From positions 32,622,654-32,686,653 of the forward strand of contig OX359250.1 in assembly GCA_947179485.1 (NCBI GenBank): a stretch of 64,000 bases of DNA, given 5' to 3'. The notes beneath the pieces were generated by a model. The model was not told the origin of the DNA. It made no database searches and worked only from the letters and a program-made list of their open reading frames with translations. The stretch comes from Allacma fusca (taxonomy: Eukaryota; Arthropoda; Collembola; Symphypleona; Sminthuridae). The first letter of the stretch is position 1. The number at the start of each line of letters is the position of its first letter. Below are positions 1 through 64,000 of this stretch, piece after piece. Position numbers and translations under genes: made by a program.

Positions 1-2
1 AA

Positions 3-691
3 CGTGTTTGGGTTATAGTGAAACGGGTAAGTTCTTACAAGTTCCTAGCAAGTTGTTATTGCTAGGGCCCTATGTCAGTTTCCCCAGGTTAATTATTCGG
101 GACTATGCTTCCTTCACAGTTATTCAACAAATGGCTTCGTAAAGTTCGAGAACGTAAAGCCCGTAAACCTGATGCTCTTCACCAAAGCTTGTGGGAAGGG
201 TCGGTGGTAATGGAGGATACTCTCAAATATCTCCGGAAGGAATCTGGATACGGTATATTTTTTCACCTCCTTTTATAAGCACGTGAATAACATTCAGTTG
301 TTGCAAAAAAAATAATTAAATTATGTGTTCTGAAATTGCAGAAAAATTCGATGACTTCATTTTGAACATATTGAGACTGAAAGAAGAAATCAAGATAAAG
401 TTGGCTGAAGAGGAAGCGGAGGAGGAAAGGGAACGCCAGAGGCTTTCGCAGTTGGGGGAGGAAGAAGAAGAAGATGGTGAAGAAGAAGGCGAAGATCATC
501 CTTCGAAAAAGAAGAAATCAAGATCTTCTAAAGCCAACTCGGAAGGAGCTCCGGCGCCTGAAACTTCTGAGACCCAAGGATCTGCCGCTCCAGAAGAGTC
601 CCTTCCACAAGAGTCCGCTCCTGCAGAGTCTGTTGAACCTCAGGCTGGAAGTGGTACTGTTGCCACTGAAGGGGAGGAAGCCGACGAGTAG
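3..691 (+). CDS. 3' end of a spliced gene, unknown product with acidic C-terminal tail
   Basis: I read three exons at 3-26, 120-252 and 342-691. Introns of 93 and 89 bp have GT donors (GTAAGT at 27, GTATAT at 253) and AG acceptors (TTCCTTCACAG before 120, ATTGCAG before 342). The reading frame stays open across both junctions (phases 0 and 1), giving the last 168 residues before TAG at 689-691. The first residues (RVWVIVKR, then LFNKWLRKVRERK) resemble the end of a hydrophobic stretch followed by a basic cluster, as after a membrane segment; this is inference from eight residues. A helical, Lys/Glu-rich segment follows (LRLKEEIKIKLAEEEAEEE), then a run of Glu and Asp, a KKKKSR basic patch that could act as a nuclear localisation signal, and a low-complexity Ser/Pro/Glu/Ala tail ending EGEEADE. 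I do not recognise the family. The ATG at 323 lies in my predicted intron, so I do not use it as a start. The 5' part lies outside the window. Confidence 0.72.
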
Positions 692-1703
692 ATCTGAGGA
701 TTATAATCTACTTAAATGACATGTAGGCTTACAAATACATATAGTAGATGTTAGATCCACTCTAAATGTGTGACTCCCGTCCCACCATTGTAAGTCAAAA
801 TGGCAGTTCTTAATGGAATAGCGTGACATCTACAGCTTTCTCTTCCTGCCACTTACTCGCAGAAAACATCCCGACCACGAACCACGACTACAACGAACTA
901 GAATATTAACGAATACATATCAAGGGTAAGAATATAAGAAGAATACAAGAATAGGATGTAGCACTCAATATCCAGCCCAGGTTTGGCTTACATGCATGAA
1001 GACATCAAGCTAACATCCAATCATTAAGTTTAAAATTGCATTTACCAAAATTTTATTCAAGAACCTTCCAGCTTTATTTTATATCCCTATACTGTACCGC
1101 CACTTATAATACATTATCAACTTAATGCCCAGCTCGAAGCTTTTGCAAACCAAAATCCTTGGTACAAATTATATCCTCAGAATAAATTCCTGTTCACCAA
1201 AAAATCCACGTTCTCATGAATTCTTTACTAAAGGTGGAAGGTAATATTTCAAATAATGTTTATTTTTTATTAATAAGTTATGTCATGAGATAAGCGGTAT
1301 TATAAAATTACCTTATATGGGGAAAAACGTTTGAACGTTAGAATTTAAAAATGTGAAACAAAGGCTACGAAATGTGAAACAAGTGGTTTACGTCACCAGT
1401 CACAGATGTGCAACTTGAACTTTTAAATTTAGAAAAACTTTACCAATAATCACATGATTACTACAGAAGTTGCCTTAGGTGCAATATTGGAACATTTTCA
1501 AGCAGTGTTAGGCGGACTGAACAGTTAGGACTAATGTCTTTATTAATTACTGTCTTTATTATAATTCAGCCTGCGATTCTATCACCAAGATAATTTCGAC
1601 AGTTACTTACTTACCTTGAAGAACCAGTTTCCCCACATATGCATTTACTATGTACCTTTGCTTGTATGACCTAGACCTAGTACAATAAATATTATTTATG
1701 CAG
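692..1703. other. 3' UTR and intergenic sequence, no gene seen
   Basis: A+T-rich sequence after the stop codon of the upstream gene. I see no open frame with coding character, no RNA gene and no clear repeat. The first part must include the 3' UTR of the gene ending at 691. Its end cannot be fixed from sequence alone. Confidence 0.6.
1181..1186 (+). other. Candidate polyadenylation signal AATAAA
   Basis: This is the first canonical AATAAA I find downstream of the stop codon at 691, and it would give a 3' UTR of about 500 bp. A second lies at 1684-1689, just before the Foldback-like element. Such hexamers are common by chance in A+T-rich DNA, so the assignment is weak. Confidence 0.3.
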
Positions 1704-1844
1704 TGTATAAACGGCTATAGTTTCTTTCCTGGTACACGACACCAGATATACTCCTGGTTCCTAAGGTCTGGTACAAACTACACAAACTGTCGTTTGTTGC
1801 ACCAGGAAAAATACCTGGTACTATACCAGTGCACCAGACGCTTA

Positions 1845-2110
1845 GTGCACCAGGTATATACTTGGTATCAATTCAGGTTAAACTGGTACTGGGAATGGAG
1901 AATGTCGTGAGGTGCACCAGGTACATACTTGGTATCAACTCAGGTTAAACTGGTACTGGGAATGGAGAATGCCGTAAGGTGCACCAGGTATATACTTGGT
2001 ATCAATTCAGGTTAAACTGGTACTGGGAATAGCAATTATCGTGAGGTGTACGGTGTACCATGTATATACATACTTGGTACGATACCAGGTATATACTTTG
2101 TATCAATCGA
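1845..2110 (+). repeat. 67-bp tandem repeat, about 3.5-4 units, left arm
   Basis: Units start at 1845, 1912, 1979 and 2046, exactly 67 bp apart, each opening with GTGCACCAGGTATATAC or a close variant. The first three are close copies and the fourth is rearranged and diverged. Each unit contains TTGGTATCAATTCAGG and AACTGGTACTGGGAAT. The same unit appears in reverse complement in the right arm from 2818. Confidence 0.85.
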
Positions 2111-2233
2111 GGTTAGACGGTGCGTGCAATAAAAATTCCCGTAAGGAAGTTTACAACAATGGCGGCTACGACAAACATTAATCCAGGGAATCAACACGAC
2201 GACAATAGTCTAATTGACCCAACAAAGCAATTA

Positions 2234-2393
2234 GGCGTACTTGGCACGTAGTGCCAAGTTAATAAATAATAGCGGCGTACTTGGCACGTAGTGCCAAGTT
2301 AATACATAATTTCGGCGTACTTGGCATGTAGTGCCAAGTTAATAAGTAATTTCGGCGTACTTGGCACGTAGTGCCAAGTTAATACATAATTTG
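2234..2393 (+). repeat. Four 40-bp tandem units, each with a perfect hairpin
   Basis: Units start at 2234, 2274, 2314 and 2354, exactly 40 bp apart, each with GGCGTACTTGGCACGTAGTG. Within each unit CTTGGCAC, GTA and GTGCCAAG form an 8-bp stem with a 3-base loop. In the third unit the left stem reads CTTGGCAT, which still allows a T-G (wobble) pair. The A+T-rich linkers (TTAATAAATAATAGC and variants) vary more than the hairpins. Confidence 0.9.
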
Positions 2394-2585
2394 ACATGTG
2401 AAACCAAAACTTGGTAATTCTTGCAAAGAGTTACCACGTGTGCCCCCTGCTCCTTCCATAGATTCTTCCAATAAAACCTATTTATTCCACAGATTAAATT
2501 CTTCGTCGAGAACATACTCTTTCATCTACCCCATTATTCCATTATATTAAGATATCACCGTCCTAGGGTCTGTTTCGTGTTGGTG

Positions 2586-2722
2586 GTCGTTTCGGACAGT
2601 GAGGGTTAGGTTAGTTCGAGTGGAAAGGCGCGCTATTGTCACCACGATGGCCCCTTCGGGGCCATCGCAGTGGCAGCGCTCCTTTCCACTCGAACTAACC
2701 TAACCTGAACGTTCGAAACGAC
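2586..2722. repeat. 137-bp imperfect palindrome with insect telomere-like TTAGG motifs
   Basis: The left arm from 2604 (GGTTAGGTTAGTTCGAG and on, 25 bases) is repeated exactly in reverse complement up to 2705. Its inner part is diverged, and a second perfect stem sits at the centre (GATGGCCCC, TTC, GGGGCCATC, 2646-2666). Outside, GTCGTTTCG at 2586 pairs with CGAAACGAC ending at 2722. The GGTTAGGTTAG arm ends hold TTAGG, the usual insect telomere unit. The inverted layout and mixed sequence fit a small palindromic transposon-derived element rather than a telomere. It lies inside the Foldback-like element and may be a later insertion. Confidence 0.75.
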
Positions 2723-2817
2723 GGGTTAGGTTTCCAAATCCGGATTGCACCCCAACTTGTTAATTTCTAATGATTGACCTCACGCGCTTCTTAAATGTAA
2801 TTACCTGTTAGACTTCA

Positions 2818-2985
2818 ATTGATACAACATGTATACCTGGTACAACTTACAGGAATTTACATTGCCAGTACCACTGTGACCTCAATTGATACCAAGTATA
2901 TACCTGGTACCCCTTACGAAGATTCCTCATTGCCAGTACCAGTTTAACCTCAATTGATACCAGGTATATACCTGGTGCTTCTTCC
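2818..2985 (-). repeat. 68-bp tandem repeat, right arm, inverted copy of the left-arm units
   Basis: Units start at 2818, 2886 and 2954 with TTGATACCAAGTATATACCT or close variants, 68 bp apart. They are the reverse complement of the units at 1845-2110; TTGCCAGTACCAGTTTAACC near 2932 corresponds to GGTTAAACTGGTACTGGGAA on the left. The arm continues to about 3230 with several more CCTGGTAC and CACCAGGTAT motifs. Confidence 0.8.
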
Positions 2986-3231
2986 TTTCCCCCAATACCC
3001 AGCCCCAAACCAAAGAACCAATCTTTCTCACGTGCCCTTTAACATTGATTTTTCCTGGTGTAGCAAATGCCTGGTACAAATGTATTGTACCACGGTACAC
3101 GCTATTATAATTTGCATTACTTGCACCAGGTATTTTTCCTGGTACAATGCACTAACAACTATCATATACTGCACCAGGTATAATCCCTATGTAAAATCCC
3201 TATGTACCAGGTAAGAAACTTTAACCGTACA

Positions 3232-3654
3232 TTCATTCAACACATTGATACACACTTTCGTTTTGTCACATTCTCGAAAATAGGTATCCTCTCATGGCTC
3301 ATTTCCATTTCCGGAATTACACTGCTTACTGTTACCATTCATGGCCTATACAACCCTCAAAGTAATCCCATATATTGTAGAAGGGGTCGCTAGAGGGTCA
3401 TGCAATGGACTAAATACTACGGAGTTCGTAAATACCTAAAACCTAAACATACATGGATCTTATGGTACTGGTACTAGGACCCTAAACCTGTAACTTGTTT
3501 TTACTTTGTATTGTACGCTGTTTTCCGTTAAAAAGTTGCGTATGACAATAGACCAGTCTCCTGTAGAATTTGCACTTTACACCGCAACGGTGGGCAAAAC
3601 AATTTGCCTCGCCTACATCCTACGTACATTTTCAGGGTGGCCTCAGCCCCCTAG
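3232..3654. other. Intergenic, nothing recognised
   Basis: A+T-rich sequence between the Foldback-like element and the next repeat. The short open frames here show no recognisable protein and partly run into repeat sequence on either side. Confidence 0.55.
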
Positions 3655-4060
3655 TAAAATAGCCTTGTCCGTACGTCCGTGTGTCCCTCCGCACGATTAC
3701 GCAAAAACTACTAAACTGATTTCAATGATGGACATTACTTGTATCAAAAGTAAGGCTGAGTTCGTATTTGGTTGAAATCGGCTGAATAGTTTTTCCGAAA
3801 AAAATTCTTGAAATTTTGGAATTTATGTCAAATGACTTGCTATCTCTAAAACTACTGAATCGATTTCAATGAAACTTTTTTGTGAATATTGCTTATGTAA
3901 GTAGTAATGACTACTGTATATGTCGTTGAAATCGGTTCGATAGTTTTTTCGAACAAAATTCTTGAAATTTCGAAAAAAACGAAAATTTATCCTACTTTGA
4001 CGGCGGTCGCGGTGGCTGACGCCACCCTACGCGAAGCCTCAAATAATCGCGTAGCGTTGA
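3655..4060. repeat. Dispersed-type repeat with two diverged modules and two hairpins
   Basis: After a short TCCGTACGTCCGTG stretch, two related modules follow. Both open with AAAACTACT and GATTTCAATGA, contain GTTGAAATCGG, and end with ATTCTTGAAATTT. Their starts are 144 bp apart (about 3702 and 3846) and their ends 154 bp apart. Within each module GATTTCAA and TTGAAATC are inverted. After the modules come two perfect hairpins: GGTGGC-TGAC-GCCACC at 4011-4026, and CTACGCGA pairing with TCGCGTAG at 4027-4054. Sequences of this style are widespread in arthropod genomes, which I recall rather than checked. The class of mobile element is not clear, and there is no intact protein frame. Confidence 0.5.
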
Positions 4061-4472
4061 TTTTTAATACTCGATCTTGCCTACGATGTGCCTACATTTG
4101 GGTAGCTTAAAAAATTATACCGACATATATGGACATGGACGGATTATTCGGAAGCCTACTGAAATAAAACTATAGCCTACATATACTCCTATGTACATAT
4201 TCTTAAAAACAGGCCACAGCCTACATTTACGCCTACATCATTTTAGTCTACATATGCGCCTACGAGTAATATGTAGCAGGCCGTAGGAAATATATCGTCG
4301 GTGAAGAGGTATGGTGTAATCGCAATTTCGATTGGAAGTAAAATGGCCTACTTGAAATTTTCCGTAAAGGTAAAACGAAATAGATGCACGCCATCCATAA
4401 TAGCAAAATGAAATACATGCAGTTTTCACTAAAAGCAAAATGTTCTACATTCGTGTATATTTGCCTAAATAT
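4061..4472. other. Transition sequence with scattered GCCTACAT motifs, no gene
   Basis: The motif GCCTACAT or close forms (GTCTACAT, GCCTACGA) recurs irregularly between 4090 and 4270. From about 4395 fragments such as AGCAAAATGAAA hint at heavily decayed satellite units. No coding region is visible. Confidence 0.5.
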
Positions 4473-4970
4473 AAACTGCTAAACTGAAAATGCAAAACTA
4501 AAATTGCAATTTCAGATTTTGCAATTTTGAATTCGCACAACTGAAATTGTAAAACTGAAATTGCAAAAATAAATTGCAATTTTGAATGTGCAAAACTGAA
4601 ATTGCAAAACTGGTATTGCAAAACTGAAATTGCAAAGCTGAAATTGCAAAACTGAAATTGCAAAGCTGAAAATGCAAAGCTGAAATTGCAAAGCTGAAAT
4701 TGCAAAACTGATATTGCCAAACTGAAATTGCCAAACTGAAATTGCTAATTTAAATTTGCAAAACTCAAATTGCGATTTTGAATTCGCAAAACTGATATTG
4801 CAATTATGAATTTGCAAAACGAAAATTGCAATTTTGAATTTAAAAAACTAAAATTCCTAAACTAAAATTGCAGTTCTGAATTTCCAAACTCAAATTGCGA
4901 AACGGAAATTGCCGTTTTGAATTTGCGAAACTGAAATTGATATTTTGAATTGACAAAACTGAAATTGCAA
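4473..4970. repeat. Left edge of the array: GAAATTGCAAAACT variant zone
   Basis: Here most units carry T where the core has C (AAATTGC instead of AAACTGC), and several read CAAAGCT. The change to the AAACTGC form occurs at about 4970-5000. This edge zone is unlike any long stretch of the core and probably holds old, unhomogenised units. Confidence 0.75.
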
Positions 4971-7900
4971 CTTTAAAACTGCAAAACTGAAACTGCAAAA
5001 CCAAATATGCAATTTTGAAACTTAAAAACTGAAACTTCAATACTTAAATTACAACATTGATACAAAAAATTAAAATTGCAATTTTGAAACTGCAAAACTG
5101 AAACTGCAAAACTGAAACTGTAAAACTGAAACTGTAAAACTGAAACTGCAAAACCGAAACTGAAAAACTGAAACTGAAAAACTGAAACTGCAAAACTGAA
5201 ACTGCCTAACTGAAACTGCCTAACTGAAACTGCAAAACTGAAACTGCAAAACTGAAACTGCAAAACTGAACCTGAAAAACTGAACCTGAAAAACTGAAAC
5301 TGGAAAACTGAACCTGCAAAACTGAAACTAAAACTGAAAAACTAAATTGCAATATTAAAATTAAAATTGTAGTTTTCAAACTAAAAAACTGAAATTTTGA
5401 AACTGCAAAACTGAAATTGCAAAACTGAAATTACAATTATGAAACTGCAAAACTGAAACTGAAATAGCAAAATTGAAATTACAATTATGAAACTGCGAAA
5501 CTGAAACTGAAGAACTGAAACTGCAATATGGAAACTTCAAAACTAAAATGGCAATTTTGAAACTGCAAAACTGAAATTGAAAAATTGAAATTACAATTTT
5601 GAAACTGCAAACTGAAACCAAAAAACTGAAACAACAAACTGAAACCTCAAAGCTAAAACTGCAAAATTGAAATTACAATTTTGAAGCTGTACACTGACAC
5701 TGCAAAACTGAAACTGCAAATTGGATTCACAAAACTGAAACTGTACAATTGTAATTCAAAATTTGAAACTGCCAAATTGAAATTACAATTTTGCAACTGC
5801 AAAACTGAAACTGCAAAACTGAAACTGCAAAACTGAAACTGCAAAACTGAAACTGTAAAACTGAAACTGCAAAACTGAAACTGCAATTTTAAAACTGCTT
5901 AATTAAAATTGCAATTATCAAACTGCAAAACTGAAACTGCAAAATTGAAACTACAAAATTAAAGTGCAATTTTGAAACTGCAAAGTTGAAACTACAAAAT
6001 TAAAGTGCAATTTTGAAACTGCAAAATATAAATTGCAATTTTGAAACTGCAAAATTAAAGTTGCAGTTTTGAATTTGCACAACTAAAACTGCAACACTGA
6101 AACTGCAAAACTGAAACTTAAAAACTGAAAAATTATAATTATAATTTTGAAACTGCAAAACTGAAACTGAAAAATTTAAACTGAAAAACCTAAACTGTAA
6201 AACTCATTCTGAAAAAATGAAAATGCAAAACTGAAACTGCAAAACTAAAATTGCGATTTTGAAGCTGGAAAATTATAATTTCAATTTTCAAACTACAAAA
6301 CTGAAACTGCAAAATTAAATTACAATATTAAAACTGGAAAATTGAAATTGCAGTTTTGAAACTCAAAAATTGAAATTTTGAAACTGCAAAACTGAAACTG
6401 CAAAACTAAAACTGCAAAACTGAAATAAAAATTTTGAAACTGCAAACGGAAACTAAAAAACTGAAACAAAAAACTGGAACTGAAATACTGAAACTGCGAA
6501 AAATAAATTACAATTTTGAAACTGCAAAATTGAAACTGAAAAACTGAAACTGCAAAACTGAAACTGCAAAACTGAAACTGCCTAACTGAAACAAAAAACT
6601 AAAACTGCAAAGCTAAAACTACAAAATTGAAATTACAATTTTAAAACTACAAAACTGAAACTGAAAAGCTGAAACTGCAAAACTAAAAGAGCAATTTTGA
6701 AGCTTCAAAATTATAATTTCAATTTTCAAACTACAAAACTGAAATTGCAAAACTAAAAGAGCAATTTTGAAGCTGCAAAATTATAATTTCAATTTTCAAA
6801 CTACAAAACTGAAACTGCGAAATTAAATTACAATGTTAAAATGGAAAACTGAAACTGCAAAACTGAAACTGCAAAACTGAAACAGCAAAACTGTAACTGA
6901 AATACGGAAACTGCGAAAAAAAACTGCAATTTTGAAACTGCCAAATTGAAATTACAATTTTGAAACTGTTAAACTGAAACTACAGAACTCAAGATGCAAA
7001 ACTCAAACTGCAATACTTAAATTGCAACTTTGAAACTAAAAACTTGAAATTGCAATTTTGAAACAACAAAACTGAAGTTACAAAACTGAAACCGAAAAAG
7101 TAAAACTGCAAAATTGAATTGCAATTTTGAAAATGCAAAGTTGGAAATGCAAGTTTGAAACTGCAAAATTGAAATTGCAATTTTCATACTGCAAAACTGA
7201 AACAACAAAACTAAACCAGCAAAACTGAAGCAGCAAAATTGAATTGTGTTTTTGAAACTAGAAAAGTATAGTTGCAATTTTGAAACGGCAAAACTGAAAC
7301 TGTAAAACTGAAACTGTAAAACTGAAACTGCAAAAAAAATTGCCATTTTGAAACTAAAAAATTGAAATTGCAATTTTGAAACTGAAACTACAAAACTGCA
7401 GCTTCAAAACTGAAACTGCAAAAGTAAAACTGCAAAAGTAAATTTGAAAAATTGAATTGCAATTTTGAAACTGCAAAATTGAATTGCAAATATGAAACTG
7501 CAAAGTTGAAATATCAAGTTCGACACTGCAAAACTGAAACTGCAAAACTGAAACTGCAAAACTGAAACTGAAAAACTGAAACTACAAAACTGAAACTGCA
7601 AAACTGAAACTGAAAAACTGAAACTGGAAAACTAAAACGGCAAAACTGAAACTGCAAAACTGAAACAGGAAAACTGTAACTGAAATACTGAAACTGCAAA
7701 AAATAAATTGCAATTTTGAAACTGGAAAATTGAAATCACAATTTTGATACATTAAAACTCAAACTGCAAAACTGAAACGTAAATACTTAAATTACAACTT
7801 TGATACTAAAAAATTAAAATTGCAATTTTAAAACTGCAAAACTGTAACTGCAAAACTGAAACTGCAAACTGAAACTTCAAATCGGAAACTGTAAAATTGA

Positions 7901-8000
7901 AACTGCAAAATTGAAACTGCAAAATTGAAACTGCAAAATTAAAACTGGAAAATTGAATTGCATTTTTGAAACTGCAAGATTGAAATTGCAAGTTTGAAAC
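4971..8000. repeat. Degenerate zone of the array
   Basis: Units of the 14-bp family remain recognisable but substitutions and small length changes are frequent. Perfect runs of more than a few units are rare. A+T-rich variants (GCAATTTTGAAACTGC and similar) are scattered, still mostly in the 14-bp register; near 5964, 6005 and 6033 the spacings are about 3 and 2 units. The same variants later mark higher-order repeats in the core. Confidence 0.75.
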
Positions 8001-11000
8001 TGCAAAACTAAAACTGAAAAACCGAAACTGTAAAAATAAATATCAATTTTGAAACTGCGAAATTCAAGTTGCAATTTTGAAACTGCAACACTGAAACTGT
8101 AAAACTGAAACTGCAAACTAAAACTACAATTTTGAAACTACAAAATTCAAGTTGCAATTTGGAAACTGAAGAACTGAAACTGCAAAACTGAAACAGCAAA
8201 ACTGAAACAGCAAAACTGAAACTGCAATACTGAAGCTTCAAAACTGAAGCTGTAAAACTGAAACTGCAACTGCAAAATTGAATTGCAATTTTGAAACTGC
8301 AAAAGTATAGTTGCATTTTTGAAAATGCAAAACTGAAACTGTAAACTGCAAAACTGAAACTGAAAAACTTAAACTGCAACACTGCAACTGTAAAACTGTA
8401 ACTGAAAAACTTAAACTGCAACACTGCAACTGTAAAACCGAAACTGTAAAAATAAATATCAATTTTGAAACTGCGAAATTCAAGTTGCAATTTTGAAACT
8501 GCAACACTGAAACTGTAAAACTGAAACTGAAAACTAAAATTACAATTTTGAAACTACAAAATTCTAGTTGCAAATTCGAAACTGCAAAACTGTAACTGGA
8601 AAACTGCAACTACAAAACTGAAACTGCAAAACTGAAATTTCAAAACTGCAACTACAAAACTGAAACTGCAAAACTGAAACTGTAAAACTGAAACTGCAAA
8701 ACTGAAACTGCAAAACTGTAACTGGAAAACTAAAACTGCAAAACTGAAACTGCAAAATTGTAATTGGAAAACTGAAACTGCAGAATTGAAAAAGTAAAAC
8801 CGAAAACGCAAAACTGAAAGTGCAAAACTGTAACTGGAAAACTGAAACTGGAAAACTGAAACTGGAAAACTGAAACTGGTAAACTGAAACTGGATAACTG
8901 AAACTGCAAAACTGAAACTGGAAAACTGAAACTGGAAAACTGAAACTGGAAAACTGAAACTGGAAAACTGAAACTGGAAAACTGAAACTGGAAAACTGAA
9001 ACTGGAAAACTAAAAGTGCAAAACATAAACTGCAAAACTGAAACTGGAAAACTAAAACTGCAAAACTGAAACTGCAAAACTGAAACTGCAAAACTGAAAC
9101 TGCAAAACTGAAAAAGCAAAACTCAAACGGCAAAACTGAAACTGAAATACTGAAACTGCAAAAAATAAAATGCAATTTAGAAACTACAAAAATGAAATTA
9201 CAATTTTCAAACTGCAAAACTAAAACTTCAATACTTAAATTCAAAATTTGATACTAAAAAAATTAAATTGCAATTTTAAAACTGCAAAACTGAAACTTCA
9301 AAACAGAAACTTCAAATCTGAAACTGTAAAATTGAAACTGCAAAATTGAAACTGCAAACTTAAAACTGGAAAATTGAATTGCATTTTTGAAACTACAAAA
9401 TTCAGGTTGCAATTTGGAAACTGAAAAACTGAAACTGCAAAACTGAAACAGCAAAACTGAAACAGCAAAACTGAAACTGCAATACTGAAGCTTCAAAACT
9501 GAAGCTGTAAAACTGAAACTGCAACTGCAAAATTGAATTGCAATTTTGAAACTGCAAAAGTATAGTTGCAATTTTAAAAATGCAAAACTGAAACTGAAAA
9601 CTGCAAAACTGAAACTGAAAAACTTAAACTGCAACACTGCAACTGTAAAACAGTAACTTAAAAACTTAAACTGCAACACTGCAACTGTAAAACTGTAACT
9701 GAAAAACTTAAACTGCAAAACCGAAACTGTAAAAATAAATATCAATTTTGAAACTGCGAAATTCAAGTTGCAATTTTAAAACTGCAACACTGAAACTGTA
9801 AAACTGAAACTGAAAACTAAAATTACAATTTTGAAACTACAAAATTCTAGTTGCAAATTCGAAACTGCAAAACTGTAACTGGAAAACTGCAACTACAAAA
9901 CTGAAACTGCAAAACTGAAATTTCAAAACTGCAACTACAAAACTGAAACTGCAAAACTGAAACTGTAAAACTGAAACTGCAAAACTGAAACTGCAAAACT
10001 GAAACTGCAAAACTGTAACTGGAAAACTAAAACTGCAAAACTGAAACTGCAAAATTGTAATTGGAAAACTGAAACTGCAGAATTGAAAAAGTAAAACCGA
10101 AAACGCAAAACTGAAACTGCAAAACTGAAACTGCAAAACTGATACTGCAAAACTGAAACTGCAAAACCGAAACTGCAAAACTGAAACTGCAAAACTGAAA
10201 CTGGAAAACTGAAACTGCAAAACTGAAACTGCAAAACTGAAACTGCAAAACTGAAACTGGAAAACTGAAACTGGAAAACTAAAACTGCAAAACTGTAACT
10301 GGAAAACTGAAACTGCAAAACTGAAACTGCAAAACTGAAACTGCAAAACTGAAACTGCAAAACTGAAACTGCAAAACTGATACTGCAAAACTGAAACTGG
10401 AAAACTGAAACTGCAAAACTGAAACTGGAAAACTGAAACTGGAGAACTGAAACTGCAAAACTGAAACTGCAAACTGAAACTGCAAAACTGAAACAGCAAA
10501 ATTGAATTGCAATTTTGAAACTACAAAAGTATAGTTGCAATTTTTAAACTGCAAAACTGAAACTGCGAAACTGAAACTGCAAAACTGAAACTTCAAAACT
10601 TAAACTACAAAATTGAATTGCAATTTTAAAAGTGCTAAGTTAAAATTGCAAACTTGAAACTGCAAAACTGAAACTGGAAAACTGAAACTGGAAAACTGAA
10701 ACTGCAAAACTGAAACTGGAAAACTGAAACTGGAAAACTGAAACTGGAAAACTGAAACTGCAAAACTGAAACTGGAAAACTGAAACTGGAAAACTGAAAC
10801 TGCAAAACATAAACAGAAACACTGAAACTGCTAAACTGAAACTGCAAAATTGAATTGCAATTTTAAAACTTCAAAAGTTTAGTTGCAATTTTGAAACTGC
10901 AAAACTGAAACTGCAAAATTGAAACTGCAGAACTGAAAAAGCAAAACTGAAAAAGAAAAACTGAAAAGGCAAAACTGAAAAAGCAAAACTGAAAAAGCAA

Positions 11001-12240
11001 AACAGAAAGTGCAAAACTGTAACTGGAATACTAAAACTGCAAAACTGTAACTGGAAAACTAAAACTCCAAAACTGAAACTCCAAAACTGAAACTGCAAAA
11101 CTGAAACTGCAAAACTGAAACTGCAAAACTGAAACTGCAAAACTGATACTGCAAAACTGAAACTGCAAAACTGAAACTGCAAAACTGAAACTGTTAAACT
11201 GAAACTGCAAAACTGAAACTGAAACTGCAAAACTGAAACTGCAAAACTGAAACTGCAAAACTGAAACTGCAAAACCGAAACTGCAAAACTAAAACTGCAA
11301 AACTGAAACTGTAAAACTGAAGTTGCAAAACTGAAACTGCAAAACTGAAGCTGGAAAACTGAAACTGGAAAACTTAAATTGCAAAACTGAAACAGAAACA
11401 CTGAAATTGCAAAACTGAAACTGCAAAATTGAATTGCAATTTTGAAACTTCAAAAGTTTAGTTGCATTTTTGAAATTGCAAAACTGAAACTGCAGAACTG
11501 AAACTGCAGAACTGAAAAAGCAGAACTGAAAAAGCAAAACTGAAACTGCCAAACTGAAACTGCAAAACTGAAACTGCAAAACTGAAACTGCAAAAAAGAA
11601 ACCGCAAAACAGAAACTGCTACACTGAAACTGCAAAACTGAAACTGCAAAACTGAAACTGCTATACTGAAACTGCAAAACTGAAACTGAAACTGCAAAAC
11701 TGAAACTGCAAAACTGAAACTGCAAAACTGAAACTGCAAAACTGAAACTGAAAACTGAAACTGCAAAACTGAAACTGCCAAACTGAAACTGCAAAACTGA
11801 AACTGCAAAACTGAAACTACAAAACTGAAACTGAAAACTGAAACTGCAAAACTGAAACTGCAAAACTGAAACTGCAAAACTGAAACTGCAAAACTGAAAC
11901 TGCAAAACTGAAACTGCAAAACTGAAACTGCAAAACTGAAACTGCAAAACTGAAACTGCAAAACTGAAACTGCAAAACTGAAACTGCAAAACTGAAACTG
12001 CAAAACTGAAACTGCAAAACTGAAACTGCAAAACTGAAACTGCAAAACTGAAACTGCAAAATTGAAACAGCAAAATTGAATTGCAATTTTGAAACTTCAA
12101 AAGTATAGTTGCAATTTTTAAACTGCAAAACTGAAACTGCAAAACTGAAACTTCAAAACTGAAACTACAAAATTGAATTGCAATTTTTCAAACTGCTAAG
12201 TTGAAATTGCAAACTTGAAACTGCAAAACTGAAACTGAAA
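8001..12240. repeat. Intermediate zone with an early ~1.26-1.28-kb duplication
   Basis: Unit quality improves from left to right. A distinctive block recurs at an offset of 1,255 bp: two AAACAGC units followed by AATACTGAAGCTTC, at 8191/8226 and again at 9446/9481. The block ATTCTAGTTGCAAATTC recurs at 8561 and 9844, an offset of 1,283 bp, so two units (28 bp) were gained in between. A form related to the core marker GTAAAAATAAATAT appears at about 8027, 8446 and 9730. Confidence 0.65.
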
Positions 12241-13651
12241 AACCGAGACTGTAAAAATAAATATAAATTTTGAAACTACAAAATTCTAGTTGCAATTTGG
12301 AAACTGAAAAACTGTAACTGGACAACTGAAACTGGAAAACTGAAACTGCAAAACTGAAACTGCAAAACTGTAACTGGAAAACTGAAACTGCAAAACTGAA
12401 ACTGCAAAACAGAAACTGCAAAACTGAAACTGTAAAACTGTAACTGGAAAACTGAAACTGGAAAACTGAAACTGCAAAACTGAAACTGCAAAACTGAAAC
12501 TGGAAAACTGAAACTGGAAAACTGAAACTGCAAAACTAAAACTGCAAAACTGAAACTGCAAAACTGAAACTGCAAAACTGAAACTGCAAAACTGAAACTG
12601 CAAAACTGAAACTGCAAAACTGAAACTGCAAAACTTAAACTGCAAAACTTAAACTGCAAAACTACAACTGCAAAACTGAAACTGCAGAATTGAAAAAGTA
12701 AAACCGAAAACGCAAAACTGAAAGTGCAAAACTGTAACTGGAAAACTGAAACTGGAAAACTGAAACTGGAAAACTGAAACTGGATAACTGAAACTGCAAA
12801 ACTGTAACTGGAAAACTGAAACTGCAAAACTGAAACTGCAAAACTGAAACTGCAAAACTGTAACTGCAAAACTGAAACTGCAAACTGAAACTGCAAAACT
12901 GAAACTACAAAACTGAAACTGCAAAACTGAAACTGGAAAACTGAAACTGCAAAACTGAAACTGGAAAACTGAAACTGGAAAACTGAAACTGCAAAACTGA
13001 AACTGCAAAACTGAAACTGCAAAACTTAAACTGCAAAACTGAAACTGCAAAACTGAAACTGCAAAACTGAAACTGCAAAACTGAAACTGCAAAACTACAA
13101 CTGCAAAACTGAAACTGCAGAATTGAAAAAGTAAAACCGAAAACGCAAAACTGAAAGTGCAAAACTGAAACTGCAAAACTGAAACTGAAAACTGAAACTG
13201 CAAAACTGAAATTGCCAAACTGAAACTGCAAAACTGAAACTGCAAAACTGAAACTACAAAACTGAAACTGAAAACTGAAACTGCAAAACTGAAACTGCAA
13301 AACTGAAACTGCAAAACTGAAATTGCCAAACTGAAACTGCAAAACTGAAACTGCAAAACTGAAACTACAAAACTGAAACTGAAAACTGAAACTGCAAAAC
13401 TGAAACTGCAAAACTGAAACTGCAAAACTGAAACTGCAAAACTGAAACTGCAAAACTGAAACTGCAAAATTGAAACAGCAAAATTGAATTGCAATTTTGA
13501 AACTTCAAAAGTATAGTTGCAATTTTTAAACTGCAAAACTGAAACTGCAAAACTGAAACTTCAAAACTGAAACTACAAAATTGAATTGCAATTTTTCAAA
13601 CTGCTAAGTTGAAATTGCCAACTTGAAACTGCAAAACTGAAACTGAAAAAC

Positions 13652-16600
13652 CGAGACTGTAAAAATAAATATAAATTTTGAAACTACAAAATTCTAGTTG
13701 CAATTTGGAAACTGCAAACCTTTAACTGGACAACTGAAACTGGAAAACTGAAACTGCAAAACTGAAACTGCAAAACTGTAACTGGAAAACTGAAACTGCA
13801 AAACTGAAACTGCAAAACAGAAACTGCAAAACTGAAACTGTAAAACTGTAACTGGAAAACTGAAACTGGAAAACTGAAACTGCAAAACTGAAACTGCAAA
13901 ACTGAAACTGCAAAACTGAAACTGCAAAACTGAAACTGCAAAACTGAAACTGCAAAACTGAAACTGCAAAACTGAAACTGCAAAACTGAAACTGCAAAAC
14001 TGAAACTGCAAAACTGAAACTGCAAAACTGAAACTGCAAAACTGAAACTGCAAAACTTAAAATGCAAAACTACAACTGCAAAACTGAAACTGCAGAATTG
14101 AAAAAGTAAAACCGAAAACGCAAAACTGAAAGTGCAAAACTGTAACTGGAAAACTGAAACTGGAAAACTGAAACTGGAAAACTGAAACTGGAAAACTGAA
14201 ACTGGAAAACTGAAACTGGAAAACTGAAACTGGATAACTGAAACTGCAAAACTGTAACTGGAAAACTGAAACTGCAAAACTGAAACTGCAAAACTGAAAC
14301 TGCAAAACTGTAACTGCAAAACTGAAACTGCAAACTGAAACTGCAAAACTGAAACTGCAAAACTGAAACTGCAAAACTGAAACTGGAAAACTGAAACTGC
14401 AAAACTGAAACTGGAAAACTGAAACTGGAAAACTGAAACGTCAAAACTGAAACTGCAAAACTGAAACTGCAAAACTGAAACAGCAAAATTGAATTGCAAT
14501 TTTGAAACTACAAAAGTATAGTTGCAATTTTTAAACTGCAAAACTGAAACTGCAAAACTGAAACTTCAAAACTTAAACTACAAAATTGAATTGCAATTTT
14601 AAAAGTGCTAAGTTAAAATAGCAAACTTGAAACTGCAAAACTGAAACTGGAAAACTGTAACTGGAAAACTGAAACTGCAAAACTGTAACTGGAAAACTGA
14701 AACTGCAAAACTGAAACTGCAGAACTGAAACTGCAAAACTGAAACTGGAAAACTGAAACTGGAAAACTGAAACTGCAAAACTGAAACTGCAAAACTGAAA
14801 CTGCAAAACTGAAACTGCAAAACTGAAACTGCAAAACTGAAACTGCAAAACTGAAACTGCAAAACTTAAACTGCAAAACTACAACTGCAAAACTGAAACA
14901 GCAGAATTGAAAAAGTAAAACCGAAAACGCAAAACTGAAAGTGCAAAACTGTAACTGGAAAACTGAAACTGGAAAACTGAAACTGGAAAACTGAAACTGG
15001 ATAACTGAAACTGCAAAACTGTAACTGGAAAACTGAAACTGCAAAACTGAAACTGCAAAACTGAAACTGCAAAACTGTAACTGCAAAACTGAAACTGCAA
15101 ACTGAAACTGCAAAACTGAAACTGCAAAACTGATACTGCAAAACTGAAACTGGAAAACTGAAACTGCAAAACTGAAACTGCAAAACTGAAACTGCAAAAC
15201 TGAAACTGCAAGACTGAAACTGCAAAACTGAAACTGCAAAACTGAAACTGCAAAACTGAAACTGCAAAACTGAAACTGCAAAACTGAAACTGCAAAACTG
15301 AAACAGCAAAATTGAATTGCAATTTTGAAACTACAAAAGTATAGTTGCAATTTTTAAACTGCAAAACTGAAACTGCAAAACTGAAACTTCAAAACTTAAA
15401 CTACAAAATTGAATTGCAATTTTAAAAGTGCTAAGTTAAAATTGCAAACTTGAAACTGCAAAACTAAAACTGCAAAACTGAAACTGCAGAATTGAAAAAG
15501 TAAAACCGAAAACGCAAAACTGAAAGTGCAAAACTGTAACTGGAAAACTGAAACTGGAAAACTGAAACTGGAAAACTGAAACTGGAAAACTGAAACTGGA
15601 AAACTGAAACTGGAAAACTGAAACTGGAAAACTGAAACTAGATAACTGAAACTGCAAAACTGTAACTGGAAAACTGAAACTGCAAAACTGAAACTGCAAA
15701 ACTGAAACTGCAAAACTGTAACTGCAAAACTGAAACTGCAAACTGAAACTGCAAAACTGAAACTGCAAAACTGAAACTGCAAAACTGATACTGCAAAACT
15801 GATACTGCAAAACTGAAACTGCAAAACTGAAACTGGAAAACTGAAACTGGAAAACTGAAACTGGAAAACTGAAACTGCAAAACTGAAACTGCAAAACTGA
15901 AACTGGAAAACTGAAACTGGAAAACTGAAACTGGAAAACTAAAACTGCAAAACTGAAACTGCAAAACTGTAACTGGAAAACTGAAACTGCAAAACTGAAA
16001 CTGCAAAACTGAAACTGCAAAACTGAAACTGCAAAACTGAAACTGCAAAACTGAAACTGCAAAACTGAAACTGCAAAACTGAAACTGCAAAACTGAAACT
16101 GCAAAACTGAAACTGCAAAACTGAAACTGCAAAACTGAAACTGCAAAACTGAAACTGCAAAACTGAAACTGCAAAACTGAAACTGCAAAATTGAAACAGC
16201 AAAATTGAATTGCAATTTTGAAACTTCAAAAGTATAGTTGCAATTTTTAAACTGCACAACTGAAACTGCAACACTGAAACTTCAAAACTGAAACTACAAA
16301 ATTGAATTGCAATTTTTCAAACTGCTAAGTTGAAATTGCAAACTTGAAACTGCAAAACTGAAACTGAAAAACCGAGACTGTAAAAATAAATATAAATTTT
16401 GAAACTAAAAAATTCTAGTTGCAATTTGGAAACTGCAAAACTGAAACTGCAAAACTGAAACTGCAAAACTGAAACTGCAAAACTGAAACTGCAAAACTGA
16501 AACTGCAAAACTGAAACTGCAAAACTGAAACTGCAAAACTGAAACTGCAAAACTGAAACTGCAGAATTGAAAAAGTAAAACCGAAAACGCAAAACTGAAA

Positions 16601-19600
16601 GTGCAAAACTGTAACTGGAAAACTGAAACTGGAAAACTGAAACTGGAAAACTGAAACTGGATAACTGAAACTGCAAAACTGAGACTGGAAAACTGAAACT
16701 GGAAAACTGAAACTGCAAAACTGAAACTGCAAAACTGTAACTGCAAAACTGAAACTGCAAACTGAAACTGCAAAACTGAAACTGCAAAACTGAAACTGCA
16801 AAACTGAAACTGCAAAACTGAAACTGCAAAACTGAAACTGCAAAACTGAAACAGCAAAATTGAATTGCAATTTTGAAACTACAAAAGTATAGTTGCAATT
16901 TTTAAACTGCAAAACTGAAACTGCAAAACTGAAACTTCAAAACTTAAACTACAAAATTGAATTGCAATTTTAAAAGTGCTAAGTTAAAATTGCAAACTTG
17001 AAACTGCAAAACTAAAACTGCAAAACTGAAACTGCAGAATTGAAAAAGTAAAACCGAAAACGCAAAACTGAAAGTGCAAAACTGTAACTGGAAAACTGAA
17101 ACTGGAAAACTGAAACTGGAAAACTGAAACTGGAAAACTGAAACTGGAAAACTGAAACTGGAAAACTGAAACTGGAAAACTGAAACTGGAAAACTGAAAC
17201 TGGAAAACTGAAACTGGATAACTGAAACTGCAAAACTGAAACTGCAAAACTGTAACTGCAAAACTGAAACTGCAAACTGAAACTGCAAAACTGAAACTGC
17301 AAAACTGAAACTGCAAAACTGATACTGCAAAACTGATACTGCAAAACTGAAACTGCAAAACTGAAACTGGAAAACTGAAACTGGAAAACTGAAACTGGAA
17401 AACTGAAACTGCAAAACTGAAACTGCAAAACTGAAACTGCAAAACTGAAACTGGAAAACTGAAACTGGAAAACTAAAACTGCAAAACTGAAACTGCAAAA
17501 CTGTAACTGGAAAACTGAAACTGCAAAACTGAAACTGCAAAACTGAAACTGCAAAACTGAAACTGCAAAACTGAAACTGCAAAACTGAAACTGCAAAACT
17601 GAAACTGCAAAACTGAAACTGCAAAACTGAAACTGCAAAACTGAATTGCAATTTTGAAACTACAAAAGTATAGTTGCAATTTTTAAACTGCAAAACTGAA
17701 ACTGCAAAACTGAAACTTCAAAACTTAAGCTACAAAATTGAATTGCAATTTTAAAAGTGCTAAGTTAAAATTGCAAACTTGAAACTGCAAAACTAAAACT
17801 GCAAAACTGAAACTGCAGAATTGAAAAAGTAAAACCGAAAACGCAAAACTGAAACTGCAAAACTGAAACTGCAAAACTGAAACTGCAAAACTGAAACTGC
17901 AAACTGAAACTGCAAAACTGAAACAGCAAAATTGAATTGCAATTTTGAAACTACAAAAGTATAGTTGCAATTTTTAAACTGCAAAACTGAAACTGCAAAA
18001 CTGAAACTGCAAAACTGAAACTTCAAAACTTAAACTACAAAATTGAATTGCAATTTTAAAAGTGCTAAGTTAAAATAGCAAACTTGAAACTGCAAAACTG
18101 AAACTGGAAAACTGTAACTGGAAAACTGAAACTGCAAAACTGTAACTGGAAAACTGAAACTGCAAAACTGAAACTGCAGAACTGAAACTGCAAAACTGAA
18201 ACTGGAAAACTGAAACTGGAAAACTGAAACTGCAAAACTGAAACTGCAAAACTGAAACTGCAAAACTGAAACTGCAAAACTGAAACTGCAAAACTTAAAC
18301 TGCAAAACTACAACTGCAAAACTGAAACTGCAGAATTAAAAAAGTAAAACCGAAAACGCAAAACTGAAAGTGCAAAACTGTAACTGGAAAACTGTAACTG
18401 GAAAACTGAAACTGCAAAACTGTAACTGGAAAACTGAAACTGCAAAACTGAAACTGCAAACTGAAACTGCAAAACTGAAACTGCAAAACTGATACTGCAA
18501 AACTGAAACTGGAAAACTGAAACTGCAAAACTGAAACTGGAAAACTGAAACTGGAAAACTGAAACTGCAAAACTGAAACTGCAAAACTGAAACTGCAAAA
18601 CTGAAACTGCAAAACTGAAACTGCAAAACTGAAACTGCAAAACTGAAACAGCAAAATTGAATTGCAATTTTGAAACTACAAAAGTATAGTTGCAATTTTT
18701 AAACTGCAAAACTGAAACTGCAAAACTGAAACTTCAAAACTTAAACTACAAAATTGAATTGCAATTTTAAAAGTGCTAAGTTAAAATTGCAAACTTGAAA
18801 CTGCAAAACTAAAACTGCAAAACTGAAACTGCAGAATTGAAAAAGTAAAACCGAAAACGCAAAACTGAAACTGCAAAACTGAAACTGCAAAACTGAAACT
18901 GCAAAACTGAAACTGCAAAACTGAAACTGCAAAATTGAAACAGCAAAATTGAATTGCAATTTTGAAACTTCAAAAGTATAGTTGCAATTTTTAAACTGCA
19001 AAACTGAAACTGCAACACTGAAACTTCAAAACTGAAACTACAAAATTGAATTGCAATTTTTCAAACTGCTAAGTTGAAATTGCAAACTTGAAACTGCAAA
19101 ACTGAAACTGAAAAACCGAGACTGTAAAAATAAATATAAATTTTGAAACTACAAAATTCTAGTTGCAATTTGGAAACTGCAAAACTGAAACTGCAAAACT
19201 GAAACTGCAAAACTGAAACTGCAAAACTGAAACTGCAAAACTACAACAGCAAAACTGAAACTGCAGAATTGAAAAAGTAAAACCGAAAACGCAAAACTGA
19301 ATGTGCAAAACTGTAACTGGAAAACTGAAACTGGAAAACTGAAACTGGAAAACTGAAACTGGATAACTGAAACTGCAAAACTGAGACTGGAAAACTGAAA
19401 CTGGAAAACTGAAACTGCAAAACTGAAACTGCAAAACTGTGACTGCAAAACTGAAACTGCAAACTGAAACTGCAAAACTGAAACTGCAAAACTGATACTG
19501 CAAAACTGAAACTGGAAAACTGAAACTGCAAAACTGAAACTGGAAAACCGAGACTGTAAAAATAAATATAAATTTTGAAACTACAAAATTCTAGTTGCAA

Positions 19601-22600
19601 TTTGGAAACTGCAAAACTGAAACTGCAAAACTGAAACTGCAAAACTGAAACTGCAAAACTGAAACTGCAAAACTACAACTGCAAAACTGAAACTGCAGAA
19701 TTGAAAAAGTAAAACCGAAAACGCAAAACTGAAAGTGCAAAACTGTAACTGGAAAACTGAAACTGGAAAACTGAAACTGGAAAACTGAAACTGGATAACT
19801 GAAACGGCAAAACTGAGACTGGAAAACTGAAACTGGAAAACTGAAACTGCAAAACTGAAACTGCAAAACTGTAACTGCAAAACTGAAACTGCAAACTGAA
19901 ACTGCAAAACTGAAATTGTAAAACTGATGCTGCAAAACTGAAACTGGAAAACTGAAACTGCAAAACTGAAACTGGAAAACTGAAACTGGCGAACTGAAAC
20001 TGCAAAACTGAAACTGCAAACTGAAACTGCAAAACTGAAACAGCAAAATTGAATTGCAATTTTGAAACTACAAAAGTATAGTTGCAATTTTTAAACTGCA
20101 AAACTGAAACTGCAAAACTGAAACTGCAAAACTGAAACTTCAAAACTTAAACTACAAAATTGAATTGCAATTTTAAAAGTGCTAAGTTAAAATAGCAAAC
20201 TTGAAACTGCAAAACTGAAACTGGAAAACTGTAACTGGAAAACTGAAACTGCAAAACTGTAACTGGAAAACTGAAACTGCAAAACTGAAACTGCAGAACT
20301 GAAACTGCAAAACTGAAACTGGAAAACTGAAACTGGAAAACTGAAACTGCAAAACTGAAACTGCAAAACTGAAACTGCAAACTGAAACTGCAAAACTGAA
20401 ACTGCAAAACTGATGCTGCAAAACTGAAACTGGAAAACTGAAACTGCAAAACTGAAACTGGAAAACTGAAACTGGAGAACTGAAACTGCAAAACTGAAAC
20501 TGCAAACTGAAACTGCAAAACTGAAACAGCAAAATTGAATTGCAATTTTGAAACTACAAAAGTATAGTTGCAATTTTTAAACTGCAAAACTGAAACTGCA
20601 AAACTGAAACTGCAAAACTGAAACTTCAAAACTTAAACTACAAAATTGAATTGCAATTTTAAAAGTGCTAAGTTAAAATAGCAAACTTGAAACTGCAAAA
20701 CTGAAACTGGAAAACTGTAACTGGAAAACTGAAACTGCAAAACTGTAACTGGAAAACTGAAACTGCAAAACTGAAACTGCAGAACTGAAACTGCAAAACT
20801 GAAACTGGAAAACTGAAACTGGAAAACTGAAACTGCAAAACTGAAACTGCAAAACTGAAACTGCAAAACTGAAACTGCAAAACTGAAACTGCAAAACTGA
20901 AACTGCAAAACTTAAACTGCAAAACTACAACTGCAAAACTGAAACTGCAGAATTGAAAAAGTAAAACCGAAAACGCAAAACTGAAAGTGCAAAACTGTAA
21001 CTGGAAAACTGAAACTGGAAAACTGAAACTGGATAACTGAAACTGCAAAACTGTAACTGGAAAACTGAAACTGCAAAACTGAAACTGCAAAACTGAAACT
21101 GCAAAACTGTAACTGCAAAACTGAAACTGCAAACTGAAACTGCAAAACTGAAACTGCAAAACTGATACTGCAAAACTGAAACTGGAAAACTGAAACTGCA
21201 AAACTGAAACTGGAAAACTGAAACTGGAAAACTGAAACTGGAAAACTGAAACTGCAAAACTGAAACTGCAAAACTGAAACTGCAAAACTGAAACTGCAAA
21301 ACTGAAACTGCAAAACTGAAACTGCAAAACTGAAACTGCAAAACTGAAACTGCAAAACTGAAACAGCAAAATTGAATTGCAATTTTGAAACTACAAAAGT
21401 ATAGTTGCAATTTTTAAACTGCAAAACTGAAACTGCAAAACTGAAACTTCAAAACTTAAACTACAAAATTGAATTGCAATTTTAAAAGTGCTAAGTTAAA
21501 ATTGCAAACTTGAAACTGCAAAACTAAAACTGCAAAACTGAAACTGCAGAATTGAAAAAGTAAAACCGAAAACGCAAAACTGAAACTGCAAAACTGAAAC
21601 TGCAAAACTGAAACTGCAAAACTGAAACTGCAAAACTGAAACTGCAAAATTGAAACAGCAAAATTGAATTGCAATTTTGAAACTTCAAACGTATAGTTGC
21701 AATTTTTAAACTGCAAAACTGAAACTGCAACACTGAAACTTCAAAACTGAAACTACAAAATTGAATTGCAATTTTTCAAACTGCTAAGTTGAAATTGCAA
21801 ACTTGAAACTGCAAAACTGAAACTGAAAAACCGAGACTGTAAAAATAAATATAAATTTTGAAACTTCAAAATTCTAGTTGCAATTTGGAAACTGCAAAAC
21901 TGAAACTGCAAAACTGAAACTGCAAAACTGAAACTGCAAAACTGAAACTGCAAAACTGAAACTGCAAAACTACAACTGCAAAACTGAAACTGCAGAATTG
22001 AAAAAGTAAAACCGAAAACGCAAAACTGAAAGTGCAAAACTGTAACTGGAAAACTGAAACTGGAAAACTGAAACTGGAAAACTGAAACTGGATAACTGAA
22101 ACTGCAAAACTGAGACTGGAAAACTGAAACTGGAAAACTGAAACTGCAAAACTGAAACTGCAAAACTGTAACTGCAAAACTGAAACTGCAAACTGAAACT
22201 GCAAAACTGAAACTGCAAAACTGATACTGCAAAACTGAAACTGGAAAACTGAAACTGCAAAACTGAAACTGGAAAACCGAGACTGTAAAAATAAATATAA
22301 ATTTTGAAACTACAAAATTCTAGTTGCAATTTGGAAACTGAAACTGCAAAACTGAAACTGCAAAACTGAAACTGCAAAACTGAAACTGCAAAACTACAAC
22401 TGCAAAACTACAACTGCAAAACTGAAACTGCAGAATTGAAAAAGTAAAACCGAAAACGCAAAACTGAAAGTGCAAAACTGTAACTGGAAAACTGAAACTG
22501 GAAAACTGAAACTGGAAAACTGAAACTGGATAACTGAAACTGCAAAACTGAGACTGGAAAACTGAAACTGGAAAACTGAAACTGCAAAACTGAAACTGCA

Positions 22601-24568
22601 AAACTGTAACTGCAAAACTGAAACTGCAAACTGAAACTGCAAAACTGAAACTGCAAAACTGATACTGCAAAACTGAAACTGGAAAACTGAAACTGCAAAA
22701 CTGAAACTGGAAAACTGAAACTGGAGAACTGAAACTGCAAAACTGAAACTGCAAACTGAAACTGCAAAACTGAAACAGCAAAATTGAATTGCAATTTTGA
22801 AACTACAAAAGTATAGTTGCAATTTTTAAACTGCAAAACTGAAACTGCAAAACTGAAACTGCAAAACTGAAACTGCAAAACTGAAACTTCAAAACTTAAA
22901 CTACAAAATTGAATTGCAATTTTAAAAGTGCTAAGTTAAAATAGCAAACTTGAAACTGCAAAACTGAAACTGGAAAACTGTAACTGGAAAACTGAAACTG
23001 CAAAACTGTAACTGGAAAACTGAAACTGCAAAACTGAAACTGCAGAACTGAAACTGCAAAACTGAAACTGGAAAACTGAAACTGGAAAACTGAAACTGGA
23101 AAACTGAAACTGCAAAACTGAAACTGCAAAACTGAAACTGCAAAACTGAAACTGCAAAACTGAAACTGCAAAACTGAAACTGCAAAACTTAAACTGCAAA
23201 ACTACAACTGCAAAACTGAAACTGCAGAATTGAAAAAGTAAAACCGAAAACGCAAAACTGAAAGTGCAAAACTGTAACTGGAAAACTGAAACTGGAAAAC
23301 TGAAACTGGAAAACTGAAACTGGAAAACTGAAACTGGATAACTGAAACTGCAAAACTGTAACTGGAAAACTGAAACTGCAAAACTGAAACTGCAAAACTG
23401 AAACTGCAAAACTGTAACTGCAAAACTGAAACTGCAAACTGAAACTGCAAAACTGAAACTGCAAAACTGATACTGCAAAACTGAAACTGGAAAACTGAAA
23501 CTGCAAAACTGAAACTGCAAAACTGAAACTGCAAAACTGAAACTGCAAAACTGAAACTGCAAAACTGAAACTGCAAAACTGAAACTGCAAAACTGAAACT
23601 GCAAAACTGAAACTGCAAAACTGAAACTGCAAAACTGAAACTGCAAAACTGAAACAGCAAAATTGAATTGCAATTTTGAAACTACAAAAGTATAGTTGCA
23701 ATTTTTAAACTGCAAAACTGAAACTGCAAAACTGAAACTCAAAACTTAAACTACAAAATTGAATTGCAATTTTATAAGTGCTAAGTTAAAATTGCAAACT
23801 TGAAACTGCAAAACTAAAACTGCAAAACTGAAACTGCAGAATTGAAAAAGTAAAACCGAAAACGCAAAACTGAAAGTGCAAAACTGTAACTGGAAAACTG
23901 AAACTGGAAAACTGAAACTGGAAAACTGAAACTGGAAAACTGAAACTGGAAAACTGAAACTGGAAAACTGAAACTGGATAACTGAAACTGCAAAACTGTA
24001 ACTGGAAAACTGAAACTGCAAAACTGAAACTGCAAAACTGAAACTGCAAAACTGTAACTGCAAAACTGAAACTGCAAACTGAAACTGCAAAACTGAAACT
24101 GCAAAACTGATACTGCAAAACTGAAACTGCAAAACTGAAACTGCAAAACTGAAACTGGAAAACTGAAACTGGAAAACTGAAACTGGAAAACTGAAACTGG
24201 AAAACTGAAACTGGAAAACTGAAACTGCAAAACTGAAACTGGAAAACTGAAACTGGAAAACTAAAACTGCAAAACTGAAACTGCAAAACTGAAACTGCAA
24301 AACTGAAACTGCGAAACTGAAACTGCAAAACTGAAACTGCAAAACTGAAACTGCAAAACTGAAACTGCAAAACTGAAACTGCAAAATTGAAACAGCAAAA
24401 TTGAATTGCAATTTTGAAACTTCAAAAGTATAGTTGCAATTTTAAAACTGCAAAACTGAAACTGCAACACTGAAACTTCAAAACTGAAACTACAAAATTG
24501 AATTGCAATTTTTCAAACTGCTAAGTTGAAATTGCAAACTTGAAACTGCAAAACTGAAACTGAAAAAC
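13652..24568. repeat. Higher-order repeat of ~2.7 kb, four copies
   Basis: The marker CGAGACTGTAAAAATAAA starts at 12244, 13652, 16373, 19117, 21832 and 24569. After the first short interval (1,408 bp) the next four are 2,721, 2,744, 2,715 and 2,737 bp. Within each copy A+T-rich marker blocks tend to recur in similar order, ending with a CTTCAAAAGTATAG-type block just before the next marker. An 86-codon stretch at 18741-19001 recurs unchanged in translation at 21456-21716. Extra partial markers at 19549 and 22278 show internal rearrangement. Copies differ in number and type of 14-bp units. Confidence 0.7.
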
Positions 24569-27500
24569 CGAGACTGTAAAAATAAATATAAATTTTGAAA
24601 CTACAAAATTCTAGTTGCAATTTGGAAACTGCAAAACTGAAACTGCAAAACTGAAACTGCAAAACTGAAACTGCAAAACTGAAACTGCAAAACTGAAACT
24701 GCAAAACTGAAACTGCAAAACTACAACTGCAAAACTGAAACTGCAAAACTGAAAATGCAAAACTGTAACTGGAAAACTGAAACTGGAAAACTGAAACTGG
24801 ATAACTGAAACTGCAAAACTGAGACTGGAAAACTGAAACTGGAAAACTGAAACTGCAAAACTGAAACTGCAAAACTGTAACTGCAAAACTGAAACTGCAA
24901 ACTGAAACTGCAAAACTGAAACTGCAAAACTGATACTGCAAAACTGAAACTGGAAAACTGAAACTGGAGAACTGAAACTGCAAACTGAAACTGCAAAACT
25001 GAAACAGCAAAACTGAAAGTGCAAAACTGTAACTGGAAAACTGAAACTGGAAAACTGAAACTGCAAAACTGTAACTGCAAAACTGAAACTGCAAACTGAA
25101 ACTGCAAAACTGAAACTGCAAAACTGATACTGCAAAACTGAAACTGGAAAACTGAAACTGGAAAACTGAAACTGCAAAACTGAAACTGCAAAACTGAAAC
25201 TGCAAAACTGAAACTGCAAAACTGAAACTGCAAAACTGAAACTGCAAAACTGAAACTGCAAAACTGAAACTGCAAAACTGAAACTGCAAAACTGAAACAG
25301 CAAAATTGAATTGCAATTTTGAAACTACAAAAGTATAGTTGCAATTTTTAAACTGCAAAACTGAAACTGCAAAACTGAAACTCAAAACTTAAACTACAAA
25401 ATTGAATTGCAATTTTATAAGTGCTAAGTTAAAATTGCAAACTTGAAACTGCAAAACTAAAACTGCAAAACTGAAACTGCAGAATTGAAAAAGTAAAACC
25501 GAAAACGCAAAACTGAAAGTGCAAAACTGTAACTGGAAAACTGAAACTGGAAAACTGAAACTGGAAAACTGAAACTGGAAAACTGAAACTGGAAAACTGA
25601 AACTGGAAAACTGAAACTGGATAACTGAAACTGCAAAACTGTAACTGGAAAACTGAAACTGCAAAACTGAAACTGCAAAACTGAAACTGCAAAACTGTAA
25701 CTGCAAAACTGAAACTGCAAACTGAAACTGCAAAACTGAAACTGCAAAACTGATACTGCAAAACTGAAACTGCAAAACTGAAACTGCAAAACTGAAACTG
25801 GAAAACTGAAACTGGAAAACTGAAACTGGAAAACTGAAACTGGAAAACTGAAACTGGAAAACTGAAACTGCAAAACTGAAACTGGAAAACTGAAACTGGA
25901 AAACTAAAACTGCAAAACTGAAACTGCAAAACTGAAACTGCAAAACTGAAACTGCGAAACTGAAACTGCAAAACTGAAACTGCAAAACTGAAACTGCAAA
26001 ACTGAAACTGCAAAACTGAAACTGCAAAATTGAAACAGCAAAATTGAATTGCAATTTTGAAACTTCAAAAGTATAGTTGCAATTTTAAACTGCAAAACTG
26101 AAACTGCAACACTGAAACTTCAAAACTGAAACTACAAAATTGAATTGCAATTTTTCAAACTGCTAAGTTGAAATTGCAAACTTGAAACTGCAAAACTGAA
26201 ACTGAAAAACCGAGACTGTAAAAATAAATATAAATTTTGAAACTACAAAATTCTAGTTGCAATTTGGAAACTGCAAAACTGAAACTGCAAAACTGAAACT
26301 GCAAAACTGAAACTGCAAAACTGAAACTGCAAAACTGAAACTGCAAAACTGAAACTGCAAAACTACAACTGCAAAACTGAAACTGCAAAACTGAAAGTGC
26401 AAAACTGTAACTGGAAAACTGAAACTGGAAAACTGAAACTGGATAACTGAAACTGCAAAACTGAGACTGGAAAACTGAAACTGGAAAACTGAAACTGCAA
26501 AACTGAAACTGCAAAACTGTAACTGCAAAACTGAAACTGCAAACTGAAACTGCAAAACTGAAACTGCAAAACTGATACTGCAAAACTGAAACTGGAAAAC
26601 TGAAACTGGAGAACTGAAACTGCAAACTGAAACTGCAAAACTGAAACAGCAAAATTGAATTGCAATTTTGAAACTACAAAAGTATAGTTGCAATTTTTAA
26701 ACTGCAAAACTGAAACCGCAAAACTGAAACTGCAAAACTGAAACTTCAAAACTTAAACTACAAAATTGAATTGCAATTTTAAAAGTGCTAAGTTAAAATT
26801 GCAAACTTGAAACTGCAAAACTGAAACTGGAAAACTGAAACTGCAAAACTGAAACTGCAAAACTAAAACTGCAAAACTGAAACTGGAAAACTGAAACTGG
26901 AAAACTGAAACTGCAAAACATAAACAGAAACACTGAATTTGCTAAACTGAAACTGCAAAATTGAATTGCAATTTTGAAACTTCAAAAGTATAGTTGCAAT
27001 TTTAAAACTGCAAAACTGAAACTGCAACACTGAAACTTCAAAACTGAAACTACAAAATTGAATTGCAATTTTTCAAACTGCTAAGTTGAAATTGCAAACT
27101 TGAAACTGCAAAACTGAAACTGAAAAACCGAGACTGTAAAAATAAATATAAATTTTGAAACTACAAAATTCTAGTTGCAATTTGGAAACTGCAAAACTGA
27201 AACTGCAAAACTGAAACTGCAAAACTGAAACTGCAAAACTGAAACTGCAAAACTGAAACTGCAAAACTACAACTGCAAAACTGAAACTGCAAAACTGAAA
27301 GTGCAAAACTGTAACTGGAAAACTGAAACTGGAAAACTGAAACTGGATAACTGAAACTGCAAAACTGAGACTGGAAAACTGAAACTGGAAAACTGAAACT
27401 GGAAAACTGAAACTGCAAAACTGAAACTGCAAAACTGTAACTGCAAAACTGAAACTGCAAAACTGAAACTGCAAAACTGATACTGCAAAACTGAAACTGG

Positions 27501-29907
27501 AAAACTGAAACTGGAGAACTGAAACTGCAAACTGAAACTGCAAAACTGAAACAGCAAAATTGAATTGCAATTTTGAAACTACAAAAGTATAGTTGCAATT
27601 TTTAAACTGCAAAACTGAAACCGCAAAACTGAAACTGCAAAACTGAAACTTCAAAACTTAAACTACAAAATTGAATTGCAATTTTAAAAGTGCTAAGTTA
27701 AAATTGCAAACTTGAAACTGCAAAACTGAAACTGGAAAACTGAAACTGCAAAACTGAAACTGCAAAACTAAAACTGCAAAACTGAAACTGGAAAACTGAA
27801 ACTGGAAAACTGAAACTGCAAAACATAAACAGAAACACTGAATTTGATAAACTGAAACTGCAAAATTGAATTGCAATTTTAAAACTTCAAAAATTCAGTT
27901 GCAATTTTGAAACTGCAAAACTGAAACTGCAAAATTGAAACTGCAGAACTGAAAAAGCAAAACTGAAAAAGAAAAACTGAAAAGGCAAAACTTAAAAAGA
28001 AAAACTGAAAAAGCAAAACAGAAAGTGCAAAACTGTAACTGGAATACTAAAACTGCAAAACTGTAACTGGAAAACTAAAACTCCAAAACTGAAACTGCAA
28101 AACTGTAACTGGAAAACTAAAACTCCAAAACTGAAACTGCAAAACTCAAAATGCAAAACTGAAACTGCAAAACTGAAACTGCAAAACTGAAACTGCAAAA
28201 CTGATACTGCAAAATTGAAACTGCAAAACTGAAACTGCAAAACTGAAACTGTTAAAATGAAACTGCAAAACTGAAACTGAAACTGCAAAACTGAAACTGC
28301 AAAACTGAAACTGCAAAACCGAAACTGCAAAACTGAAACTGCAAAACTGAAACTGTAAAACTGAAGTTGCATAACTGAAACTGCAAAACTGAAGCTGGAA
28401 AACTGAAACTGGAAAACTTAAATATCAAAACTGAAACAGAAACACTGAAATTGCAAAACTGAAACTGCAAAATTGAATTGCAATTTTGAAACTTCAAAAG
28501 TTTAGTTGCAATTTTGAAATTGCAAAACTGAAACTGCAGAACTGAAACTGCAGAACTGAAAAAGCAGAACTGAAAAAGCAGAACTGAAAAAGCAAAACTG
28601 AAACTGCCAAACTGAAACTGCAAAACTGAAACTGCAAAACTGAAACTGCAAAAAAGAAACCGCAAAACAGAAACTGCTACACTGAAACTGCAAAACTGAA
28701 ACTGCTATACTGAAACTGCAAAACTGAAACTGAAACTGCAAAACTGAAACTGCAAAACTGAAACTGCAAAACTGAAACTGCAAAACTGAAACTGCAAAAC
28801 TGAAACTGAAAACTGAAACTGCAAAACTGAAACTGCAAAACTGAAACTGCAAAACTGAAACTGCAAAACTGAAACTACGAAACTGAAACTGAAAACTGAA
28901 ACTGCAAAACTGAAACTGCAAAACTGAAACTGCAAAACTGAAACTGCAAAACTGAAACTGCAAAACTGAAACTGCAAAACTGAAACTGCAAAACTGAAAC
29001 TGCAAAACTGAAACTGCAAAACTGAAACTGCAAAACTGAAACTGCAATTTTGAAACTTCAAAAGTATAGGTCCAATTTTTAAACTGCAAAACTGAAACTG
29101 CAAAACTGAAACTTCAAAACTGAAACTACAAAATTGAATTGCAATTTTTCAAACTGCTAAGTTGAAATTGCAAACTTGAAACTGCAAAACTGAAACTGAA
29201 AAACGGAGACTGTAAAAATAAATATAAATTTTGAAACTACAAAATTCTAATTGCAATTTGGAAACTGCAAAACTGTAACTGGACAACTGAAACTGGAAAA
29301 CTGAAACTGGAAAACTGAAACTGCAAAACTGTAACTGGAAAACTGAAACTGCAAAACTGAAACTGCAAAACAGAAACTGCAAAACTGAAACTGTAAAACT
29401 GTAAATGGAAAACTGAAACTGGAAAACTGAAACTGCAAAACTGAAACTGCAAAACTGAAACTGCAAAACTGAAACTGCAAAACTGAAACTGCAGAATTGA
29501 AACTGCAAAACTGAAATTGCAAAACTTAAACTGCAAAACTGTAACTGGAAAACTGAAACTGCAAAACTGAAACTGCAAAACAGAAACTGCAAAACTGAAA
29601 CTGTAAAACCGTAAATGGAAAACTGAAACTGGAAAACTGAAACTGCAAAACTGAAACTGCAAAACTGAAACTGCAAAACTGAAACTGCAAAACTGAAACT
29701 GCAAAACTGAAACTGCAAAATTGAAACTGCAAAACTGAAACTGCAAAACTGAAACTGCAAAACAGAAACTGCAAAACAGAAACTGCAAAACTGAAACTGT
29801 AAAACTGTAAATGGAAAACTGAAACTGGAAAACTGAAACTGGATAACTGAAACTGCAAAACTGTAACTGGAAAACTGAAACTGCAAAACTGAAACTGCAA
29901 AACTACA
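23530..29907. repeat. 6.4-kb tandem duplication, copy 1
   Basis: Sequence from about 23530 is repeated 6,380 bp downstream. The offset is exact at every landmark I compared up to the pure run before 29,040, after which it becomes 6,408. I found four single-base differences between the copies (24214/30594, 24755/31135, 27993/34373, 28452/34832) and one 28-bp difference. Homology is lost at about 29904-29909, exactly where copy 2 begins, so the copies lie head to tail. Confidence 0.85.
23738..27022. repeat. Nested 1,643-bp duplication inside copy 1 (also at 30118-33402)
   Basis: The block opening GAAACTCAAAACTTAAAC, with a distinctive TTTATAAGTGC just after, occurs at about 23738 and 25381. 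It recurs at 30118 and 31761 in the 6.4-kb partner. The first 666 bp of each read identically in translation. A single A is missing in the second copy near 26085, which also recurs at 32465. The nested duplication therefore predates the 6.4-kb one. The two halves diverge after about 25010 and 26650. Confidence 0.75.
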
Positions 29908-32900
29908 ACTGCAAAACTGAAACTGCAAAACTGAAACTGCAAAACTGAAACTGCAAAACTGAAACTGCAAAACTGAAACTGCAAAACTGAAACTGCAAAA
30001 CTGAAACTGCAAAACTGAAACTGCAAAACTGAAACAGCAAAATTGAATTGCAATTTTGAAACTACAAAAGTATAGTTGCAATTTTTAAACTGCAAAACTG
30101 AAACTGCAAAACTGAAACTCAAAACTTAAACTACAAAATTGAATTGCAATTTTATAAGTGCTAAGTTAAAATTGCAAACTTGAAACTGCAAAACTAAAAC
30201 TGCAAAACTGAAACTGCAGAATTGAAAAAGTAAAACCGAAAACGCAAAACTGAAAGTGCAAAACTGTAACTGGAAAACTGAAACTGGAAAACTGAAACTG
30301 GAAAACTGAAACTGGAAAACTGAAACTGGAAAACTGAAACTGGAAAACTGAAACTGGATAACTGAAACTGCAAAACTGTAACTGGAAAACTGAAACTGCA
30401 AAACTGAAACTGCAAAACTGAAACTGCAAAACTGTAACTGCAAAACTGAAACTGCAAACTGAAACTGCAAAACTGAAACTGCAAAACTGATACTGCAAAA
30501 CTGAAACTGCAAAACTGAAACTGCAAAACTGAAACTGGAAAACTGAAACTGGAAAACTGAAACTGGAAAACTGAAACTGGAAAACTGAAACTGCAAAACT
30601 GAAACTGCAAAACTGAAACTGGAAAACTGAAACTGGAAAACTAAAACTGCAAAACTGAAACTGCAAAACTGAAACTGCAAAACTGAAACTGCGAAACTGA
30701 AACTGCAAAACTGAAACTGCAAAACTGAAACTGCAAAACTGAAACTGCAAAACTGAAACTGCAAAATTGAAACAGCAAAATTGAATTGCAATTTTGAAAC
30801 TTCAAAAGTATAGTTGCAATTTTAAAACTGCAAAACTGAAACTGCAACACTGAAACTTCAAAACTGAAACTACAAAATTGAATTGCAATTTTTCAAACTG
30901 CTAAGTTGAAATTGCAAACTTGAAACTGCAAAACTGAAACTGAAAAACCGAGACTGTAAAAATAAATATAAATTTTGAAACTACAAAATTCTAGTTGCAA
31001 TTTGGAAACTGCAAAACTGAAACTGCAAAACTGAAACTGCAAAACTGAAACTGCAAAACTGAAACTGCAAAACTGAAACTGCAAAACTGAAACTGCAAAA
31101 CTACAACTGCAAAACTGAAACTGCAAAACTGAAAGTGCAAAACTGTAACTGGAAAACTGAAACTGGAAAACTGAAACTGGATAACTGAAACTGCAAAACT
31201 GAGACTGGAAAACTGAAACTGGAAAACTGAAACTGCAAAACTGAAACTGCAAAACTGTAACTGCAAAACTGAAACTGCAAACTGAAACTGCAAAACTGAA
31301 ACTGCAAAACTGATACTGCAAAACTGAAACTGGAAAACTGAAACTGGAGAACTGAAACTGCAAACTGAAACTGCAAAACTGAAACAGCAAAACTGAAAGT
31401 GCAAAACTGTAACTGGAAAACTGAAACTGGAAAACTGAAACTGCAAAACTGTAACTGCAAAACTGAAACTGCAAACTGAAACTGCAAAACTGAAACTGCA
31501 AAACTGATACTGCAAAACTGAAACTGGAAAACTGAAACTGGAAAACTGAAACTGCAAAACTGAAACTGCAAAACTGAAACTGCAAAACTGAAACTGCAAA
31601 ACTGAAACTGCAAAACTGAAACTGCAAAACTGAAACTGCAAAACTGAAACTGCAAAACTGAAACTGCAAAACTGAAACAGCAAAATTGAATTGCAATTTT
31701 GAAACTACAAAAGTATAGTTGCAATTTTTAAACTGCAAAACTGAAACTGCAAAACTGAAACTCAAAACTTAAACTACAAAATTGAATTGCAATTTTATAA
31801 GTGCTAAGTTAAAATTGCAAACTTGAAACTGCAAAACTAAAACTGCAAAACTGAAACTGCAGAATTGAAAAAGTAAAACCGAAAACGCAAAACTGAAAGT
31901 GCAAAACTGTAACTGGAAAACTGAAACTGGAAAACTGAAACTGGAAAACTGAAACTGGAAAACTGAAACTGGAAAACTGAAACTGGAAAACTGAAACTGG
32001 ATAACTGAAACTGCAAAACTGTAACTGGAAAACTGAAACTGCAAAACTGAAACTGCAAAACTGAAACTGCAAAACTGTAACTGCAAAACTGAAACTGCAA
32101 ACTGAAACTGCAAAACTGAAACTGCAAAACTGATACTGCAAAACTGAAACTGCAAAACTGAAACTGCAAAACTGAAACTGGAAAACTGAAACTGGAAAAC
32201 TGAAACTGGAAAACTGAAACTGGAAAACTGAAACTGCAAAACTGAAACTGCAAAACTGAAACTGGAAAACTGAAACTGGAAAACTAAAACTGCAAAACTG
32301 AAACTGCAAAACTGAAACTGCAAAACTGAAACTGCGAAACTGAAACTGCAAAACTGAAACTGCAAAACTGAAACTGCAAAACTGAAACTGCAAAACTGAA
32401 ACTGCAAAATTGAAACAGCAAAATTGAATTGCAATTTTGAAACTTCAAAAGTATAGTTGCAATTTTAAACTGCAAAACTGAAACTGCAACACTGAAACTT
32501 CAAAACTGAAACTACAAAATTGAATTGCAATTTTTCAAACTGCTAAGTTGAAATTGCAAACTTGAAACTGCAAAACTGAAACTGAAAAACCGAGACTGTA
32601 AAAATAAATATAAATTTTGAAACTACAAAATTCTAGTTGCAATTTGGAAACTGCAAAACTGAAACTGCAAAACTGAAACTGCAAAACTGAAACTGCAAAA
32701 CTGAAACTGCAAAACTGAAACTGCAAAACTGAAACTGCAAAACTACAACTGCAAAACTGAAACTGCAAAACTGAAAGTGCAAAACTGTAACTGGAAAACT
32801 GAAACTGGAAAACTGAAACTGGATAACTGAAACTGCAAAACTGAGACTGGAAAACTGAAACTGGAAAACTGAAACTGCAAAACTGAAACTGCAAAACTGT

Positions 32901-35900
32901 AACTGCAAAACTGAAACTGCAAACTGAAACTGCAAAACTGAAACTGCAAAACTGATACTGCAAAACTGAAACTGGAAAACTGAAACTGGAGAACTGAAAC
33001 TGCAAACTGAAACTGCAAAACTGAAACAGCAAAATTGAATTGCAATTTTGAAACTACAAAAGTATAGTTGCAATTTTTAAACTGCAAAACTGAAACCGCA
33101 AAACTGAAACTGCAAAACTGAAACTTCAAAACTTAAACTACAAAATTGAATTGCAATTTTAAAAGTGCTAAGTTAAAATTGCAAACTTGAAACTGCAAAA
33201 CTGAAACTGGAAAACTGAAACTGCAAAACTGAAACTGCAAAACTAAAACTGCAAAACTGAAACTGGAAAACTGAAACTGGAAAACTGAAACTGCAAAACA
33301 TAAACAGAAACACTGAATTTGCTAAACTGAAACTGCAAAATTGAATTGCAATTTTGAAACTTCAAAAGTATAGTTGCAATTTTAAAACTGCAAAACTGAA
33401 ACTGCAACACTGAAACTTCAAAACTGAAACTACAAAATTGAATTGCAATTTTTCAAACTGCTAAGTTGAAATTGCAAACTTGAAACTGCAAAACTGAAAC
33501 TGAAAAACCGAGACTGTAAAAATAAATATAAATTTTGAAACTACAAAATTCTAGTTGCAATTTGGAAACTGCAAAACTGAAACTGCAAAACTGAAACTGC
33601 AAAACTGAAACTGCAAAACTGAAACTGCAAAACTGAAACTGCAAAACTACAACTGCAAAACTGAAACTGCAAAACTGAAAGTGCAAAACTGTAACTGGAA
33701 AACTGAAACTGGAAAACTGAAACTGGATAACTGAAACTGCAAAACTGAGACTGGAAAACTGAAACTGGAAAACTGAAACTGGAAAACTGAAACTGCAAAA
33801 CTGAAACTGCAAAACTGTAACTGCAAAACTGAAACTGCAAAACTGAAACTGCAAAACTGATACTGCAAAACTGAAACTGGAAAACTGAAACTGGAGAACT
33901 GAAACTGCAAACTGAAACTGCAAAACTGAAACAGCAAAATTGAATTGCAATTTTGAAACTACAAAAGTATAGTTGCAATTTTTAAACTGCAAAACTGAAA
34001 CCGCAAAACTGAAACTGCAAAACTGAAACTTCAAAACTTAAACTACAAAATTGAATTGCAATTTTAAAAGTGCTAAGTTAAAATTGCAAACTTGAAACTG
34101 CAAAACTGAAACTGGAAAACTGAAACTGCAAAACTGAAACTGCAAAACTAAAACTGCAAAACTGAAACTGGAAAACTGAAACTGGAAAACTGAAACTGCA
34201 AAACATAAACAGAAACACTGAATTTGATAAACTGAAACTGCAAAATTGAATTGCAATTTTAAAACTTCAAAAATTCAGTTGCAATTTTGAAACTGCAAAA
34301 CTGAAACTGCAAAATTGAAACTGCAGAACTGAAAAAGCAAAACTGAAAAAGAAAAACTGAAAAGGCAAAACTGAAAAAGAAAAACTGAAAAAGCAAAACA
34401 GAAAGTGCAAAACTGTAACTGGAATACTAAAACTGCAAAACTGTAACTGGAAAACTAAAACTCCAAAACTGAAACTGCAAAACTGTAACTGGAAAACTAA
34501 AACTCCAAAACTGAAACTGCAAAACTCAAAATGCAAAACTGAAACTGCAAAACTGAAACTGCAAAACTGAAACTGCAAAACTGATACTGCAAAATTGAAA
34601 CTGCAAAACTGAAACTGCAAAACTGAAACTGTTAAAATGAAACTGCAAAACTGAAACTGAAACTGCAAAACTGAAACTGCAAAACTGAAACTGCAAAACC
34701 GAAACTGCAAAACTGAAACTGCAAAACTGAAACTGTAAAACTGAAGTTGCATAACTGAAACTGCAAAACTGAAGCTGGAAAACTGAAACTGGAAAACTTA
34801 AATATCAAAACTGAAACAGAAACACTGAAATAGCAAAACTGAAACTGCAAAATTGAATTGCAATTTTGAAACTTCAAAAGTTTAGTTGCAATTTTGAAAT
34901 TGCAAAACTGAAACTGCAGAACTGAAACTGCAGAACTGAAAAAGCAGAACTGAAAAAGCAGAACTGAAAAAGCAAAACTGAAACTGCCAAACTGAAACTG
35001 CAAAACTGAAACTGCAAAACTGAAACTGCAAAAAAGAAACCGCAAAACAGAAACTGCTACACTGAAACTGCAAAACTGAAACTGCTATACTGAAACTGCA
35101 AAACTGAAACTGAAACTGCAAAACTGAAACTGCAAAACTGAAACTGCAAAACTGAAACTGCAAAACTGAAACTGCAAAACTGAAACTGAAAACTGAAACT
35201 GCAAAACTGAAACTGCAAAACTGAAACTGCAAAACTGAAACTGCAAAACTGAAACTACGAAACTGAAACTGAAAACTGAAACTGCAAAACTGAAACTGCA
35301 AAACTGAAACTGCAAAACTGAAACTGCAAAACTGAAACTGCAAAACTGAAACTGCAAAACTGAAACTGCAAAACTGAAACTGCAAAACTGAAACTGCAAA
35401 ACTGAAACTGCAAAACTGAAACTGCAAAACTGAAACTGCAAAACTGAAACTGCAATTTTGAAACTTCAAAAGTATAGGTCCAATTTTTAAACTGCAAAAC
35501 TGAAACTGCAAAACTGAAACTTCAAAACTGAAACTACAAAATTGAATTGCAATTTTTCAAACTGCTAAGTTGAAATTGCAAACTTGAAACTGCAAAACTG
35601 AAACTGAAAAACGGAGACTGTAAAAATAAATATAAATTTTGAAACTACAAAATTCTAATTGCAATTTGGAAACTGCAAAACTGTAACTGGACAACTGAAA
35701 CTGGAAAACTGAAACTGGAAAACTGAAACTGCAAAACTGTAACTGGAAAACTGAAACTGCAAAACTGAAACTGCAAAACAGAAACTGCAAAACTGAAACT
35801 GTAAAACTGTAAATGGAAAACTGAAACTGGAAAACTGAAACTGCAAAACTGAAACTGCAAAACTGAAACTGCAAAACTGAAACTGCAAAACTGAAACTGC

Positions 35901-36312
35901 AGAATTGAAACTGCAAAACTGAAATTGCAAAACTTAAACTGCAAAACTGTAACTGGAAAACTGAAACTGCAAAACTGAAACTGCAAAACAGAAACTGCAA
36001 AACTGAAACTGTAAAACCGTAAATGGAAAACTGAAACTGGAAAACTGAAACTGCAAAACTGAAACTGCAAAACTGAAACTGCAAAACTGAAACTGCAAAA
36101 CTGAAACTGCAAAACTGAAACTGCAAAATTGAAACTGCAAAACTGAAACTGCAAAACTGAAACTGCAAAACAGAAACTGCAAAACAGAAACTGCAAAACT
36201 GAAACTGTAAAACTGTAAATGGAAAACTGAAACTGGAAAACTGAAACTGGATAACTGAAACTGCAAAACTGTAACTGGAAAACTGAAACTGCAAAACTGA
36301 AACTGCAAAACT
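29908..36312. repeat. 6.4-kb tandem duplication, copy 2
   Basis: This is the partner of 23530-29907. It is 28 bp longer because the uninterrupted canonical run before the AGTATAGGTCC block (about 35468) has two more 14-bp units than in copy 1. It ends at about 36312, where the two copies stop matching. Confidence 0.85.
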
Positions 36313-37560
36313 GAAACTGCAAAACTGTAACTGCAAAACTGAAACTGCAAAACTGATACTGCAAAACTGAAACTGGAAAACCTAAACTGCAAAACTGAAA
36401 CTGGAAAACTGAAACTGGAAAACTGAAACTGCAAAACTGAAACTGCAAAACTGAAACTGCAAAACTGAAACAGCAAAATTGAATTGCAATTTTGAAACTA
36501 CAAAAGTATAGTTGCAATTTTTAAACTGCAAAACTGAAACTGCAAAACTGAAACTTCAAAACTTAAACTACAAAATTGAATTGCAATTTTAAAAGTGCTA
36601 AGTTAAAATTGCAAACTTGAAACTGCAAAACTGAAACTGGAAAACTGAAACTGCAAAACTGTAACTGGAAAACTGAAACTGCAAAACTGAAACTGCAGAA
36701 CTGAAACTGCAAAACTGAAACTGGAAAACTGAAACTGGAAAACTGAAACTGCAAAACAGAAACTGCAAAACTGAAACTGTAAAACTGTAAATGGAAAACT
36801 GAAACTGGAAAACTGAAACTGCAAAACTGAAACTGCAAAACTGAAACTGCAAAACTGAAACTGCAAAACTGAAACTGCAGAATTGAAACTGCAAAACTGA
36901 AATTGCAAAACTTAAACTGCAAAACTGTAACTGGAAAACTGAAACTGCAAAACTGAAACTGCAAAACAGAAACTGCAAAACTGAAACTGTAAAACCGTAA
37001 ATGGAAAACTGAAACTGGAAAACTGAAACTGCAAAACTGAAACTGCAAAACTGAAACTGGAAAACTGAAACTGGAAAACTGAAACTGCAAAACTGAAACT
37101 GCAAAATTGAAACTGCAAAACTGAAACTGCAAAACTGAAACTGCAAAACAGAAACTGCAAAACAGAAACTGCAAAACTGAAACTGTAAAACTGTAAATGG
37201 AAAACTGAAACTGGAAAACTGAAACTGGATAACTGAAACTGCAAAACTGTAACTGGAAAACTGAAACTGCAAAACTGAAACTGCAAAACTGAAACTGCAA
37301 AACTGTAACTGCAAAACTGAAACTGCAAACTGAAACTGCAAAACTGAAACTGCAAAACTGATACTGCAAAACTGAAACTGGAAAACCTAAACTGCAAAAC
37401 TGAAACTGGAAAACTGAAACTGCAAAACTGAAACTGCAAAACTGAAACTGCAAAACTGAAACTGCAAAACTGAAACAGCAAAATTGAATTGCAATTTTGA
37501 AACTACAAAAGTATAGTTGCAATTTTTAAACTGCAAAACTGAAACTGCAAAACTGAAACT
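35600..37560. repeat. 978-bp tandem duplication
   Basis: A trio of rare GTAAATGGAAAACT units at 35809, 36019 and 36215 recurs at 36787, 36997 and 37193, each 978 bp downstream. The middle unit of both trios is preceded by the same CCGTAAATGG variant. The same trio exists once in the 6.4-kb copy 1 (near 29400-29810). The 978-bp event therefore followed, or affected only, the right-hand copy. Confidence 0.75.
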
Positions 37561-38275
37561 TCAAAACTTAAACTACAAAATTGAATTGCAATTTTAAAAG
37601 TGCTAAGTTAAAATTGCAAACTTGAAACTGCAAAACTGAAACTGGAAAACTGAAACTGCAAAACTGTAACTGGAAAACTGAAACTGCAAAACTGAAACTG
37701 CAGAACTGAAACTGCAAAACTGAAACTGGAAAACTGAAACTGCAAAACTGAAACTGCAAAACTGAAACTGCAAAACTGAAACTGCAAAACTGAAACTGCA
37801 AAACTGAAACTGCAAAACTTAAACTGCAAAACTACAACTGGAAAACTGAAACTGCAGAATTGAAAAAGTAAAACCGAAAACGCAAAACTGAAAGTGCTAA
37901 ACTGAAACTGGAAAACTGAAACTGGAAAACTGAAACTGGAAAACTGAAACTGGATAACTGAAACTGCAAAACTGTAACTGGAAAACTGAAACTGCAAAAC
38001 TGAAACTGCAAAACTGAAACTGCAAAACTGTAACTGCAAAACTGAATCTGCAAACTGAAACTGCAAAACTGAATCTGCAAACTGAAACTGCAAAACTGAT
38101 ACTGCAAAACTTAAACTGGAAAACTGAAACTGCAAAACTGAAACTGGAAAACTGAAACTGGAAAACTGAAACTGCAAAACTGAAACTGGAAAACTGAAAC
38201 TGCAAAACTGAAACAGCAAAATTGAATTGCAATTTTGAAACTACAAAAGTATAGTTGCAATTTTTAAACTGCAAA

Positions 38276-41200
38276 ACTGAAACTGCAAAACTGAAACTTC
38301 AAAACTTAAACTACAAAATTGAATTGCAATTTTAAAAGTGCTAAGTTAAAATTGCAAACTTGAAACTGCAGAACTGAAAAAGCAAAACTGAAAAAGCAAA
38401 AGTTAAAGTGCAAAACTGTAACTGGAAAACTAAAACTGCAAAACTGAAACTGGAAAACTGTAACTGGAAAACTGAAACTGGAAAACTGAAACTGGAAAAC
38501 TGAAACTGGAAAACTGAAACTGCAAAACTGAAACTGCAAAACTGAAACTGCAAAACTGAAACTGGAAAACTGTAACTGGAAAACTGAAACTGCAAAACTG
38601 TAACTGGAAAACTGAAACTGCAAAACTGAAACTGCAGAACTGAAACTGCAAAACTGAAACTGGAAAACTGAAACTGGGAAACTGAAACTGCAATACTGAA
38701 ACTGCAAAACTAAAACTGCAAAACTGAAACTGGAAAACTGAAACTGCAAAACATAAACAGAAACACTGAAACTGCTAAACTGAAACTGCAAAATTGAATT
38801 GCAATTTTAAAACTTCAAAAGTTTAGTTGCAATTTTGAAACTGCAAAACTGAAACTGCAAAATTGGAACTGCAGAACTGATAAAGCAATACTGAAAAAGA
38901 AAAAGTGAAAAGGCAAAACTGAAAAAGCAAAACTGAAAAAGCAAAACAGAAAGTGCAAAACTGTAACTGGAATACCAAAACTGCAAAACTGTAACTGGAA
39001 AACTAAAACTCCAAAGCTGAAACTGCAAAACTGTAACTGGAAAACTAAAACTCCAAAACTGAAACTGCAAAACTGAAACTGCAAAACTGAAACTGCAAAA
39101 CTGAAACTGCAAAACTGATACTGCAAAACTGATACTGCAAAACTGAAACTGCAAAACTGAAACTGCAAAACTGAAACTGTTAAACTGAAACTGCAAAACT
39201 GAAACTGAAACTGCAAAACTGAAACTGTTAAACTGAAACTGTTAAACTGAAACTGCAAAACTGAAACTGAAACTGCAAAACCGAAACTGCAAAACTGAAA
39301 CTGCAAAACTGAAACTGTAAAACTGAAGTTGCAAAACTGAAACTGCAAAACTGAAGCTGGAAAACTGAAACTGGAAAACTTAAATTGCAAAACTGAAACA
39401 GAAACACTGAAATTGCAAAACTGAAACTGCAAAATTGAATTGCAATTTTGAAACTTCAAAAGTTTAGTTGCATTTTTGAAATTGCAAAACTGAAACTGCA
39501 GAACTGAAACTGCAGAACTGAAAAAGCAAAACTGAAACTGCCAAACTGAAACTGCAAAACTGAAACTGCAAAACTGAAACTGCAAAAAAGAAACCGCAAA
39601 ACAGAAACTGCTACACTGAATCTGCAAAACTGAAACTGCTAAACTGAAACTGCTATACTGAAACTGCAAAACTGAAACTGCAAAACTGAAACTGCAAAAC
39701 TGAAACTGCAAAACTGAAACTGCAAAACTGAAACTGCAAAACTGAAACTGAAAACTGAAACTGCAAAACTGCAAAACTGAAACTGCAAAACTGAAACTGC
39801 AAAACTGAAACTACAAAACTGAAACTGAAAACTGAAACTGCAAAACTGAAACTTCAAAACTTAAACTACAAAATTGAATTGCAATTTTAAAAGTGCTAAG
39901 TTAAAATTGCAAACTTGAAACTGCAGAACTGAAAAAGCAAAACTGAAAAAGCAAAAGTTAAAGTGCAAAACTGTAACTGGAAAACTAAAACTGCAAAACT
40001 GAAACTGGAAAACTGTAACTGGAAAACTGAAACTGGAAAACTGAAACTGGAAAACTGAAACTGGAAAACTGAAACTGCAAAACTGAAACTGCAAAACTGA
40101 AACTGCAAAACTGAAACTGGAAAACTGTAACTGGAAAACTGAAACTGCAAAACTGTAACTGGAAAACTGAAACTGCAAAACTGAAACTGCAGAACTGAAA
40201 CTGCAAAACTGAAACTGGAAAACTGAAACTGGGAAACTGAAACTGCAATACTGAAACTGCAAAACTAAAACTGCAAAACTGAAACTGGAAAACTGAAACT
40301 GCAAAACATAAACAGAAACACTGAAACTGCTAAACTGAAACTGCAAAATTGAATTGCAATTTTAAAACTTCAAAAGTTTAGTTGCAATTTTGAAACTGCA
40401 AAACTGAAACTGCAAAATTGGAACTGCAGAACTGATAAAGCAATACTGAAAAAGAAAAAGTGAAAAGGCAAAACTGAAAAAGCAAAACTGAAAAAGCAAA
40501 ACAGAAAGTGCAAAACTGTAACTGGAATACCAAAACTGCAAAACTGTAACTGGAAAACTAAAACTCCAAAGCTGAAACTGCAAAACTGTAACTGGAAAAC
40601 TAAAACTCCAAAACTGAAACTGCAAAACTGAAACTGCAAAACTGAAACTGCAAAACTGAAACTGCAAAACTGATACTGCAAAACTGATACTGCAAAACTG
40701 AAACTGCAAAACTGAAACTGCAAAACTGAAACTGTTAAACTGAAACTGCAAAACTGAAACTGAAACTGCAAAACTGAAACTGTTAAACTGAAACTGTTAA
40801 ACTGAAACTGCAAAACTGAAACTGAAACTGCAAAACCGAAACTGCAAAACTGAAACTGCAAAACTGAAACTGTAAAACTGAAGTTGCAAAACTGAAACTG
40901 CAAAACTGAAGCTGGAAAACTGAAACTGGAAAACTTAAATTGCAAAACTGAAACAGAAACACTGAAATTGCAAAACTGAAACTGCAAAATTGAATTGCAA
41001 TTTTGAAACTTCAAAAGTTTAGTTGCATTTTTGAAATTGCAAAACTGAAACTGCAGAACTGAAACTGCAGAACTGAAAAAGCAAAACTGAAACTGCCAAA
41101 CTGAAACTGCAAAACTGAAACTGCAAAACTGAAACTGCAAAAAAGAAACCGCAAAACAGAAACTGCTACACTGAATCTGCAAAACTGAAACTGCTAAACT

Positions 41201-41400
41201 GAAACTGCTATACTGAAACTGCAAAACTGAAACTGCAAAACTGAAACTGCAAAACTGAAACTGCAAAACTGAAACTGCAAAACTGAAACTGCAAAACTGA
41301 AACTGAAAACTGAAACTGCAAAACTGCAAAACTGAAACTGCAAAACTGAAACTGCAAAACTGAAACTACAAAACTGAAACTGAAAACTGAAACTGCAAAA
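38276..41400. repeat. 1,555-bp tandem duplication, two copies
   Basis: Sequence from about 38276 to 39830 recurs at 39831 to 41385, offset 1,555 bp. All minus-strand translations I compared across the two copies are identical, including stretches of 319 and 161 codons, so the copies are almost or fully identical. Each copy holds A+T-rich markers, a GAAAAAGC cluster, GCCAAACT units and GCAAAAAAGAAACCGC. Exact borders cannot be set because both ends lie in ordinary units. Confidence 0.8.
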
Positions 41401-41879
41401 CTGAAACTGCAAAACTGAAACCGCAAAACTGAAACTGCAAAACTGAAACTGCAAAACTGAAACTTTTAAACTGAAACTGCAAAACTGAAACTGCAAAACT
41501 GAAACTGCAAAACTGAAACTGCAAAATTGAAACTGCAAAACTGAAACTGCAAAACTGAAACTGCAAAACTGAAACTGCAAAACTGAAACTGCAAAACTGA
41601 AACTGCAAAACAAACTGCAAAACTGAAACTGAAAAACTGAAACTGCAAAACCGAAACTGGAAAACTGAAACTGCAAAAATGAAACTACAGAACTGAAAAA
41701 GAAAAACTAAAACTGCAAAACTGTAACTGGAAAACTAAAACTGCAAAACTAAAATTGAAAAACTGTAACTAGAAAACTGCAACTACAAAACTGAAACTGC
41801 AAAACTGAAACTTCAAAATTGAAACTGCAAAAGTAAAACTACAAAATTGAAACTGCAAAACTGAAACTGAAAACTGTAA

Positions 41880-44790
41880 CTTGAAACTAAAACTGAAACT
41901 GCAAAACTGAAACTGCAAAACTGAAACTGCAAAACTGAAACTGCAAAATTGAAACTGCAAAACTGAAACTGCAAAACTTAAACTGCAAAACTACAACTGC
42001 AAAACTGAAACTGCAGAATTGAAAAAGTAAAACCGAAAACGCAAAACTGAAAGTGCAAAACTGTAACTGGAAAACTGAAACTGGAATACTGAAACTGGAA
42101 AACTGAAACTGGATAACTGAAACTGCAAAACTGTAACTGGAAAACTGAAACTGCAAAACTGAAACTGCAAAACTGAAACTGCAAAACTGTAACTGCAAAA
42201 CTGAAACTGCAAACTGAAACTGCAAAACTGAAAGTGCAAAACTGATACTGCAAAACTGAAACTGGAAAACTGAAACTGCAAAACTGAAACTGGAAAACTG
42301 AAACTGGAAAACTGAAACTGCAAAACTGAAACTGTTAAACTGAAACAGCAAAATTGAATTGCAATTTTGAAACTACAAAAGTATAGTTGCAATTTTTAAA
42401 CTGCAAAACTGAAACTGCAAAACTGAAACTGGAAAACTGAAACTGCAAAACTGTAACTGGAAAACTGAAACTGCAAAACTGAAACTGCAGAACTGAAACT
42501 GCAAAACTGAAACTGGAAAACTGAAACTGGAAAACTGAAACTGGAAAACTGAAACTGGAAAACTGAAACTGCAAAACTGAAACTGCAAAACTGAAACTGC
42601 AAAACTTAAACTGCAAAACTACAACTGGAAAACTGAAACTGCAGAATTGAAAAAGTAAAACCGAAAACGCAAAACTGAAAGTGCAAAACTGAAACTGGAA
42701 AACTGAAACTGGAAAACTGAAACTGGAAAACTGAAACTGGATAACTGAAACTGCAAAACTGTAACTGGAAAACTGAAACTGCAAAACTGAAACTGCAAAA
42801 CTGAAACTGCAAAACTGTAACTGCAAAACTGAATCTGCAAACTGAAACTGCAAAACTGATACTGCAAAACTGAAACTGGAAAACTGAAACTGCAAAACTG
42901 AAACTGGAAAACTGAAACTGGAAAACTGAAACTGGAAAACTTAAATTGCAAAACTGAAACAGAAACACTGAAATTGCAAAACTGAAACTGCAAAATTGAA
43001 TTGCAATTTTGAAACTTCAAAAGTTTAGTTGCATTTTTGAAATTGCAAAACTGAAACTGCAGAACTGAAACTGCAGAACTGAAAAAGCAAAACTGAAACT
43101 GCCAAACTGAAACTGCAAAACTGAAACTGCAAAAAAGAAACCGCAAAACAGAAACTGCTACACTGAAACTGCAAAACTGAAACTGCAAAACTGAAACTGC
43201 AAAACTGAAACTGCTATACTGAAACTGCAAAACTGAAACTGAAACTGCAAAACTGAAACTGCAAAACTGAAACTGCAAAACTGAAACTGAAAACTGCAAC
43301 TGCAAAACTGAAACTGCAAAACTGAAACTGCAAAACTGAAACTGCAAAACTGAAACTGAAAACTGTAACTTGAAACTAAAACTGAAACTGCAAAACTGAA
43401 ACTGCAAAACTGAAACTGCAAAACTTAAACTGCAAAACTACAACTGCAAAACTGAAACTGCAGAATTGAAAAAGTAAAACCGAAAACGCAAAACTGAAAG
43501 TGCAAAACTGTAACTGGAAAACTGAAACTGGAATACTGAAACTGGAAAACTGAAACTGGATAACTGAAACTGCAAAACTGTAACTGGAAAACTGAAACTG
43601 CAAAACTGAAACTGCAAAACTGAAACTGCAAAACTGTAACTGCAAAACTGAAACTGCAAACTGAAACTGCAAAACTGAAACTGCAAAACTGATACTGCAA
43701 AACTGAAACTGGAAAACTGAAACTGCAAAACTGAAACTGGAAAACTGAAACTGGAAAACTGAAACTGCAAAACTGAAACTGTTAAACTGAAACAGCAAAA
43801 TTGAATTGCAATTTTGAAACTACAAAAGTATAGTTGCAATTTTTAAACTGCAAAACTGAAACTGCAAAACTGAAACTGGAAAACTGAAACTGCAAAACTG
43901 TAACTGGAAAACTGAAACTGCAAAACTGAAACTGCAGAACTGAAACTGCAAAACTGAAACTGGAAAACTGAAACTGGAAAACTGAAACTGGAAAACTGAA
44001 ACTGGAAAACTGAAACTGCAAAACTGAAACTGCAAAACTGAAACTGCAAAACTTAAACTGCAAAACTACAACTGGAAAACTGAAACTGCAGAATTGAAAA
44101 AGTAAAACCGAAAACGCAAAACTGAAAGTGCAAAACTGAAACTGGAAAACTGAAACTGGAAAACTGAAACTGGAAAACAGAAACTGGATAACTGAAACTG
44201 CAAAACTGTAACTGGAAAACTGAAACTGCAAAACTGAAACTGCAAAACTGAAACTGCAAAACTGTAACTGCAAAACTGAATCTGCAAACTGAAACTGCAA
44301 AACTGATACTGCAAAACTGAAACTGGAAAACTGAAACTGCAAAACTGAAACTGGAAAACTGAAACTGGAAAACTGAAACTGGAAAACTTAAATTGCAAAA
44401 CTGAAACAGAAACACTGAAATTGCAAAACTGAAACTGCAAAATTGAATTGCAATTTTGAAACTTCAAAAGTTTAGTTGCATTTTTGAAATTGCAAAACTG
44501 AAACTGCAGAACTGAAACTGCAGAACTGAAAAAGCAAAACTAAAACTGCCAAACTGAAACTGCAAAACTGAAACTGCAAAAAAGAAACCGCAAAACAGAA
44601 ACTGCTACACTGAAACTGCAAAACTGAAACTGCAAAACTGAAACTGCAAAACTGAAACTGCTATACTGAAACTGCAAAACTGAAACTGAAACTGCAAAAC
44701 TAAAACTGCAAAACTGAAACTGCAAAACTGAAACTGAAAACTGCAACTGCAAAACTGAAACTGCAAAACTGAAACTGCAAAACTGAAACT
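41880..44790. repeat. 1,447-bp tandem duplication, two copies
   Basis: Landmarks at 41976/43423 and 43289/44736 are 1,447 bp apart, and intervening translations match with few changes. At the left border the TTGAAACTAAAACTG block is offset by 1,489 bp (41881 and 43370). Copy 1 therefore has three more 14-bp units (42 bp) there. Copies diverge after about 43320 and 44770. Confidence 0.75.
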
Positions 44791-44825
44791 GCAAAACTGA
44801 AACTACAAAACTGAAACTGAAAACT

Positions 44826-45246
44826 GAAACTGCAAAACTGAAACTGCAAAACTGAAACTGCAAAACTGAAACTGCAAAACTGAAACTGCAAAACTGAAAC
44901 TGCAAAACTGAAACTGCAAAACTGAAACTGCAAAACTGAAACTGCAAAACTGGAACTGCAAAACTGAAACTGCAAAACTGAAACTGCAAAACTGAAACTG
45001 CAAAACTGAAACTGCAAAACTGAAACTGCAAAACTGAAACTGCAAAACTGAAACTGCAAAACTGAAACTGCAAAACTGAAACTGCAAAACTGAAACTGCA
45101 AAACTGAAACTGCAAAACTGAAACTGCAAAACTGAAACTGCAAAACTGAAACTGCAAAACTGAAACTGCAAAACTGAAACTGCAAAACTGAAACTGCAAA
45201 ACTGAAACTGCAAAACTGAAACTGCAAAACTGAAACTGCAAAACTG
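44826..45246. repeat. Near-perfect canonical run, about 30 units
   Basis: About 30 consecutive canonical units with a single substitution (GGAACTGC near 44953). The last 20 units (44965-45246) are identical. Similar pure runs lie at about 46262-46533 (about 19 units) and 48541-48660. They suggest very recent local expansion. Confidence 0.85.
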
Positions 45247-46669
45247 ATACTGCAAAACTGATACTGCAAAACTGAAACTGCAAAACTGAAACTGCAAAAC
45301 TGAAACTGTTAAACTGAAACTGCAAAACTGAAACTGAAACTGCAAAACTGAAACTGAAACTGCAAAACTGAAACTGCAAAACTGAAACTGCAAAACTGAA
45401 ACTGCAAAACTGAAACTGCAAAACCGAAACTGCAAAACTGAAACTGCAAAACTGAAACTGTAAAACTGAAGTTGCAAAACTGAAACTGCAAAAACTGAAA
45501 CTGTAAAACTTAAATTGCAAAACTGAAACAGAAACACTGAAATTGCAAAACTGAAACTGCAAAATTGAATTGCAATTTTGAAACTTCAAAAGTTTAGTTG
45601 CATTTTTGAAATTGCAAAACTGAAACTGCAGAACTGAAACTGCAGAACTGAAAAAGCAAAACTGAAACTGCCAAACTGAAACTGCAAAACTGAAACTGCA
45701 AAACTGAAACTGCAAAACTGAAACTGCAAAAAAGAAACCGCAAAACAGAAACTGCTACACTGAAACTGCAAAACTGAAACTGCTAAACTGAAACTGCTAT
45801 ACTGAAACTGCAAAACTGAAACTGAAACTGCAAAACTGAAACTGCAAAACTGAAACTGCAAAACTGAAACTGCAAAACTGAAACTGCAAAACTGAAACTG
45901 CAAAACTGAAACTGCAAAACTGAAACTGCAAAACTGAAACTGCAAAACTGAAACTGAAAACTGAAACTGCAAAACTGCAAAACTGAAACTGCAAAACTGA
46001 AACTGCAAAACTGAAACTACAAAACTGAAACTGAAAACTGAAACTGCAAAACTGAAACTGCAAAACTGAAACCGCAAAACTGAAACTGCAAAACTGAAAC
46101 TGCAAAACTGAAACTGCAAAACTGAAACTGCAAAACTGAAACTGCAAAACTGAAACTGCAAAACTGAAACTGCAAAACTGAAACTGCAAAATTGAAACTG
46201 CAAAACTGAAACTGCAAAACTGAAACTGCAAAACTGAAACTGCAAAACTGAAACTTTTAAACTGAAACTGCAAAACTGAAACTGCAAAACTGAAACTGCA
46301 AAACTGAAACTGCAAAACTGAAACTGCAAAACTGAAACTGCAAAACTGAAACTGCAAAACTGAAACTGCAAAACTGAAACTGCAAAACTGAAACTGCAAA
46401 ACTGAAACTGCAAAACTGAAACTGCAAAACTGAAACTGCAAAACTGAAACTGCAAAACTGAAACTGCAAAACTGAAACTGCAAAACTGAAACTGCAAAAC
46501 TGAAACTGCAAAACTGAAACTGCAAAACTGAAAGTGCAAAACTGAAACTGCAAAACTGAAACTGCAAAACTGAAACTGCAAAACTGAAAGTGCAAAACTG
46601 AAACTGCAAAACTGAAACTGCAAAACTGAAACTGCAAAACTGAAAGTGCAAAACTGAAACTGCAAAACT

Positions 46670-46815
46670 GAAAAAGCAAAACTGAAAAAGCAAAACTGAA
46701 AAAGCAAAACTGAAAAAGCAAAACTGAAAAAGCAAAACTGAAAAAGCAAAACTGAAAAAGCAAAACTGAAAAAGCAAAACTGAAAAAGCAAAACTGAAAA
46801 AGCAAAACTGAAAAG
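46670..46815. repeat. Block of about ten identical GAAAAAGCAAAACT variant units
   Basis: The variant GAAAAAGCAAAACT, elsewhere seen singly or in twos and threes, is repeated about ten times in a row, followed by one GAAAAGGC unit and a GAAAGTGC unit. Smaller blocks with the same following order lie at about 48690-48800 and 53690-53775. The fixed order of the three variants shows these blocks share descent. Confidence 0.8.
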
Positions 46816-49800
46816 GCAAAACTGAAAGTGCAAAACTGTAACTGGAAAACTAAAACTGCAAAACTGAAACTGGAAAACTGAAACTGCAAAACTGAAACTG
46901 CAAAACTGTAACTGGAAAACTGAAAAAGCAAAACTGAAAAAGCAAAACTGAAAAAGCAAAACTGAAACTGGAAAACTGAAACTGCAAAACTGAAACTGCA
47001 AAACTGAAACTGAAAAACTGAAACTGCAAAACTGAAACTGCAAAACTGAAACTGCAAAACTGAAACTGAAAAACTGAAACTGCAAAACCGAAACTACAAA
47101 ACTGAAACTGCAAAAATGAAACTGCAGAACTGAAAAAGAAAAACTAAAACTGCAAAACTGTAACTGGAAAACTAAAACTGCAAAACTAAAATTGAAAAAC
47201 TGTAACTGGAAAACTGCAACTACAAAACTGAAACTGCAAAACTGAAACTTCAAAATTGAAACTGCAAAAGTAAAACTACAAAATTGAAACTGCAAAACTG
47301 AAACTGAAAACTGTAACTGGAAAACTAAAACTGAAACTGCAAAACTGTAACTGGAAAACTGAAACTACAAAACTGAAACTGCAAAACTGGAACTGCAGAA
47401 CTGAAACTGCAGAACTGAAAAAGCAAAACTAAAACTGGAAAACTGTAAGTGGAAAACTAAAACTGGAAAACTGAAACTGGAAAACTGAAACTGGAAAACT
47501 AAAACTGCAAAACTGTAACTGAAAAACTAAAACTGCAAAACTAAAATTGAAAAACTGTAACATGAAAACTGCAACTACAAAACTGAAACTGCAAAACTGA
47601 AACTTCAAAATTGAAACTGCAAAAGTAAAACTACAAAATTGAAACTGCAAAACTGAAACTGAAAACTGTGACTGGAAAACTAAAACTGAAACTGCAAAAC
47701 TGTAACTGGAAAACTGCAACTACAAAACTGAAACTGCAAAACTGAAACTGCAAAACTGAAACTGCAAAACTAAAACTGCAGAACTGAAACTGCAGAACTG
47801 AAAAAGCAAAACTAAAACTGGAAAACTGTAACTGGAAAACTAAAACTGGAAAACTGAAACTGGAAAACTGAAACTGGAAATTTGAAACTGCAAAACTGAA
47901 ACTGCAAAACTGAAACTGCAAAACTGAAACTGAAAACTGAAACTGCAAAACTGAAACTGCAAAACTGAAACTGCAAAACTGAAACTGCAAAACTGAAACT
48001 ACAAAACTGAAACTGAAAACTGAAACTGCAAAACTGAAACTGCAAAACTGAAACTGCAAAACTGAAACTGCAAAACTGAAACTGCAAAACTGAAACTGCA
48101 AAACTGAAACTGCAAAACTGAAACTGCAAAACTGAAACTGCAAAACTGAAACTGCAAAACTGAAACTGTAAAACTGAAACTGCAAAACTGAAACTGCAAA
48201 ACTGAAACTGCAAAACTGAAACTGCAAAACTGAAACTGCAAAACTGAAACTGCAAAACTGAAACTGCAAAACTGAAACTGCAAAACTGAAACTGCAAAAC
48301 TGAAACTGCAAAACTGAAACTGCAAAACTGAAACTTTTAAACTGAAACTGCAAAACTGATACTGCAAAACTGAAACTGCAAAACTGAAACTGCAAAACTG
48401 AAACTGCAAAACTGAAACTGCAAAACTGAAACTGCAAAACTGAAACTGCAAAACTGAAACTGCAAAACTGAAACTGCAAAACTGAAACTGCAAAACTGAA
48501 ACTGCAAAACTGAAACTGCAAAACTGAAACCGCAAAACTGAAACTGCAAAACTGAAACTGCAAAACTGAAACTGCAAAACTGAAACTGCAAAACTGAAAC
48601 TGCAAAACTGAAACTGCAAAACTGAAACTGCAAAACTGAAACTGCAAAACTGAAACTGCAAAACTGAAAGTGCAAAACTGAAACTGCAAAACTGAAAAAG
48701 CAAAACTGAAAAAGCAAAACTGAAAAAGCAAAACTGAAAAAGCAAAACTGAAAAAGCAAAACTGAAAAAGCAAAACTGAAAAAGCAAAACTGAAAAGGCA
48801 AAACTGAAAGTGCAAAACTGTAACTGGAAAACTAAAACTGCAAAACTGAAACTGCAAAACTGAAACTGCAAAACTGAAACTGCAAAACTGTAACTGGAAA
48901 ACTGAAAAAGCAAAACTGAAAAAGCAAAACTGAAAAAGCAAAACTGAAACTGGAAAACTGAAACTGCAAAACTGAAACTGGAAAACTGAAACTGCAAAAC
49001 TGAAACTGCAAAACTAAAACTGCAAAACTGAAACTGCAAAACTGAAACTGAAAAACTGAAACTGCAAAACTGAAACTGCAAAACTGAAACTGAAAAAATG
49101 AAACTGCAGAACTGAAAAAGAAAAACTAAAACTGCAAAACTGTAACTGGAAAACTAAAACTGCAAAACTAAAATTGAAAAACTGTAACTGGAAAACTGCA
49201 ACCATAAAACTGAAACTGCAAAACTGAAACTTCAAAATTGAAACTGCAAAAGTAAAACTACAAAATTGAAACTGCAAAACTGAAACTGAAAACTGTAACT
49301 GGAAAACTAAAACTGAAACTGCAAAACTGTAACTGGAAAACTGCAACTACAAAACTGAAACTGCAAAACTGAAACTGCAAAACTGAAACTGCAAAACTGA
49401 AACTGCAAAACTAAAACTGCAGAACTGAAACTGCGGAACTAAAAAAGCAACACTAAAACTGGAAAACTGTAACTGGAAAACTAAAACTGGAAAACTGAAA
49501 CTGGAAAACTGAAACTGGAAAACTGAAACTGGAAAACTGAAACTGGAAAACTGAAACTGCAAAACTGTAACTGGAAAACTGAAACTGGAAAACTGAAACT
49601 GCAAAACTGAAACTGTAAAACTGAAACTGCAAAACTGAAACTGCAAAACTGAAACTGCAAAACTGAAACTGCAAAACTGAAACTGCAAAACTGAAACTTT
49701 TAAACTGAAACTGCAAAACTGAAACTGCAAAACTGAAACTGCAAAACTGAAACTGCAAAACTGAAACTGCAAAACTGAAACTGCAAAACTGAAACTGCAA

Positions 49801-50659
49801 AACTGAAACTGCAAAACTGAAACTGCAAAACTGAAACTGCAAAACTGAAACTGCAAAACTGAAACTGCAAACTGTAACTGGAAAACTGAAAAAGCAAAAC
49901 TGAAAAAGCAAAACTGAAAAAGCAAAACTGAAACAGCAAAACTGAAACTGCAAAACTGAAACTGGAAAACTGAAACTGCAAAACTGAAACTGCAAAACTA
50001 AAACTGCAAAACTGAAACTGCAAAACTGAAACTGCAAAACTGAAACTGAAAAACTGAAACTGCAAAACTGAAACTGCAAAACTGAAACTGCAAAAATGAA
50101 ACTGCAGAACTGAAAAAGAAAAACTAAAACTGCAAAACTGTAACTGGAAAACTAAAACTGCAAAACTAAAATTGAAAAACTGTAACTGGAAAACTGCAAC
50201 TACAAAACTGAAACTGCAAAACTGAAACTTCAAAATTGAAACTGCAAAAGTAAAACTACAAAATTGAAACTGCAAAACTGAAACTGAAAACTGTAACTAT
50301 GAAACTAAAACTGAAACTGCAAAATTGTAACTGGAAAACTGCAACTACAAAACTGAAACTGCAAAACTGAAACTGCAAAACTGAAACTGCAAAACTAAAA
50401 CTGCAGAACTGAAACTGCGGAACTAAAAAAGTAACACTAAAACTGGAAAACTGTAACTGGAAAACTAAAACTGGAAAACTGAAACTGGAAAACTGAAACT
50501 GCAAAACTGAAACTGCAAAACTGAAACTGTAAAACTTAAACTGCAAAACTGAAACCGCAAAACAGAAACCGCAAAACTGAAACTGCAAAACTGTAACTGG
50601 AAAACTGAAACTGGAAAACTGAAACTGCAATACTGAAACTGCAAAACTGAAACTGCAAA

Positions 50660-50880
50660 ACTGTAACTGGAAAACTGAAAATGGAAAACTGAAACTGGAA
50701 ATCTGAAACTGGAAAACTGAAACTGGAAAACTGAAACTGGAAAACTGAAACTGGAAAACTGAAACTGGAAATCTGAAACTGGAAAACTGAAACTGGAAAA
50801 CTGAAACTGGAAAACTGAAACTGGAAAACTGAAACTGGAAAACTGAAACTGGAAAACTGAAACTGGAAAACTGAAACTGC
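50660..50880. repeat. Block of GAAACTGGAAAACT variant units
   Basis: About fifteen consecutive units carry CTGG instead of CTGC, including two that end AAATCT. Other CTGG blocks occur at about 8830-9010, 15541-15640 and 17090-17215, so this single-base variant has expanded locally several times. Confidence 0.75.
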
Positions 50881-52611
50881 AAAACTGAAACTGCAAAACT
50901 GAAACTGCAAAACTGAAACTTTTAAACTGAAACTGCAAAACTGAAACTGCAAAACTGAAACTGCAAAACTGAAACTGCAAAACTGAAACTGCAAAACTAA
51001 AACTGCAAAACTGAAACTGCAAAACTGAAACTGCAAAACTGAAACTGCAAAACTGAAACTGAAAAACTGAAACTGAAAAACTGAAACTGCAAAACTGAAA
51101 CTGCAAAACTGAAACTGCAAAAATGAAACTGCAGAACTGAAAAAGAAAAACTAAAACTGCAAAACTGTAACTGGAAAACTAAAACTGCAAAACTAAAATT
51201 GAAAAACTGTAACTGGAAAACTGCAACTACAAAACTGAAACTGCAAAACTGAAACTTCAAAATTGAAACTGCAAAAGTAAAACTACAAAATTGAAACTGC
51301 AAAACTGAAACTGAAAACTGTAACTATGAAACTAAAACTGAAACTGCAAAACTGCAACTACAAAACTGAAACTGCAAAACTGAAACTGCAAAACTGAAAC
51401 CGCAAAACTAAAACTGCAGAACTGAAACTGCGGAACTAAAAAAGTAACACTAAAACTGGAAAACTGTAACTGGAAAACTAAAACTGCAAAACTGAAACCG
51501 CAAAACTGAAACCGCAAAACTGAAACTGCAAAACTGTAACTGGAAAACTGAAACTGGAAAACTGAAACTGCAAAACTGAAACTGCAAAACTGAAACTGCA
51601 AAACTGTAACTGGAAAACTGAAAATGGAAAACTGAAACTGGAAATCTGAAACTGGAAAACTGAAACTGGAAAACTGAAACTGGAAAACTGAAACTGGAAA
51701 ACTGAAACTGCAAAACTGAAACTGCAAAACTGAAACTTCAAAACTGAAACTGCAAAACTGAAACTGCAAAACTGAAACTGCAAAACTGAAACTGCAAAAC
51801 TGAAACTGCAAAACTGAAACTTTTAAACTGAAACTGCAAAACTGAAACTGCAAAACTGAAACTGCAAAACTGAAACTGCAAAACTGAAACTGCAAAACTG
51901 AAACTGCAAAACTGAAACTGCAAAACTGAAACTGCAAACTGTAACTGGAAAACTGAAAAAGCAAAACTGAAAAAGAAAAACTGAAAAAGCAAAACTGAAA
52001 CTGGAAAACTGAAACTGCAAAACTGAAACTGGAAAACTGAAACTGCAAAACTGAAACTGCAAAACTAAAACTGCAAAACTGAAACTGCAAAACTGAAACT
52101 GCAAAACTGAAACTGAAAAACTGAAACTGCAAAACTGAAACTGCAAAAATGAAACTGCAGAACTGAAAAAGAAAAACTAAAACTGCAAAACTGTAACTGG
52201 AAAACTAAAACTGCAAAACTAAAATTGAAAAACTGTAACTGGAAAACTGCAACTACAAAACTGAAACTGCAAAACTGAAACTTCAAAATTGAAACTGCAA
52301 AAGTAAAACTACAAAATTGAAACTGCAAAACTGAAACTGAAAACTGTAACTATGAAACTAAAACTGAAACTGCAAAACTGTAACTGGAAAACTGCAACTA
52401 CAAAACTGAAACTGCAAAACTGAAACTGCAAAACTGAAACTGCAAAACTAAAACTGCAGAACTGAAACTGCGGAACTAAAAAAGTAACACTAAAACTGGA
52501 AATCTGAAACTGGAAAACTGAAACTGGAAAACTGAAACTGGAAAACTGAAACTGGAAAACTGAAACTGGAAAACTGAAACTGTAAAACTTAAACTGCAAA
52601 ACTGAAACCGC

Positions 52612-55575
52612 AAAACTGAAACCGCAAAACTGAAACTGCAAAACTGTAACTGGAAAACTGAAACTGGAAAACTGAAACTGCAAAACTGAAACTGCAAAAC
52701 TGAAACTGCAAAACTGTAACTGGAAAACTGAAAATGGAAAACTGAAAGTGGAAAACTGAAACTGGAAAACTGAAACTGCAAAACTGAAACTGCAAAACTG
52801 AAACTGCAAAACTGAAACTGCAAAACTGAAACTGCAAAACTGAAACTGCAAAACTGAAACTGCAAAACTGAAACTGCAAAACTGAAACTGCAAAACTGAA
52901 ACTGCAAAACTGAAACTGCAAAACTGAAACTGCAAAACTGAAACTGCAAAACTAAAACTGAAAAAGCAAAACTGAAAAAGCAAAACTGAAAGTGCAAAAC
53001 TGTAACTGGAAAACTAAAACTGCAAAACTAAAACTGAAAAACTGAAAAAGCAAAACTGAAAAAGCAAAACTGAAAAAGCAAAACTGAAAAAGCAAAACTG
53101 AAAAGGCAAAACTGAAAGTATAAAACTGTAACTGGAAAACTGAAACTGCAAAACTGAAACTGCAAAACTGAAACTGTAAAACTTAAACTGCAAAACTGAA
53201 ACCGCAAAACTGAAACTGCAAAACTGAAACTGCAAAACTGAAACTGCAAAATTGAATTGATATTTTAAAAATTCTAAAGTATAGTTGCACATTTTAAACT
53301 GCAAAACTGAAACTGCAAAACTGCAAACTGAAACTGCAAAACTATACCTGCAGAACTGAAACTGCAGAACTGAAAAAGCAAAACTAAAAAAGCAAAACTG
53401 AAAGTGTGAAATTGTAACTGGAAAACTAAAACTGCTAAACTGAAACTGCAAAACTGAAACTGGAAAACTGAAACTGGAAAACTGAAACTGCAAAACTGAA
53501 ACTGCAAAACTGAAACTGCAAAACTGAAACTGCAAAACTGAAACTGCAAAACTGAAACTGCAAAACTGAAACTGCAAAACTGAAACTGCAAAACTGAAAC
53601 TGCAAAACTAAAACTGCAAAACTGAAAAAGCAAAACTGAAAGTGCAAAACTGTAACTGGAAAACTAAAACTGCAAAACTGAAACTGAAAAACTGAAAAAG
53701 CAAAACTGAAAAAGCAAAACTGAAAAAGCAAAACTGAAAAAGCAAAACTGAAAAAGCAAAACTGAAAAGGCAAAACTGAAAGTATAAAACTGTAACTGGA
53801 AAACTGAAACTGCAAAACTGAAACTGCAAAACTGAAACTGTAAAACTTAAACTGCAAAACTGAAACCGCAAAACTGAAACTGCAAAACTGAAACTGCAAA
53901 ATTGAATTGATATTTTAAAAATTCTAAAGTATAGTTGCACATTTTAAACTGCAAAACTGAAACTGCAAAACTGCAGAACTGAAAAAGCAAAACTAAAAAA
54001 GCAAAACTGAAAGTGTGAAATTGTAACTGGAAAACTAAAACTGCTAAACTGAAACTGCAAAACTGAAACTGCAAAACTGAAACTGCAAAACTGAAACCGC
54101 AAAACTGAAACTGCAAAACTGTAACTGGAAAACTGAAACTGGAAAACTGAAACTGCAAAACTGAAACTGCAAAACTGAAACTGCAAAACTGTAACTGGAA
54201 AACTGAAAATGGAAAACTGAAAGTGGAAAACTGAAACTGGAAAACTGAAACTGCAAAACTGAAACTGCAAAACTGAAACTGCAAAACTGAAACTGCAAAA
54301 CTGAAACTGCAAAACTGAAACTGCAAAACTGAAACTGCAAAACTGAAACTGCAAAACTGAAACTGCAAAACTGAAACTGCAAAACTGAAACTGCAAAACT
54401 GAAACTGCAAAACTGAAACTGCAAAACTAAAACTGAAAAAGCAAAACTGAAAAAGCAAAACTGAAAGTGCAAAACTGTAACTGGAAAACTAAAACTGCAA
54501 AACTAAAACTGAAAAACTGAAAAAGCAAAACTGAAAAAGCAAAACTGAAAAAGCAAAACTGAAAAAGCAAAACTGAAAAGGCAAAACTGAAAGTATAAAA
54601 CTGTAACTGGAAAACTGAAACTGCAAAACTGAAACTGCAAAACTGAAACTGTAAAACTTAAACTGCAAAACTGAAACCGCAAAACTGAAACTGCAAAACT
54701 GAAACTGCAAAACTGAAACTGCAAAATTGAATTGATATTTTAAAAATTCTAAAGTATAGTTGCACATTTTAAACTGCAAAACTGAAACTGCAAAACTGCA
54801 AACTGAAACTGCAAAACTATACCTGCAGAACTGAAACTGCAGAACTGAAAAAGCAAAACTAAAAAAGCAAAACTGAAAGTGTGAAATTGTAACTGGAAAA
54901 CTAAAACTGCTAAACTGAAACTGCAAAACTGAAACTGGAAAACTGAAACTGGAAAACTGAAACTGCAAAACTGAAACTGCAAAACTGAAACTGCAAAACT
55001 GAAACTGCAAAACTGAAACTGCAAAACTGAAACTGCAAAACTGAAACTGCAAAACTGAAACTGCAAAACTGAAACTGCAAAACTAAAACTGCAAAACTGA
55101 AAAAGCAAAACTGAAAGTGCAAAACTGTAACTGGAAAACTAAAACTGCAAAACTGAAACTGAAAAACTGAAAAAGCAAAACTGAAAAAGCAAAACTGAAA
55201 AAGCAAAACTGAAAAAGCAAAACTGAAAAAGCAAAACTGAAAAGGCAAAACTGAAAGTATAAAACTGTAACTGGAAAACTGAAACTGCAAAACTGAAACT
55301 GCAAAACTGAAACTGTAAAACTTAAACTGCAAAACTGAAACCGCAAAACTGAAACTGCAAAACTGAAACTGCAAAACTGAAACTGCAAAATTGAATTGAT
55401 ATTTTAAAAATTCTAAAGTATAGTTGCACATTTTAAACTGCAAAACTGAAACTGCAAAACTGCAGAACTGAAAAAGCAAAACTAAAAAAGCAAAACTGAA
55501 AGTGTGAAATTGTAACTGGAAAACTAAAACTGCTAAACTGAAACTGCAAAACTGAAACTGCAAAACTGAAACTGC
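52612..55575. repeat. 1,475-bp tandem duplication with a TTTTAAAAATTCTAAAG marker
   Basis: Landmarks at 52621/54096, 52744/54219, 52951/54426 and 53251/54726 are each 1,475 bp apart. Later landmarks are 1,489 bp apart, a one-unit difference. The marker GAATTGATATT followed by TTAAAAATTCTAAAG occurs with starts near 53251, 53901, 54726, 55390, 55971, 56747 and 62487, with spacings of about 580-825 bp in the cluster. Confidence 0.75.
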
Positions 55576-57439
55576 AAAACTGAAAAAGCAAAACTGAAAA
55601 AGCAAAACTGAAAGTGCAAAACTGTAACTGGAAAACTAAAACTGCAAAACTGAAACTGCAAAACTGAAACTGCAAAACTGAAACTGCAAAACTGAAACTG
55701 GAAAACTGAAACTGGAAAACTGAAACTGGAAAACTGAAACTGCAAAACTGAAACTGCAAAACTGAAACTGCAAAACTGAAACTGCAAAACTAAAACTGCA
55801 AAACTGAAACTGCAAAACTGAAACTGCAAAACTGAAACTGCAAAACTAAAACTGCAAAACTGAAAAAGAAAAACTAAAACTGCAAAACTGAAACTGTAAA
55901 ACTTAAACTGCAAAACTGAAACCGCAAAACTGAAACTGCAAAACTGAAACTGCAAAACTGAAACTGCAAAATTGAATTGATATTTTAAAAATTCTAAAGT
56001 ATAGTTGCACATTTTAAACTGCAAAACTGAAACTGCAAAACTGCAAACTGAAACTGCAAAACTATACCTGCAGAACTGAAACTGCAGAACTGAAAAAGCA
56101 AAACTAAAAAAGCAAAACTGAAAGTGTGAAATTGTAACTGGAAAACTAAAACTGCTAAACTGAAACTGCAAAACTGAAACTGCAAAACTGAAACTGCAAA
56201 ACTGAAAAAGCAAAACTGAAAAAGCAAAACTGAAAGTGCAAAACTGTAACTGGAAAACTAAAACTGCAAAACTGAAACTGCAAAACTGAAACTGCAAAAC
56301 TGAAACTGGAAAACTGAAACTGGAAAACTGAAACTGCAAAACTGAAACTGCAAAACTGAAACTGCAAAACTGAAACTGCAAAACTGAAACTGCAAAACTG
56401 AAACTGCAAAACTGAAACTGCAAAACTGAAACTGCAAAACTGAAACTGCAAAACTAAAACTGCAAAACTGAAAAAGCAAAACTGAAAGTGCAAAACTGTA
56501 ACTGGAAAACTAAAACTGCAAAACTGAAACTGAAAAACTGAAAAAGCAAAACTGAAAAAGCAAAACTGAAAAAGCAAAACTGAAAAAGCAAAACTGAAAA
56601 GGCAAAACTGAAAGTATAAAACTGTAACTGGAAAACTGAAACTGCAAAACTGAAACTGCAAAACTGAAACTGTAAAACTTAAACTGCAAAACTGAAACCG
56701 CAAAACTGAAACTGCAAAACTGAAGCTGCAAAACTGAAACTGCAAAATTGAATTGATATTTTAAAAATTCTAAAGTATAGTTGCACATTTTAAACTGCAA
56801 AACTGAAACTGCAAAACTGCAGAACTGAAAAAGCAAAACTAAAAAAGCAAAACTGAAAGTGTGAAATTGTAACTGGAAAACTAAAACTGCTAAACTGAAA
56901 CTGCAAAACTGAAACTGCAAAACTGAAACTGCAAAACTGAAAAAGCAAAACTGAAAAAGCAAAACTGAAAGTGCAAAACTGTAACTGGAAAACTAAAACT
57001 GCAAAACTGAAACTGCAAAACTGAAACTGCAAAACTGAAACTGCAAAACTGAAACTGGAAAACTGAAACTGGAAAACTGAAACTGCAAAACTGAAACTGC
57101 AAAACTGAAACTGCAAAACTGAAACTGCAAAACTAAAACTGCAAAACTGAAACTGCAAAACTGAAACTGCAAAACTGAAACTGCAAAACTAAAACTGCAA
57201 AACTGAAACTGCAAAACTGAAACTGCAAAACTAAAACTGCAAAACTGAAACTGCAAAACTGAAACTGCAAAACTGAAACTGCAAAACTGAAACTGCAAAA
57301 CTGAAACTGCAAAACCGAAACTGCAAAACTGAAACTGCAAAACTGAAACTGCAAAACTGAAACTGCAAAACTGAAACTGCAAAACTGAAACTGCAAAACT
57401 GAAACTGCAAAACTGAAACTGCAAAACTGAAACTGCAAA

Positions 57440-60400
57440 ACTGAAACTGCAAAACTGAAACTGCAAAATTAAAACTGCAAAACTGAAACTGCAAAACTGA
57501 AACTGCAAAACTGAAACTGCAAAATTAAAACTGCAAAACTGAAAAAGCAAAACTGAAAAAGCAAAACTGAAAAGGCAAAACTGAAAGTGCAAAACTGTAA
57601 CTGGAAAACTAAAACTGCAAAACTGAAACTGCAAAACTGAAACTGCAAAACTGAAACTGCAAAACTGAAACTGCAAAACTGTAACTGGAAAACTGAAAAA
57701 GCAAAACTGAAAAAGCAAAACTGAAAAAGCAAAACTGAAACTGGAAAACTGAAACTGCAAAACTGAAACTGGAAAACTGAAACTGCAAAACTGAAACTGC
57801 AAAACTAAAACTGCAAAACTGAAACTGCAAAACTGAAACTGCAAAACTGAAACTGAAAAACTGAAACTGCAAAACTGAAACTGCAAAACTGAAACTGAAA
57901 AAATGAAACTGCAGAACTGAAAAAGAAAAACTAAAACTGCAAAACTGTAACTGGAAAACTAAACCTGCAAAACTAAAATTGAAAAACTGTAACTGGAAAA
58001 CTGCAACTACAAAACTGAAACTGCAAAACTGAAACTTCAAAATTGAAACTGCAAAAGTAAAACTACAAAATTGAAACTGCAAAACTGAAACTGAAAACTG
58101 TAACTGGAAAACTAAAACTGAAACTGCAAAACTGTAACTGGAAAACTGCAACTACAAAACTGAAACTGCAAAACTGAAACTGCAAAACTGAAACTGCAAA
58201 AATAAAACTGCAGAACTGAAACTGCGGAACTAAAAAAGCAACACTAAAACTGGAAAACTGTAACTGGAAAACTAAAACTGGAAAACTGAAACTGGAAAAC
58301 TGAAACTGGAAAACTGAAACTGGAAAACTAAAACTGCAAAACTGAAACTGCAAAACTGTAACTGGAAAACTGAAACTGGAAAACTGAAACTGCAAAACTG
58401 AAACTGTAAAACTGAAACTGCAAAACTGAAACTGCAAAACTGAAACTGCAAAACTGAAACTTCAAAACTGAAACTGCAATACTGAAACTGCAAAACTGAA
58501 ACTGCAAAACTGAAACTGCAAAACTGAAACTGCAAAACTGAAACTGCAAAACTGAAACTGCAAAACTGAAACTTTTAAACTGAAACTGCAAAACTGAAAC
58601 TGCAAAACTGAAACTGCAAAACTGAAACTGCAAAACTGAAACTGCAAAACTGAAACTGCAAAACTGAAACTGCAAAACTGAAACTGCAAAACTGAAACTG
58701 CAAACTGTAACTGGAAAACTGAAAAAGCAAAACTGAAAAAGCAAAACTGAAAAAGCAAAACTGAAAAAGCAAAACTGAAAAAGCAAAACTGAAAAAGCAA
58801 AACTGAAACTGGAAAACTGAAACTGCAAAACTGAAACTGGAAAACTGAAACTGCAAAACTGAAACTGCAAAACTAAAACTGCAAAACTGAAACTGCAAAA
58901 CTGAAACTGCAAAACTGAAACTGAAAAACTGAAACTGCAAAACTGAAACTGCAAAAATGAAACTGCAAAAATGAAACTGCAGAACTGAAAAAGAAAAACT
59001 AAAACTGCAAAACTGTAACTGGAAAACTAAAACTGCAAAACTAAAATTGAAAAACTGTAACTGGAAAACTGCAACTACAAAACTGAAACTGCAAAACTGA
59101 AACTTCAAAATTGAAACTGCAAAAGTAAAACTACAAAATTGAAACTGCAAAACTGAAACTGAAAACTGTAACTATGAAACTAAAACTGAAACTGCAAAAC
59201 TGTAACTGGAAAACTGCAACTACAAAACTGAAACTGCAAAACTGAAACTGCAAAACTGAAACTGCAAAACTAAAACTGCAGAACTGAAACTGCGGAACTA
59301 AAAAAGTAACACTAAAACTGGAAAACTGTAACTGGAAAACTGAAACTGGAAAACTGAAACTGGAAAACTGAAACTGGAAAACTGAAACTGGAAAACTGAA
59401 ACTGGAAAACTAAAACTGCAAAACTGAAACTGCAAAACTGTAACTGGAAAACTGAAACTGGAAAACTGAAACTGCAAAACTGAAACTGCAAAACTGAAAC
59501 TGCAAAACTGTAACTGGAAAACTGAAAATGGAAAACTGAAACTGGAAATCTGAAACTGGAAAACTGAAACTGGAAAACTGAAACTGGAAAACTGAAACTG
59601 CAAAACTGAAACTGCAAAACTGAAACTGCAAAACTGAAACTGCAAAACTGAAACTGCAAAACTGAAACTGCAAAACTGAAACTGCAAAACTGAAACTGCA
59701 AAACTGAAACTGCAAAACTGAAACTGCAAAACTGAAACTGCAAAACTGAAACTGCAAAACTGAAACTGCAAAACTGAAACTGCAAAACTGAAACTGAAAA
59801 ACTGAAACTGCAAAACTGAAACTGCAAAACTGAAACTGCAAAATTAAAACTGCAAAACTGAAACTGCAAAACTGAAACTGCAAAACTGAAACTGCAAAAT
59901 TAAAACTGCAAAACTGAAAAAGCAAAACTGAAAAAGCAAAACTGAAAAGGCAAAACTGAAAGTGCAAAACTGTAACTGGAAAACTAAAACTGCAAAACTG
60001 AAACTGCAAAACTGAAACTGCAAAACTGAAACTGCAAAACTGTAACTGGAAAACTGAAAAAGCAAAACTGAAAAAGCAAAACTGAAAAAGCAAAACTGAA
60101 ACTGGAAAACTGAAACTGCAAAACTGAAACTGGAAAACTGAAACTGCAAAACTGAAACTGCAAAACTAAAACTGCAAAACTGAAACTGCAAAACTGAAAC
60201 TGCAAAACTGAAACTGAAAAACTGAAACTGCAAAACTGTAACTGCAAAACTGAAACTGAAAAAATGAAACTGCAGAACTGAAAAAGAAAAACTAAAACTG
60301 CAAAACTGTAACTGGAAAACAAAAACTGCAAAACTAAAATTGAAAAACTGTAACTGGAAAACTGCAACTACAAAACTGAAACTGCAAAACTGAAACTTCA

Positions 60401-62160
60401 AAATTGAAACTGCAAAAGTAAAACTACAAAATTGAAACTGCAAAACTGAAACTGAAAACTGTAACTGGAAAACTAAAACTGAAACTGCAAAACTGTAACT
60501 GGAAAACTGCAACTACAAAACTGAAACTGCAAAACTGAAACTGCAAAACTGAAACTGCAAAAATAAAACTGCAGAACTGAAACTGCGGAACTAAAAAAGC
60601 AACACTAAAACTGGAAAACTGTAACTGGAAAACTAAAACTGGAAAACTGAAACTGGAAAACTGAAACTGGAAAACTGAAACTGGAAAACTAAAACTGCAA
60701 AACTGAAACTGCAAAACTGTAACTGGAAAACTGAAACTGGAAAACTGAAACTGCAAAACTGAAACTGCAAAACTGAAACTGCAAAACTGAAACTGCAAAA
60801 CTGAAACTGCAAAACTGAAACTTCAAAACTGAAACTGCAATACTGAAACTGCAAAACTGAAACTGCAAAACTGAAACTGCAAAACTGAAACTGCAAAACT
60901 GAAACTGCAAAACTGAAACTGCAAAACTGAAACTTTTAAACTGAAACTGCAAAACTGAAACTGCAAAACTGAAACTGCAAAACTGAAACTGCAAAACTGA
61001 AACTGCAAAACTGAAACTGCAAAACTGAAACTGCAAAACTGAAACTGCAAAACTGAAACTGCAAAACTGAAACTGCAAAACTGAAACTGCAAACTGTAAC
61101 TGGAAAACTGAAAAAGCAAAACTGAACAAGCAAAACTGAAAAAGCAAAACTGAAAAAGCAAAACTGAAACTGGAAAACTGAAACTGCAAAACTGAAACTG
61201 GAAAACTGAAACTGCAAAACTGAAACTGCAAAACTAAAACTGCAAAACTGAAACTGCAAAACTGAAACTGCAAAACTGAAACTGAAAAACTGAAACTGCA
61301 AAACTGAAACTGCAAAAATGAAACTGCAAAAATGAAACTGCAGAACTGAAAAAGAAAAACTAAAACTGCAAAACTGTAACTGGAAAACTAAAACTGCAAA
61401 ACTAAAATTGAAAAACTGTAACTGGAAAACTGCAACTACAAAACTGAAACTGCAAAACTGAAACTTCAAAATTGAAACTGCAAAAGTAAAACTACAAAAT
61501 TGAAACTGCAAAACTGAAACTGAAAACTGTAACTATGAAACTAAAACTGAAACTGCAAAACTGTAACTGGAAAACTGCAACTACAAAACTGAAACTGCAA
61601 AACTGAAACTGCAAAACTGAAACTGCAAAACTAAAACTGCAGAACTGAAACTGCGGAACTAAAAAAGTAACACTAAAACTGGAAAACTGTAACTGGAAAA
61701 CTGAAACTGGAAAACTGAAACTGGAAAACTGAAACTGGAAAACTGAAACTGGAAAACTGAAACTGGAAAACTAAAACTGCAAAACTGAAACTGCAAAACT
61801 GTAACTGGAAAACTGAAACTGGAAAACTGAAACTGCAAAACTGAAACTGCAAAACTGAAACTGCAAAACTGTAACTGGAAAACTGAAAATGGAAAACTGA
61901 AACTGGAAATCTGAAACTGGAAAACTGAAACTGGAAAACTGAAACTGGAAAACTGAAACTGCAAAACTGAAACTGCAAAACTGAAACTGCAAAACTGAAA
62001 CTGCAAAACTGAAACTGCAAAACTGAAACTGCAAAACTGAAACTGCAAAACTGAAACTGCAAAACTGAAACTGCAAAACTGAAACTGCAAAACTGAAACT
62101 GCAAAACTGAAACTGCAAAACTGAAACTGCAAAACTGAAACTGCAAAACTGAAACTGCAA
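57440..62160. repeat. 2,361-bp tandem duplication, two copies
   Basis: The region from about 57440 to 59800 recurs at about 59815 to 62160. Most landmarks are offset by 2,361 bp, for example AAATGAAACTGCAGAACTG at 57901 and 60262. At the left border the AAATTAAAACTGC block is offset by 2,375 bp (57466 and 59841), a one-unit difference. Single-base differences are present, for example AAACCTGC near 57961 against AAAACTGC in the partner. Confidence 0.75.
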
Positions 62161-64000
62161 AACTGGAACTGCAAAACTAAAACTGCAAAACTGAAAAAGC
62201 AAAACTGAAAAAGCAAAACTGAAAGTGCAAAACTGTAACTGGAAAACTAAAACTGCAAAACTGAAACTGAAAAACTGAAAAAGCAAAACTGAAAAAGCAA
62301 AACTGAAAAAGCAAAACTGAAAAAGAAAAACTGAAAAGGCAAAACTGAAAGTATAAAACTGTAACTGGAAAACTGAAACTGCAAAACTGAAACTGCAAAA
62401 CTGAAACTGTAAAACTTAAACTGCAAAACTGAAACCGCAAAACTGAAACTGCAAAACTGAAACTGCAAAACTGAAACTGCAAAATTGAATTGATATTTTA
62501 AAAATTCTAAAGTATAGTTGCACATTTTAAACTGCAAAACTGAAACTGCAAAACTGCAAACTGAAACTGCAAAACTATACCTGCAGAACTGAAACTGCAG
62601 AACTGAAAAAGCAAAACTAAAAAAGCAAAACTGAAAGTGCAAAATTGTAACTGGAAAACTAAAACTGCTAAACTGAAACTGCAAAACTGAAACTGCAAAA
62701 CTGAAACTGCAAAACTGTAACTGGAAAACTGAAAATGGAAAACTGAAACTGGAAATCTGAAACTGGAAAACTGAAACTGGAAAACTGAAACTGCAAAACT
62801 GAAACTGCAAAACTGAAACTGCAAAACTGAAACTGCAAAACTGAAACTGCAAAACTGAAACTGCAAAACTGAAACTGCAAAACTGAAACTGCAAAACTGA
62901 AACTGCAAAACTGAAACTGCAAAACTGAAACTGCAAAACTAAAACTGCAAAACTGAAACTGCAAAACTGAAACTGCAAAACTAAAACTGCAAAACTGAAA
63001 AAGCAAAACTGAAAAAGCAAAACTGAAAGTGCAAAACTGTAACTGGAAAACTGAAACTGCAAAACTGAAACTGCAAAACTGAAACTGCAAAACTGAAACT
63101 GAAAACTGAAACTGCAAAACTGAAACTGCAAAACTGAAACTGCAAAACTGAAACTGCAAAACTGAAACTGCAAAACTGAAACTGCAAAACTGAAACTGCA
63201 AAACTGAAACTGCAAAACTGAAACTGCAAAACTGTAACTGCAAAACTGAAACTGGAAAACTGAAACTGGACAACTGAAACTGGAAAACTGAAACTGGAAA
63301 ACTGAATTGATATTTTAAAACTTCAAAAGTATAGTTGCAATTTTTAAACTGCAAAACTGAAACTGGAAAACTGAAACTGCATAACTGAAACTGCAAAATA
63401 AAACTGCAAAACTGAAACTGCAAAACTGAAACTGCAAAATTGAAACTGCAAAACTGAAACTGCAAAACTGAAACTGCAACACTGAAACTGTAAAACTGAA
63501 ACTGCAAAACTGAAACTGCAAAACTGAAACTGCAAAACTGAAACTGCAAAACTGAAACTGCAAAACTGAAACTGCAAAACTGAAACTGCAAAACTGAAAC
63601 TGCAAAACTGAAACTGCAAAACTGAAACTGCAAAACTGAAACTGCAACACTGAAACTGTAAAACTGAAACTGCAAAACTGAAACTGCAAAACTGAATTGA
63701 TATTTTAAAACTTCAAAAGTATAGTTGCAATTTTTAAACTGCAAAACTGAAACTGCAGAACTGAAAAAGAAAAAACTGAAAAAGCAAAACTGAAAGTGCA
63801 AAACTGTAACTGGAAAACTAAAACTGCAAAACTGAAACTGCAAAACTGAAACTGCAAAACTGAAACTGCAAAACTGAAACTGGAAAACTGAAACTGGAAA
63901 ACTGAAACTGCAAAACTAAAACTGCAAAACTGAAACTGCAAAACTAAAACTGCAGAACTGAAACTGCAGAACTGAAACAGCAAAACTGAAAAAGCAAAAC

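Follow-up and report, generated by a model that had tools for sequence, protein, structure and literature searches.

The window analysed here, 64,000 nucleotides of the Allacma fusca assembly (C9:32622654-32686653), is occupied for most of its length by an array of a 14-bp tandem repeat that lies on the sex chromosome X2. We consider it likely that this main array belongs to a non-coding, minisatellite-type satellite family of A. fusca, of which it is the largest array seen, and that it is tolerated in the interior of X2. Most likely it has no sequence-specific job and persists through tolerance at this locus. The features located within the window are as follows:

93 to ~255 and 320 to 691 (together 93-691), plus strand: two pieces, probably coding, towards the 3' end of a host gene, from stop-to-stop frames.
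4473-64000, running on to between C9:32825000 and 32840000, plus strand: 14-bp satellite array with unit AAACTGCAAAACTG, from TRF, the exact 14-mer count and sampled continuation.
4473-8000, plus strand: decayed left margin of the array with many AAATTG/TTTT variants, from lag-14 identity and the letters at positions 4 and 12.
23421-29097, plus strand: copy 1 of a large block duplicated inside the array; its partner is 29801-35477, at lag 6380.
29801-35477, plus strand: copy 2 of the 6.38-kb block, partner 23421-29097.
46001-64000, plus strand: stretch of the window where the array is most homogeneous, with lag-14 identity of 0.85-0.92 per 2 kb.

The assembly analysed comprises 392,743,791 bases in 91 contigs and is a slightly different version from the published qeAllFusc8.1, for which the available text of the genome note gives 392,786,974 bases in 95 scaffolds (PMC10427803). 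Contig C9 is 6,238 bases under its published length of 48,066,046, and C1 is 4,378 bases under 81,897,997 (same text, PMC10427803). Contigs correspond to chromosomes 1 (C1; 81.89 Mb), 2 (C8; 75.61 Mb), 3 (C10; 66,084,411 bases) and 4 (C12; 58.81 Mb), to X1 (C5; 55.59 Mb) and X2 (C9; 48.06 Mb), and to the mitochondrion (C91; 14,936 bases). The main array is found at 32.63-32.83 Mb of the 48.06-Mb X2, an interior position that rules out a subtelomeric block, i.e. a repeat near the chromosome end, which was among the placements offered in the initial annotation.

TRF reported a period of 14 from window position 4473 to 64000, with 4259.9 copies, 84% matches, 1% indels and the consensus AAACTGCAAAACTG. 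The exact 14-mer of the array was counted 1639 times against 3.69 expected from 100 dinucleotide shuffles (largest value 11), and the two results together confirm the 14-bp array originally described over this interval. Base composition is AT-rich (GC 0.33) and orientation is constant, with AAACTG on the plus strand and CAGTTT seen 0-2 times per 2 kb. When the array was scored in 594 overlapping windows of 200 bp, none (0/594) dropped to the level of shuffled array bases (100 draws); the lowest of them reached a per-base score of 0.44, above the shuffled maximum of 0.09 and the flank maximum of -0.04. The claim that the array contains no inserted element therefore holds, and an insertion was discarded as a candidate. 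The array had also been said to continue past the right end of the window, and it does: five stretches sampled beyond the window were array throughout and three samples farther right were not, so that the right end falls beyond C9:32825000, where repeat is still present, and before 32840000. From C9:32696654 to 32825000 five sampled stretches were read, and elsewhere in that interval the array is assigned from motif or DNA matches. As assembled, the main array starts at C9:32,627,126 and measures 198-213 kb, of which the 59.5 kb in the window represent 28-30%. A head-to-tail unit within the 10-60 bp range, repeated in a long array, is that of minisatellite-type satellite DNA, in agreement with the earlier description of a minisatellite or satellite block.

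On either strand, stop codons between positions 8001 and 63998 are divided evenly among the three frames (1381-1422 per frame on the plus strand, 248-273 on the minus strand), and the main array is therefore without a coding frame. The frames of 200 aa or longer listed within 8564-63843 of the window, 55 in number, all lie on the minus strand, because none of the three minus-strand frames of the 14-bp unit contains a stop; with this explanation and the even stop counts, a coding array was rejected. Such minus-strand frames are a warning for gene finders. A structured RNA was likewise set aside, as an Rfam search of the window returned no family at gathering score, and the even stop counts together with this result place the array in non-coding satellite DNA.

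The two probable coding pieces of the left flank stop 3.8 kb before the main array, and we infer that they belong to one gene. The gene is left unnamed; a Pfam search with these pieces gave nothing above the cut-off and four matches below it (best E 0.067). In the same flank, TRF found short tandem arrays with periods of 67, 40 and 68 bp at window positions 1845-2976, in which ACCAGGTATATACCTGGT and TTGGCACGTAGTGCCAA dyads are abundant by eye. At 2604-2705 an inverted repeat, GGTTAGGTTAGTTCGAGTGGAAAGG...CCTTTCCACTCGAACTAACCTAACC, flanks a GC-rich middle and is hairpin-like by eye.

The internal anatomy of the main array qualifies its description as 59.5 kb of uninterrupted repeat: the array, its single orientation and the absence of an insert stand, but the first 3.5 kb are decayed and blocks on the kilobase scale recur. 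Lag-14 identity is 0.69 at 4473-6500 and 0.66 at 6001-8000 vs 0.72-0.92 deeper in the array, peaking at 0.92 at 48-50 kb of the window; over the final 7 kb read at the right it lies at 0.60-0.69. Agreement with the consensus rises from 0.82 at either margin to as much as 0.96 in the interior. At 4473-6500, position 4 of the unit is C in 0.56 and T in 0.38 of cases, and position 12 is C in 0.62 and T in 0.34. The block pair at lag 6380 spans 5677 bp at 99.4% identity, with exact stretches of up to 2135 bp; another pair (2443 bp, 98.7%, lag 2093) spans the window end, and further blocks recur at lags of 1447, 1475, 1555 and 2361. The longest exact repeat was 2245 bp (74 kb read contiguously; 300-bp seeds, fewer than 30 copies). 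A dyad-rich variant tag, CAAAAGTATAGTTGCAATTTT, occurs in 188 copies in the genome, all in that orientation, and all 100 of the places listed fall in the main array. A homogenised core with decaying margins and repeated blocks is the pattern expected from unequal exchange and block duplication.

The 14-bp family was found in at least seven places on three chromosomes (five on X2, and one each on chromosome 4 and X1), several arrays per family being a further property of satellite DNA. A DNA search with the array at 15.600 Mb of X2 (36 of 1319 candidates scored) returned 145 matches, only on C9 and C12, and the arrays form a graded series: their identity to this query, itself nearly perfect, ranges from 100% to 71-74%. 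The arrays are listed below; identities are to the 15.600-Mb query, in that search and with that number of candidates scored:

X2, 32.63-32.81 Mb: main array region, 77-98% identity.
X2, 20.70-20.77 Mb: sister array, 73-79% identity.
X2, 14.33-14.35 Mb: sister array, 71-77% identity.
Chromosome 4, 16.26-16.29 Mb: sister array, 97-100% and 80-83% identity.
X2, 15.36 and 15.60 Mb: sister arrays, from a separate genome search.
X1, C5:17.707-17.709 Mb: sister array, two places by a fixed-length degenerate pattern.

In the 2.8 kb read, the X1 array is diverged repeat throughout, with a lag-14 identity of 0.62. The degenerate pattern, which more diverged copies would escape, gave no place on C1-C4 or C6-C8 (chromosomes 1 and 2 included) among the matches listed, which run in order of contig number, and chromosome 3 had no row among the matches listed in the DNA searches (36 of 1319 and 8 of 575 candidates scored). 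A family confined to X2 is ruled out by the arrays on chromosome 4 and X1. The 15.60-Mb array (C9:15600292-15601537) consists of ~1.25 kb of nearly perfect 14-bp repeats, runs in reverse to the main array and has abrupt edges in non-repeat DNA; it is either a young insertion or a library artefact. The margin of the chromosome 4 array is imperfect, at 80-84% identity to the 14-bp family.

Resolving the unit into AAACTG, CA and AAACTG had suggested an ancestral repeat shorter than 14 bp, a proposal that the sister arrays leave unsupported. Consensus sequences were obtained by wrap-around alignment to the 14-mer, using 1.3-4 kb per array. The main array and the perfect arrays share the consensus AAACTGCAAAACTG, and the diverged stretches yield AAAATGCAAAATTG (chromosome 4 margin), AAACTGCAAAATTG (X2, 20.70 Mb) and AAACTGCAATTTTG (X2, 14.35 Mb), which are not doubled hexamers. 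Similarity at lag 28 exceeds that at lag 14 in the two X2 arrays (0.77 over 0.64 at 20.70 Mb, 0.82 over 0.63 at 14.35 Mb), the latter array being a mixture of two alternating 14-mers. Every stretch tested was more similar at lag 14 or 28 than at lags 6-8, and lags 6, 7 and 8 never exceeded lag 14. Roughly half of the units in the two older X2 arrays already carry C at position 4; at position 12, where C completes the hexamer identity, it is the rarer letter in all three older stretches. Units of 14 or 28 bp with no doubled hexamer characterise the more diverged arrays, so the doubled AAACTG unit is probably derived, a direction of change drawn from divergence among these arrays. Alternatively, former hexamers could have been blurred by C-to-T decay at positions 4 and 12, as the decayed margin of the main array suggests.

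Under our preferred reading of a tolerated satellite, the family would have originated in an older A-rich repeat of 14/28 bp with CAAAATTGCAATTTTG-like dyads, and unequal exchange or replication slippage may have amplified a variant of it in which positions 4 and 12 are both C. Duplication of larger blocks would have followed this amplification of the unit, while the array margins would escape homogenisation and then decay.

The assembly contains a 25-base string, which we take to be a SMART-type amplification primer, in 51 exact copies (29 on the plus and 22 on the minus strand) on all six chromosome-size contigs, partly clustered (e.g. C12:16264249-16264273, C1:10699711-10699735 and C9:161266-161290). 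Two of these copies, at C12:16264249 and 16271336, lie within the chromosome 4 array, the first flanked by perfect repeats on both sides. In the portions of this array that were read, perfect runs extend over 4228, 2744 and 1386 bp; the 4228- and 2744-bp runs sit on either side of one primer and reach to where the reading of each stretch ended. On the reverse strand, the genome has 2454 runs of 14 perfect units, with 74 in the 15.36- and 15.60-Mb arrays; the remainder probably represent the chromosome 4 array, which was read in part. Given the primers and the perfect runs, library preparation probably created or extended part of the chromosome 4 array. Primer remnants within perfect satellite runs of a public assembly from a PCR-amplified library indicate that satellite lengths should be checked before they are interpreted.

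The same observations bear on whether the assembled form of the main array is itself owed to the PCR-amplified library, a reading that we consider unlikely. It draws on the persistence of the primer copies, two of them inside an almost perfect array of the AAACTGCAAAACTG unit, and on the protocol given in the available text of the genome note: PacBio ultra-low-input, with PCR and sheared fragments of 12-20 kb (PMC10427803). Against it, none of the 51 exact primer copies lies in the main-array interval, and the window has none with up to 3 mismatches. Unlike the perfect chromosome 4 runs, the main array has a uniformity of 84%, contains variants and grades off at its margins, and X1 and X2 also carry diverged sister arrays. 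In a published test of the ultra-low-input protocol, chimeric alignments amounted to at most 0.81%, and coverage of repeat regions was lower than with another polymerase, according to the portion of that report available to us (PMC11809032). In the 74 kb read contiguously, the longest exact repeat (2245 bp) falls well within a 12-20 kb fragment, so the main array should in principle be resolvable by reads. We therefore regard the main array as real and, because the library was PCR-amplified, its exact length as provisional; it may have been shortened, lengthened or mis-joined in the assembly. The concern raised at the outset, an assembly artefact confined to this locus, is thus answered as regards the single locus, but the primers in the chromosome 4 sister array leave length provisional.

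A centromeric or pericentromeric satellite of X2 would be a large, single-orientation array inside the chromosome, as the main array is at 32.6-32.8 of 48.06 Mb, and the absence of the family from chromosomes 1 and 2 among the matches listed would fit a chromosome-specific centromere. This role is nonetheless disfavoured because the family is spread over X2, and we hold it to be quite improbable. One of the five X2 places is far larger than the rest as far as read, but the other four lie at 14.3-20.7 Mb, one of them only ~1.25 kb long in non-repeat DNA, and 46 kb sampled outside the main array (one stretch left, five right) showed no 14-bp periodicity.

Male zygotes of A. fusca lose one copy each of X1 and X2 in early embryogenesis, as described in the available text of two reports (PMC10427803, PMC9630974). 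That the main array is on X2 and the family also on X1 could point to a cis-acting element for this early elimination, and the available text of a study of Bradysia proposes satellites as candidates for such a role (PMC12405879). We judge this very unlikely for A. fusca. The role is weakened because chromosome 4, which male embryos keep, also carries family copies; part of that array may be artefact, yet the copies include its imperfect margin. An elimination element would be expected on both eliminated chromosomes and on no retained one, and the X1 array is diverged in the 2.8 kb read. Equally slight is the chance that the AAACTG-type family is enriched on X1 and X2 with the 200-kb X2 array forming part of a DNA mark for paternal X2 loss.

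On the reading that we favour, the array adds a member to a well-known kind of satellite DNA. It shares with other minisatellites and short-unit satellites a short tandem unit, a long AT-rich array, a homogenised core, decayed edges and block duplications; that class is typically heterochromatic or centromeric, and the main array is placed here by sequence position. The fly Bradysia (Sciara) coprophila, which undergoes paternal genome elimination, has satellites that are similar in being chromosome-biased in an X-eliminating species, their elimination role being proposed and not shown in the text available (PMC12405879). BcopSat-155 of that fly is centromeric on the X and autosomes according to the same text (PMC12405879), a description that sets it apart from the patchy Allacma family. 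A literature search for the AAACTGCAAAACTG 14-mer gave no match, and one on Collembola satellite DNA gave no such family by title. Allacma was unnamed among the matches listed in a search on its satellites or tandem repeats, which is a weak test, and the portion of the main text of PMC9630974 available has no occurrence of satellite or repeat. This limited literature search found no satellite described from A. fusca. As the species has paternal genome elimination, the 14-mer is of use there as a probe of X2, ready for FISH and chromatin work.

Other observations concern the assembly as a whole. Matches to COX1 over approximately the full family model occur at C12:58139742, C12:57617062, C5:4638854 and C8:22971501, besides the mitochondrial C91:3428; these extra copies on three chromosomes are either recent nuclear copies or scaffolded mitochondrial pieces. 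The scaffold start of C9 (positions 1-3760) is a tandem unit with 622 bp spacing and 17-bp subrepeats, to which the starts of C10 and C12 are similar by eye, and the start of C1 presumably corresponds to 18S rDNA, which it resembles. Stretches of N follow these repeats within the first 10 kb of C9, C1, C10 and C12.
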